A stretch of DNA of 64,000 nt from Heterotrichella gracilis (taxonomy: Eukaryota > Sar > Xanthophyceae > Tribonematales > Xanthonemataceae): the NCBI GenBank assembly GCA_032358255.1, contig JAULBX010009547.1:45411-109410 (forward strand), written 5' to 3'. The notes beneath the pieces were generated by a model. It was not told where the DNA came from, searched no databases, and worked only from the letters and a program-made list of their open reading frames with translations. The stretch's first letter is position 1. Every line of letters starts with the position of its first letter. Made by a program: the position numbers and the translations under genes. Below, piece by piece: positions 1-64,000 of the stretch.

Positions 1-71
1 GCATGGCACGCTCTTCCAGCTCTCTTTCCAATTACCCAGAATGCGCCACTGTGATTGTCTTTGGGATTTTG

Positions 72-280
72 TAAGGGCTTTGCAGCCTCCAATTTGGCAC
101 TGCAGAATGGCTGCCAGGCAAACCCTACAGACCCAAACCCGACCCTACCCAAACCCTAGACCCTAAACCCTATGCTGCCCCTTACCTCTCTGGGTGCTTG
201 TAGGGGTTGTGCAGCCCTGACTTTGGTACCGCTCGCAGGCTATCCACCCAAACCATACCCTACCCAAACCCTAACCCTAT
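72..280. repeat. Echo copies of the ALDH12 exon 2 end with telomere-like tracts
   Basis: Positions 171-247 are a near-identical copy of 278-354, which is the last ~60 bases of ALDH12 exon 2 plus its donor and first intron bases. A more decayed version lies at about 72-118. Between the copies run CCCTAAA-like tracts (120-170 and 248-280). The copies lie only in the intron downstream of the real exon. Confidence 0.85.
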
Positions 281-292
281 GCTGCCCCTTAC

Positions 293-884
293 CTCTCTGG
301 GTGCTTGTAGGGGTTGTGCAGCCCCGACTTTGGTACCGCGCGCAGGCTATCCACAAAGGGTCGCGCCTCCTCAATCTGCGTGTCAGGTATGTGCATGAAG
401 GGATCCCCGTTGTAGGGGTCGGGGATGGTGATGTGGGCAGCTGTCCCGCACCATTCGCCATTCACTGTTGGGTGCCAGGGGGAGAAGAAAAGTCAGGACA
501 GGGAACTTGGTGGTGGCGGCTGCAGGGTGGTTGGGGGGCGGTGGGCATGGGCCTGGCAAGGGAGCAAAGAGTGCCGTGGTATGTCACACCCACTATTGAT
601 GCAAACTACCCTCTTGACAATACCACACATACAACAAAACGACGAACATCGATATTATATCAACGTTGTGATGCCATAGAACTGACCACAAAGCGAATTG
701 TGCCTCAGTCTCGTGGTGGGCCAACCTATGCATTGCAAGCCTTACCCAGGTTCTGCACCGTCACAGGGTTGCTGCCGGATATGTCTGAAGGCTTAAACGT
801 CGCCCACGACGCCACAAGACGGCGGGAAAACGCCACCGCCGCAGCCGAAGCTGAAGCCGTCGCGGATGGAGTGGCTGCAAGCAT
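293..884 (-). CDS. ALDH12A1: Delta-1-pyrroline-5-carboxylate dehydrogenase (ALDH12 family), 5' exons only
   Basis: Mitochondrial enzyme oxidising P5C/glutamate semialdehyde to glutamate in proline breakdown (known for the family). Two exons are visible: 746-884 (ATG at 884) and 293-464, joined in phase (CTG G|TG). The first exon encodes an Ala/Ser/Arg-rich N-terminus beginning MLAATPSATASA, which resembles a mitochondrial presequence. The second exon encodes VNGEWCG, DPYNGDPFMHIPD, RPFVDSL and SGLHNPYKHPER, matching the N-terminal region of plant ALDH12A1 (DPLNGEPF, QPFVESL, HGLHNPFKSPERY, from memory). The donor at 292 is GTAAGG. The catalytic domain lies beyond the left edge of the window. 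The intron after exon 2 holds an echo of this exon end (171-247). The identification rests on one well-matching exon plus a sensible first exon. Confidence 0.85.
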
Positions 885-3781
885 TGGACCTACAGCTCCC
901 ACGGACGGAACTTACCCAGAAGGTTTTCTGGTTTTACCGCTTTGTAACGAATTGGATAGTAGGTAGGTGAAAGATTTAGTCTGCGTGTGTTCTAAAGAAA
1001 GCTGCTCACGTCCCCTGTGTGCGCCTGGAGGTGATCTATGCTGTTGACATCATCTCATGAGTGTCGCGAATGCATGCATGCAGCCCTATATCACCTGTTT
1101 TTGTGTCAAGGCGTGGTCCATGCTGTCAATATACATAAGTTTGCATTCCAATTCCAAGGGATATACCTGCTGTTTCCAGCTAGTTCGCAAGTATATGCAC
1201 CGAAGCCCGACAGCCTGGGACCCCCGACACGACACGTATTCATGCATTGTTACTCGCCCTGGGGGACCCAGAGCTATATAAGCATACACGCATGATGCAC
1301 CACGGCGCTTCTGAAAGGTCTGGGCTTTGAACTTTGGGCTGTTTTTTGCGAAGACCTGGGTCACATCTGACCAGGTGCACAGGTGAGGAACGCCCAATGC
1401 ACTGGCCATTCACATGCCATTCCATGCCACCACCAACCACCCACCGTTGGTGTACTTTGGCACCTCTTTGAATGCACAATACTATCTTTCTGTAGCTTTG
1501 TGACCTGTTAATAAGCAGATATTCGTCTGGCATAGTACAAAATGCCCCTTATAGAAGGAGTGGCAAGCAGCAGGTCAGTTCTCTCCTGAGACTAGTTGCA
1601 GCATGGTAGCCTGTGCAGTCCTGAAGCTCGTAGCCCTTCACCTGTTGATTGTATCAGCCACATGATCGATACTCGCCATAATTTTGCTGTTCAGGAAGCG
1701 TGGTATTAGCTGTGCGGGCCACACATGTCCACACGTGCCTAAGCCCCGAGACACAACCACAACACCACAGGGTAGCACGGTTCCTGACCAGGGATGACAC
1801 ACAGGTCTCCTCCATTGGCAATATTTCCTTTCTGTAAGTATCAAGGATTCAAATTCTTGACAGGCTGCTTGTGCCACTGAGACCCCGCCCAGGCTGGGTT
1901 GGAGTGGGGGGCTGCCATCCTGTTGGGTTCCTCACAGAGGGTCATTGCCGCATCTGGTGTAACACATGATGGTGGGTTGTAGGTAGGAAGGCGTTTTAGT
2001 AGTGTGTATGTATACCTTTGGCACGGCTGCACAGCCGAGAATCAACTGCCACACAACTGTCATGGGTGGGGTGGGTGGCAGAGTGGGTGGCAACCAAATT
2101 TTGTAGTGCTGCATGGCCAGGCCACCACTGCCACCAGAGGGCACTGTCCAAACTCCACTAAAGAAACTCTGCACGTCCTTTCCCCACATCCCCTGGCATG
2201 CATACAGTGACCTTACAGGCCTGCGCCTGCACATAAGCGCTCGGCACACAACCCAAGCATTTGGCGCTGGCGCAAGTTATTCCTGGCAAGTTAAGTGTGC
2301 ACGCAGTGGTGCACAAGAGGCTCCCTAGCAGCACGTGTGTCAGCCGCGCGATGCATGGGTGAGGGTTCCAGGAGCGATGGGGTCATGCGGGGCGCACTAG
2401 GGAGCACTAGGACTTGATGAACCCTCAGCCAGGAAGCAGCCCACGAGCTGACACTGGGGGGCAGTATTAAACACTGAGGGGCAGTGTCAGTGTTTAATAC
2501 TGGAACAGCAGCTTACTGAGTGCGGATGCCGGCACTGAGGTGAGGGGAGGCCAGCCAGTGGTGGGAACTGCTCACCCGGGGTCATAGGAATACCCTAGAG
2601 TAAGCAGCTCACTATTACGCAGGCGGCATAGAGCCCATAACCCAAGTTGCGTACTTGGGTACCGCTACCATGGCTGCAGACAAAGCGGGCACTTGTAACG
2701 TGCTGGCACCACATTTGTGGTGTGTCGGTTGGTATCCAGCGAGGTACAACATACCTAAAAGCCAAGTAAACTGGGGGTAAGGCCTTAGGCAACTGTTCAT
2801 TGCAGGGTGGTATCCAGCTGTTAAGCGCTCGCAACCGCAAAAACTCCTGAGAGAAGGTGGTTTCGATCAAAAAGTGTGGTCTCCAAGTTGGAGAGGAGGG
2901 CTACCAGTAACGCTTGCCAACTGCCCAGTGCATGCAGCAGACAACTCAGCAGGGGCTCCGAGGAGCGACAGAGGACGGCTTTTGCCCACACAGTACAGTG
3001 TGCGAGGTGTATCACCGTGCAACGGGGGTTCTTGAAGCTATACATACATAACACTTGGCTTGCTTGCCCCTCTTCCTTGGCTGCAGGTCAGCGTCGCCAC
3101 GCTCCCAGGTTCTTTTGTACAGAGGTACGGTACCTGCGCTCGTGCCAAGTCACCCCACTGGTAATTATTGGTCATTTTCGGGGCAGGGTCCGGCGATGCA
3201 TCCGGGACGTGCGGAGTTGTCATCCGGCCACTGGTTTGAGCTCACCGGTTGCCCCTATTTCATGAGTCATCGATGGAAAATTTGTATCCGGTGCACGTGT
3301 TTCCAGCCCAGGCAGAACCGTTCGGCCGGCGGCCAGGGGGGTGTTATTGGACTGGATTTTAGCCACAGGGCGTCCAATGTAAAGTTGGGCTTGATCAGAA
3401 ATGATTATAAAATAATTGCTTCTCATTTGTTACCATTGTGGTTAATTACAGGCCATGCATTTGGCACCGATTACGTATGGTGTTCATCAAGCGTGACTCA
3501 TCAATGACCAATGACCCAGGGGAAGAAATGACGATTAGAATACGTTGCTGGACCCGAATGTCGGGGGTACCCGCATTCGGCTGCATTTAAGTCCCAGTGG
3601 ACCCAGGTCGACACACGGGATTTTTTTTGGGGTAAACAGCGGTGGACCATAAACAGCTGCGAACGCCCTGATGTCCAATACCTGCAACTCTGCCCACTAT
3701 GCAAAGCCTCTTGGAGTCGACAGTTCCTCGTGTTTCTTCAGATGTGCCACCTTGTGAGCTGCACACACCCCTCCACGGATA
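885..3781. other. Divergent intergenic region between ALDH12 and the PP2C gene
   Basis: No supportable gene was found on either strand over 2.9 kb. Open frames here are short, give no recognisable protein and lack paired splice sites. It should contain the promoters and 5' leaders of both flanking genes. One hairpin lies at 2462-2502. A TATATAA-like site near 1273 is too isolated to assign. Confidence 0.6.
2462..2502. repeat. 16-bp inverted repeat with 9-nt loop
   Basis: The arm CAGTATTAAACACTGA at 2462-2477 is the exact reverse complement of 2487-2502, with a GGGGCAGTG loop. It is isolated in the ALDH12/PP2C intergenic region. It could be a small fold-back element or a regulatory hairpin; function unknown. 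Confidence 0.75.
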
Positions 3782-6700
3782 ATGGCCCAGAGATGGCTCC
3801 AAGCTTCAGCCCTGCAGCACGAAGATAACGCTTCCAACACGAAACTGACACGCTTGTCCTCTAGGTGAGCCACGCAGCGTGCGGTGTACGTCCCTTGGAC
3901 GTTCCAGCGCTTGATGTGCAGATGATGCTGTTGAGAATCAGGCGGTAAAGCTCCCCTCGACGGGCTGCTGTGTCTTCCTAACAGCTTCCAACCGCCATGC
4001 CATCTTTGGCACGTCTTTCGCACTAACCGCCACCCACTGTTTGTTTTTTCCAGGGCGAAAGGAGTAAAACGCGGCCGCAACCTTGCAGACTCGGACTTGG
4101 GGGCCATAAAGGAATCGGGAAGGGCCACCAGCAGCCTGGGTCCCCTCGAAACGCTCGAGGGCACTTCCACCTCACTGCGGCGCTGCACCAGCTGCCCTGT
4201 TCACGACCTTTCAGCGGACACAGTCGGGGCTTCAGCCAAGGGTGATCCTCGGTTGGCCCCCCAGCTGATGGAACGGACACGTTCCGTTGGTGGTGAGTCG
4301 CCTTTTGCCAGTTTTGTTTTCGCAGGGTTGTGGGATAGCGAGGTGTGCCCGCGTTGCTTACCTCCTCGTGCCCTTCTTTTTGCAGAAACCCAACCGAGTT
4401 TGCAGCACAGGACCTCAGCAAAACAGCAGGTTGGCCTCCAATCAGTAGCAGCAGGCTCGTCGTCAGCGAATGAAACCAGCTCACACGTCGCCAAACCCTC
4501 CTCTGCTTCTGCGAGTGGGCGAAGCCACCTGCAGGAGGACACTGGCGTGTCACATGGCACCTCCTCGGAGGCGCCAGGGCGCGACGTGCAGTCCAAGCAC
4601 CGGTCCGCATCAGACTCTAGTGCCAAGGTGGATAGCAGCGTAGAGCATCATCACGGCAAGGTGGCTAGGTCAAGCAGCGACAACCACCGCAACCGCGGGG
4701 ACTTCCACGGCAACGCTTCAAACATGTGCCCACCACACGGGGCGAAAGCAATATGCGGCAGGCGAGCAAGGATGGAGGACGCCTTTTCGGCGATTCCGTT
4801 CCTCTGCGAGGTCCCTCTGCCAGATTGCCTCGCCAACGAGGAGCTGGTGCCCCCACGGCTTGCTCCCAACCTGCAGAAGCAAGGCTCAGGCAGCTCCCGC
4901 CAGGACTCTGGCAGCTCAGGAGGGCAGTGGACCACTCACACAGACAAGAAGGGCAGCACTCACCGCTCAGAGCCATCATACATGGAGACACTCCACTTCT
5001 TTGGGGTGTATGATGGGCATGGGGGTGCAGAAGCGGCCCTGCACTGTGCCAAGACCCTGCATCAGCGCGTGGCAGAGGCGCTGGCCTCTGCTTGCCCCTC
5101 CCCCTCCGCCCACTGTGCACCAGCGCCAGCCCCATCAGACTCGTATGCTTCCACCGCAGCGCACAGAGAGTCGGAGGTCTCCACAGCTACCACTGGCGCT
5201 GAGCGTGGCCAGCCCACAGCAACCTCCCCCGGGTTGCGCGACGAGGACCAGCGGAGCCACATCAGCGAGGACAGCAGTGGCAGCGAGACAGCGTACATGG
5301 ACTGCGAAAGCCTGCTGACGGAGGACCAGGTGGCGATCGGCAAGCTTGAGCTGTTGGTGTGCAACTATGACTCCTTGGAGTCGGCCTTCACCAGTGCTTT
5401 CACAAAGGCGGACGAGGAGTTTGGCAAGGCAGACAATGCTGCTTTGGTGGGCACCACAGCCGTGGTTGCTCTGGTGGGCAGCAGGCAGCTCTTTGTGGCT
5501 AACTGCGGTAAGTGGGGCTGTTGGCAGTTTTGTTTATTGCTGCTGTTGGTTACAAGGTGAACAGGTGGTCACGACTTTGTTGGTATTTCTACAGGTGATT
5601 CCCGTGCTGTGCTGTGCCGTGGAGGCCAGGGCATGCCCTTGACAGATGACCACAAAGCTGCAAGGGAAGATGAAACGGTAAGGGGTGCACACTTTCTTGT
5701 ATGTGAAATGCCTGTTGAAGAGGGGCGGTTGGGAATTGACCAGGGAGAAGCCTGGACTCCTGGGCTGGGAGACCAGGGAAAAGTCCAGTGCTTGTGAAAC
5801 TGCAACAGGCTTTCATATTTATTCTGTTGCTGTCTGTTGTTGCTGACCTCCTCCTCTGTGTTTTGCAGGCACGAGTGGAAGCAGCTGGTGGGCAAATCCT
5901 GTATTGGAACGGGGTGCGCGTGATGGGGGTGCTGGCCGTCTCCAGGGCCATTGGTGACCACTGTCTCAGGCCATATGTCATTGCTGACCCAGAGGTACGT
6001 GTGCTAAAGTTAACCCGCACTGCACAGTCATTGCTTCCTATGGTTCTTCCAAGGCCTTTATGTGGATAATACCTCCACTCGTGTTTGATAAAGCTATGCT
6101 TCCTTCTCTTTAACGCTTTCTTTTATCCAGCGTTGTGTGGTGCTAGCCAGCTGCACCCTTTTTTTTGTTGTACCTGGAGTGTCTTCTGTTGGCGTTCCTG
6201 TCTTTCATTGGTGGACAATTTAGTTGATACAAGCAAGCTGACAAAGTCTGTGTTCCCTACAGGTGACCATCATTTCAAGGAGGCATGATGATGAGCTGCT
6301 CCTGCTGGCCAGCGATGGTCTGTGGGACGTGCTTTCCAACCAGGAGGCCTGCACCCTGGCCAAGCGGTGCCTGCGCAGGGCACGGCAGCGAGGCGCATCA
6401 CGTGAGAACGCTGCAAAAATTGCTGCAACGGTGCTGACTCGGGCTGCGGTCGACAGGGGCAGTAGGGACAACGTGACAGTGGTGGTGGTGGACTTGTCTG
6501 TTGGTGCTGCTGGTCCAGAGGAGGGCTCGGGAGAAGGTCTAGCTCAGGTACTGCTTTAAAAGATACTGATTCACATCATCTGATTCTTTATCTTGCACTA
6601 CTATGCATAGCTGCGGTTTGTCATCAGATTGGGGCTTTATCAGCTGGGCAGACTTGATGTTTGTGAAAGTGCATACGCGTGTTGCATCAACGGGTGCTTG

Positions 6701-7024
6701 GCCTGGGAGTTCTTTGCTGACTGTATCTGTTGGCAGTGTCGTCTTTCTGCTCCTTGTGTTTGTAGAACGAAGGAAGCTGACTCTTGTTTAAAGTGTATGG
6801 CACATCTGCACTCTTGCACCTGCACCTGGTGACTGTGTGGATGCGGTTGGTTTACTGTGCCCTCTCTATCTTTGCAGGATGACAGTGAGACTGAGGAAGA
6901 CTTCTTGAAGCCTCAGAAAGCGTCGCGTACGAGGTCAACTCCAGTGGCTCGCCTGAACTCCACAAAAGCTAGGCCTGACAGGGATCTGCGTGGTGACCTT
7001 CAAAACTACATACCCAGGAACTGA
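3782..7024 (+). CDS. Protein phosphatase 2C, group A (ABI1/HAB1)-like
   Basis: Mn/Mg-dependent Ser/Thr phosphatase. Exons: 3782-3864, 4054-4292, 4386-5507, 5595-5677, 5869-5994, 6263-6547, 6878-7024; all phases close, giving 694 aa. The first ~225 residues are Ser-rich and low complexity. PP2C motifs run in order: GRRARMEDAF, FFGVYDGHGG, VGTTAVVAL, FVANCGDSRAVLCRGG, DDHK..REDE, GVLAVSRAIGD, LLLASDGLWDVLSN and GSRDNVTVVVVDL. The metal-binding Asp residues are present. The order and wording match land-plant group A PP2Cs. The Trp in YWNGVRV aligns with the ABI1/HAB1 'tryptophan lock' that contacts ABA receptors. Between the DGHGG block and GTTA there is an acidic/Ser-rich insert of roughly 80 residues. 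The C-terminal tail is basic (KASRTRSTPVAR). The 93-nt intron 4293-4385 is a multiple of three without stops, so its retention would stay in frame. Unlike its neighbours, this gene has no TTTAGGG tracts or exon echoes. Confidence 0.9.
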
Positions 7025-8579
7025 CTTGCCTAGACGCAGTGCAGCGTCAGCCAGCTCTTGACTATGAGCTATCTATAGCTTTTGACATATATCACCGTTC
7101 ACCTTGATATGGAGGCGACTTGGTTTGGTGCGAGTAGGAGTTTACGAGGCACTGGTAGCCATCAAGCGGCTCGTGACAGCTGGTCCTCCCACTTCAGGCC
7201 TGGTGGTTTACCTACAGCCGGTTCATTAGGGGGGGCGCTCTCATGCCGTGTACTACAGGCTGCAGGGCTCTTTTCCCTCACTGCGGCATCTATCGGTTTG
7301 AAGGGGCAGGTTGTCCCTTGTCAAGTGAACTTAATTCTTTACTTTTTCCCCAGGAAGCATCAAGGGTGTGTCTGTACCAGTACCAGGCTTGCGTTGGACT
7401 GCCCCGACCTTGTGCACACTCAGCTGTGTTTTCACACCCTGGCTCACCTCTCTGTTTGTGTTGCTCTGGAGTGGGATTTTTCTTGTCTTGGAACATGCGC
7501 AGCCAGGTCCTGCTGCTGCCCAGCCGCAGATCTGTTTGTGGCTGGTGCAGTTAGTTGCAGGAACGTTGAGCGTAATGATCGATCCTGGATGGTTTGCTGC
7601 GTAGTCACACTGCAGTAACTCGCCTTTTAGAGGTTGGGGTGCACAGTTTTCTGGGAAGGGCTTTTCTGAGTTGAGTACAAGGAACTAGGCAGAAGGAGAT
7701 TTTGCAGGGTTCTTATCTGCACGAGCGCACATTTACTGCTGTTTCACGCACTCTTGAGAGTGGTTTGATGAGTGACGCAGACCTGCCTCGTTTTGCCTGT
7801 ACCGCTGCCTCTGACAGACTCACACCTATGGCCAACTTTGTCAGTTGCATATCCAGGCTTTTGCGCAGGCCCTTTGAAGTTATGTATTGAGCAAGGTAGT
7901 GCAACGTCACGTAGGGGTTCCCTGCTGTTGCTTCAAGCTCCTCGGTAGCATCAGGCGTGCTGTGGGGGATTGCTTATGAGAGAATTTTTTTGTGTGTGTA
8001 CAGTTGAGCTTAGCTGCCAGTGGGGGTTATGTGGTGGTGGTGCTGTGCATCCACACCAGAACCTTATTGTAAATCCAGGACTCCGGCAGAGGACTCGTTC
8101 TACAGGCGGCACGTTGCTGTGACTCTATATGCCAACAACTGTGCCAACATAAATGTCAATAGGCTCAAGGCACAGGTCGCCACGGCAGTCCTGTGTCAGA
8201 GTGGTTCACCACCATTTTGGGGTATGGCATACCATTTGGGCGTTTCCTATATGTCTGTGAACTGAGGCACCTGAGGAGCTTAGCAGTTATTGATGCAGGT
8301 GCCTCAGTTCATTGACATAAAGCGGTGACAATGGCAGAGTATCCTAGTGTGACAAGCCTGGTTCTCTAAAGCTGCCTACAATTATCTGACGGCTGCATGT
8401 CCTGAGCATACCCTAGTGGGCTTCCAACTAAATAGGTTACAAGGCATAGCTATACGTAGCATTCATTGGCATGGCTAGATGGGCAGGCAGCTTTAACAAG
8501 CCGCGCCAAGCACAAGGTTCACAGCTTGTTGGAAGTTTGTGGGGAGTTAGGCCTGTGCCATAGCCACTTCGTGACTGTC
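7025..8579. other. 3' region of the PP2C gene and spacer before the OB-fold/methyltransferase gene
   Basis: No convincing gene. An open frame at 7082-7618 encodes no recognisable protein and is better read as 3' untranslated sequence. A TGTAA, the usual green-algal poly(A) signal, occurs near 8066 and may end the PP2C transcript (inference). The reading frame of the next gene is already open from about 8466, so part of 8466-8579 may be coding. Confidence 0.5.
8258..8311. repeat. 16-bp inverted repeat around 22-nt loop
   Basis: TGAACTGAGGCACCTG at 8258-8273 is repeated in exact reverse complement at 8296-8311. It lies between the PP2C gene and the next gene on the same strand. It could be a transcript-end hairpin or a remnant of a fold-back element. 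Confidence 0.75.
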
Positions 8580-11500
8580 ATGCCCATGGAGGAAAACCAG
8601 CTAACCTCATGCGAAGCCTCCTCGAGAGGGGCAGGGGAGTTGGAGCAGCTCGTGACTGTCATAGGGCGACTGGTGCATAAAAGGAAGCTGAGCAAGAACC
8701 TGGTGAGGACCCAGCTTTGGACCCACCGGTGCATGCAAAACAATGCACATGCATGCCATTGCTCAAAGCATGCAGGTTTTGCCTGGTATTGTTGCATTAT
8801 GTAGGCTTAATCCAGTGCAACTGATATAGAAGCTTTAAAACCTTTAGTAGCGGAAGCACTCACGGGTAGACTGCAAGGCGGTACCCCTTACGCCCGCATG
8901 CACTGCCAGGTTGAGTGTACTGTAAGTGCTGGTTCGTTTGGGTGGGCTGAAAGTTGACAGATGCGCAACCTTATTCAGGTGTTCATGGATGTGGCGTTAA
9001 TAGACCTCCCACAGGAACTGGAGGGGAGCGGAGTAGAGGTGGTGCTAAAGGGGGTGAGTTCCACACCCACGCACTGCACTTGCCATGTGTGTCTTCAATA
9101 CCCACACAGACTGCACCTGTGAAGTAGTTAGCAGTTGGGGTGTGGCAAGAAGTGGGCTGTGCAGTGTGTGATGCAAGAACGTGGGTGAACTGGGTGAGGG
9201 GCTTTGGACCCAAAACCCTAAACCCTTGGCTTGCGGTGAGCACAGTTGCTTGAATCACACGTGGAGGGTTTCTCTGATACCTGGTGCCATTTCCTTTGCA
9301 GTACAACGATCCTTTCACCACGAATGAAGTGCGGGACCTGCGAGACAAGCTCAAGTAAGGGCTTGCTGAAACCCTAAAACCTAAACCCTAAACCTGGCTG
9401 ACCACCAACCGGTGGCCACCACGCCTTGACGGGGTGTCTGAGGTGAAACCCTGCCCAGGAAAACCATTGGGCCTGCACACCACCAGCACTGTACCCATAG
9501 CACTTTGACCTCCATATCACTTGGAACCCCCACAGCCACTCGACCCCTTTACCTGTGCACGTGCATCGCACCGCCCTCACCCACTCTCAACACATCTGGA
9601 ACAATGGCTTCCAACCTCCAGCATATGCCATTTCCTCAACTTCACTTCTGCTACACCGGTTTCTGCACCGCTCTGCATCAATTTGGGGGATAGTCAAGCT
9701 GTGCGCGGGAGCCCGTCCAGCACTCTCGCTAACGTGACACCGGTGTTCTGCACCGCTCCCCCCGCAGGTTGGGGGATATGATAGTTGTGCTGGGGATGGT
9801 GTGCCCCACCAGCAGCAGCCTGGTGGCTCGCCAGGTGTCGGTCCAGCAGCCGTGGTGCGAGGGCGGGGGTTCCATCCACTTCAAGGCGCTGCGCCTCACC
9901 CATAGATGTAAGTGACTACCCCTGTTTAGGGTGTAGGGTTAATAGTTTTGGGGGTTTAGGGTTTAGGGTTAGGTTACACAGCAGACTCCCTGTGTGCACC
10001 CAAATGCCTAAATCCCTCTGCATCTAGTCATCGGCGATGCCCATGCATCTGCCTAGCCAGCAGCATGGCCGGGTGCGCGGGGGCAGCACTGCACCACTTC
10101 AGTGCGCTGCGCCTCACACATATCAATAGGTGCAAGCGCCGAGGCTACGCCGCAAAATAGGGCTGCTCTGTTGTGTGTCATCGCCACCGCGGCGTCCTGC
10201 AACACCCCCAAACATGCGTTGCCCCCCTGCTCTTCATCATGATCCTGTAATTGAATTCCGTCCATCACTATCCTGGCCTTTCCTGGTACTGTGCTGACTG
10301 TGCCCCTCCCCTTGCGCCTTGTAGTGGTGCCAGGCACATTGGAGATCGTGCCACCCCCTCCACCTAAGAAACCAGCTGCCACAGCGCCCGCCCATCCCCA
10401 ACCTGCTCCGCACCAGCCCCCGGGACAGCCTGCCAGGGATATAAATACCCAGCCCAGGGGCAAGCCCGCTGGGGATGCACCTGGCAGTGCTTCCTCGCCA
10501 CCAGCCAACGGCAGTGTGCGGGCATTACCTCCCCTTCAAGGACCTACTACCATTCTCCCCTGCCTCCTGGCGGTGGATGGCAGCTACCGCGCAGCAAACA
10601 CTCTAGCAAAGGGTTTCGACACGGCAGGGACAGGCCTCAACGCCGCCGGTGTGCGGGGCCAGGGCATTGCTCAGGAGTATGATCAGGAGTATGATCAGAA
10701 ACATGATCAGGAGTTTGATCACGATGCGCACCTTGCGTTGCGTGCCAGCTCAGCAGGTGGTGCACACCTGGCACAGTCCGCCAATTCAGACGAGGCATTG
10801 GAGGGACCCGGTGGGTTGCAAGATTGGCCAGGGGGTGACAGTGGTATGGGGTGCAGCAGGGCCCCGACGGAGGAATACCCCAGTCAAGGGCAGGCGCTGG
10901 AAAACCCTAGCGAGGGGCAAAGCATTGGCACCTCCCGCTCTGCTGGTGTGTGTAAGTTCTGGATCAACACCGGCACTTGCTTCAAGGGGGACGAGTGCCC
11001 CTATGCACACGTGGCGCTGCAGGTGGGAGGATACACCCTCACCCGCCTCTCAAATGCTTTGTGTTCCACCAATGCCCGCCATGCATACCCATTGGTTTAA
11101 TTTGATGTGAAGGGGGAATGGGAACTCAGGTCTTGAAATTGTGATCAGGAATGGAACAAGGCTTGCCCTGAACAGGTACAACTTCAAGACCCACCTAGGC
11201 CTGCCTTGGTGGTGCAAGCTGGGCTCGGCTGACTGCTTGTTGACTGTACTGCTGCAGTAACTATGTCACCATGTAATTGATCACCGTCCATTATAATGAG
11301 CAGAAACGTAAAGTTGCAAAGAATGTAGGTACGCTGAAGCGAGTAAACTGACATCATATCCACGTGTGGTTCCAGTCTGAAGTGAAGGGCGAGTGGGTGG
11401 CCTGGCGCAAGGGCACGCGCCGATCCGCGGCCGCGGCGCGCGGCGATCCGCATGCACATGACGCCACCCGCAAGCTTGAGCGGGCGGCGGTGTTCTGTTC

Positions 11501-12864
11501 CTGGCTGGTGGATACATTTGGGCGGGAGGCGCTGTGCAGCGGGAGCGGGGTGCTTGATGTGGCGGGCGGGAGGGGGGACTGCAGCTTTGAGCTACACTCG
11601 CTGCGCGGGATACCCTGCACAGTGGTCGACCCTAGGTAAGGGTATGTGGGATTGCCCAACATGTTGGTGGACCTAGGTCAGGGTATTGGGAGGATCCTGG
11701 ATCGTGATGGACCCCATGTAGTAATAATGCGGGATATCGTGGCCTGTTTGTGAACCCTAGGTGAGGGTTTTTGGGGGGAAAGGGCCTGGCTTTTGATGAG
11801 GGTATTGGAGGACATCTGCATGACTGCATCCTCCCCATCCACCCACCCTAAACCTCAAAACCCTACCTCCAGGCCCCCCAAGTTGACCAAGCACCAGTCC
11901 AGGCGCCTGCTGCAGCTGGCAGGCGAGGGGCGACAGGTGGCGCCCTGCGGGAGCATACAGGAGAGGTTTGACATGGCGCTGTGGACCAGCAGCAAGTACG
12001 CAGAGCAGATACAGGTGGGGAGCGAGGTGCATGCATGCGGCACCACATGCACATGTTGCACCACAGTGGGCCCATCAGCCTGCACACGCCACACACTTTT
12101 GGGGGCCATGTGGGTCGGCTACCCATGCAATGCCAAAAACCCCCCTGCACCGCACGCGCCCACCCCACCTACACCCACACCCATCTCGCAGCGCCCCTCA
12201 AATTGAATGGGGATTGGACTTTTTAACCCCGACAAAGGCTACACTGGCTTCTCTCCACTTGCGCTCACCCTCACCGCCCTGCAGGGATGTTCCGTGGTGA
12301 TTGGCATGCACCCCGACCAGGCCACTGACGCCATCGTGCAGTTTGCGGTGCAGTGCGGCAAGCCCTTTGCACTGGTGCCATGCTGCGTGTTTGCGCGCCT
12401 GTTCCCAGAAAGGTGCGCGGATCACATGGAATTAAGAGGGGATGGGAGGGGAGGTTGTTGGTCGGGAGGGTCGGAGTGCCTGCAGCTTTCTGCACGCGCA
12501 ATGCATTGGGAGGCTGGGCACATGTGCATGTGCAAGGCTGTAGCAGAGCTGATGCCGCGGTGCGGAGTCCCCCACCCAATTACTCAGTTTCTGGTGTTCC
12601 ATCAATTGATGGATTCTTGCAGCCCCCTGTGCATGCTGCTGACACTCCACCCTTCCCGCCCTCCCCAGGTGCCTCGAGTCCCCTCCTGGGAGTGCCGCCC
12701 CCCCTCGCCCCGTGGCCACCCATGCAGAGCTGGTGCAGTACCTGGTGCAGTACAGCCAGGGGAGCACCACTCACCTCAAGTTCGAGGGGATGAACCAGGT
12801 GGTATACAGCGTGGGCGCGCCCAAGGGGGGCGGGGGGAGCCATGGGGATATCTCTCGAGAGTAA
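8580..12864 (+). CDS. OB-fold + CCCH zinc finger + SAM-methyltransferase-like protein
   Basis: Exons: 8580-8702, 8979-9053, 9302-9354, 9768-9907, 10325-11022, 11376-11635, 11873-12014, 12285-12412, 12669-12864, all in phase (604 aa from the ATG used here). Residues ~15-125 resemble an OB-fold nucleic-acid-binding domain (LVTVIGRLVHKRKLSKNLVF, then LRDKLKLGDMIVVLGMV). Next come a Pro-rich stretch and a QEYDQEYDQKHDQEFDHD repeat. A C-x8-C-x5-C-x3-H finger lies near residue 340 (CKFWINTGTCFKGDECPYAH). A Rossmann-type methyltransferase begins near 420 (SGVLDVAGGRGDCSFEL, then TVVDPRPPKL), followed by a conserved-looking block GMHPDQATDAIVQFAVQCGK. The architecture suggests an RNA-directed methyltransferase, but substrate and family are not recognised. 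The start is uncertain: the frame stays open upstream to 8466 and an earlier exon may exist. Confidence 0.75.
9653..10135. repeat. Echoes of both edges of exon 9768-9907
   Basis: Positions 9653-9706 copy the acceptor side of exon 9768-9907 (ttctgcaccgctc... into the TTGGGGGAT reading) with the splice acceptor eroded. Positions ~10055-10135 copy its 3' end (CAGCAGC...GCGCTGCGCCTCAC). GGGTTTAGGG tracts sit between the real exon end and the second copy (9930-9975). Further CCCTAAA tracts lie at 9370-9395. Confidence 0.75.
11636..11785. repeat. Repeated exon/donor junction in a methyltransferase-gene intron
   Basis: The junction GTCGACCCTAGGTAAGGGTA around 11625-11645 recurs in altered form at about 11668-11690 (GTGGACCTAGGTCAGGGTAT) and 11753-11772 (GAACCCTAGGTGAGGGTTT), giving three donor-like sites in one intron. 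Confidence 0.6.
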
Positions 12865-13998
12865 AAAGGGGCGCGTCGCAATACAAAATTTGATTGCCAA
12901 CTATCACTGGGCCCAGGCTTGTTGCGAATTGTTTCCATTTTTGCCAAAATGAATGACATGCATGCGAGGTTTCCAGGAGTTTTTAGGGGTTTCCAAGGTT
13001 TTCAGCCGGATTGCTTCACATATGGGGTCGGTGGTCTCGCGTGAGCCAGTGGTCCTTTGACTCCACCTTTGCGCGACGCCGTCCCCTTGCTCTCAATCCT
13101 TGGTATGATGGGTTTTCAAACTGGGACGCTGGCGATGTTGTCAGGAGCATTCACTGAATATTTGCACCACTATGCACTGCACCAACTTTCAAAACCTAGA
13201 GGCAGGGATTTGCAGGAGTTGGGCAAATTGCATGCCATATGCCCAGATACCTGGACAGGTGGCGCACTCTAGAGCTGGGATTGGCAGGGCTGTGCAGCCG
13301 GCAAATGGGGGCATCTGCAAGTCACTGCCACTTTCAGGCGTTACGATACCATAAAGAACAGCCTGGCATAATTGTTAGTAGATCTACCGTCTAGACGAGC
13401 CCACGTCCATTGGAAAATCACTGCCTACTCCAGCAAATGTCTGGCAACAAGGTTGCCCAGAGTGGGGGTGCTTGCGGATGGGAAGTAATGTTTCCATTAC
13501 GGTATGCAATATCAACGTGCCCTCCAACACTGCCTATAGCTGGAGCTATATAAATAAGGTCACAGTAGCCAATGTACGCAGTTTTGTGCACCATATGTAT
13601 CATATTCAAAAGCAAAATGACGCATTTGCTGGCACCAACTTGAATACATAAACAATGCCTATCGACTCAGAGCAAGCCTGCCTGCTGCCAAAGTGGGAAA
13701 GAATCAAGCGAGTGCTTTTGTTGCATCGCGCGTAAAATTGGGGCCCCCGAACGCACCATTGGCACAACAATGCAGCGTGTCCACCAGTGTGATCAATTGG
13801 TCATGTGTCACATGCACAGCTCCCCATACATATTGCTCCCATGCTGTGCTGGTCACATATTTGGTTCTCCTCCCATTGCTGCTGGCACCATACGCCTGCT
13901 GCCATTGCGCCTGCCACACATGGCTAGCGCTGCGGCGAGAGCCCAGCTGCGTTACCGCCACCATGGCAAAAGCTCGCGCAGGGCTGGGCGCCCGGGTG
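12865..13998. other. Convergent spacer between the methyltransferase gene and prolyl hydroxylase
   Basis: No gene seen. It separates the 3' ends of a plus-strand and a minus-strand gene. It must hold both 3' UTRs and poly(A) sites, which I cannot place with confidence. Confidence 0.5.
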
Positions 13999-16900
13999 TC
14001 ACCGCTGCTCCCATGGATGCGGCCCGGGCACCAAGTCACACCTGTGGCCAACGCACAGGGTTTAGGGTTTGGAGGGCGTGGATATTAGGGTTTGCCTTGC
14101 CTGGCAATCCCTAGCCAGGCGTGTAACCATTGCCTGTCTTCACCATATAGTTCCAGGTCACGCAAGCGCCTAGCTAGAGAACAAACCCCGACCTCGCCTA
14201 CTTAACAACAGCAAGAATGCCCCGCTTGTGCGGGAAATGCCCACCATGTACACAGGATTCCTTCTAATAAAATAATTTTTTTCCTGTTTTAGATAAAGCT
14301 GTTGCATGATAGCAGGCACCCCCCTGGCGAGGCGGTTGTGCCCACCATGTACACAGGATTACATACAATTTTCTAAAACGTATTTCCTCCTTTTAAAAGG
14401 TTGCCTTACCTGTTGCACGACAGCAGGCAGGCCCCCGGTGAGGCGGTTGTGCCCACCATGTACACTGGGTTGTTCTGGCACTCGCCCGACTCCGCCCAGT
14501 GGGGGCACCCCTCGTTGCTGTCTGAGCAGCCCACAGGGGCCGGTGGGGGCGGTGGCACAAAGATGATGTGCTGGATGGTCACGCCGGGACCGTCCATGGC
14601 GTAGGGGCCCACATGCACCCTGCGATCGGGAGTTGGAGGAGGGTTGGGACATGGTATGCTGCGATCGCAGCCATTAAGCAGCCAGGATTTCCCATATGAA
14701 TGAAATCTCCATCACCGCCACCACCCACACAGCATGGCATATGACGGGCGTATGCAAGGGACGTGAGGCATGCAGCCTGTGATTCGCACCGAATCTAACG
14801 CCCTGGGCTGCTGCATGTGCCTGTACTCACAGCAAGTGCACTAAACCAATATGGCAAGTGGTAAGCACACCTACTGGTAACCCATGAACCCCCGGTAAGT
14901 GATGTGCATGTTACATTACCCCACCCCTCACCATTTTGTTGCCGACCACTTTTCCCCCTTGATGACTGGGCACCCCCCATGCAGCGCCCCTTGGTCCAGC
15001 CTCCCATCAGTTTTCAGACTCCAAAAAGCGATTGCATCCCCCTTGCGTGGCCGCACCGCCAGGCCCTGCATGGCGCAGGCGCTGTACCCCGCCTCTGGCG
15101 TCTGGCCAGCTGGCACGGGCGTGTTGGGGAACACCTGCGATGCAGCACATGGCATTGTTTGGATACAGGTACTCCGCCAAGGGCGCCTGGCCGGGTTTGC
15201 AGTGCTCACGAGGTGCAAGATGTGCCACTCTAAAGCAGCGGCAGTGTTTGCTCTTTCATTGCCGCCAGAGGAATGCCATCGGATGGTGGCATGGAAACCT
15301 TGCCAGAAACATGGATTTGCCCATCTGAGCCCTCAGCTCCTCACCCCCCCTTTTCCATATCCAACAGGTGCCAGGCTACAGAGCATCGGGGACATGGGCT
15401 TCAAACACTATGTAGAGCTCTAAACTGGAAAATGCCATGGAGTTACGGTAGGCACGGCGGGCTTACACACCCACAACATCCCTCCCCCGCCCTCCTTCTC
15501 TTTACTGATCCCATAGCTGCGTGGGTTCTCTTCACTATTATTTCATTTTATTACATAATTTTAATTTATTCTCATTATCCTCACCGTTTCGGCCCCCTCC
15601 TCCACGTCCGACAGGTACATGAGTATAGTCAGCAGGCGGTTGCCGCCATTATTACTTTAATATTGTTATTATTATCGTCATCCTCACCGTTTCACCCCCC
15701 TCCTCCACGTCCGACAGGTACATGAGTATAGTCAGCAGGCGGTTGCCGCCGTTCTCGTTGGCCTCCTTGTGGAAAAAGTAGTCAAAGTGGGCGTCGTACT
15801 TCTGGCCGTGCTCGTAGTGCAGCACCTGCGGTGGGCACCATCAATTGTGAGAGTGAGGAAACCCTAAACCCTAGCCAATAGCCGTGGCTCGTGTCCAACT
15901 TATTGTGCTCATGTTCACAATGAGCACAATTGAGTTGCTGATTGAGTTGCTTATCCGATGTGACCTAAACTGCTTTGGAGTGCACCTCCAGTTAAGCGCG
16001 TGCAATTGCGAAGCCCAAATAGGGTTTACACGTCCATTGCAGCATGAGCCCAACGACATACTGGCTGTGCAGGAAGTGAGGTTCACCTGCATGCCTTCAC
16101 CATTGATTGCCGGTACCATCGTCCATTCTGCTATCCGGTCCTCCACATCTGCAGCCAAACCACCACCAAAAAAATTAGCCTTGCTTAATAGGTAACAAAA
16201 TTACTTAAGAAGGCCCGGTAGCAGTTTGAATTAACCTTAAGCAACTCCTGACCTTGCATGGCATGAAACGTGCATGGCGTGTCAGGTTCGTATCATGGCC
16301 AGTGACGTGCACGTCAGAAAGACAGGGTTCAAGGAAAGCGTGCCATGCGGTTCAGGTGGTGAGCTGCCGCAGCAAAACAGCAGCTTGCAGCATGGGATAT
16401 ATACCTGCCACGATGGGCGTCTCTGAGGTGGAGAAGTACGCTCCACTGCTTGTGCGGATTTCGCTCGCCACGCCGCCCCCCGTCTGGTCATCCACCACCT
16501 CGCTGCGCTCCATGCGGGGCTTGGCTAGGGCAATCATGTGGTCGCACTCCTCTGCGGCATGCACACATGGTGGTGAACAACTGATGTAAGATGTAAGATG
16601 ACCTACACACCCACACCCAAATCCCCGTCCCCACCCCATCCACTCCATCTCAACCATCCTTGCACCACATATGGTCCCCTTGCTATTGCCATAAGGGTTT
16701 CTGTTTAGGGTCAAGCCAGTTACTCGGAAGCCCCATGCAGCCGAAGTGTAGGCTTGTGCACACCGTGCCTTACCAGGGGTCATGAAGTTGTGGTACAGGA
16801 AGACCCTTGGGCTCCAGGATAGCACGTCCATCTGGCCGTGGTGGGCTTTGGAGGCAGCGGCAGGGTCATACCCGGGCCTGCGGCCCCCCTTTTTTATCGA

Positions 16901-17220
16901 GTGTGACTCCCCAAGCCAACCTGTTGCAAGCCATGGGGTGAGCAAACCAGCATAGAATAGACAAAATACTTGTTCAAGTGTGTGCTGGGCAGTGGGAAAG
17001 TTGTATCCAAAGCAGCCTGTTGCGAGTGGCAAGGCAAGGCAAGGCATGGGTCAGCGCTGTCCCCACCCAAAGGCCCCTCACCTATCAAATCAGGATCTGC
17101 AGCTCCAAGGGCTGCAAAGGCTTCAGCCAATACTACACACACCACTAGCAAGGCCGCTGCCAAAGTGGGCTGCCTGTCCCCATGCAGGTGGCGATGGTGC
17201 CCTGGCCCAGAACCCTTCAT
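13999..17220 (-). CDS. Prolyl 4-hydroxylase with C-terminal ShKT domain
   Basis: 2-oxoglutarate/Fe(II) dioxygenase that hydroxylates peptidyl proline in the ER/Golgi, typically on cell-wall glycoproteins in plants and algae. Exons from the 5' end: 17220-17082, 16920-16774, 16551-16405, 16148-16087, 15825-15688, 15134-14932, 14619-14410, 14041-13999; 362 aa. A signal anchor spans residues ~18-38 ([17 protein letters not shown]). The P4H core starts with [13 protein letters not shown] and EECDHMI. Iron ligands are H178 and D180 (YDAHFDYF) and H263 (ALHGGCPVI); the 2OG-binding Lys is K273 (GEKWSATKW). A six-cysteine ShKT module follows a PPPPP linker ([20 protein letters not shown]). Its sixth Cys comes from the tiny last exon ([14 protein letters not shown], stop). 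If the penultimate intron (donor AG|GTAAGG) is not spliced, an immediate in-frame TAA truncates the protein at SCNR. Several introns contain exon echoes. Confidence 0.93.
14215..14362. repeat. Two echoes of the P4H ShKT exon end
   Basis: Positions ~14287-14362 and the more decayed ~14215-14262 copy the 3' end of the ShKT exon and its donor (real copy ~14400-14472). The shared block is GTGCCCACCATGTACAC. The copies lie in the intron before the final exon and are separated by AT-rich stretches. Confidence 0.85.
15571..15647. repeat. Echo of P4H exon 15688-15825 end
   Basis: Positions 15571-15647 match 15677-15750 almost base for base, covering the donor and the last ~60 exon bases. The two are separated by an AT-rich 30-bp spacer. 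The copy keeps a usable donor (ACCGTTTC context differs only by the Thr/Gly codons). Confidence 0.9.
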
Positions 17221-18192
17221 GATGGGTTCACCAGGGTCACAAGCTTGATAATTGTGCCATAACAACAACCAAGTGATTGAAGCTAAGCTTGACACTACAA
17301 GCTCTGCCCACCAACAGCTGTCTTGGTGGTGGCAATTCAATGCAATGGGGTGGCACAATTGTGGGTTGCGCTGGGACGCTGTGGAAGGCAGTCGAAGTTT
17401 CGATAGGCTTCCTGGCCGTGTAGCTGAGGAACGTTCTCCGAAGGTTCGGTGCCACGTTGAGGGATGACAGCTAAATGCACTGACGTTGAGAAGCTTTTCC
17501 AGCTGTGCAGCTTCCTGCTTCCAAGGCTGAATCGAAGGTTGTAAGGGGGTTAGTAGAGCCAGCAAATGTTGGGGGTGAATAAATTTCACGACCGCGATCG
17601 ACCGACCGCTGATCACGCTGGTACAGTTGGCAACGACCATCACGAGATGTCTGGTACCGGTAATATAGGACGTTGTGACAAGGCGGTTTGCCCACGTAAT
17701 GCCACGTAATGCACAATATAAAAGGGGGCCCTGCGCTGCCTGCATGGACATTTGGAGGGGCCACCGGTCTACGGGTGGAAATGGGCCGCGAGTGGAAACC
17801 CTAAACCACATTATGGCAAACCCTAATCCGAACGGATATTTGAAAAAATGTTTGAAAAGGCAGGTTTTTAAACGGGTCTAAGCAACGACAGCTGAGTATT
17901 CCTTCCCACCGCACTTCTAAACGCTTGCAGGTCAAACCACCAGCAGTGTGCCTTCCTTGCTACAAAGGCATAGCCCCTCGCTTGGCCCTTGTGTATAGCA
18001 CGGCACAGTACAGAATCGTGCCAAACTGGCTCGGCTCAAGTTTGAACCTCCAGCGTGTGTCTACACCCCTGCGCGAACTCGTCGCTTGCCCTCTTTACAT
18101 CGTCAGTACACTGCCAGCAAACCCTAAGAAACGGCGGACCCGTTGTGCGTGCTTGGCCTCAGTTGCAACTAGTGTGACCGAAAGTCAGCGCA
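17221..18192. promoter_or_regulatory. Divergent promoter interval P4H / FYR-U-box gene
   Basis: About 970 bp between two start codons on opposite strands, so both promoters should lie here. A TATAAAAG element occurs on the plus strand at 17717-17724, about 470 bp upstream of the FYR-U-box ATG. If it is functional, the leader is long or contains an intron. A CCCTAAA-like tract occurs near 17800-17825. No gene is supported. Confidence 0.4.
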
Positions 18193-21100
18193 ATGGCTAC
18201 GGTCGCTGCCCCCCAGCAGGGGCAACCAAGCGACCAGGCAGTGGTTGAGGAAGGAGGGGAGTCTGGGACAATCATGCAGATGTTTGTCGATGGGAACCAG
18301 GATATCAAGACTACCAGGTGCGGCTCTTCAACACATACCCAGAGGGTCCATGCACAAGTTGACACATTGGGTTCAAGGCTGGCTCCTTGCAACAACTGTG
18401 GCAAAGCAAACAGTGTGTGTTTTCCTGAGCTCCTGGTACGTGTTCCAACTGCAGGACTGACAACCTGTTCAAGTCACTGGAAACAAGGCAGCTGACAGAT
18501 GAGGAGCAGGAGATTATCAACCAGCGGGTGAGGGGCTACCTTGTTTGCACTGGAACCTTGTGTTGCAATGGAACTATCTTGGTGGCAGGGGCTTTTTCTT
18601 AACCTCTGGTCCCAAGGCTTGCACAAGCCAAGTGGCAACAGCGAGGTTTGGCATTTCAGCCTTGGGCTCGACACCTCCTCAATCCTTGTCACACCACGCT
18701 GGGTGCTGGTGTGGTTCTGAAGGTTTGGTCTGTTGTCCAGGTGGCGCTGCAGCGCAAGATGCTGGAGCAGTATGAGAAGAGGGAGAAGCAACGCCAGGTG
18801 AGGCACAAAAGCAGCCAGTGCGTGCTGGTGGGTGGGGTGGGGTTAGGATGGGGAAGCACTTGGCACTAGCCATGCTTTGCCCTTGCTGGTTTGTCAAGTA
18901 GCCTGTTCTCCAGCACACACTGCTGGGGGCTTTGGCAGGAGGCTCTCTTGCGTTATATTGGTGGAAAGATAGATGTCCACAGCAGTACAGTAAGGCCTGT
19001 CGTGTGCTGCTGCAGATCACCGAGCTCATGGACATCTGCCCTGACATCAACGAGCAAGAGGCAGCAAAGGCACTGGAGTTCTGCAACGGGAAGTGAGTAC
19101 AGCCACCCAACCTCTCCTTTTGGCACAGCCTCCTGTGTGATTGTGAGCAAGCATGCATATGTTAACCAGCCTCAACGCACTGAGGCGCCCATAGTACAAA
19201 GCAAGATGGGACACATGCCCAGAGTCAAATAACCCAGACCCTAAACCCTACCTAACAAACCCTACACCCTGCTCGCAGGGAGGACGAGGCAGCAGGCGCG
19301 CTGGTGTCTGACCCGTCCTTCAAGCGGAGGGTGCGCCTGGCGTGCTCCGCTGACAACCCCTCCACCTATGAGTACAAGCCTGTGTCCCGGGAGCGCACGC
19401 AGGTGGACTATGGGCGCAGGCCCAAGGTGGTGGACGCAGCGTCCCTCAGCGGCCAGGTATGGCACCACCACCACTGCCAATGTTTGACCCTTGGCACCAC
19501 CACCACTGCCAATGTTTGTCCCATGGCACCATCATCACTGCTAATGTTTGACCCATGACACCACCACAACTGCCAATGCTTGACCCATGGTCGATAGTCG
19601 ACGCTTCCCACATGATGTTGCGGGAATGTACTTTACAACATCAAGAAAATGAAGGGGCTCCTAATTTTCTATCGTAAGGGGTTAAAGGACATCCACGTGA
19701 TGGTGCCCGCAGGTGTTTGTGGGTTCTTTCCGTGGCAAGGGCTTTGCTGGCGGCAAGGGCGCGCCCCGACCCACCCTGGTGCAGCGCAAGGCAAACAAGG
19801 AGAACAAGCAGCCACAGGAGGCGCAGGGTGCGTGAAACCCTAAACCCCGAACCCTTAACCCCTACTCTACGCACATGGGCTGCGTCGAAGGGAATTGAGA
19901 CCCTGGCGCTTGTAAAATCATCCTTGCATCAGTTATAAAGCATGCGACGGCTCTTCCCACGCATCGGGGGCGTGCATGTGCCATGTGCGGCAATGGGTGG
20001 CAAGGATTGGATAGTAGGAACTGCCCCCAAGCACCACCCTCTCAGTCTGCTGCGCCGCGCATGCCACAAATTGCATGTTGTGTTCTCAATCTACGCCCCC
20101 ACCGCCACCCCCCCACACATGCGTGGTCAGTACCGTGATGATGATCACCTTCACCATGCATGGCAAATCTCTCAAATGCCACTCCCGTGACCCTCCACAC
20201 ATTGCGATGCAGCCAACGATCAGGAGGAGGCTGGGGATGCTGCCGATCCCGACCCAGCTCCTGATGCCTCCCCTGATGCTTCCCCTGATGTCGAGGAGGA
20301 GGTGGAGGTGGTGGTGGCCATGCCTGAAGAGGAGGTCCAGCAACCAGCGGCTGCGGTTGACGATGCTGACGTCGACGACGCTCCTGCTTCCGTCCCAAAA
20401 CGGTGCGCACGCTGTTTGGTACTGGGTCCATACCATGTGCTGACGTCCTGTTGAGAATCTATGCATTAGGGTGGTCTTTGAGATTAGGGTTTGGGGTTAA
20501 GTATTCACGATGGGGATGTGCACGTCAACGACCACCTGATTCTGTGGCCCCATCTAGTACATGTACATCTAGTACAATGCCACATGTTGAGTGCCGCAAC
20601 ACAATGCTTGGTGCACCGCACGCATGGCGCTGTGCGATTGGCTCTACAGGCCACACAGCGCTGCACACCGCATCCCACCAACCCTTGCCATGCAAGCCAG
20701 CATGCTTCTAACAGCCATGGGTGTGCGATGTCTTTGGCCTGATCCAGGTTCAAGCTTGTGCGTCAGAACAGCGACGGCAGCCTGGTGGAGCCAAGCAGCG
20801 AGGAGGTCAAGGCGCTGAGGGAGGTGATGCCAGGTGAGGGAAGAGGGGAGGGGAACACAACTGGTACAAAGTTTATTTGCTCAATGTGGAATACAAGGAG
20901 TAATGTCAAGTTCTGATCCCTCGCGCTTCTGAGCTGGGGAGGTGTTGCTTTGAGCTGGCTGGGATGCTCGCATGAGCCTCAATGTGGGCTGGAATGCAGC
21001 GAAAAATCAGCCGCACTTTCTGGTACACTGCGTATTTTGACTGGATCATCACCATTCGGTTTCACTCAATTTTCAATTTGGTGTGGTTTTCCTCCAGGTG

Positions 21101-24100
21101 GCAGCGACGGCTCCCCCCCTGTGCGCAAGGCCATGGAGACCGTCCAGGAGGGCGACAGGGAGGAGGAGGAGGAGGGTTCGCCTGTGGCTGGTGATGCTGA
21201 CGTGGCACCAGAGGCGCCCAAGGTGGCCGCTGTGGGTCCCCGGGATGACAAGCTGCAGCGGTCCACCCTGGAGGCAGCTGCCAAGGTCCTGGCCAAAGTG
21301 GTGCGTGTGCACACCATTGGAATGCATGAAAGGGGCTTGGGTGCTCGGCGGTTGGCGTGTCATTGGGGTGGGTAGATTGAGAAAAGGGGAGTGAATGGCA
21401 GTGTTTTGGCACAAGGTGGGTCCAGGGATGACAAACGGTTCTGGCCAAAGTGGTGTGTGGGCACGATGCTAAAATCCAAACAAGGCTTTCAAACCAAGGG
21501 CACTGTAGTGTAGGTCCCAAGAAATATATTCGTGAAGTTTGTAAAGTATGAAACCTTTGTTCCTAACAGGGTGTGGCAGCGGGGGTCAAGTTCCTGAGCA
21601 GCCGCGAGCGCTCCCTGGCTGACGCCACCATTGCAGTGCTGGCAGAGAGCGATGGGGCCAAGGCAGAGGCCATCAGGGCAGAAATGGCCAAGGGGGGTGC
21701 AGCCAAAAAGGTGGCAGCGGAGGTGGCCGCGCCTCGTGAGGGCAGGCCTGTAAGGTGGGTGAAGGGTGCGCCTGGACTGCAATCATACTTATGCGTGCGC
21801 AGTGACTATTATGAGGTAGTCAGGTAGGGGCATGCATGCCAGCAACAGTGCCAGGTTAGCAATCAATCTTGCACATCCAGCGCCATGCAATTTTTTTTAA
21901 GGACTGGGTGATATGATCTGCTTATCTTGCGCGGTGTGAGGTCCTGCTGGGAGAGGGCATTCATTCCATAAAGTTCATACCTTTCAGCACATAATAGGTT
22001 TGAAATTAATCAATGCCTGGCTCCCGCCTGCAGGTCCACCCGAGGCCAGCGCCGCTCCTACGAGCCCGACTCCCCCAGTTCGGGTGGTGACGCATCCCCC
22101 CTGCCCACGCGCGTCAGCGCACGCATCAGCTCCAGAACGCCGCGCTCCACAGCGCATGTGCCGGACCCCGAATCAGGTAGCGAGGGGGATTTCCAGAACG
22201 ACGAGGAGCCTGCTCCATGGGAGGATAGTGTTGAGGAGGAGGGGGTGGAGGATGCCAGCCCTGCGGTGGTGGTTCCGGCTGGGGATGCGGGTGGGGATTC
22301 TGAGGCCACTGTGGGGGCGGAGAGTGACGACGACTTTGCTGCGCCTGCGGCGCCCAAGGTAGGCATAGTAGGAGGAGCACATGGGGGGGTGGACTGCAAG
22401 TAGTTGGGAAGTGTGCGATGCGTTCTATGCGCATAGCAAGATGAGCAGATTCCCTTGCACAGCATGTGCCACCCAGCTCTATCTTGGCAAGCACTGTACC
22501 ATGTCCAAATACAACATTTCAAGACAAGATATCGAGAGTTTCTGTAGTACCCAATGCATCCCCACTTTCCTTTGTGTTAAAATGAATATCTTTACATCAT
22601 AATTTGGTTAAAATTACTTTAACCCTAGCCGAAATCAACTTTGCTTATTCAAACTTCATTCAGGAAGATAATCAGCGTTCTTTCAAATTGTTGCTCATGT
22701 ACATTTCGATGCTTTTGCGCTGCAGGGCCGTAAGCGCAGCGCCTCTGCCAAGCAGCGCAAGGTGGGGTGGGCAGCGCGGGAGGCGGACGGGGAGGAGCAG
22801 CCAGCACCCGCAGCGGCCAAGGGCAGGGCCAGGGGCCGGAATCCCAAGGCAGCAGCACCCGCCAAGGCGGCAGCAACCATGGTAAATGAAGAGGGTCAGG
22901 CGCAAGGGGAGGAGACTGCGGCTCCCATGGAGGGTGTAGAGGGGGGTGAGGCGGAGGCCAGTGCGCCCAAGCCGGAGGTTAGCGTGGCTAAGCCGGAGGC
23001 GCCTGAGGTGGGTGGTGCGGCATGCGGGGTGCGGTGCTATGCCATTGCATGTCACCCATGGCTACTGTAGATGAGGATATTGGTTAGTTGGTTAAATACT
23101 TGCATGGCGATATATATGACATCATTTCATTTACAAATATGTAAAATTTGTACAGTGTTGTCTGAATATGCCCCCCCTATCACCCCATACTTGTCTCATT
23201 TTTCATTGTATAGCACTGTCTGACCATGCCCCTCGTTGCCCCCAGCCCCGCCCCGCGCCTGCTGTGGGCACCAGCGGCGCCATCTCGCAGCGCGGCACTA
23301 CGCACCGCGGCCGCGTGAAGCAGAAGTCGCACAAGAACGCAGCGCTGGTGGAGGTGGGCACGCTCAGGTGGGTGGGTGGATGGATGGGTGGGTGGGTGGG
23401 CGGCTTGCCCAGTCATGTGGGGGATGGTTCAGGGTTTGCAGGGTGATCCAAATGCACTGGGTGTGATGCAGCAAAAGGAGGCGGCTGTGCATAACCTGAT
23501 TGATGGGCTTTGCTTTGCCACAATGCCCACACTTGCCCCTGCTGCTGTCCGCATGGCCCCTCCTACGCATCCTCAAAATGCCACCCCTCCCTGCCACTGT
23601 CCTCATCCACCCCACTGCATACCCACCCCACCAACTCCCCAACCCCCACCCGCAGGGCCGCCGACGGCTGGTTCAACGCCGGCTACATCTTCCCCCCTGG
23701 CTTCAAGTCCCAGGTGCACTTCCGCTCCTCGGTGGCCCTGGACCAGCTGACGGTGCACGAGTGCAGCGTGGTCGGGCAGGGGGGCAAGTACTGGCCTGCC
23801 CCCACATTCCAGGTGGTTGCTTTTGACAGGCTGGACGAGCCGCTCATCGCCAAGAGCTGCACGGGGTGCTGGACGGGGGTACGTGCATTGCTGTGCAAAG
23901 TCAGGTTACTGCAATCTAGGGTTTTAGGGTTTAGGGTTAAGGGCCTGCGCCCACCTTCCAGGTGGTTGCCTTTGACAAGCTGGATGAGCCGATAATCGCC
24001 AAGAGCTGCACGGGGTGCTGGACGGGGGTACGTGGTTGGGCAAAGGCAGGTAGGTGCTATCGAGTGTGGATGTAGTGGGAAATTATGCAATGCGGGGATT

Positions 24101-26437
24101 TAGTGGGGAGGATGCAATGCGGGGATTCTTTCAGAATACAGGGGGGGTAATCTGGAAGTAGGGAGACCACATGGTGTTAACATGTAGGTCAATTTTAAAA
24201 ATCCTGGTACTTATTCTTGCGCAATTAATGCCAGGCCGGTCCCTAAGCATGCGGGTTCAAAGTATGCCACTGACCCCCCCTTCTTCCCTCCTCCTCAGGT
24301 CCTGAAGCGCATCAACGCTGAGATTGAGGCACAGCGCAAGGCGGGTGCAGACCTACCCCCACCTCCCAAGACAGCCATTGCGGGGCCAGAGTACTTTGGG
24401 TTTAACCAGGGAGACGTGCGCAGCCTGAACCCTAAACCCTGCTTTAGCTTCAAGCAGGCACTCGTTCAACCCTCAACCCTGACAATTACCATTACACCCT
24501 GTTTTGGCTTCACAGCAAGAGCCATCTGCAAACCACACATATGCACGCCATGCCTCGTGCCTGCTATGCTCCCTTACATGTTGTTGCATCCATGCCCCCT
24601 AATTTCATACATCTAATGCTGACGTTACTCCTTTACCTATCATCCTTCCCGCCCGCAGATCATGGATGCTGTTGAGGCGCTGGACCCCGACCACCGCTGC
24701 ACCCTGTCCTGGCTGACCCTAACCCTGCACCCTAAACACTCATCACACACTACCTCCCATGCTGATCATGGACGCGGTAGAGGTACCTGACCCCAACCAT
24801 CGCTGCACCTTGTACCCTAGAAAACGTCAACCACTCATCACACAATCACCTTTCCTGCAGATCATGGACGCGGTAGAGGCGCTTGACCCCGACCACCGCT
24901 GCGCGCTGTACTGGGTGGGCAAGGAGGAGCGACAGGCTGTGGCGTCAGGCGCACCCATGGCGCAGCGGGCACCGCGGGAGCAGAGGGCATCGCGTGGGCC
25001 CAGGGCTGGGGGTAGCGGCAGGGGCAAGGGGAAGCGCAGGAGGTGAGAGGGGGAATTGATTATGGTTGCGGCTGCATGTGCGCCGGGTGGGTGTAGCTAG
25101 TGAGGTGTCCGCACGCAGTGCAGTCCTGTTGTCCACGCGCTGCACAAAGTGTTGTTGAAGGCATGCTAGGAGCTGGTGTAGTGCTGTAGGCAAACAGACT
25201 GCGTGTGGAGGGCTGCTCGCCTATATGTAGCCTTGAACTGGAAAAGAAAAGTAACGGTTATGAATGCTTGCATTGTAAAAACAATATGCTTCGACTTGGG
25301 AATACCCACACTGCTTCCTCGGTGCCCTAATCCGCTTCCCCCCTGTCCCCAGGAGCGATGACGAGGATGACTATGGGGATGAGCTGGGCAGTGATGAGGA
25401 GGCAGCGGTCATGAGCAAGTACGCGGCGGGAGGAGGTTGAAGAGGGGGGGGGGGGGGGGAGGGATTGTGTAGTTGCGGCAATGACCCATGTGTACACCTC
25501 TCAAGCTGTGTTGGTGGTGCCAATCAAGCCCTGTGCCCAACCCACATTCTTTTTTATTTAATATAGATTTTTGAATATTAGTTGAAAACAAATACTATTT
25601 TAAATTCAAACCCTGTTCCCAACCCACTTCCCAAGTGCCCATCCTTTGCCCACCACTCTATTCCCACCTTTGCCATTGGACCGCCCCGCACTGCATGGGC
25701 CCCCACCCACATCTCACGCACTGCACTGCACCCTCCAGCCATGGCCGTTCCCACCCATCTACACCCACACCACATCCACACACCAACTGCCACCTCTCCC
25801 ACGGCTGTGCTCACCCCATCCTCCATCCTCCACCCCCTCTTCCCACCCCCCTCACCACCCCCCACCCCCCACCGCAGCAGGTGGTCTGCCGTGAACCGCG
25901 GGGAGCGATACCGCAAGCGCTGCGCGGACGGCGGCGACGATGCAGCGGATGACGATAACCCTCTGCCGGGTTTCATCGACCCCATTACCCTAGAGCCGGT
26001 GTCCAACCCTGCCATCTCGCCCTATGGGCACGTCATGGGGGAGGCGACATGGAAGGTGGGTGAGAGGAGGGGCAAAAATCCATCGGAGCCAGTCTGTATA
26101 ATAAGTGATCTTATAATTAAAATTTGATTATTGTCATTGGTAGAAAACAATTCATTTGTGTTTATCTTATATCAGACCAATGCACGCTTGTCAACGGGCT
26201 CGTCTACTGCCACCGCATCCTGACATGGGAAAATAGAAACTCAACCGGTATTGTTTGTAAGCCATGCAGCCTGCCAGCCTGACCTCCCCCTCACCCCCTC
26301 GCCCCCTATCCCCGCAGGCTGTGCTTGCCGAGCACCAGCAGTGCCCCTTCACCAAGCAGCCGCTCAAATGGCGCGACGTCAAGGTGCTCACAAAGCTCAA
26401 CATTGACAGGTACAGGGACCAGATCATACAGTCGTGA
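18193..26437 (+). CDS. Nuclear protein with UBA/CUE-like, FYRN-FYRC and C-terminal U-box domains
   Basis: Nineteen exons: 18193-18317, 18455-18527, 18741-18797, 19016-19092, 19279-19456, 19713-19827, 20213-20402, 20748-20833, 21098-21300, 21570-21754, 22034-22358, 22726-23007, 23246-23367, 23656-23878, 24299-24415, 24861-25042, 25353-25418, 25881-26055, 26318-26437. They sum to 966 codons plus stop with no frame break. A helical N-terminus (LQRKMLEQYEKREKQRQ) leads into a UBA/CUE-like segment (ITELMDICPDINEQEAAKAL). A long acidic, Ala/Pro/Lys-rich middle follows. FYRN spans ~675-745 (WFNAGYIFPPGFKSQVHFRS) and FYRC ~780-815 (GPEYFGFNQGDIMDAVEAL). A basic/acidic linker leads to a U-box (GFIDPITLEPVSNPAISPYG, then HQQCPFTKQPLKWRDVKVL). 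FYR domains occur in chromatin proteins (MLL, TBRG1). U-boxes recruit E2 enzymes. I infer a chromatin-associated E3 ligase, but the combined architecture is unfamiliar to me. Confidence 0.85.
19457..19592. repeat. Intronic minisatellite, ~35-bp unit, four copies
   Basis: Starting at the donor of exon 19279-19456, the unit GGCACCACCACCACTGCCAA followed by TGTTTGACCCAT is repeated about four times with small changes. The first copy overlaps the exon/donor boundary. Confidence 0.85.
21416..21470. repeat. Echo of exon 21098-21300 end
   Basis: GGGTCCAGGGATGACAAACG and CTGGCCAAAGTGGTGTGTG at 21419-21462 echo GGGTCCCCGGGATGACAAGC and CTGGCCAAAGTGGTGCGTGT of the upstream exon end (21235-21308). The copy has lost the ~40 bases in between. 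Confidence 0.65.
23946..24033. repeat. Echo of the FYRN exon end plus donor
   Basis: Positions 23946-24033 repeat 23795-23884: the last ~80 bases of exon 23656-23878, still in frame, and its GTACGTG donor. A TTTTAGGGTTTAGGGTTAAG tract (23922-23942) lies between them. If the second donor were used with a cryptic acceptor, a duplicated peptide segment would result. Confidence 0.9.
24648..24815. repeat. Two echoes of the FYRC exon start
   Basis: Copies of the acceptor plus first ~50 bases of exon 24861-25042 (ATCATGGACGCGGTAGAGGC) occur at 24648-24712 and 24757-24812. Each is followed by CCCTAAC/CCCTAAA-type sequence. The first keeps a CCGCAG acceptor and encodes MDAVEALDPDHRC before drifting off. 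Confidence 0.9.
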
Positions 26438-27868
26438 GGGGAAGGGCACATGGGTCAATCGGAGGTACACAGCCAGAGGGCCACAGGAAGTTGCATATGG
26501 GTGGCTGTGGGTGGGAGAGATTTGGGTGGCAGCTCAATGTGGAGGGCCACCTGTGGGCTATGTCAAAGGTTGTGGGGTGTGGGGTTTTGACAGCGGCAGT
26601 GCTGATGGCACTCCACACGGTAGTGGGGAGGTGCAGCGCCGACTGCGCAAATGCTGGCGGAGGGACCAGTGGTGGCCAACACGTGCGCGAGGTTGCAAGA
26701 GCTCTAGTGCTGTTGGGGCAGGGAGTCGGATTGAACTACCTCTCCTGCATTGCGCTTTAATTCACATAAGTTATATTATGTATTGATGTACCTAGGTAGG
26801 CAAGATGCCCTGCAAGTGACCCCTCGCTCTTTGCTGGAATGCAAAACCATGCTGGCCCTGGTCAGCCTGATATGATATCAGCATTGCATGTTTGTGCAGT
26901 GCTACTAAGCACCAAAGCACGTGATCTTCTTGCCAATTTTCCAATGATCAGTCGAAAAAGAAAAGTTTAAGATAATCGTCATGCCATGGACACAGCAGAT
27001 TCCAGTTTCCAGGCTACGTTGATTGTCAATGATATCATATCAAAACTTGCTTTTTGATGTACACTTGCCTGGTGTGTCAGTTTCAAACACATCAAAGTAT
27101 TATAACAAATTGTGTGATCAATCACTGATTGACGACAAGGCCAGCAATGGTCCATGGTATGCCAGAAAGCATTCATTTCCAAGTTGTAACAATGAATTAC
27201 AAGGCACAATTATGCGCACAACATGTCCTCCTTCGGTCATCCAGCGGACCAATTTGTTAGAATACTTTGATGAATAACCAGGAGTCCTGTCCGACACAAT
27301 ACGGTAAATTACAGTGATAAAATCACTGATGGATTTGAAATCCATCGTGATGTAATCCCAGCTCCCAAGTGGGCATGCATGCAGGCACCAGACTTAAACA
27401 CCTGACCAGCGCCATAATACTGATCACTAGGACTGGTGTAGTGACTGTAGTGAGGAAAAGTAATACCATAAATACCCATAAATGCCAGATTCCATCTCGA
27501 GGGGTCCCGCTGCTCTAACTTGCCATAATATCAGCAATTGATGGTTGCAATGCAGTACGTGCTGGCCTGAGATCACGGATTCCGAATCTTCAAATACATA
27601 GTACTCATGACGTTTGCAACGATGAGCCGATCTGCTGCATGTAACGCATATCCCTTGTGGAACGGTTTGGCACACCCCTGGAGCACACCGATTATCATCA
27701 GAACGCCCAGCATAATGATCAGAGCGCTCGCCGCAACATCATAATCAGAGCGCCCCACATCATGATCAAAGCCCCGCATCATAATCAGAGCGCCCCACAC
27801 CATAATCAGAGCGCTCCTCATCATAATCAGAGCGCCCCACATCATGATCAGCACACCCCACATCATGA
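26438..27868. other. Convergent spacer FYR-U-box / JMJD6
   Basis: No gene seen. The right end carries a minisatellite (27700-27882) that reaches the JMJD6 stop codon. A perfect short palindrome (ATGGATTT g AAATCCAT) occurs near 27328-27344. Confidence 0.5.
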
Positions 27869-27882
27869 TCAGTGCGCCGTGG
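27700..27882. repeat. Minisatellite, ~21-bp unit
   Basis: About eight imperfect copies of a unit like CAGAGCGCCCCACATCATGA run across 27700-27882. Units alternate CATCATGATC and CATCATAATC. The array overlaps the last coding bases and stop codon (27869-27871) of JMJD6, so length changes could alter its C-terminus or 3' UTR. Confidence 0.85.
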
Positions 27883-30800
27883 TCACAACACTCTCGTAGG
27901 CCTCTGCATGCTCTGCTGCCTGCGCTGTCCCCTCCCCTCCCTCCGCATCACCACACCCCTTGCGGCGCTTTGCCGGCTGGTCCACAGCACCCCCGTCATC
28001 CGCATCACTGCACCGCCACATGACATCAGCAATTGGTGACCATGACGAGGAAAACAAGAGGCTGGTGCAATCTGTCCTCATGCCTCACCCGCCATGCCCC
28101 CCACCATGTACGCCGCGTACAGTACGTGCCTTGCGCCCGCCACCACCGCCACCCGCCACCACCGCCACCCGCCACCGCCGACAACCGTCCAGCCCCCCCC
28201 CATTAGCCTTTTCCATCCAAACCCCGCATGCAGCACCCACCCACCAAACTCCTGGTCCCCGCTATGCAACCCACCTCCCACTGGAGGAGCTTTCCCCACC
28301 CACAACCCGCATGATGCTCACCCCTGCATACCCACCAACACCCACAGCCCCCACACCCACAGCCCCCACACCCACCTCTCACTGGATCTGCTGCTGCTGC
28401 TGCTGGAGGAGGAGGAGGAAGAAGAAGAAGACGAGGAGGATGAACTGGTGCATGATTCATCCTCGCCCCGCGCCGCCATGCCCCCAGCCACCGCAGCCAG
28501 GTCGGGCCGCTCGCCCCCCAGCGCATCCAGCCACCGTCGCGCCATCTTGGGGCGGCCCCGCAGCGTGTGCTTCCACACCCTCGGGAAGTTGGCGGAGCTG
28601 GCGTAGTTGTGCGTGACGGCAACCGTGAAGTCCAAGTTGAGGACTGCATGCCACCACCCCCCCGGGACATACATGGTCTCGCCAGGGCCCTGTGGGGCGG
28701 GCGGGAGGGTGGGAGGCGGGGGACGTGGAACAGGACAGAATGGCATTGCCGGCATGCCGAATGGTAAGGTGGGGCGTGGGGCACCGCAGCCACATAGCCG
28801 CCACAACCAATTTTTCCTTTGTTCTCTTTTGCAGTGATAAATGCACTGAAATTTTGCACATGAAACCCAAGTATTGGAAGGGAGATAAAATTCCTGCTAC
28901 TGGGGTTAACATACGTGATTACACATATTGAAACCTGTTTGTTTCCTTCAATACATTAATCTCCATTACGTACCTGGATGACATCCACAGGCCTGGCGAC
29001 GGGCCAGTCGGGGCGCTGCGTGCGCGGGTACACGTGCGTGAACCAGCTGGCGGCCTCACGCTCCACCCCGGGCTCGCGCGGGGCGCAGAACTGGCGGGGC
29101 GTGCCGGGCGGGAACAGCGCCCACCGCTTGTGCCCCCGCAGCAGCGCGTTCCATGCGCTCGTGGCCAACGGGTCGATGTGCAGGCCGCTGCCGCTGCGCC
29201 CCGGGCCGATCACCACCCACCTGCGATGGTGAATCGCGTTACTCGAGTGCCATCATGTGAGGCGTGATGGTGTGGAATCAGAGCTGATGGGGCGCGCCGG
29301 GCGGGAGAGGTGCGTTTCATATGCATGATGCCCTGGTAGTCAAGGATGAATAGAATGCTCCCCAAAGGTCGGTCCCAAGCCTCAGCCCTCTTTCTCAGCA
29401 TACACACCATGCCCCAATAAAAACCATAGAACTGCCCCCCCCACCCACCCACCCACACCCACCTGTAGGGCGGCCTGCGCTTCTCCCCTGCAAGCCGCAT
29501 GAGGTCCTCCTGGCAGAAAGGTGGCAGGCGGTAGTCCCCTGCCATGGCTCGGCTGCCCTGGCGATCCGCAAAGGTCCCATCGAAGATGTACAGCGGGGAG
29601 TCGTCTCGGGAGTGGTCTGGGTGCGCCAGGTATGCCAGGTAGTGCTTCAGCTTGAGGCGCACTGCATAGCCCTCGTCGTCCGCACCAACCTGTGCGCCGG
29701 GGTTGATTTCCTGGTTAAAATGAATGTTTTTCATTTGACAATCCAAAATAATCACGGAAATATGCATGCGTTGCAACGGCGGCTTGTCTCGGGAATGGTG
29801 TGGGTATGCCAGGTATGCCCAAGCTTGAGGCGCCCTCGGCATCGGCACCAACTGTGAACGCACTCATGGTTTGAATTAATCAGATAAACATACATTTTTT
29901 TTATAAAGCATTATAATCATTCCAGTGACCCACCTTGAATTTGTGGTCCCCAAAGCGCTCCACCAAGCGCTCAGGCGCCCACTCCTTCCTTGCCCGCCAG
30001 GTATCGCACACCCCCGTAATCACCACAGGCAGCCGAGGGGCCTCAAAGCGCTGCGCAAAGCTCTCGGGGGTCAGCTCCGAAATGTGCACCCGGGGCACGG
30101 TGTCGATGATGCCCTCGGTTGACAGCAGGGTGCTGTCTGCATAGCGGTGCTTCTGCCTGGATAGGACAGGGAGTGGATGTTGTTCAGCAGCGAAATTCAA
30201 TCAGTCATTCGATTAGGGTTTGGGGTTTTGGGTTTAGGGTAACATGGGCATGTCTCGGGGACAGATCCGAGATGTGCACCCCGGGCACAGTGTCGATGAT
30301 GCCCTCGGTGGAGAGTAGGGGGCTGTCGGCGTACCGGTGCTTCTGCCTGCAAATTTTGGGGTTTAGGGTCAGATAGGGTATCGCTTTACACTTCTGCTTG
30401 TAAGGCAGGGAAGTCCCGAGGAAACAACCTTGTCCAGATGGTGGCTGTGGTAAAACAGCACGTACAAATAAGGCATGCGCAAAGTACGTGTGGCTTGACC
30501 TGCACAATCTTTCACTTCCGTCCATCGAAAATAGTCAACCCAACGATAAACATGTAGTTTTTTGTTATAATATAATACAATGTAATATAAAGTGTGCATT
30601 CTCAACATGATACCGCACCAGTCTCCCTTGGACACGCTGAGCTCGCTGCGCGCCGCTCTCTTGGCTGCCCGTATCTTGCGCTCCAGGCGCCTGCAGCCGT
30701 GTCGGGGCTGGTTAGGGTTTAGGGTATTGGGGCTTGAATAACCACGGCTTAGAGCACCTTACACCATACTGGAGTGGTATGTTTGAGCCTATCTTGTGCC

Positions 30801-31199
30801 CCAGGTTTTTGTGTTCACGTGGGGCTGGGGCCTGATGAGGACACTGCCATTGGCTATGTATATTTACTGACACGAGAGATGGGCGACAAAAAGGATAATG
30901 GAACTGCACTTTTCCAAAGAGTCCTTTTGGTTTTCAATTTTTTTTGTAATTTTCCTCCGTGTGTTGCATTTCAAGTTGTGCTTTACTATGCTCACGATGC
31001 ATTTACCTAGTCGTGCATCTACTATGCATGCATATGCCATGGAACAACGAGGTGTGCCAGTGCGGACTCACTCTTCGGCATCCAGCTCCCCATCGCGTTC
31101 TTGACACGTCTGATTTTCGTTTCCGTCTTGCTGCGGCTGTTGTGTGCCAGTTTCCGTGGTGGGTGGGTCGCCCAACTCAGAGTACGAGCAGGGCGCCAT
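27869..31199 (-). CDS. JMJD6: JmjC-domain lysyl hydroxylase/arginine demethylase (JMJD6)
   Basis: Nuclear Fe(II)/2OG oxygenase; JMJD6 hydroxylates lysines in splicing factors and histones. Exons from the 5' end: 31199-31072, 30690-30619, 30156-29934, 29689-29463, 29220-28974, 28689-28376, 28007-27869; all phases close, 449 aa (human JMJD6 is about 400). Strong family blocks: [13 protein letters not shown] near the N-terminus, [70 protein letters not shown] and [15 protein letters not shown]. Fe ligands are H231, D233 and H313. A run of 19 serines (~381-399) followed by a basic stretch (QPAKRRKG) mirrors the poly-Ser and basic C-terminus of animal JMJD6. The downstream neighbour on this strand is the acyltransferase gene, about 1.1 kb upstream. 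Introns contain echoes at 29755-29850, 30250-30352 and 30786-30812. Confidence 0.95.
29755..29850. repeat. Echo of JMJD6 exon 29463-29689 start
   Basis: GTCTCGGGAATGGTGTGGG, GCCAGGTATGCC and AGCTTGAGGCGCCCTCG at 29783-29842 echo the 5' half of the exon at 29598-29690. The copy lies upstream of the exon in transcript order, inside the preceding intron, and is partly deleted. Confidence 0.8.
30210..30372. repeat. Echo of JMJD6 exon 29934-30156 start, flanked by telomere-like tracts
   Basis: Positions 30250-30352 copy the acceptor and first ~90 bases of exon 29934-30156 with scattered substitutions. The reading frame and a GCAG acceptor are still intact. TTTGGGTTTAGGG (30215-30240) and GGGGTTTAGGGTC (30357-30370) bracket the copy. 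A further short echo of exon 30619-30690 (ATCTTGTGCCCCAGG) is at ~30786-30812, beside GGGTTTAGGG at 30714-30723. Confidence 0.88.
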
Positions 31200-32322
31200 A
31201 CACGGCTGCACACTATTAATCCCCTCACCACCCTACGTAATAAATAAGCTGGATACGATGCAAGTCAACTGTTGGAGGCAACGTGCAGACGTTAGGGCTG
31301 GAAGCGGCCAGAGTATTGCCTACACGCTATTATGTAGGGTGATACTTCTATGACACTTGAGCCGGCCTGCGGGAGGGTTATACACAATTAGCTGGTTTGG
31401 AAGACATACAAGGCTCCATGCAGCGAAGTACGAAAATTTCACTGCGTAATACACATGTGCAACGACTGTGCCCGTTCGGAGGGTAGTCCACCTGTTATAA
31501 CTTAGAAGAGTGCAACTTGCGGCGCAATCCTGGTATGGCGCAGACAAAACCCTACATTAGGTTTTAGGGGCTTCCCAGGTGCGACTCTCGGCAGGGCAAG
31601 CTGCATATATGTTTCAAACTGACTTGGTTATTGCGGCCAAGCGATGTTGCAGGGCGACAGAGACCCTCTGCAGAGGCTGGTGCTTATCCCAAACCGCAAC
31701 TAGTACTCTTTACAACACACCCCCCGGTCACCTTGCACAGAGTGGACCAGTCACTACAGGTGCGCTCGGCATCGCCTCACCAGCACTGTAACGACTGATC
31801 ACAATGTCAAATACAGCATATAGTATAGCAACGATACGTGTTGCGCAACTGAGTGTGGCGTGCTATGCATGCGGCATCCGGCCAACGGCTGCTGCAGTGA
31901 GGCCAGTGGGGCATACATACCAAATGCTTGCCAATGGCAACGAAACGGGGGGTTGTTAACACAACAAAAAATGTGGGCAATGAGTGTATGCCCTCAGTGG
32001 CTTGAAGTGCAAGTCCTGCCGCCACCTGCTTTTAAACCCTAGCTGCAAACCCTTAGCAAACCTCCTTGCAAGCTGCACCTGTCACATGCGCAGCACGTGC
32101 GCGATGAGGTAAAGGCTCTCCTGGTGACCTCCCCTTGCGCCACGCACGCACGCATGGCGGCGCCACACTGGCGCCCACGCATGGTGGCAATGCCATGGCC
32201 AACCCCACTGGTGGGGGATCTGCACGCCCTGCTGATTCGCACCCCAGGCGCGCTGCCAGTGGCACAGTACGGACTGCATTCCCAACTTTGTGCACCACAC
32301 GGCCACTGTCAGCGACCGAGGC
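31200..32322. other. Spacer between acyltransferase 3' end and JMJD6 start
   Basis: Both neighbours are on the minus strand. The spacer should contain the acyltransferase terminator/poly(A) region and the JMJD6 promoter. No gene or conserved motif was recognised. Confidence 0.5.
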
Positions 32323-35283
32323 TCAGCTGTACTTGCTTGGGGTCTGCGTGAGGTCAGCGACGCCGTCCTTGTCCAGCATGCCAGGTGGCGCCAGCACGCG
32401 CCTGCCATCCCAGCTCACAGACACGCCGCCACGCACCAGCGCCTGCAGCACCAGGCACACGCTGCAGGTAAGCGCTGTGTACAATTACTTTGTCGGCACA
32501 TCCAGAGTCAGCATTCCCCAGCGTACCTCACCCAATAGTTCACTAGCTGCCGTGCTGTGCAGGTATGCTACTCAAGCCATAAACCCCAGTTCCCACCTCA
32601 CCAGGTGCAATTCGCCACGCTGATCCACCAGCAGCATTGCCCAGCGCCTGTCCACACGTGCGCACCCTAAACCCAGAAATCCTAACCCTTACCCTAGAAC
32701 CCTACACCCTACACCCCCACTCACCAGGTACCCTTCGTGCCCCTGGCCCACCAGCCGCATCCCCAGCGCCTGGCCACACATGCGCACCCTGAACACGAAA
32801 CCCATACCCTAACCCCCTCATCAGGTACTCTTCATGGCCCTGGTCCACCAGCGGCATCCGTAGCGCCTGGCTACACACCCTAAACCCTAAAATCCTAAAC
32901 CCTAAACCCCCTTACCAGGTATTCTTCGTGTCCCTGGTCCACCAGCGGCATCCCCAACGCCTTGCTGCATGCGCGCCGCACGTTGTGTGCATACAGGACC
33001 GGGTCCTCTCGCTCTTCTTGTGAGGGCACGTAGGGGGCCAGGATGTGCACATCCAGGCGGTTGTGCACCTGGCACATCAGGCGCACCTGCGGCAGGGGGA
33101 GGAATGGAGGTGAATATGAGGGGCTGTAAAAGTATGAACGTCTACGTGTTTTCTGAATCTCTCTTTTTCCTGGTTGTAGTCCTGGCACACCAGGCGCGCC
33201 TGGGGCAGAAGTGCAGCAATAGTGTTGCATGGCTACAGGCATTACTGACATTCACGTGTGCTTGCATGACTGTGCCTGTTTGACCAACCGCGATAGCTTT
33301 TTGTGTCATTTTAAGGGCAAGAGTTGTTTGAACCCTGTGCCATACATTCCACAACATGAACCCTCCACCCCATAAACGCTTCAACACAATAAACCTTGAT
33401 CAGTGTACTCACAAAGTGCCAGCCTTCGTTGATGATGCCCCACGCTGGGTTGAGGTGCGGGTTGCCGTACTTGAGAAGCACAGGCAGCACGGGAACACCG
33501 GGCACAAAGGCGCCTGTTCTGAATCTGAGCAGGCTCCGCCCATCCCCACAGGTCCCCTCTGGACTCATCACCAGCATGGGGTACCGCCGATCATGCACCC
33601 TGCATGTGCCACATGAAGCCATCAGGCCACCGCCAGTCACACACAGTTTACAGTGGGCATGTACATGAGATCCACGAGGTATTGCCAGTGACGTGGGAAT
33701 TACATGCCACGGTGCACATCAGCCCTGCCGGAAAGCGAGACTACCCCCCTGCATGCCGCACCCACCTGCCTGCGATGAGCTTGGCCACCTGCTGGCGTGG
33801 CGCCCCGTCAAAGGCGGTTGCCTTGCCCTTGCGTATGGAGGGCACGTAGATGTTTTGGAATGCCTTGATGCAGGTGCCAACCAGCGGGAGGTCGCGGTTG
33901 GCATCCTTGCTCACGCCGCTGGGGGCAAACAGCCACATCATCACGATGCTGTCCACCCAGGACACATGGTTGAAGATGCCGATCTGCAGCGGTGAGGGGT
34001 GTAGGGTTTAGGGTCAGGGTTTAGGATTAGGAGAGAACGGTCAGCGCCCTAAACCCTAAACCCTTAATCGCCAGACCATGACAATGCTGTCCACCCACGA
34101 CACATGGTTCAAGATGCCATTCTGCAGCAGTTAGCATGCAGGGATCAAGCTTGGGTGAGGGGACAGCAGTCAGCACACTAGACCCTGAACCATCAAACCA
34201 CCAGACCATGACTATGCTGTCTAGTGCAGGTGCGCATCTTCCTCTCACCGCGCCAAGCTCTTCGGCGCGCTTGGCGTTCTCCCAGCTGTGCACTTTTATA
34301 CGGAAGCCAAGCACAAGGAGGATGGCGCCAGCGCAGTGCCTGCACCATAAAAAAGAGGGCACTGATTTACTTCCAACCTCACGCTGCATTATACCTGCAC
34401 TGTGCTGCTGTGACCATTCACTCTGCGACCTTGCAAACATCCCCTGGACCATGTATCCAAGGGTATGTGCTGCTATGGTCTGGTGGCTACCAGGTGGTAC
34501 ACTGAGAGTCAAGCAAACAGGATTGCACCACACGCTGCCTGAACCACACACGCCACACCACACCACAGTGGTACACACTCATGCTGTGGAACTGCACTGT
34601 AGCACTCTGCCACCTTCCTTTTTGAGTCAAGGTAGCCAAGGTTTGTGCGTGGCTGTGGGTGTGCATACATACCTGCTTGCCTTGACTATCCGCCGCCGCG
34701 CTGGCGGGAGCGGCTGGTCCATGGGCCTGCAGTGCACAACAACCTGTTGATGGTTTGGGTATGAGGTCCGTGCATAGCTCAAGGTCAGTTGCTGCACAGC
34801 TGCTGGCAGTGTCCTAGTCAGGGTACAGTGAGCGCAACCTGCACGGACTATGCCACTGCACATGCCAGCAGCGTACCAGTTGTAGGCCGCAGCAGCGCTG
34901 CAGCAGGCCAATATCACAAGGAAGAGGATCGCTATGATGACCCTTGGGATCAGGAGAGGGAGCAGCAACACCATCTGCACAGCTTCCCTGTGAGCAAAGT
35001 GGTTGTTTGAAGGTGAACAGCCCCTTGACATGCAAGTTTGGCCTGTCTGTGGCATGAACCACGGTGATGTACAGCCGGAAGAATCACTTTATTGAACCAA
35101 GAAAGTATGAGTGAAATTAAAGCACCAGACTGCGGACTGCCACTGTGCATGCGTGTATCGCCCTTTGTGCATGCATTGCATGCATTCCAGGCATGCCGCT
35201 TGCGATGCCTACCTCGCGGTGAAAGGGCTGCGTAGCTCCAGGAAGGGAGAATTGTGGGTGTCATACTTGTCTAACCTAACCAT
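32323..35283 (-). CDS. Lysophospholipid acyltransferase (LPCAT/LPEAT-like, PlsC family)
   Basis: ER membrane enzyme transferring acyl-CoA to lysophospholipids (Lands cycle). Exons from the 5' end: 35283-35213, 34987-34877, 34726-34673, 34339-34249, 33983-33766, 33599-33413, 33086-32916, 32442-32323; 340 aa, in frame throughout. It opens with MVRLDKYDTHNSPF, then one or two hydrophobic spans (MVLLLPLLIPRVIIAILFLV; AILLVLGF). Acyltransferase motif I is NHVSWVD (HX4D), motif II is around LVGTCIKAFQNIYV, and motif III is SPEGTCGDG with FRTGAFVPGVPVLPV. The order matches plant LPEAT1 and animal LPCATs. It is shorter than those proteins: no C-terminal EF-hands, only a short tail ending DLTQTPSKYS. 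Sn-position and headgroup preference cannot be read from the sequence. The intron after the 33086-32916 exon has three echoes of that exon end. Confidence 0.92.
32601..32912. repeat. Three echoes of an acyltransferase exon end with CCCTAAA tracts
   Basis: The real exon end and donor (32914-32975) are repeated at 32820-32876, 32722-32790 and 32601-32660, with divergence increasing with distance. Each copy keeps the CCACCAGC(G/C)GCAT core and a donor-like ACCAGGTA/CCAGGTGC on the minus strand. Between them lie runs such as AAACCCTAAAATCCTAAACC. Together with the true exon this makes four graded copies in about 370 bp. Confidence 0.93.
33990..34230. repeat. Echo of acyltransferase exon 33766-33983 start
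   Basis: Positions 34078-34132 copy the acceptor and first ~50 bases of the motif I exon (GCTGTCCACCCACGACACAT). It still encodes NHVSWVD-type residues and carries a CTGCAG acceptor. A shorter trace lies at 34200-34222. TAGGGTTTAGGGTC and CCCTAAACCCTAAACCC tracts occupy 34000-34068. Confidence 0.88.
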
Positions 35284-35938
35284 CGCGTCACTTTGTTGGG
35301 CCGTCCTCCGGTAGATCGAAGGTGCGATGCCTCACGATGCCTCGTGGGGTGACGTCAGAATGGGGAGCATTGGGTATCGAGGTGCTCTTAAGGTGCAAAT
35401 ACAACACATAAATTTGACCAGCACGGCAAACGTCCGCAGGTGGGCACTTCTTACACAGGACTACCACCACACGTTGTATAGGAGCCCAGATAGCATCCGA
35501 GGCAGTCACATATATTCTTTTTGTGGACTTCTATATAAACTCCTGCAAACCCTCCTCCCTCGGCACACTCGTTTCAAGGAGATATCAATAGCAAGGCAAC
35601 TGCCATATCCTGGAAATAGTTGCCAGGAAGAGTGGACGTGGTACTACATCTTTAGGCTCTCATCGCTTGGCGACCTTCCTGTTCGCGACCCAACTGCCAG
35701 GCCCTCCTGCCAACCAACGCACCTAGCTCTTGCTACGTCACACCTTCAGCACTCTTCGCCGATGTTACCCTTCAAATAGTTACTTGTGCAAGCCAACCCT
35801 GCAACTGCCTTAGCACAAGGGGCCAGCATCGGCATGTCTGTGCCTCTCGGTTACATCTGATAAGGGCTGGGCCTCCCACGGCTCAAAGGCCAGAGGTGGC
35901 TGGTGCAAGAGCATATTGCCTTCAGCATTGTTCATATA
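35284..35938. promoter_or_regulatory. Divergent promoter interval acyltransferase / TAF9
   Basis: A 655-bp interval between opposing start codons. TATATAAA occurs at 35532-35539 on the plus strand, about 400 bp before the TAF9 ATG. No gene seen. Confidence 0.4.
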
Positions 35939-37493
35939 ATGTCAAACGGGCGCCACACCAACGGAGAGGCCATCCCCAAGGACGCGCAGGCCATCAAAGA
36001 CATCTTGCAGTCTATGGTGGGTGCTTTCACGCACCCCCACACTTTGCCCTTGGTGCACTTGCAGCATATCGGAGTTTTGGCACACCTGTGTTGTATTACA
36101 TGCTTCCAATGGCATAGTATCAGCGTAGTTTGCTGTCGCATGCATGCACTGCCTCTGTGCGTGTGCATGCATATGCACTTGCATAGCAGGTGGGTGGGTG
36201 GGAGTGGGGGGGTGAGGGATAGGCTCAAGACACCCATCATATTGTCATGCATAGTAAGCTGTCATCACAACAATGGGTGTGGAGTGCACTAGCTGCGAAC
36301 ACAAATTGCGGCACCTTTGGCACGTTGGTGTACCCTAGGGCGTGTGTTCCACCTTTGCTGCCACTACCTCCGCCCCCGGTGAGGCTGTTGCATATGGCGT
36401 GGGTTATCACCTGCGTTACCGTATAGGGTATGTCATACATGGGTTGCCCACACCTTTGTCTTCGCCCATATTCCCCCCTCCCTATGGTGCACCCCCCCTG
36501 TGACGCCACCCATTGTTCCCCCCTCCCGTGGTGCAACCCCACCTGTGCTCCCCCCACCCGCTCCTTGCAGTGCGTTGTGGACTACGAGCCTGCTGTCGTG
36601 GCGCAGCTGCTCAACTTCATGTACCGATACACCGCAGACGTGCTGCAGGATGCAGAGGTGTGTGTGAGCTGTTCAACATGACTTCAACATGACGAGCTGC
36701 ACGCACTCGAGCAAACACCCCAAATTTGGCTGAAATCTGGGTCCAGGTTACTTTGCACACATGTCAAGCACCGACCCCGGCACCAACATTGATGCTCATG
36801 TAGCCATCTCAACGACCGGCCTTGCCCACCACAACTACGATGACAAGAATGGCGTCTCAACCGCCAAGAAGAACCGCCAAGAAGAATGGCGTCTGAACCG
36901 CCCCAAAGCTTGCCCGCCACTGACAGGCTGTATTGCATCCTCCAGGCATACTCTGAGCGCGCTGGGCGGCACCGAGGGGAGGTGGGCGTGGAGGATGTGA
37001 TGCTGGCGGTGCAGACGCAGGGGCAGCACATGTTCCAACAGCCCCCGGCACAAGATGTAAGCTTGGCTGGTCACAAGTACAACCAAAATCTTTCAGCTTG
37101 ACGAAAATAAGCCAATTAACCCTTGTTATTTTCGTGTTGTTAGGCGTGTATCTTCACAGCATCCGCCCGCAGCCAAAGTACTAGTTAGATGGTACCATTA
37201 TGTGGTGCCAAGCTATTACTGTCATTTGAATAATTGTGGCGTTGGTGAGTTTGAGTCCTTTCTTTTAAGTTTTGACACAGTAGTGTCTTATCTTTTGCTT
37301 TGCCATGCAGGTGTTGTTGTCGATGGCTGAGTCGCGCAACCGCCGGCCGCTGCCACCTATCCCCGCCTCCCGCTTTGGCCTCCAGCTCCCGCCCGAGGCT
37401 GAATGCTTGCTGCAACCCAACACCCAGCTCATCACCCCGCATGACCAAGCCCAGCAGCAGCTAAGGCAACAGCAGCAGCAGCAGCATCGGTGA
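35939..37493 (+). CDS. TAF9: TFIID subunit TAF9 (histone-fold)
   Basis: Component of TFIID (and SAGA-type complexes) pairing with TAF6 through a histone fold. Exons: 35939-36016, 36571-36657, 36946-37056, 37311-37493; 152 aa. The histone fold covers residues ~10-85: AIPKDAQAIKDILQSM, DYEPAVVAQLLNFMYRY, DVLQDAEAYSERAGR, and EVGVEDVMLAVQTQ. It is followed by the TAF9 signature segment VLLSMAESRNRRPLPPIPA and LPPEAECLLQPN. It ends in a Gln-rich tail (QQQLRQQQQQQHR). The length is close to plant TAF9 (about 180). Start context is good and no upstream in-frame ATG is needed. Confidence 0.96.
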
Positions 37494-38634
37494 CACATGA
37501 CAAGGCCTCTTAGAGGTCAGGTTTTGAGGGTTTAGGGTTACCAGACGCGCAGCTCATCGCTTTGCGTGATGAAGCCCAGCAGGAGTCCAAGCAGCAACAG
37601 CAGGGGATATTAGGGTCTGGGATGAGGGATGAGGGTTACTTGTCCTGGTGACCAAGTCCAGTGGTAACATCAGCATCAATGGAGACACATGGCACATGCT
37701 GATGCACGTGCGCCATGCCAGCATCGCGGGAATGGGTCAGTGGGTATTCCTGAACATGAAACGGCAGCTATGCATCCGCACAATGCCACCATGCCCCTCT
37801 GTGCTATGTGTTCATCACGCGAGATCTATGTATATGAGCACAAGACACTTGATGTGCCAACACTGTGGATTGAGCAACTTGTCACTACAATATCTACTTC
37901 GCAATGCAACACTGCTATAGCCGCTGCTGCTTTTGAGTGCAATCTTCTTTCATTCTAGTACTAACTTTGCTTTCATTTCTAGCCTGGAACTGTGTACTTC
38001 ACCTGTTGTGATCATCAGACCAACTTTGAGCACACATCAGTATACGCACGCAAACAAACATTGTTCAACATGGCTTGCCGTGGCAGCATTGTTTTGGCCT
38101 ACTCGGTGGCCAGCCCCATTTTGCATCTCTGAGATAAGTGATGTGCCCTTTTTCGTGAGTGGAAATCAGGGTACAATTCCAGCATGAAACTGTCCAACTT
38201 AAACAAGTTTCAGCAGTGCTGCTACCACCACCAAACCCTCATAAGGGTCTCTGCCGCCCGCTATTTATGCATGCATACCAATAGTTGCCCCACACGCTAT
38301 ATACACCATAACAAGGAACTAACCTCTGCTATTCGAATGCCTAGCACTCGGTCAGTAAATAGAGCGACAGTAAGTAGAGCGAGTTCTCCCTACACCCGTA
38401 CGCTATTGGATATGCATGCATCTTAACCCATTGCCACCAAGCTCGACCAAACCGTGTTGGAATTAGTAAAAGGACGCCGCATACATCCGTCAAAACGCAG
38501 TTTGAGTACAAGATTAGAAGTTTAAGGCGGAACCCAGCTGAGTGGCCGCCTGCATTTAAGTGCTCAAGCTGTTGCTGATGCGTTGCACATAGCTGCCCAC
38601 ATAAGCTGCCACAGCGTGGGGTGGCGCAGCCAGG
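37494..38634. other. TAF9 3' region and spacer before NAA20
   Basis: No gene seen over 1.1 kb. Immediately after the TAF9 stop, 37543-37602 is a decayed copy of the last exon's Gln-rich coding end (AGCTCATCGC, GATGAAGCCCAGCAGGAG). It follows a GGGTTTAGGGTTA tract at 37526-37540. Thus an echo can also form downstream of a terminal exon. Confidence 0.65.
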
Positions 38635-39973
38635 ATGACGACCTTGCGGCGGTTCACGTGCAGAGACCTGTTCAGGTTCAACAGCGTCAACCTCGACTAC
38701 TACACAGAGACGGTAGGACTGCTTGCCTGACCCAGTGGGTACCCAATGCAGTTGTACTTATTTGTGTATCAGCCAGCCACCCACTGGGCTAGAATGCATG
38801 TGTGTGTGCTGGTTTTCCCTCACAGAGACGGGCACGGTTGTATATCAGTGTGTATCAATCACCAGGTCCCTTTCTGCACCTGCAGTACAACCTCGGTTTC
38901 TACATGCAATACCTTGCTCGGTGGCCAGAGTACTGCCTGACTGCCCAAGGGCCAGGAGGACAGACCATGGCATACAGTAAGTGGTGGCTAGGGATGTGGG
39001 CACATTGGAAGCCTTTCCTTCAGTTGTAGTTGTACGTGGTGGCTTAGCTTCACATTGGTGAAGGGATTGGCACCTTGCATACACAAGCAACAGCAGCAGC
39101 AACCGGGCTATTGAATGAGGTGCACTGTGGTGCAGTCCTGGGGAAAGCTGAGGGAGAGGGTGAGAAGTGGCACGGGCATGTGACTGCAGTCACGGTGGGC
39201 CCCCCTTTCCGGCGGCTAGGCCTCGCCCAGAAGCTGATGAACCTCTTGGAGGAAATCACGGAGAAGCGGTGCGTCATGTTGTGAACTGTGCATGGCTTTT
39301 ACTTTGATGTTGCAATCCCTTGCGTGCCCTTCAAGGGCGCACAAGACTTTCAGTCATTGACAGCGTGGGGTTGTTTTTCTCTAATGAGTATCGTTGCAAT
39401 CTGCACCCGTTTGAGGGGTCGGGGTGATGTAGCTGCACTGCTCACCCGCCGTGTGATCTCACAGGCATGATGGCTACTTTGTTGACCTGTATGTCCGGGT
39501 ATCAAACGCCACGGCAATCGCAATGTACAACAAGGTAAGAGCCACTCTGTGCTCTCGCTTGCCGGACATGTGTTTCCACGGTCCCAGCAAACAGCAACAA
39601 TTCAATGGTTCTCTTGCCCCCCACAGTTTGGCTACACAGTATATCGGCGAGTGATCAAATACTACAGTGGGGAAGAGGATGCCTTCGGTAAGCCCAGTGG
39701 CCTCCAGCAGGGTTGCCTATGGTTTGTAAGGCTTGGGGGATTTTCACCATAACTCTGTATGTCTCCATTCTGTCTCCTGTTGTTATTGGTTACAAGGGCA
39801 AAATGGTACCCAGCACCGCTTTTGGTGTCAATACATCCATGAATACCTTGCATGGCCTTACTGTGACAATTTGCCTTGCAGACATGCGGAAAGCTATGGC
39901 GCGAGATGTCCAAAAGAAGTCCATGATACCCATGGATCGGCCAGTGCACCCACACGAGCTGGAGTATGATTAA
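38635..39973 (+). CDS. NAA20: N-alpha-acetyltransferase 20, NatB catalytic subunit
   Basis: Cytosolic NatB subunit that co-translationally acetylates proteins starting Met-Asp/Glu/Asn/Gln. Exons: 38635-38712, 38886-38976, 39136-39268, 39465-39534, 39627-39687, 39882-39973; 174 aa, the usual size. Family signatures in order: MTTLRRFTCRDLFRFNSVNL, LDYYTETYNLGFYMQYLARW, MAYILGKAEG, WHGHVTAVTVGPPFRRLGLA (containing the RRLGLA acetyl-CoA-binding motif), YFVDLYVRVSNATAIAMY, FGYTVYRRVIKYYSG and the conserved C-terminus DMRKAMARD through HPHELEYD. It follows TAF9 on the same strand with a 1.1-kb gap. Introns are short and lack clear echoes. Confidence 0.98.
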
Positions 39974-40362
39974 ACTGGCACAGCCAATACGGTTCATGCC
40001 CTTGAATGCGCTGTACATGCAATATTTATTTACTGCTATTACTGAAACTGGTTGCCATATACAAGACAGCGAGCAGCAGTATACACAGCAAGTGCTTAGA
40101 ACATTTGCGTCCAATGTGTGCTGCCCCTCTTGACATTGACTGACAAGTGCCCAAGCTGGGTTTTTCCCTGAGGTTGATACGCAATATCTACGTTATTGAC
40201 ATCCTGATTGTGCGCCTTCTGGCTGGGAATTGTGCTGGCAAATCACTCTGCGGGAGCTCACTAATCTAGGCCTTGTCTTTGCCAACCTAATGCTGAAAAT
40301 ACTTTTCTTTATTAATAAGGAATTCCCGCCTTCTTTCTTGGGTGACGCGTGGGCTGACTGAC
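39974..40362. other. Convergent spacer NAA20 / LEA-like gene
   Basis: A 390-bp interval holding two converging 3' ends. Nothing else recognised. Confidence 0.5.
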
Positions 40363-43300
40363 CTAGGCAGTGTCCCTGCCAGCATACTGCTGCACCGTGC
40401 TCTTCACGCTCTGCCATCCTGCCTGGAGGTCGGTGCTCACCTCCTCCACCTTGGTCTGCACTGCCCCAGCAAGCTCTGACCCAACATTGGCCGCTGCGCC
40501 AGAGTACTCTTGGACCCTGCAACCAGTGTGAGGCAGACCGTGAGCACCGCGATTCTCACCGCCCCAGCAATCAACCTTCATATGATGATACACTAGATTT
40601 GAAATCAATCAGCTGCGATGCACCATGGACCCTGCAACTGTTGGTAACCAGTGTGAGGCTGACTGTGAGCGCCTAATAGATTGAATCGATCAGATGCGAT
40701 GCACCACGGTCAGCAGTCACCACCATGGCTTGGCAAATCTACTCCCACTGGTATACCACTATAGTACTAAGGTAGTGACAGGCCGGAATAATACTACCAT
40801 TTTCACAATGATGATTATAATGGATTCTCTTTCCGAAAATTTCTGAGCTGTCCATGCGCACGTACATGAATGTTGTGGAAATAATATTGGTTGTCGCAAT
40901 AATATTGCAAATATTATTTCCACAACATTCATGTACGTGCGCATGGACAGCTCAGTGTGGTGCGCTGTGCGAACCTTGCAGCGGCATAATATGCAGATAT
41001 ACCTTTCTGGCATCATACTCGTGACACCCGCATCATGGTCAGCAGCAGCTCCCTCAGGCTCGCCCTCCACTGGTGCGGAAGGACTGCTCTGTCCAGTGAT
41101 TGCCTACAGACACCACAGTGTACACAGTTCATGCTTCATCCCCTGCCCAGTGGAAGTTTGAAGATGGATGCATGGCATGCACCTTGGTGACAAGAAGTGC
41201 ACGAAAGCCTTCCCTACACCCACGCTACAACTTGGATCCACGTGGCATGTCGCACCTGCACGGTCCCAGCCACAGCCCCCTTGGCAGCGTTGTATGTGTT
41301 TGCCGCAGCGTCACTTGCACGCTGCACCACACTAGGCTGGGCGCTGTCCTCAATCGGGGAGCAGCACAGCATAGGCTGCTTGTCCCCTGGCTGTGATGAA
41401 CCCTGCATTTCCCCTGGTGACGGCACACCATCCTCCTCGGCGTTCTTCTCCCCTTGACCAACCACTGCTGGCCTGCTGGAGGTTGCTTTCTCAGCAACGC
41501 TGAGCCATGATGAAACTGCCAGCTTGGTGAGGCTCTCAGGCAGCATGTTGATGCTTGGCCTGTCGAGCTGTGGCGCAGGGCTGATCTCGAGGGGTGAGGA
41601 GACCTGGTGGGCATCTGGACCCATGTTGCCCATTCCTTTGACTGTCCCTGGGGCGATCTTACCTGCAGCCACAAAGCAAAGATGATGAAGTGTACTGTTG
41701 ATTTGGTTTGGACTTGATTCAAATACTGGGTTCATCGCCGTCATCGTCATTATCTATTTCATAGTTGCCTAGATTATGCTACAATTATCTGTGCTTCCAG
41801 CCTGGGTGCAACAAACCAAACTCTGCTTGCTTTTGCATCCCATCCAACCCACCTGCCACATCATCATCTGACTCATACCCAGCCTCATCGTTGCCATCCA
41901 CCTGGCGCCCTGTGCCCGTGACCTGCTGCTGTGCTGGAGCAGCCTCACGAGTAACAGGATCACCCATTGGCTGGCTCCCCTCAATGTGGCCAGCCATTGA
42001 CAGCACACCCCCTTCCTCGGTCACAGGACCCTCCACAATGCCACTGTCCTTGTCAGCCACGGCCACCTTTTGCTGCAGCTCGCCAGGCGTCAGCTGCACG
42101 CGGTCGCCTGGCCTGGTGCACAAGACATCACGATGTTACAGCATGGCACAGCACTGTAAAGTTCAGGGAAATTCGAAAAATATGCGACGGGATAAAATGG
42201 GGAGCACGAAAGTGCGGTAAGCGGCACGACTGGTTGGCCACCATCTGCCACACTGGAAACAGTGTCAGTTAAGCCTTGGCTCTAGGACTGGGATGAGGCA
42301 TACCCAGACATGCTAACCTGGCTTCAAAGCTGGAAAGCAAATACTTACTTACTTACTTACAGCACTGTAATTACACTTTAAGCATGTTACAGCATGATAC
42401 AGCATGTGTGTGCACCGCTGCGCAACACCTTTTGGGTTGATCGTATGCAAATCTTATTTGAAGTCAGTCAGTGTTTCAAACCCAAAATTTTGGCACATAT
42501 ACGATAGGGGGGCGTAGTGCATGGTGATGCAACGCTCCTCGCTCATCTTCCTCCGCTGTCATTATTACATAAAACGCATGTATTAATATTCATTCCTGCC
42601 ACATGTACGCAGATATACCTGTTGGCACCAGACTCCTCCGGGTCGACGGGCTTCCCAGTTCCCAGGTGGACATCTCCCCCATGCTGGACATGTTCGTAGA
42701 TTGGGTCCCCTCGGAACTGAACCTGGACAATGGCAACATAGCATTGTGTGAGGCATGAAACATGCCCACCCAAGGATGCACATCATGCACTTACATGTTG
42801 AATACATGCCCGCAACCTCTGACAGTAAACTACATATGCCATGGTAAGTCAAAGGGCTGTGAAACCCTGTTAATATAAGCAACAGCACTAGAGGTGCGCT
42901 GCAAGCAACGTGAAGATCCAGCTGTTGCATGGGCCACGCCAAACAATTTGCACTCCTAGCGCCAAGAGAGTATTGATGCGCACAGGCGAGTCCATGCTGC
43001 ATTCCATACTGGATCCACACGTGACACCTATGCCTCCCCCAAGCACCGCACCTTCTGCCACATGTGGTTAAGGTGGCCCACAGTCTTGCTGAGCAGCCCA
43101 GGCTTGGCAATGGGGCGTTCAGACTCCTCCTTGGGCTGAGAAGCAGTGAACTGGCTGGCCTTCTGCGGCTCTGCATCTTGATCCATCTTGTTCTCTTGTG
43201 TGTGCTCGGAGCGTGGTGCGTTGGGTGGCGCCCCCACCGAGTAGCAGCCTGCCTGCTGTGCTTTGGCCACGTCAGTGAGGGTGGACTGCATAGGAACGTC

Positions 43301-43932
43301 GTTGCCCTCCTTGACCACCTGCAACGCATAGACAGATTACATAAAAAATGGTCTACCACCATGGCAAATTTTGGTTGTAAATCTACAAGGTTTGCACTTG
43401 TTGAGGTGTGGCACATGGTTCCTCGCTCTGTGCTGATATTGCTGCTATCAATTCCCGGTGTGCAGTAGTACCAACCCTGCTGCCATGTCACATTAGTGGA
43501 ATTACAGTTTTCTCAGACGATGATGTGCTCAGGGTGCGGTGAAAGTGACCCTGCCCGTTGGGTAAGGCTAGCTAGCTCATTGCGAGCCTATCCCCAGTAC
43601 CCATCGCAGAAACACCCCCCATGACACTCCGGAGTGCTGCCACGCCCTACGCCCACACACCCTAAACCCTAAACCCCAAACCCTACATGCCTAAAAACAC
43701 TGTTATAAAATATATGATAGCAACTTCAGTGGACCACGCAGGCAGTCATGTACAGCAACCCAAATTGCTTTCTTACCTCTCCAGTTTTTTCCGCATCTGG
43801 GTCCAGCGCTGGCTCCAGCATGTTCACCAAGGCTTCTTCAGCTGCTTGCAGCTTCCCTGTCAGACTCCCCAGAAACGTACTTGCTCCACCAGCATTGCTG
43901 TCCTTTACCTCAGACGTTGCTTGATCAGCCAT
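40363..43932 (-). CDS. Hydrophilic LEA-like amphipathic-helix protein of unknown function
   Basis: Exons from the 5' end: 43932-43777, 43318-43052, 42722-42619, 42112-41853, 41662-41256, 41088-41003, 40516-40363; 477 aa. All seven junctions close in phase, which supports the model. I do not recognise the protein. It is very polar, poor in aromatics and rich in Ala, Gln, Glu, Ser and Pro. Two stretches look like LEA group 3/4 or lipid-surface amphipathic helices: RASDAAANTYNAAKGAVAGT and the C-terminus YSGAAANVGSELAGAVQTKV then AGWQSVKSTVQQYAG. The middle contains an acidic patch (DEAGYESDDDVAG). A stress-protectant or droplet/membrane-associated role is a guess from composition only. The intron before the last exon contains a tandem copy of the acceptor region, and another intron contains the perfect 46-bp inverted repeat. 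Confidence 0.72.
40511..40705. repeat. Tandem duplication of an intron/acceptor segment in the LEA-like gene
   Basis: GGACCCTGCAACCAGTGTGA at 40512 onward recurs at 40626 onward (GGACCCTGCAACTGTTGG, then ACCAGTGTGAGG). Both continue into CAATCA/ATCGATCAG...TGCGATGCACCA. Period is about 115 bp. Confidence 0.75.
40843..40955. repeat. Perfect 46-bp inverted repeat with 21-nt loop
   Basis: Arm 40843-40888 starts CTGAGCTGTCCATGCGCACG and ends GGAAATAATATT. It is matched base for base in reverse complement by 40910-40955. The loop is 40889-40909. It sits in the intron between exons 41003-41088 and 40363-40516 of the LEA-like gene. RNA from either strand would fold into a fully paired 46-bp stem. 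Confidence 0.95.
42340..42362. repeat. (ACTT)n microsatellite
   Basis: A short ATACTTACTTACTTACTTAC run inside an intron of the LEA-like gene. Confidence 0.9.
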
Positions 43933-44759
43933 TGCTTTGGATCAGAGGTTGCCCTCAGTAGCTGGTAGCTGGTTTGCCTAAAAAAGGCGATATGGGCCAG
44001 TGGCGTCACTGGGCCAGATGCGGTGGCTATGTAAGGTAGACTGGCGAGGCTGCTTTCTTGGCAGAGTCCACTGTATGCACACAGCAAGGTTGCTACCCGT
44101 TGCCAGCTCGAAACCTCTTAGTCAGCTATCACGGTACGGTACACACGCAATATGCTTCAGGCAAATAACTGGTGCCGAACTGGGTGCACAAGTGATGTCT
44201 GTAGGTTCTAGCTCTGATACTTGACAAGGAAAGTCTCTTCAGTCTGGTATATTAGTTTCTCTGTTGGCTTTCCCCCCGCTGAAAACACCTGTGTTTTGTG
44301 CGGAGGACGAGTACTTGGTAGCTAGTACGCAGTCGCCCACTAGGCTGCAGGATCTGGAGTTTAGGGTTTAAGCCGAAAACCCTAGGCTAGGGTGAAGACT
44401 TCCCGGGATCCCCAATACTGACGTCTTCACAATAAATTTCCCAATGCATCGAACCCAACCTTATCTTTGCAACATAGTCTTAGCAAGAAAGGTGTTTGCA
44501 AACAACGAGGGACAACCTCGTCTACTCATTTCCTACACTGTGACCTGCAGTGTGGTTGGCGCCAAAATCGGTTCCGAACCTGCAACCTGCATTGATGCCA
44601 GGCTAACCATAGTTGTAAGAGTCCCTTGTCCAGCCCACGAGGGAGTGTGCGTATTAAAGAGGGGCCTTGTAGTATTCTAGGTGTTGGGTTAGACTACGCA
44701 TGTCACTTTTATCGTGGGGCACACTCATTGGGTTGAACCCACTCACGTAAACCTTGCTG
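43933..44759. promoter_or_regulatory. Divergent promoter interval LEA-like / EDR2
   Basis: An 830-bp interval between opposing start codons. It includes a TTTAGGGTTTAAG and CCCTAGG cluster near 44358-44390. No gene seen. Core promoter elements are not obvious. Confidence 0.4.
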
Positions 44760-47700
44760 ATGGTGAACAACGGGTCTGGCCAGCCGTTGCTGGCTGGATG
44801 GCTTTATCGAGGCGCAGACATCTCCGATTCCCTGGCAAAAAAACGCTACTGTGCTATCTATGCTGACAAGTTCACCAGCTATTTGGACGCCGAGCCATCG
44901 TCCACTCCTACCAAAGTGTGGCCATTGACCCCTGGAAACAAGGTGTCCAAAGTGGACCCGTACAACTTCAGCGGCACGGAGGGCAAATCTGCGGCCATCT
45001 GGAGCCTGTTATCCGGCCACTACAACAACATCACTGGGGTGAGCAGCCGCGTGCCGTGTGTCGCAATAGCAGGGTAGTTGGGGGTCGAGGGGGTGCGTTG
45101 TGTGAACCGGTACTGGTGCACCCTATCTTGCCAGACAACCATATCCTAGGCGTGTACCTCAGTGTAACTGTATTGGGTACTATTGGATAACCATGTGAGG
45201 CCGAGGTCGCGGAGCATCATCCAGGTGGCATGCATTGTGCTCTGGTAGAGTAAGGGTAGAACAAGGCCATGGGCGCTTTTCTTAAAAATAAAAAGGTGAA
45301 CTTTCGCAAGTTGCTGGTACCTTGCTTGCCAACCGTTGCCCTGCCTTGTGGTTTGCAGTTCAAGTTCATCGTGCAGTGGCCTGCCAACCACTACCTGCAG
45401 CACGACACCCTGGTGCTGGCCTTTGGAGACCACGCCACTGCACAGCTATGGCTGGAGACCTTTGCCAGGGCGATCACAGACCTTGGAGGCAGCACTCCAA
45501 TAGGGAGACCGAGCAGCACCCCTTTCGCGGCACCGGTGCCAGACCCACCTGCGCCTGCGCCAGAGGTGGGTACTCGCATCCAGTTTCCCCCTAGGCAGGT
45601 GCATGATTGACCATTTCATTGTGCCCATGACGGGCAAGCGCATGCCAACGGTGTGGCCGCATGCCCAGGGATGCAATGTGCCTGTACCAGCGTTGGCATA
45701 CCAACAGCCCTTTGCAGAACACAGAGCAGTAACTTGACATTGCATCGGCTGGATGGTGCAGGTGGCCAGGAATGGCAGCGCGCTAGATGCGCACTTGGAA
45801 GGCGTGCACAGGCAGCTCACAGGCGTCCCCAGCATGGAACCAGACATAAAAGGTCCGTGTGCCGTGAACCGTGCCTACTTCGTGCCTGCGAAGCCAGCCG
45901 GCCAGCAGTTTAGGGTTTAGGGTTTACTTGGAAGGCGTGCACATTCAGCTCACAGGCGTCCCCAGCATGGAACCAGACATAAAAGGTCCGTTGCGCCAGC
46001 AACAGTGCCTCACCTGGCCTTACCCTGGCTTGCGAAGCTAGCCGGCCAGCAGTTTAGGGTTTAGGGTTTGCATGCCCTGCTGAGGTGGCGTTGGTCACAG
46101 AGCCGCAAGGCGGTATGAAGGCCCACAACCACATTGAATGACCTTGCGGTACCAGAATCAGGACACACAACATCTAGGGCAGAGGTGGTACAGTCAGTGC
46201 AAGGACAGGGCTGGCAGGGTCAGGACATGTAGGGCTAACTTGTAAGCTGGCTGTGTCGCTAAATTGAGTGTAACTTGCTGACTTGTGGTCCCAGAGGCAT
46301 ACCCAGGCATGCTGAAGTTGGTTCTAAGTGCCGGGCACATGCTTACTTGTTTTCTTAATGGCCACAGAGCTGCTGATGGATGCGCCAGAGGCTGAGGACG
46401 TGACCTCCAACTGGGCCACCGTGCGCCACATCAACGGCGTGTCGGTGTACTACGAGGCGGTGGGGGACAGCCAGGAGGGGGGGGCGCTCATGCTATCAGC
46501 GGTGGTGCGGGCAACCCCAGAGGACGTGCTTAAGGTGAGCCAACCGCAGTACAGCTTCAAACAAATGTAGTATTCTCCTCGCACTAGAGAGCAAGGAATG
46601 ACTCTAATTAAAGATAAAAGTTTATAAAATTCAGGAAGATCTGATACTTTTATAGATGGTACTGCTGCTCAAACTATATTTTAATACTGGTAAGACAGTA
46701 TAATGTGTAACCTGCTCAACCAAATTTGGGTCGCTGTGAACTGGTCCTATGTGGGGATCGGAGAAACAACAATCTATACATGAGATCAGATATGCATATG
46801 CCCCATGATAAGATAGGCATATGCGCCATAGTTTGTTGTCTTTTAAAATTGTGACATTTTGCAAGTCAAGGTGCTGACGTGGTGCTTGGGTATCACAGGG
46901 GCTGCTGGTGACTCGGAGCTCAGCCAGCATCGGCAACGTGTTCACACATGCGCAGATCGTGGAGAAGATAGATGAGCACACCCACATACTCAAGCGCCTG
47001 GTGCAGCCAAGTGGCGTGACCGCGCTGCTGTGCGCACCCCGGGAGCTGCTGCTGGAGGTGCGCACAGCGATACCCTAAATCCCAAACCCCAAACCCTAGT
47101 TAGCAAGGTAGCTACGTGAAAAACATTCTGGCGATACAGTAATCAGGCTTGCGCATGCGGCGCCAAGCACTAGGTCTTGGCACTGGATACACCACATGCT
47201 TTTTCTTGCGCGATTGGGAATCCTGCTGGGTCAAGTCAGCGCGCTTCATCATGTTGAGCTTAGTGCGCATGCTTGGCAGTGCCACAATGCAATGCTTTAT
47301 ACCTACTTGAACCTCCGCCACTGCGCGGCAAACCTACCCCTACCGTAATCAGGTTCAGCCCGCCCTAACTATAAGACCCTAACTCGGCTTGCTTGTGCAG
47401 CGCACGTGGCGGCAAGACCCCGACGGCACCTACACCGTGCTGTTCCGCAGCGTCAACCTGGACAGCCAGCCCTCACCCAGCTCCCCATGGTATAAGTGGT
47501 ACAGCCCTGTGCGCGCGGAGGTATGGTCGGCTGTTGGGGGTTCATGGTTCACGTTTTTGGGTTTGGGGTCCGTTTGGAGGTGGGAACATCTGCCAAGCAC
47601 ATGCACACATGTGTGCCTTTTGCTCGTCACTGAGTCATCCAAATGGCTTGGTGCGAGTTCGTGCACATGCAGGTTTCACCATCAACGCTGCAGGTTTCAC

Positions 47701-50700
47701 CGGTACCATCACCCCCCTGGTATCGGCATGCACACTCTGTGCAAGCAGTTCAACAAACAAACAATCAAGACTACCGATAATACCGCAGCTGACCATCGTT
47801 GTACGTGCGTGCAGATCAACGCTGCTGGCTTTACCATTGCCCCGCTGGTGCCTGCCTACACCCATTCGGGCAAGTCGACCGAAAGCCTGGTCACGCTGGT
47901 GATCAAGATGGACCTTGGGGGCTGGCTGGGTCCCGAGAGCTCTTTCACGCGCTACCTGCGCCCCGCAAGTGACCTTGCGTCGGTGGGGCTGTACGAGCAG
48001 ATCCTCCTGTCGGTCGTCATCCTGCGTGACGTGGTGAGTCAGTAAAGCAGATGTGATCACATTTGGGGTTGTTTTCAACCTGGCAGCTAGTTGTCTAATG
48101 GTTGTTTTGGGTACGAGCAGATTATCCTGTCGGTTGTCATCTTGCGTGACGTGGTGGGTTGACGGATCAGATGTAATCACATGTGGGGTTGTCTTCAACG
48201 GCACAATTAGTCATCTGATCGGTGATCCTTCTGTTGGTTGTCATTTTGCGCGACGTATGATCATTCTATGCGCCATGCATGATCATGTAACATGATTCAT
48301 GGTGGATGTGTTACATTGATCACTTGTCTGATCGGTGTTCTAGGCACATGATCAGGTGCAATGCTCGCCGCGTACTGCTTTCTTGGCACATCATAACTTG
48401 GCAAGTTTCCCTGCTAGGTTAATGCCCACATGCCATGTGGACGTTCACCAAGCAGGGAAGGCGGCCAGCTTTTGAAGTACCAAGCAAGCATTTGGTGACG
48501 CGCATGGCATCTGATCACATCTGGGGTTTAGACATGTATGGCATAAAATGTCTAAATTCCAATTGTGTGCAGGATTGTTTCATAAAGAAAATCCTAAACC
48601 CTGATTCCTGAACCCTAAACTGTGCAGGTGGAGCAGGATTGGTTCATCGTAAAGCCCCTGCACAAACACAAACCCTAAACCCTATTTTTTTGCATGCTAT
48701 CCACAAACGTTTTGACCCTAATCCTGAACCTAAACTGTGCAGGTGGAGCAGGATCGGTTCATCGTGAAGCCACTGTCGGTGGCGCAGACCCGAGGCGAGA
48801 AGGCTGCAGACCTGCCGCAAGAACAGAGGCTCAACATGCGCACGCTGTCGCGCGCACCAACCATGCTCACCAAGGCCAAGCTGGCTGAGCCTTCCGTTCC
48901 AAAGTGAGTGCTCATCGTGGTTGCCTAACATGTTGTGAAGATGCACCCTCGCGCCGAATTGCGTTCTGGTACCGTAAATGGATGTGAATCGTCATGGTCA
49001 TTCCCCACCAGGGGGTTTCGCCACCAGGGAGTCTCCCCATCCTGTCATTCAAGGCTGCTCTGGTCAGCAAGTAGTTGTTGTCAAAATGGTCAACACATGG
49101 TGTATGTGTAGTCCCAGGCTATATCTGCTTGTGCAAGGCCGAGTGCTGGAAATCTATGGAACTTACTATGTAGTTTGCACAGGATGTTGGATGGTGTGGC
49201 ATGCAACAAATACAACTTCAAGAAAAGACGGCGTGTGACTGTCTCAGATAGTGGCAAAGAGTAACAACGACAGTACAAAAAGGCGTCAGTAATAGCCAGG
49301 ATAGTAGCTAAGCGTGTTGTTTCCGCAGGATGTTGGATGGTGTGGCTGAGGAAGGCGAGGAGTTCCAGGAGGCTGCTGAGGAGCCTGGCGAGGCCAAGGC
49401 GTTCATCCAAGGCACCCTGGACCACGAGTACTGGAGTGACCCAGGCACATGCGACTTCAAGGTCCGCGGGCCAACCTACTTGACGGTAAGAACAGATAGC
49501 TGTTGTTCAACTTTTTTTATCTTTGCCTCTTTTTTATGCATTTGCATGAACAAGCATAGGCTGCGGTATGTGATTTAACCGGAAAAAAAATCAATTTAGC
49601 ATATAGATTCAATTATGTAGTATGTAAATCTTGTATTTGAATAGTAAGTTATGCAAATCATTTGTATAAATTTAATCGTATATTGTGATTATCCGTCCAA
49701 TTTCACAGGACAAGAAGAAGGTGTTTTCCGAGGAGCCCGTCTTCGAGCTGCTGGCCACCGACCTCATCAAGGTGGACTCAACCACCTGGCACATCGCGCG
49801 CTACCTGCCCTGCGTCACCGCCAGCACCGCGCCCTTCCTGTTCCTGCTCAACATCATCGTGCCCTCCAACCCCAACCTGTCCATGGTCATCACATGGGCG
49901 GCTGATTATGACCCCTCCAGGGCCAGCCAGATGCAGGGGGATGGCGATATGAGCGACGACGACCCGGAGGCCGACGCGTCGTTTGACCTCTCGCTGGCAA
50001 GGTGTGCAGGAATAAGAGTTATGCCTAATGCTATGTTGCTGCATTGAAGTACGCTTACAACTGCAACTGAAGGCTGCAAAAAGTGGCGCTAGCCAGGTCC
50101 AGCATTGGGTGATGCCATTGCTGTGCAGGAGTACATGGACCATGACCATCTGCAAAAAGTTCCATTGCTTGATATTGTTAACCACGGCATCGGCCATGCA
50201 TGAGCCTTCCTGAGAGTTTTCAACTTCAATCTATACAATCATATAATCTGCTCCTTTGCACTTATTGAAGCACACGGTTCAAGAACGACTGCTGATCTGG
50301 CCATACCGTCATTTTGCATCCTGCTAAAACACTTGTAAACCCACTCACTCTGTACCTTCCCGCAGGTTCCTGGCCGGTGACGGTGAGGAAGCTGACAAGC
50401 GGCGCAACGGCGTGTTCAAGCTCATCCCCCGCATCGCGCAGGGCAGCTGGGTGGTGAAGCAAGCGGTGGGCACAACGCCAGGTAGGGACATGGTGGCCAG
50501 GAAGGCAATGGCGGCCTTTTTCCTGACGCCTCGCCCACTGCTCCAAGACCAGCAGCGTGTTGGGATCAAGTTGTCTAAGTCAATGAATTTCTTCGTGTTG
50601 AAATCAAGTTTATCAAGTCAAATAATTTCTTTGAAGCATTTTACACAATTACTCGATTTTGGTTAGGTTTTAGAAGCAATCAGTTTCTTTATGTTCCAGT

Positions 50701-51848
50701 GCTGCTGGGCAACAAGCTGACCACTACTGTAAACAAAATTCCTAATAATTCAATCAACTTCATCATTCAGAGGGTGTTCACACCTGAGCTGTCCAGGAGG
50801 GACATGGGAGCACGCTTAGAAATTCCTGGGAGCTCCCAGCTTGGGGCCTGGGAGGAGCGCATGCTCCTAGCACATTTTTCACATTTCATTAGGATTCGCT
50901 TTTTGAGGATCACGTGGACGTTTTGACCAATTGGGTACGAGCTGATTTCAAATAGTTGATGACGTGGCGTTCATTTGTTGGCTAGGAGCAACCCAGGAGC
51001 ACCTCACCTGGGAGCACTCCCAGAGGGACCTGGGAGGGCTCCCAGAAATTTCTGGGAGCGACCTGGGAGCTCAGGATGGACGTATGTGAATACCCTCTTA
51101 GTAAACTTTATCTCCCCCTCCCCTGCAGTGCTGCTGGGCAACAAGCTGACCACCAAGTACTTCCGCGGCAAGGGCTACTTTGAGGTGGACGTGGACGTGG
51201 GCAGCAGCAGCGTGGCCAAGAGCGTGGTGGGGCTGGTCATGGGGGCAACAAAGTCGCTCATCGTGGACATGGGAGTACTCATGCAGGTGGGTAGCAGGGC
51301 TCCTGGCCTCACATGAACGATGATTTCATTTGCGGGAACCAGGCTCTGCGCATGAGTGGCTGTTGACCTGCTTGGGCATGCCCTGGGATGCGCAAGGAGG
51401 GTATCAGCCACTCATGAGGCAGCAGTATGGGGCTGGTCATGGGGGCGACCAAGTCGCTCATTGTGGACATGGGTGTGCTCATGCAGGTGGGTTTCAAAAC
51501 AGTTGGGATAGTGTATCACTCATGCAGGAGGGTAGCAGGGTAGCATCCATGTGCCCATCTGAGTCATCTCGTGCATGCACTTGAAGCTCCCAGTATACTG
51601 TGTGGGTACTGGGTGGCTTGGGCATTTGCGGCATGCCATTGAATGTTCTGCAATGTTGTATGTAACATTTGCATCGGGGCAGAAGGATAAGCATGTGAGC
51701 TGAACTTGGATCCCTGTCTCAGGGCAACCGGGGGGATGAGCTACCTGAGCGGCTGCTTGGGAGTGTGCGGTTTGAGAAGCTGGACCTGGATGCATGGACT
51801 TACCTCAACAAGGAAACGGGGGAGCTGGTGCCAAACAGCAAGCGCTGA
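44760..51848 (+). CDS. EDR2: EDR2-like protein: PH, START and DUF1336 domains
   Basis: Lipid-binding membrane-contact protein; Arabidopsis EDR2 (about 718 aa) restrains defence and cell death. Exons: 44760-45038, 45359-45565, 45762-45852, 46368-46534, 46899-47057, 47401-47520, 47815-48033, 48743-48903, 49329-49485, 49709-50001, 50366-50481, 51129-51286, 51723-51848; 750 aa, fully in frame. PH domain ~1-145 (LAGWLYRGADISDSLAKKRY through LWLETFARAI). START domain ~195-435 (SNWATVRHINGVSVYYEAVG, TWRQDPDGTYTVLFRSVN, ESLVTLVIKMDLGGWLG). C-terminal DUF1336 ~500-740 (CDFKVRGPTYLTDKKKVFSE, GSVRFEKLDLD). The donor at 45853 is GTCCGT, a weak site. Eight of twelve introns contain echoes of a neighbouring exon edge, and one contains a MITE-like element. 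Confidence 0.95.
45797..46075. repeat. ~135-bp tandem duplication across an EDR2 exon end, each ending in TTTAGGG
   Basis: Copy 1 (45797-45925) contains the true end of exon 45762-45852 plus its intron start. Copy 2 (45926-46070) repeats it (ACTTGGAAGGCGTGCACATT, GTCCCCAGCATGGAACCAGA). Both terminate in AGCAGTTTAGGGTTTAGGGTTT. The telomere-like tract therefore belongs to the duplicated unit. Confidence 0.93.
47664..47735. repeat. Echo of EDR2 exon 47815-48033 start
   Basis: ACCATCAACGCTGCAGGTTT, then ACCATCACCCCCCTGGT at 47678-47725 echo ATCAACGCTGCTGGCTTTAC and ATTGCCCCGCTGGT of the next exon. The copy contains a nested smaller duplication of GCAGGTTTCACC. Confidence 0.8.
48034..48265. repeat. 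Two echoes of EDR2 exon 47815-48033 end
   Basis: ACGAGCAGATTATCCTGTCG and GTCATCTTGCGTGACGTGGT at 48113-48157, and TGTTGGTTGTCATTTTGCGC at 48231-48250, repeat the real exon end and donor (47990-48038). The following intron block GTGATCACATTTGGGGTTGT is repeated too (48052, 48172), so exon edge and intron were duplicated together. Confidence 0.92.
48560..48700. repeat. Echoes of EDR2 exon 48743-48903 start with CCCTAAA tracts
   Basis: ACTGTGCAGGTGGAGCAGGA followed by TTGGTTCATCGTAAAGCCC at 48620-48660 duplicates the acceptor and first codons of exon 48743. A shorter trace (GTGCAGGATTGTTTCATAAA) is at 48566. AACCCTAAAC tracts occur at 48594, 48611 and 48671. Confidence 0.92.
49166..49210. repeat. 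Echo of EDR2 exon 49329-49485 start
   Basis: GCACAGGATGTTGGATGGTG followed by TGGC at 49178-49201 duplicates the acceptor and start of the exon at 49325-49347. No telomere-like tract is nearby. Confidence 0.85.
50690..50735. repeat. Echo of EDR2 exon 51129-51286 start
   Basis: CCAGTGCTGCTGGGCAACAA then GCTGACCACTACTG at 50696-50729 copies the acceptor and first ~30 bases of the exon at 51129. The MITE-like element (50769-51098) is inserted between copy and exon. Confidence 0.9.
50769..51098. mobile_element. MITE-like non-autonomous element, ~330 bp
   Basis: The ends AGAGGGTGTTCACA (50769) and, reading the opposite strand from 51098, AGAGGGTATTCACA match at 13 of 14 positions as terminal inverted repeats. 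Internally the element carries further inverted GGGAGCTCCCAG/CTGGGAG motifs and no coding capacity. Target-site duplication is unclear (at most 2-3 bp). The size, inverted ends and intronic position fit a MITE; the superfamily is not assignable by eye. Confidence 0.7.
51345..51497. repeat. Echo of EDR2 exon 51129-51286 end, plus a short inverted repeat
   Basis: TATGGGGCTGGTCATGGGGG and AAGTCGCTCATTGTGGACAT at 51425-51472 duplicate the real exon end, continuing through CTCATGCAGGTGGGT. Just upstream, CATGAGTGGCTG (51351-51362) and CAGCCACTCATG (51405-51416) form an inverted repeat. Confidence 0.9.
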
Positions 51849-52973
51849 AAGTGAAGGGTGCCAAACAAGAAGGTAGCATTTTTGGGCCGGATTGCAGCCA
51901 TTCGTCATTATCATATTCACACAATGGTTGGTTTTTGTTGGTAAATTCACAGCTGGTGGGCAGGATCTGAACAGCTGCTTCTTCAAATCCGCTGTTGTGT
52001 ACTTTCTCTGCCACCGTATTTACGCGTTTTTGGGTTGGTTCCTTTTTTCCCAATATCTCATGGAACTCGTGATCTGGAGGCCGCAGACAAGAACTTGGTA
52101 GCTGCAGCTGATTATCTGGCATTAACAACCTAAAGTGTATCCATGGACGATGTGATTTAGGACAGATCGATGTCAACAACAGATTTCAACGCACCTGCAA
52201 ATTGCGCCACCTCGCCACCCCAGTGGTCTGTGTAGGGAATTGGGTTTTAGCAGCGATTGCAAGCATTATCACAAGAGGCTGCCACTTGACAAAGTTTATT
52301 CGCGCTGTCTTTAGGGGAGAGCCTCTCATATGTATTTTCTTTGGCGTGTAGGCTTGCCATGGCTACAGTGGTGCCGTCCCTGTTTTGAATCCTGACCTAA
52401 GGTTTTGCATGTCATTTGCCATCGTTGATCAATTGCCTCGTTGATCTAACAGCCGTCTTAGTGGGCTGAGTTGTTCATTTAGCGCAAATTGAATGCCATT
52501 GCAAAGCGATCGCCGACGGCATGGAAGTCTTGAAATTACAATCCATTGGCCATGGCGCTGAAATAGATTACAGTCATTGCTATACCGTACTGCATGCATA
52601 TGTAGCAGTAGTCTTGGTGAATAATCACATGCCATTATGGTAATGGTTAATTGCCCCTGAATTTTTTGGGTGATCCCCAACTGTAAATGTAATGTGCTTT
52701 GACACAATGTGGCAGCAATGCGCTGAACCACAGTGGCCCACTGAGTGACGCTTGGGTTGCAATATTGATACGTGAGACCAGTCATGCCTGCCAAAAATGT
52801 TTGTGCAACATCTGGCATGCTTGTCACGGAGGCGGTGCGCCGCTAAAAGGTGTAAGGGGAGAGCGGATTGCGTACAAAATATATCAAGTTGAAGCAAAGC
52901 AAACTGAGCTATAGATGTACAGGGGTATGACACATTGTGCTAAAAGCTGCGCAGCATGAGTTATTGAAGCACG
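51849..52973. other. Convergent spacer EDR2 / COQ4
   Basis: A 1.1-kb interval with the 3' ends of both genes. No gene, repeat or telomere-like tract recognised. Open frames are short and unlike known proteins. Confidence 0.5.
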
Positions 52974-55515
52974 TCATCCCAAAACAGTCTGCGTCGGCGA
53001 CGTGTCCCTTTTCCAGTGTGCCAGGTGCGTAGGTGGAGGAGGTGCGGGGACGATGCGCCATTGCTGCTGTAACTCGGCAAGGTCTTCCTGCGGGACAATA
53101 TACCATGCAGTCAATATACCATGCAGTCAAGCTATTACCAGTAGGTTTGCACGAAAAGAACTTGATTACTGGCCGGTGTGCGGAAGCCTTTATTGTAAAT
53201 GCAACCTGTCATTTCCTCAGCAGTACAGCATATGAGCACTCACCTAAATCACTTGTTCAATCGACTAGTATTAGGCCAATTGAGATGCAACTAAAACTCA
53301 CACCCGTCCAATTGGGTTCATATTCGCTGTCATGCAAAAGGAAAGAACTTCCCCCAGCTGACATGGACATGGAATCCGCACCTGCAAGTGCCTTTCGTAG
53401 TAGATGCACATCAGGTCTGCGCACTGGGTCCCGGTGCGCAGCGCCCAGGGTATGTGGTCCCTCAGGAGCACCTCCCTGTCGCTAGACTTGAGCCGGTACT
53501 GGGCCCCAAGCACTGCCAGGGCCGTCATGGGCAGGCCTGTCTGCAAGTCACAAGGGGCGCGGGGTGAGCATGCGCATCCCGGCGAGAGATTGACGGGGAT
53601 TGGGACCTGACAGCGACTGGTTTGATTGAAGGAGATTGGCCCCAAACCGCCAACACATTAGTCAATATGGGCCAAGCACCATGGCGCTGATGACTTCAGC
53701 CCCAAGCAATCCATGCAACCCTGCACAGATGACGTGTGCAACTTCATGGCCTGCTGTGCCAGCTCCCCAAAAACCCTAAACCATGACCGTGAGCATGCGC
53801 ACCGCACCCAGGCAGATGTCGAGTGACTGGCGGGGATTGGGGGCTCGACAGCAATCATTTTGGACCCTAAGGAAATTAAGCCCAAAGGTCAACATATTAT
53901 CCCAAAGGGGGTCGAGCACCACTATACTGATGGCTTGGGTCTCCAAGCAATTTCCGCAACCCTGCACAGGTGACCTGTGCTTCATGGCCTGCTGTGCCAT
54001 TTTCCCAAACACCCTATTTCATGACCCCTAGATGCTAGGTTACCTGCGCAAACTCCAGTGCCTTGAGCGCCAGCTCCCCATACACGTTGGTGTGGCAGTC
54101 CAACAGCACGTGCCAGAAGTCGTGCACCTCCCGGGCGCGCTGCGCAATATAGGCAAGCTCCTCGTCATCCACCAACCGCACTGTGGGGCGATCGTCCGCT
54201 TGGAAACTTCGGTCCCCCATGAAATTAGCATACGCCAGGCCAAAAGAGTGCTCAGGCATCCGCCGAGCAAGCGCGAGCGTGTCGTTCTGGACACAAGAGA
54301 GGGACACGTAAGCAGGTGAGTAACCTTTAGGTAAGCTGCTGTGGTTGCTGTGCTACTATGCAGCAAGGCCTTTGCGCCAATTTCCCGCCCTGTACAAACC
54401 CTAAACCCTAAAGGCTGCCCATTCCGTCAACAGGCGATGGTGCCGTACTTGCCAGCTGAGGCAATTATGAAGCAGGTGCACATGCAGAGGCCCCACAACA
54501 TGTCAAACTGCATTAGAATGTAGGATGCGCAACAAGCCTCGCACCCTGGGCATGTGCTAGGGGTCAGCGCTGCACTGTTTTAGGGTTTTGGGTGAAGGTT
54601 CAGGGTTTGCAGCCCGCAACATGCCAACGCACCGTCACCCTGGGGCGGTCCCGCAGCACGTCTCTGCCCTCTGCAGAGGCCAGCATGCGGTTCCGCATGC
54701 CCTGCAGCGCAAACACGCCTGCGCCACAGTGCCCACGTCAGGTAGGGTTTAGGGTATCATATAGAGCTAAGGGCTTCCCTGTGTTTGACGTGCGGCTGCA
54801 CCAAGGTTACCCCCACCTAAAGTCTGCAATGTATACCTGTGCTGCCTGAAAACACCTGCACCATAGTGCTCGGGTCGTTTCCGGTGTTTTGCAGATATGC
54901 AGCTCCACCACCTCTGCCTCATGTTTTTATTCTTTGCAACATAAGCAGCTGCTGCTGTTGAGCTCAACGTGGGAGTGAGTGGAGAGGCTAGCACACCCAC
55001 ATACCTCATTAGTGCATGCTTACCTGTGGTCTCCCCTAGCGCGGCCACCAAGTCGGCCCTAGCCGGCCTGCACAGCCAATGCACAGCACTGACTCACAGG
55101 GACTCGCAGACAGGCAGGCGGGGTTGACATGCAGACAACAACGAGCAGTGACCTGGCAAACACTGCTTGCAGAAACGCACATTGTGCATAGCAGAATGTT
55201 TGCTTGAGTGCTTTATGGGGTTGTAGAAGCATGGTGGGGCCATGATAGGGCCACGGTAGGAGCGAGGTAGGCAAGCGTGTTTGAATGGTGTGTGGGATGG
55301 CAGAGGCATGGTAGAGCTATGGTAGGGATAGGGCCACGGTACAGCAGGGTATACAAGTTTGCGGTAGTGCTGCGTGGGATGTAGCCCCTGTCCATGCACG
55401 AGCCATGAAGCTATCTGTCGCTGCCACCGTACCTTCGCAGCGCTCCCAGGGCTGACAGCAGAGCAACGGCACCCTTTTGCAGCCCATTCAAGGGAACGTG
55501 GGTAGGGTACGGCAT
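52974..55515 (-). CDS. COQ4: Ubiquinone biosynthesis protein COQ4
   Basis: Mitochondrial matrix-side protein of the CoQ synthome that organises coenzyme Q synthesis. Exons from the 5' end: 55515-55433, 55067-55024, 54718-54633, 54286-54044, 53540-53382, 53087-52974; 242 aa with all phases matching. Family blocks: THVPLNGLQKGAVALLSALG, DLVAALGETTG, MRNRMLASAEGRDVLRDRPR, VDDEELAYIAQRAREVHDFW, TGLPMTALAVLGAQYRL and IPWALRTG...CIYYERHL. The HDxxH-x11-E metal motif is intact in VHDFWHVLLDCHTNVYGE. The C-terminus is Pro-rich (IVPAPPPPTHLAHW). The start at 55515 gives only a short pre-sequence (MPY), so a longer mitochondrial leader in an upstream exon is possible. The divergent neighbour channel gene starts 431 bp away. 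Confidence 0.95.
53570..54035. repeat. ~235-bp tandem duplication inside a COQ4 intron
   Basis: The block from ~53575 (GGGGATTGGGACC, AGATTGGCCCCAAA, CAATCCATGCAACCCTGCAC, TTCATGGCCTGCTGTGCCA) is repeated from ~53815 to 54030 (GGGGATTGGGGGC, CAATTTCCGCAACCCTGCAC, TTCATGGCCTGCTGTGCCA). AAAACCCTAAACC sits at the join (53770-53782). Divergence between copies is substantial. Confidence 0.85.
54840..54875. repeat. Short echo of COQ4 exon 54633-54718 start
   Basis: GAAAACACCTGCACCATAGT at 54848-54867 resembles AAACACGCCTGCGCCACAGT at the true acceptor (54711-54730). A GTAGGGTTTAGGGTATC tract at 54742-54758 lies between them. Confidence 0.6.
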
Positions 55516-55946
55516 CTGTGTCGTTGTTAAGGTATGTGTGTTGTATTTTGCCTCGGTACCTGGTTACACGAATGCATGCATACACCCCATACTGCAGTGA
55601 AATGTCTAAAGTAGCGCACGATAGAAGAAACGTCGGTACTCGATACCTTGAAAACGAATGCCTTCGAACCCAAATGCAGGTATCGGCAGAACAGAAGTGT
55701 TATAAGTATGTTTCCTGGAAAAGTTTCCTCGACATCGCCCTTCCACACCTACCTCGTGAGCTGCAACCCTGCCACCAAACATTGAATGGTGCTCGTTTGA
55801 CCAGTGCAAACCATAAAGGGATCAGCAGAACAACCGCAGCCGTGACTGTGTGCACAGTCAAGCGTTTATCAGCTTCTCAACCCCACGCAGAGGTCATCAT
55901 CGCCCGGCATGCGGTGACACATCGTTGATTTCATGGGTGCTACGAG
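55516..55946. promoter_or_regulatory. Divergent promoter interval COQ4 / channel gene
   Basis: A 431-bp interval between opposing start codons. No recognisable core promoter motif. A short ATG-initiated frame at 55600-55675 ends at a GTATCG site but cannot be spliced in frame to the channel gene. Confidence 0.4.
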
Positions 55947-58900
55947 ATGGCGGGTATCTGCGCTCGAAGCTCTCCAACAGCCAGGGCTGCTTGGCCTGCT
56001 GCTGCGCACCCTCGGTTAAGAGCCTTTACTGGGTTGCGGCAGCTGACCTTGCCCGTAGCCCAAAGCCGCAGGAAAACTCGCAATAGGTGAGGGAATATGA
56101 TCTCAGCATATGCATGCGTTTACGAACGGGTTTCCTCTTGGTTGCTTGCCACCAGACGTGCACAAATGAGCCTTTCTTGCTGGGGGTAATCGTTAGCCGT
56201 ATAATACAAGCGTTCACACTGACAAACGTTTTCAAAAACGTCCTTAGCTCTAGACACCAACAAAATGCCTCACGATTGGATCTGACAAGTGGGATCGCTC
56301 AGCAGGCCCAGCAGGCTCAGCAGGCACGTGGTGTGCGTGGCCAACCCTAAGGACAGGAGGCAGGGCGGCAACCAGTCCTTTGAGGAGCTGAACAAGCCCC
56401 TGGAGCAGCTGCTGAGGGAGGAGGCGGCAGCACAGGAGGGCGCTGGCTGGTTTCAGAGGGTGCAGGTAGGTACAAGAGGGATACACCCGCGCCTCAGTTT
56501 AGGTTCAGGGTAGAACAGGAGGGGATACACCCACGCCTCTGTTTGACTACAACTTGCGGGTGTATATATGGAGCTGAGGAGCAAGGCTGGTTTCAGAGGG
56601 TGCAGGTAGGTACAGGCAGGCAGGGCCAGACCCTAGGGTAGAACAGAAGGAATGCACCCATGCCTCTTCTACATCTTGTGGGTGTGTATGAGGGGTACAA
56701 AGGGCAAGGCCGATGCCAGAGGGTGCCTATAGATGCATTTTTCTCTCAGTGTGCCTGTACGTGCTCCCGGTGGACTAACCTCTGCCTACCTCTGTCCTAC
56801 TCTTACCTGCAGTGACAGTCGTTACCATGGTGACTTACCCCACTGATCCCACCCTATTACAGGATGCAGCAGGCAGGCTCAAGTACAAGTACTACAACTG
56901 GAGGCAGGACACCTGGAACGACCTGGGCCTCTTTGCCTTGGCCAACTTCAGCGTCATCGTGCTGGGTACCCTGGTGCGCGAGGCTGTGCAGGCGCTGGGC
57001 AGGCGCGAGCTGGTGGGGGATGAGTCTGAAAACTGGTGGAGCTTTGCGTACGGGGTGCGTGCATACCATCTGGGGAGCAGGCGGGTGCAGCAGGATTAGG
57101 GTATAACTTGTAGGGTTTGGTTGTTTGTCATTGCTAACCTCAGCATCATCGTGTTAGGCACCCTGGTGCGCGAGGCTGTGCAGGCGCTGGGCAGGCGCGA
57201 GCTGGGTGGGGATGCGTCTGAGAACTGGTGGAGCTTTGCGTACGGGGTGCGTGCTGGAGCAGATGATCAGACTTTAGGGTTTAAGCTTTAGGGTTAGTTT
57301 AGGGTTTTTGAGGATAGTTTGTTTGCCCTCGCCATGGTCAGTGGGTTCCCTGGTGCGGCAGGCTGTGCAGGCGCTGAGCCGGCGCGAGCTGGGTGGGGAT
57401 GAGTGTGAAAACTGGTGGAGCTTTGCGTACGGGGTGCGTGCTGGGGAGCAGATGATCGGGGTGTAGGGTTTGGGTTTAGGGTTTTTGTGGATAGGGTGTT
57501 GTCCTGGCGCCAAGTCCAGTGGGCACACTGGCGCTGGGCAGGCGCGAACTGGCTGGGGATGAGTCTGAGGGCTGGTGGGGCTTTGCATACGGGGTGCAAA
57601 CAGGGGATCGCAGGGGTTGAACAGGACTGACTAGGTGTGGGGTGTAGGCCAGCCTGGCTAACTTTGGTACTTGTTCCCAAGTGGAAATAAGAATTACTTA
57701 CTGAGACCCTAAAGAACATAAGGCACTGCCCGTTGCGCAGGTGAAATGCCGCTGTTTAAACCCAATCATTTATTGACAAACCAAGTCAATTTGTGCAGGT
57801 GACGGTGAACATGTTTGGGGAGAACTTCCCCACCTACGACTCCACCCTGTTTGAGCAAGTGTCGTCGCTGATGATCGCCACAGTGGGCCTGGCGGGGTTT
57901 GCGCTGTCGCTGGCGCTTGTGGAGCAAGTGGTGCTGGAGATTATCGACACCAACGTCAAGCAGGGCAGCAGGATATACGAGACGGGGCATGTAAGGCCGC
58001 AAAATATTATTGTGCATTCCGGTGTTGCCAGCGATGGGCAGATCCTTGTTGTGAGCGGATGGTGCTGGGGTGGTCCTCTTTCTTGCATTTAAAGCGTATT
58101 GATCGGAGGCTGTGTAGATGTGCATATGTAGTGATGTTGCATATTTATACTTTGTTGAATGGTTTATCAAGGATTTTATCTGTCCATATATGCTTTTGCT
58201 AAAGCCAGGTTCTATTTCATTCTACTATTGTAAATTTACACAGTTGATGCTGCTGGATTGGTACGAACCCAGCTTGACCTCATCCCCATTGGTCAGGCTT
58301 TAAACACGAATTTTCGTATGAATTTGAATGTTAACCCTATTTCTCTTCCATTGTGCCCGGGTGGTGCTGCTGGGTTGGTGCAAGGACCAGCCTGACCTCA
58401 TCCCCATTGGTCAGGCTCAAAAAATGGATTTCACGTTGCTTTGTTTACCCTATTTCTACTTCATTGTGCACAGGTGGTGCTGCTGGGTTGGTGCAAGAGC
58501 CAGCTTGACCTGGAGACCATCGAGCAGGTTCTGGTTCAGCTGTGCAACGCCAAGCGCCACGTGGGGGGGTGCACGGTGGTTGTGCTGAGTGAGCGTGAGA
58601 AGCTGTGGATGGAGGCGCACTACCGGAGGAACATCCCGGAGAGCAAGCGCTTCAACTCGCAGTTTGTGTTCAGACAGGTGGGACAGTGGTGGTGGTGTGG
58701 TGGTGTGTTTGTGTGGGTTGGGGATATGGGGTGGGGAGGAGGAGGGGCGATGTGTGGTGGTGGGGAGGAGGTCGTTACCCACAGCCTGGTATGATGAGCA
58801 CAGTCAATTTTGGGTGATCACTGTGCAATGACCAGTGAGTCAATCTTTAGTCTTGCCAGGACAAGGGCTGATGGTGAGTGGTCAGTGTACAGCAATGAGT

Positions 58901-61900
58901 GTTTGCTGACCAGCGATGGGCATGTGTGCACGGCTCCCCGCTAATAGTGAAAGGCAGGGCAATCTTAGCAGCAGCATCAGTCATCAGTATTACAGCTGAT
59001 CAATTTTCAATTATGAGTGATCGCTGATCAGCGCTCGCGTGTGTGCAGGGCTCCCCATTGGTTGTGAAGGACCTGCGCATGCTGGCCATATCCACGGCAT
59101 CATCGGTCATCATCGCATCCGATTGCTCAAGGTAAGCTCGATTTCCCTGGGTACAGGGTATAGCACCTGACCATGAACTCTAAACCCAGACCTTAACAAC
59201 CTACAAATCCTCAAACGTTGAGGATTGTACCACAATTTCTGAACCCCAACCCCTATGTGCTGGACGCCCGAGGACACCGACAACCAGGTGCTGCGCACCT
59301 CAAACCCTAAACCCAACCTTTAGATGCCAAAATGAATTGGGTTATTTCTTCATCATATTATCCACAGAAACCCTACACCCTGTTTGCCCCCCTTGCAGGA
59401 CACCCAAGGAGGCGGATAATCAGGTGCTGCGCGCATCTGTGCTGGTGGATGAGCTCGACTTCCCAGGGTGCAGGGTATAGCACCTGACCATGGACCCCAA
59501 ACCCTCAACCTAAAACCCCTCAACCTGAAACGCTGAGGAAAAGATGTAAATTCCTGAACCTCAAACCTTATCCGCAGGACGCCTGAGGAGGCAGACAGCC
59601 AGGTGCTGCGGGCATCGGTGCTGGTGGATGAGCTCGACTTCCCTGGGTATGGGGTTGAGGACACCCGCAAGGGGCACATAGTGGCGGAGGTGCGGGCCAC
59701 TGGCTCTATCCCGCTGTTTGACTACAGCTGCTCGCCGCGGGTGATGCCAGTGCCATCCACGGGGCTCAACGCACGCAGGTAGGGCACTCCTCGACTCTAA
59801 GCCCTTGACCCGGGATTCCAGTTCTGTACCTGAGCTGCATGGTGGTGCAGTGCTGGTAAAGTCTGGTCAATGTGGCAAATGTGGTATGCATTTGCATGCA
59901 TGGCACTCCAGCACGGTGTGGGTCCATCTCCTGCAGGATGCGGAACTACGCCACCAACATGCTGTGCTACAAACATTTTACCTTCAATTTACTTTCATTT
60001 ATCTTCATGTATTTGTATGCTGTGGAACTACGCGGCAACACCCAAAAACCAAAAAAATACATTTTGTTCCAGTAGTATCTACCCCTTGACCTCCAAACTG
60101 TATCCTGTTTTTTTACAGGATCAGCCGCATCGTGAAGCACCCCATCCTTGCCTCCATCTCCCGGAAGATGTGGAACTACGCAGCAAACACGCAGTGCTAC
60201 CTGCAGGGTTTCCCGCAGCTGGCGGGGGTGCCCTACGGCGAGCTGGCATACTACTTCCCCGATGGCACTGTGCTGGGCCTGTTTGACAGCACAAGCGGCG
60301 AGGGTACGTCCACATGTTGTAGGGTTTGAAAGGAAATGGTCTACTTTTCTGATGGGTTCAGCCCCCTTGATGACATTTCGCGTTTCCCCGGGTTACTCGG
60401 GAGGGTAACCCAGCATGTGGTCTGGTTTGAAAGAAAACGAAACTATTTCTATCTAGTTCATCCCCCTTGATGTTATGTCGCGATTCCCAGTTCAATGCTG
60501 TGCTTTGCAGGTGCATTTAATCCACCCGCTGACACAATCACCAAGGAGACCGATCTGCTTGCCGTCATGCGCCCCACTGACATCCCCTTCAACGAGTACC
60601 AGCCCCTGGCGGAGCCCATCCGGTTGGAAGGTGATCAGACGCCTCTTACAGTCACACTTGATTACACTCAACTGCACTCGATCACACTTCATCCGGTGGG
60701 AAGGTGATTGAAAATATCTTGAAGCCTATCCACCCATCCGATTATAAGGTGATTGGGCTTCACCTACACAGTCATTGCAATTGCAGCTATTGTAGCTCTT
60801 GGTGCAGGGAGTGGTGTGCGCAGTCACGCGCCCTGCGCAGTTTAGTCAGATCCCTGGCCAGCCGCATACTGGATGACGAAAAATAGACAAAAGATAGCAA
60901 AACAGGGAAATGCAAGTGCAAATCCTGATATATTAAAATATTGAATAAACCGTTAAAAGACACAACAGCAGACTTTTCTCATCAAAATGGCAGATTTAAA
61001 AGGCAGTCCACAATTCCAGAGGAATGTTGAAAGTAACACAGTAGAATAGGTAGACAAAAGCACACCTCACCCACCATCACCACATGCGCAGACAGCGCGT
61101 GAAGCTCTCCACCTACATGCGCGTGCAGCGCAGCAGGGCGGGATTCCTGGCCAGCCGCTCCCTGCATGACAATCCACAAATCAAGAAGAAAAATGATAGT
61201 AATTCATTGGAACAGGTAGCATTAAAAGCACAATTTACCCACCGCTTACCCCTCCACCTGCGCAGACAGCATCGTGAAGCTCTCCACCTACACGCGCGTG
61301 CAGCGCAGCTCGGCGGGATCCCTAGCCAGTCACTCCCTTGATGACAGCGATCCTGGCTTGGCGCCCGGGTCGGAAGGCGCCCTGCCCCCGATCGACATGC
61401 CCGAGCTGTCCCCTTTCATGGCTGGGCAGCAGGAGTCGTGGGTGGGCCAGTACATGCTGCCGCTGGAATATTGCTACACAAGCGCCATAGACGAACCCGA
61501 GGTGGGTTGATTGATAAACCCGCTGCCAAAACTTGTTTGCTGTGCTGCAGCGGGTCCTTGCATGTGTGCGGGTGGGGCGACGCCACTTCTGATCCAACCT
61601 GCTGAGGAAGCTCTTTAGTGCGCATGTGCAAGTACAAATGAAACAGGAATTCCATTTTCATGTTCAATCTCACTTCCTTTCAACTGCTTCATGTGTGCTG
61701 CGCAGCGTGTGCTTGTGTGCAATTGGGGCGACGCCAGCTTCATGCGCAACCTGCTGGGAGAGCTGTTTCACCGCACATGTGCAAGTACACAGAACAGCAG
61801 GGTTGCAAAATTTAGGTTTTCTTACTGTTTCATGTGTGCTGCGCAGCGTGTGCTTGTGTGCGGGTGGGGCGATGCCAGCTTCATGCGCAACCTGCTGAGG

Positions 61901-63936
61901 GAGTTGGACCACGGCCCTGCATCGCTCACCGCAGGATCAAGGATAACCCTGTTCAACGACCACGACCCAGCGGTGGTGGCATCGCAATGGAAGCGCTCTG
62001 TGCATGTAGGGGGAACCCTAAACCCTAAATCATGACCTTTTGAACATGAAAAAAGTACAGTATTGGTGGAGGCAGCAGCTTAGTATATTCAACGCCTTTA
62101 ACATGTGCCCTGTATCCTTTCAAACATTGGTTTTGTTGTGCCTCCGTCTGGCTCTGCACAGCATTGTCTGAATGGCCACCCACTCACTCTTCAACATACT
62201 CACGTCAGTCAATCAATCATTCGTGCACTTCAATTATTTTTGCTCTGTGCAGCTGCGCAACATCGTGGTTGACCACGTGCGCGGCGACCCCCTCAACCTC
62301 CACCATCTGCATGAGCGTGTAGAGGTGTCAGGTCCACTTTTTCTTTCAATTTGTAGCAAAATGATGTGCCTCCTTAGGGTTGCAATCAATTTTATTATTA
62401 ATCATCATTATCAATTTTGTGTTTCGCTCCATTGCAGCTGCGCAACATCGTGGTTGACCACGTGCGGGGCGACCCCCTCAACCTGCACCACCTGCACGAG
62501 CGCGTGGAGGTGTCGGAGTTCCGCGCCGCCATCGTGGTGTGCGATATGACCTGGCTGGACCCCGATGAGGTGGAGGGCAACGGGATCCAGCTGGAGTCGG
62601 TGGATGACATGCTGCGCCTGGACTGCATGATCATGATGGTGCAGCTCATCATACGCAAGCTGCTGCAGGTGGGGGGAACCTAAACCCTATGCGCTGAACC
62701 CTAATATAAACCCTAAATAGGGTGTGATTGGAATTGGTGATGACATGCTTTGCCTGAACTGCATGATGACATCATCGCGCGCCCTTAACCCTAAACCTTA
62801 AACCCCAAACCGAAAACGCCAAAACTACTGCAGAATCTCGGGTTCCCTGACATCAACATCATCGGGTGCCCTGCCTCCTAAATATCAAACCCTAAACCCT
62901 AAATCCCAAACCCACTGCAGGACCGCGGGTTCCCCGACATCAACATCATTTGCGAGCGCCTCACGGTGGGAGGCACCCTCACCCGGTTCGAGGACCAGGA
63001 GCGGGTCCCCATGGGTGTCAGCTTCAACATGACCAAATACTCTGCAAATGTGCTTGCGCATGTGGCCATCAACCCGCTGTACCTGGGGCCAATATCGGCA
63101 TTTGGGCGGGAGAACTACGTGGCTGTGCAGGTAGGCACTGGCAGGGGACCTAGAAGTGTAGGATGATGCGTTTCCACTGATTAACACCCAAGTGTGTCCG
63201 ATATGGAATAGCTGCTGCCATCGGCGTGAATGACACCAACAACCATACTCTCGCCATTCCTTAGGACTAATACAGTATCGTCATCCATTTATTTGTTTGC
63301 TTTGCTGTGCAGGACTCGTCGGGGTATGCTGAGCAGGCTGAGAGGCTGTCATACTGGGAGCTGGCGGTGAGTGGGTGGTGGGATGGGCGCAGGAAAGGGG
63401 ATGTTGGGAGATGTTGCAGGGTTGGGATTTGTAGGCTATCATACCGGCGATGGGCTGTGCAGACTCAAGTGCTCGCCACTGATGTCAACAGCACCCTGAT
63501 GGGCTTCTGCCCTGTCCCCAGACCCTAAACCCTAAAACCTTCATCCTAAACCTTGAGGGTGTGGTACGCGCGTTGCGAGTTCTCAGGCACACCACTGACA
63601 CCATCCTGGCTTTCACCGCGCATGCAGTTCTGGCTGCGCACCCACCTGTGTTTCTGGAAAGTAAGGTTCCAACCGACTGTTACATATTTGACTAAAACCT
63701 ACTACCTAGCGAGTTAGAAACTAATGACTCTACTACCTAGCGATTTAGAAACTAATGACTCTACTACCTAGCGATTTAGAAACTAATGACTATCCAGCTG
63801 AAGTGACTGACGGCGTGCAGGCCCGTGTGCGCGCCTCTGACAGCACCCTAATAGGGTTTTACCGCATCCCCGCCAGCCAGCAGGAGGCTGTGGGGCTGGT
63901 CATCAACCCACCTGCAGCATGGAGGAGCGTCAGGAG
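55947..63936 (+). CDS. CASTOR/POLLUX/PEC-family ion channel (partial, 3' end outside window)
   Basis: RCK-domain cation channel family of nuclear or plastid envelopes. Visible exons: 55947-56086, 56357-56465, 56863-57054, 57799-57990, 58474-58677, 59049-59131, 59578-59778, 60119-60303, 60511-60630, 61266-61501, 61847-61999, 62438-62668, 62921-63130, 63313-63366, 63821-63936; about 808 aa so far, in frame. The first exon encodes a Ser/Ala/Arg-rich leader (MAGICARSSPTARAAWPAAA) resembling a chloroplast transit peptide, so a plastid-envelope PEC-like role is inferred. Hydrophobic spans: LGLFALANFSVIVLGTL and SLMIATVGLAGFALSLALV, with a pore-like segment ENWWSFAYGVTVNMFGENFP between. RCK-type repeats: QVVLLGW... 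region, GSPLVVKDLRMLAISTASSV, NYAANTQCYLQGFPQLAGVP, and VLVCGWGDASFMRNLLRELD. Nearly every intron carries exon echoes. The last visible donor (63937) opens into a poly-G run. Confidence 0.9.
56440..56735. repeat. Triplicated exon 2 end/donor segment in the channel gene
   Basis: GCTGGTTTCAGAGGGTGCAG with GTAGGTACA recurs from the real site (56445-56475) at 56586-56615, and degraded at 56705-56735 (GCCGATGCCAGAGGGTGCC). The intervening GAACAGGAGGGGATACACCC block is repeated as well, giving a period of about 130 bp. Confidence 0.88.
57105..57610. repeat. Three graded echoes of channel exon 56863-57054 end, each trailed by TTTAGGG
   Basis: The exon end and donor (GAGGCTGTGCAGGCGCTGGG ... TTTGCGTACGGGGTGCGT) recur at 57141-57252, 57345-57442 and 57527-57600. 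Copy 2 is followed by ACTTTAGGGTTTAAGC and GGGTTAGTTTAGGGTT, and copy 3 by GTAGGGTTTGGGTTTAGGGT. Copy 4 is the most diverged and has lost its donor. This is the longest echo ladder in the window. Confidence 0.95.
58238..58425. repeat. Two echoes of channel exon 58474-58677 start
   Basis: GGTGGTGCTGCTGGGTTGGT followed by GCAAGGACCAGCCTGACCT at 58361-58400, and GATGCTGCTGGATTGGTACG at 58246, copy the acceptor and first ~35 bases of the exon at 58474. They share a CATCCCCATTGGTCAGGCT block absent from the true exon, so copy 1 and 2 are sisters. Confidence 0.92.
59150..59577. repeat. Two echoes of channel exon 59578-59778 start among CCCTAAA tracts
   Basis: AATCAGGTGCTGCGCGCATC, then GGATGAGCTCGACTTCCC at 59417-59465 duplicate the exon start, with a usable TTGCAG acceptor at 59393-59398. 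A more decayed copy is at 59258-59298 (CGACAACCAGGTGCTGCGCA). The CAGGGTATAGCACCTGACCA block is repeated at 59154 and 59470. AAACCCTAAACCC-type tracts lie at 59304 and 59496. Confidence 0.92.
59930..60045. repeat. Two partial echoes of channel exon 60119-60303
   Basis: GATGCGGAACTACGCCACCA then ACATGCTGTGCTAC (59937-59970) and GTGGAACTACGCGGCAACAC (60023-60042) echo GATGTGGAACTACGCAGCAA and ACACGCAGTGCTACC from the interior of the downstream exon (60168-60202). Here an internal exon segment rather than the edge was copied. Confidence 0.85.
60330..60500. repeat. Tandem ~93-bp duplication in a channel intron
   Basis: GGTTTGAAAGGAAATGGTCT ... CCCCCTTGATGACATTTCGC GTTTCCC (60327-60395) is followed by GGTTTGAAAGAAAACGAAAC ... 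CCCCCTTGATGTTATGTCGC GATTCCC (60424-60488). It is purely intronic. Confidence 0.8.
60685..60880. repeat. Echoes of channel exon 60511-60630 end and exon 61266-61501 start
   Basis: CATCCGGTGGGAAGGTGATT (60691) and CATCCGATTATAAGGTGATT (60736) echo CATCCGGTTGGAAGGTGATC at the exon 60630 donor. Then 60811-60880 (CCCTGCGCAG, TCCCTGGCCAGCCGCATACT) is the oldest copy of the start of exon 61266. Confidence 0.82.
61070..61170. repeat. Echo of channel exon 61266-61501 start
   Basis: GCGCAGACAGCGCGTGAAGC followed by TCTCCACCTACATGCGCGTG and CAGCGCAGCAGGGCGGGAT at 61085-61143 matches the exon start at 61262-61320, with the acceptor conserved. The copy could be spliced in as a near-duplicate exon because its frame stays open. 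Confidence 0.92.
61545..61800. repeat. Two echoes of channel exon 61847-61999 start
   Basis: Copy at 61692-61795 (GTGTGCTGCGCAGCGTGTGC, GGGGCGACGCCAGCTTCATG, CGCAACCTGCTGGGAGAGCT) and copy at 61538-61630 (GCTGCAGCGGGTCCTTGCAT, GGGTGGGGCGACGCCACTTC) repeat the exon start, acceptor included. The 61692 copy encodes NWGDASFMRNLLGELF with no stop for about 30 codons. Confidence 0.93.
62010..62332. repeat. Echo of channel exon 62438-62668 start
   Basis: GTGCAGCTGCGCAACATCGT then GGTTGACCACGTGCGCGGCG and ACCCCCTCAACCTCCACCAT at 62247-62310 is a 90%-plus copy of the exon start at 62434-62492, with a good acceptor. AACCCTAAACCCTAAATC lies at the beginning of this intron (62014-62031). Confidence 0.93.
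62680..62920. repeat. CCCTAAA-rich intron with an echo of channel exon 62921-63130 start
   Basis: ACTGCAGAATCTCGGGTTCC then CTGACATCAACATCATCGGG at 62825-62866 echoes the exon start (CTGCAGGACCGCGGGTTCCC). Also GGTGATGACATGCTTTGCCT, GAACTGCATGATGA (62735-62770) echoes the previous exon's GTGGATGACATGCTGCGCCT. CCCTAAA/CCCTAAACC tracts occur at 62682, 62698, 62712, 62786 and 62888-62912. Confidence 0.9.
63455..63560. repeat. Decayed echo of channel exon 63821-63936
   Basis: TGCTCGCCACTGATGTCAAC then AGCACCCTGATGGGCTTCTG at 63468-63508 echoes GTGCGCGCCTCTGACAGCAC and CCTAATAGGGTTTTACCGCA. It is immediately followed by AGACCCTAAACCCTAAAACC (63521-63540). Confidence 0.75.
63699..63791. repeat. 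31-bp minisatellite, three copies
   Basis: The unit CTACTACCTAGCGATTTAGA followed by AACTAATGACT is repeated head to tail at 63699, 63730 and 63761, with one base difference in the first copy. It lies in the intron just upstream of exon 63821. Confidence 0.95.
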
Positions 63937-64000
63937 GTGGGGGGGGGGGGGGGGGGGGTGGGTGGTGGTGGTGGCCCCCCTGCAGTTATGTTAAGCCGGG

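What the first reader, a model, noticed from the sequence alone, without database searches (positions are those of the whole stretch)
1..64000. Recurrent 'exon-edge echoes' in introns coupled to short TTTAGGG tracts
In at least nine of the genes, introns carry one to three diverged copies of the neighbouring exon edge, splice site included. They lie always on the intron side and in the same orientation. I located roughly forty echoes, and many directly abut CCCTAAA/TTTAGGG tracts. In one case (45797-46075) the tract is part of the duplicated unit. Ladders show divergence rising with distance, implying repeated rounds. Ordinary tandem duplication would not obviously prefer exon edges or add telomere motif. 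A repair or template-switch process, possibly involving telomerase-added repeats at breaks near splice sites or R-loops, could produce both. I know of no named system for this.
Basis: partly seen in the sequence, partly recalled or inferred. Interest (0 to 1): 0.9.

Follow-up and report, generated by a model that had tools for sequence, protein, structure and literature searches.

The report
Telomere-tagged exon-edge duplications in algal introns
In a green alga's genome, many introns hold decaying copies of the neighbouring exon edge, often with short pieces of telomere repeat attached; they look like scars of DNA repair that made local duplications, which splicing then hides.

Summary
In 314 kb (window plus 250 kb from five other contigs) there are 104 local direct repeats and 21 inverted ones, 20 of them hairpins. 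After dropping one suspect cluster, 50 clusters join an exon edge to its intron and 10 are intron-only.

Telomere tracts are tied to them: introns with an echo carry a tract in 25 of 60 cases, others in 30 of 320, and the excess survives matching by region and length. 22 of 92 tracts have direct copies abutting both sides, against 0 of 362 mismatched flanks and 3 of 360 intron positions. A late check changed my odds: 17 of those 22 have a second telomere-like stretch outside the copies, against 21% expected, so the tract is mostly part of the duplicated unit. Five look like a single tract between copies, the form expected if telomerase extended a broken end.

Exon-edge preference is partly geometry; a 2.5-3.7-fold excess in odds remains. 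R-loop orientation is not supported.

Best reading: repair-born local duplications, tolerated because splicing removes the extra copy, recurring at edges that carry telomere tracts. The parts are known; the combination and density look new.

The parts
9876..10122 (+). donor-side echo: exon end 9876-9904 repeated at 10094-10122 in the intron; tract 9952-9970 between
   Evidence: 90% over 29 bp; sequence
23793..24067 (+). donor-side echo: 23793-23922, tract 23923-23938, copy 23942-24067; single tract between copies
   Evidence: 85% over 130 bp; abutting-copy score 158; nothing telomere-like outside the copies
24652..24917 (+). acceptor-side ladder: copies at about 24655 and 24761 of the exon start at 24861, telomere-like filler between
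   Evidence: 86% far and 84% near, against the distance trend
29603..29819 (-). acceptor-side echo without a tract
   Evidence: 88% over 34 bp
30062..30369 (-). exon-edge pair 30062-30159 / 30253-30349 with tracts 30230-30240 and 30359-30369
   Evidence: 87% over 98 bp; 9 of 12 exon differences at third codon positions
32592..32969 (-). ladder of exon-edge copies with tracts 32664-32674, 32877-32891, 32894-32909
33932..34221 (-). acceptor-side echo; tract 34047-34064 between copies, apparently decayed tract in the second copy
   Evidence: 75% over 161 bp; alignment
45793..46069 (+). unit 45793-45926 and copy 45927-46069, each ending in a TTTAGGG tract (45908-45926, 46052-46069)
   Evidence: 84% over 144 bp
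47991..48199 (+). donor-side echo without a tract
   Evidence: 83% over 89 bp
48598..48775 (+). acceptor-side echo; tracts 48611-48620 and 48670-48684
   Evidence: 90% over 63 bp
51228..51492 (+). exon-end pair; all 5 exon differences synonymous; 66-bp hairpin 51351-51416 in the spacer
   Evidence: 92% over 65 bp
53583..54026 (.). pair in a stretch without a gene model; tract 53771-53782 at the end of the first copy
   Evidence: 72% over 211 bp
56932..57597 (+). donor-side ladder of three echoes at offsets 193, 380, 540; tracts 57273-57307 and 57472-57484
   Evidence: 94, 93, 88% to the exon edge; extra copies absent from five homologous proteins
58239..58511 (+). acceptor-side ladder of two echoes, no tract
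   Evidence: 90% near, 84% far
59135..59648 (+). acceptor-side copies; tract 59302-59314; degenerate telomere-like spacer 59470-59573
   Evidence: single copy in five homologous proteins
61541..61906 (+). acceptor-side ladder of two echoes, no tract
   Evidence: 90% near, 78% far
62248..62514 (+). exon-start pair; all 6 exon differences synonymous, no tract
   Evidence: 93% over 82 bp
62592..62949 (+). two adjacent echo pairs with tracts within 62679-62717, 62787-62797 and 62887-62903
   Evidence: 85% and 79%

Best explanation
The echoes are local direct duplications (mostly 80-230 bp) left by break repair, for example fill-in and joining of breaks with long staggered ends. A duplication that crosses an exon edge survives because the spliceosome goes on using the original site and removes the second copy with the intron; the copy then decays. 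Intronic telomere tracts, themselves probably old insertions made at breaks, mark hot spots: the duplicated unit usually includes the tract, and tract-bearing edges are duplicated again, giving ladders with the youngest copy next to the exon. In a minority a single tract sits between the copies, as if telomerase had extended the broken end in the same event. Shown: duplications, their size and orientation, neutral decay, the tract link, and the tract inside the unit in most cases. Inferred: staggered breaks, telomerase action, tracts as cause of recurrence, and the order of steps.
For: Direct orientation (104 against 21); edge clusters have median offset 143 bp, 48 of 50 between 79 and 230. 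Tract link: 25 of 60 echo introns against 30 of 320; 21 of 72 intronic tract clusters flanked by a direct repeat against 56 of 1145 intron positions; 9 of 25 tract loci elsewhere in the genome against 82 of 2880 control positions of all classes. Abutting copies at 22 of 92 tracts, 19 separate loci, against 0 of 362 and 3 of 360. In 17 of these 22 (14 of 19 loci) a second telomere-like stretch lies just outside the copies, against 21% at matched places beside 68 tracts without abutting copies. Genome-wide, two-unit tracts in the same orientation 80-110 bp apart give 224 raw hits; the two opposite orientations give 10 and 4 raw matches (8 and 3 sites); the same orientation at 400-430 bp gives 30. 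Recurrence: 7 edges with two or more echoes in the set checked against 1.6 expected. Neutral decay: mismatches by codon position 122/110/167 of 962-967 each; echo splice dinucleotides kept at 49 of 61, exon-side dinucleotides 47 of 61, intron control dinucleotides 34 of 52.
Against: 29 of 50 edge clusters have no telomere-like stretch, so the tract is not needed for most. 70 of 92 tracts show no abutting copies. No allele or relative without the insertion could be compared, so order is inferred. The residual exon-edge excess is not explained, nor why regions differ so much.
Confidence: 0.5

Rival explanations
1. Telomerase addition is part of the same repair event as the duplication: a staggered break is extended with TTTAGGG, filled in and joined, leaving copy|tract|copy; outer tracts come from later rounds or neighbouring events.
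For: Single tract with nothing telomere-like outside in 5 of 22: 23923-23938, 57472-57484, C46 36310, L048, L001. L048 is the cleanest: 27-bp copies at 96%, abutting a compound 34-bp tract on both sides. Telomerase domain on C626. Mammalian precedent with target duplication.
Against: 17 of 22 have a second telomere-like stretch outside, far above the 21% expected, including L042 and L043, which first looked clean. L001 abuts on one side only (21 bp apart on the other). Break bases in register with the repeat: 2 of 4 loci looked at (L043, L048 yes; L042, L001 no).
Confidence: 0.3
2. Ordinary tandem duplication and independent tract insertion, both merely tolerated in introns and both denser in some regions; the link is a by-product.
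For: Echo pairs and tracts fall together over the six regions; C24 has 68 introns with neither.
Against: The association remains within regions and length classes (Mantel-Haenszel odds ratio 4.4), and copies abut tracts.
Confidence: 0.09
3. The tracts are functional cis-elements (telo-boxes or splicing signals) kept by selection.
For: Tracts within 50 bp of a donor: 36% against 18% expected. Telo-boxes in plant promoters are known (PMC10167121, search listing only).
Against: No clear 5' bias along genes: mean relative intron rank 0.485 for 55 tract introns against 0.50 for 366, first-third share 42% against 34%; orientation mixed, 50 against 34.
Confidence: 0.04
4. Assembly artefact.
For: One cluster, C13 4476-5255, has 98-99% copies beside a 100-N gap and is probably an artefact.
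Against: No N in the window; identities are graded, mostly 70-93%.
Confidence: 0.02

Closest known systems
Short interstitial telomeric sequences inserted at double-strand breaks in mammals (PMC2246262; PMC7215372)
   Same: Short canonical telomere stretch at an internal site; some insertions show direct duplication of the target, put down to staggered breaks (passages read).
   Different: There duplication is a minority class (6 of 130 rodent, 4 of 25 primate, 3 of 66 horse loci). Here 22 of 92 tracts have abutting copies, mostly with the tract inside the repeated unit, and tracts favour introns; in PMC7215372 the human share in introns (31%) is read as random.
Patch-mediated tandem duplication in rice (Vaughn and Bennetzen 2014, not read; cited in PMC7971508 and PMC7407515)
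   Same: Direct tandem duplications, enriched at 50-200 bp, attributed to repair of adjacent nicks (passages read).
   Different: The passages read mention no telomere repeats; here 21 of 50 edge clusters have a telomere-like stretch, and exon edges are over-represented.
Direct repeats near intron borders (PMC11782384; abstract and section list read)
   Same: Direct repeats at exon-intron borders explained by break repair.
   Different: Repeats there are 4-30 bp at the two borders of the intron; here one exon edge is copied into the intron, and the 380 introns tested show no whole-intron register.

Membership tests
Telomerase-made interstitial telomeric insertions at breaks | Short internal stretch of the organism's own telomere repeat | tested here: met
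   TTTAGGG x6 arrays occur on 16 contigs, on six of them within the first 10 bases in the orientation of a chromosome end; lengths of the other contigs were not obtained. 107 tracts in 314 kb, longest 22 bp
Telomerase-made interstitial telomeric insertions at breaks | Insertion relative to an orthologous locus without the tract | not testable with these tools
   The genome search states that no relatives are held
Telomerase-made interstitial telomeric insertions at breaks | Break-end modification, including target duplication around a single tract in some loci | tested here: inconclusive
   22 of 92 tracts with abutting copies, but only 5 of 22 without a second telomere-like stretch outside
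Telomerase-made interstitial telomeric insertions at breaks | Bases at the break in register with the added repeat | tested here: inconclusive
   2 of 4 loci
Telomerase-made interstitial telomeric insertions at breaks | Telomerase reverse transcriptase present | tested here: met
   PF12009 on C626, 54.9 and 41.2 bits
Patch-mediated tandem duplication | Direct orientation and 50-200 bp size | tested here: met
   104 direct against 21 inverted pairs; median offset of 50 edge clusters 143 bp
Patch-mediated tandem duplication | Perfect tandem copy relative to the ancestral allele | not testable with these tools
   No ancestral allele available
Intron gain by AGGT tandem duplication | Upstream exon end equals intron end, and intron start equals next exon start | tested here: not met
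   380 introns; best in-register identities 0.60 and 0.50 against 0.49 and 0.47 in shuffled pairs

The most novel reading that the evidence does not exclude
In this alga, breaks with long overhangs fall preferentially near splice sites and telomerase routinely takes part in their repair, so that introns grow by successive exon-edge duplications tagged with telomere repeats; some of the copies are then translated as extra or alternative exons.
Probability: 0.2. Interest if true: 0.82.

Novelty: new variant of a known kind. Interest (0 to 1): 0.58.

Why it matters
If right, introns in this lineage keep a readable record of DNA breaks and local duplications, many of them tied to telomere repeats far from chromosome ends, at a density where they can be counted and tested in strains. 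It would give a concrete route by which introns lengthen and by which duplicated exon edges become raw material for alternative exons, and would show whether short telomere tracts are a cause or a product of such duplications.

Tried and rejected
Whole-intron gain by AGGT tandem duplication: not seen in 380 introns. R-loop orientation: 34 G-rich on sense against 50 C-rich. Promoter-type telo-boxes: no clear 5' bias. Selection against decoy splice sites in echoes: no sign, 49 of 61 kept where the partner is intronic; 11 of 11 where both copies were called as junctions, which is true by construction. Tract-free echoes as merely decayed tract echoes: telomere scores of edge clusters are two-peaked, 21 of 50 at 32 or more (18 of the 21 with a strict tract) and 29 at 22 or less; yet echo introns without a strict tract score a little higher than other introns (Mann-Whitney p = 0.0002, not length-matched). 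The degenerate score is not fully specific: three permuted motifs reach 26 in 36% of tests in echo introns against 9% in others, so I lean on strict tracts. Naming the species: proteins point to trebouxiophyte green algae; the ribosomal RNA search did not complete. A first gene finder ran whole contigs together and was replaced.

Rows dropped: cluster C13 4476-5255 (beside a 100-N gap) is left out but is. C57 13462-13896 (internal repeats) is left out only. Pairs with offset below 60 bp are left out of the clusters. L034-L036 were picked because they show paired tracts and are not in the counts. One of 93 tracts and 2 of 70 lay too near an end. The contigs sampled come from the list of contigs with a (TTTAGGG)3 match, so they are not a random draw, though the 50-kb stretches were set without looking.
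Full report
WHAT WAS CHECKED. The window is G000:C97:45411-109410 of a 68.5-Mb eukaryote genome in 903 contigs. Proteins place it among trebouxiophyte green algae: best matches Botryococcus, Trebouxia and Symbiochloris for one gene; for another, Myrmecia bisecta has the highest identity, 80%. The genome is not given as a file, so I worked on 314 kb: the window and 50 kb from each of C2, C13, C24, C46 and C57. I wrote a small gene finder trained on these sequences; its splice sites came out clean (AG|GTGAG, TGCAG|G), with 71 genes, and 368 introns of median 290 bp in the training set. The later intron table, with a lower score cut-off, has 380. These are predictions without RNA data.

THE ECHOES. 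Self-comparison gives 104 direct repeats at offsets of 40-700 bp and 21 inverted ones, 20 of them hairpins. With offsets of 60 bp or more they form 75 clusters: 51 exon-plus-intron, 10 intron-only, 14 others. One edge cluster beside a 100-N gap is probably an artefact, leaving 50. Their offsets are narrow: median 143 bp, 48 of 50 between 79 and 230. Acceptor-side and donor-side cases are 23 and 15, with 12 in which both copies were called as exon; of the 38 clear cases 29 cross the splice junction. Five homologous algal proteins have one copy of three peptides that my model repeats in the gene at 54032-63936, which supports calling the extra copies echoes.

NEUTRAL DECAY. In exon-against-intron pairs, mismatches fall on codon positions as 122, 110 and 167 of 962-967 each (ladders and the N-gap cluster included). 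That fits an unconstrained echo plus silent change in the exon. Echo splice dinucleotides are kept in 49 of 61 cases, the next two exon bases in 47 of 61, a dinucleotide 8-10 bases into the intron in 34 of 52.

EXON-EDGE PREFERENCE. I simulated duplications placed at random in genes, kept those that splicing could tolerate, let them diverge with the exon copy constrained, and applied the same detection threshold. With the observed unit lengths, intron-only cases should be 40-43% of those detected; with other unit lengths 38-53%. Observed: 10 of 60 (probability 1.6e-5 to 9.2e-5), 7 of 33 outside the window (0.008 to 0.019), 7 of 26 among copies of at least 85% identity (the script printed 0.02 to 0.08 for 7 of 27). 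So much of the preference is geometry and detection, with an excess of about 2.5-3.7-fold in odds that is weak in the youngest set. Errors in gene models could add to it.

THE TELOMERE LINK. TTTAGGG is very probably the telomere repeat: six-fold arrays occur on 16 contigs, on six of them within the first 10 bases in the orientation of a chromosome end. I could not get the lengths of the other ten contigs. Internal tracts lie mostly in introns, 84 of 107, though introns and intergenic sequence have about equal length here. Introns with an echo have a tract in 25 of 60 cases, others in 30 of 320; stratified odds ratio 4.4; within region and length classes 25 observed against 14.6 expected, not reached in 5000 permutations. 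Intronic tract clusters are flanked by a direct repeat in 21 of 72 cases against 56 of 1145 intron positions; outside introns 3 of 19 against 11 of 1166 (intergenic) and 1 of 2 against 15 of 569 (exon). At 25 tract loci elsewhere in the genome 9 show it. 21 of 50 edge clusters contain a telomere-like stretch against 83 of 1000 random exon/intron windows; that score is not fully specific (see Tried and rejected).

THE JUNCTION. With telomere words masked, 22 of 92 tracts (19 separate loci) have a left flank ending, and a right flank starting, with the same sequence; 0 of 362 mismatched flank pairs and 3 of 360 intron positions reach that score. Such a structure can mean that the tract was inserted together with a duplication of the target, or that a unit carrying a tract at its end was duplicated. 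The two differ in what lies outside the copies. In 17 of 22 (14 of 19 loci) a second telomere-like stretch lies just outside, against 21% at matched distances beside 68 tracts without abutting copies. So the tract is usually inside the repeated unit, as at 45793-46069 and in the C13 5622-6007 ladder. Five cases lack it: 23923-23938, 57472-57484 (part of a ladder), C46 36310, L048 and L001. L048 is the cleanest, with 27-bp copies at 96% abutting a compound 34-bp tract on both sides; L001 abuts on one side only. L042 and L043 looked clean at first but have weak telomere-like stretches beyond the second copy.

GENOME SCALE. Two-unit tracts in the same orientation 80-110 bp apart give 224 raw hits, of which 100 were listed; the two opposite orientations give 10 and 4 raw matches (8 and 3 sites), and the same orientation 400-430 bp apart gives 30. 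The 224 count overlapping matches and some array hits (C140, C173). This also fits tracts carried inside tandem units.

LADDERS. Anchored on the exon edge, the nearest echo is the most alike, or within a point, in 6 of 7 one-sided ladders; 24458-24917 is the exception. With 50 clusters on 760 edges about 1.6 edges with two or more events would be expected at random, so events recur at the same edge.

READING. Tandem duplications are the commonest source of insertions in one rice study, enriched at 50-200 bp, and are put down to repair of adjacent nicks (PMC7971508, passages). Telomeric insertion at breaks, with target duplication in a minority of loci, is described in mammals (PMC2246262 and PMC7215372, passages). 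The alga appears to combine repair-born duplications with intronic telomere tracts that are mostly copied along and may provoke further rounds. Whether telomerase acts in the duplication event itself stays open: 5 of 22 fit it directly. Searches for a report of telomere tracts tied to exon-edge duplications, or in introns of green algae, showed none in the listings; most subscription papers are missing from that library. I call it a new variant of a known kind.

WHAT STAYS OPEN. Why regions differ so much (echo introns 31 of 99 in the window, 10 of 38, 10 of 69, 6 of 55, 3 of 51, and 0 of 68 in C24). Why 29 of 50 edge clusters have no tract. Whether six pairs with 38 of 46 exon differences at third codon positions (picked after the fact) are translated.

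Noticed in passing
window 62248-62514, 51228-51492, 59395-59648, 30062-30349, 23793-24067; C2 region 21116-21609: Six duplicated exon-edge pairs have 38 of 46 exon differences at third codon positions, as if both copies were under protein-level selection; chosen after the fact.
   Followed up: partly
C24:250001-300000 against the window: Echo and tract density vary together between regions, from 31 of 99 echo introns in the window to 0 of 68 in C24.
   Followed up: partly
window 40843-40955, 48349-48517, 51351-51416, 51038-51059: Hairpins (73-100% paired arms), perhaps MITE-like (recalled label); the one at 51351-51416 lies in the spacer of an exon-edge pair.
   Followed up: no
G000:C13:104476-105255: 98-99% identical repeats beside a run of 100 N, probably a misassembly.
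   Followed up: partly
window 63699-63791, 19459-19590, 27697-27878: Short-period tandem repeats of 31, 32 and 21 bp.
   Followed up: no
G000:C626:23723-24513: Telomerase RNA-binding domain in two matched stretches.
   Followed up: no
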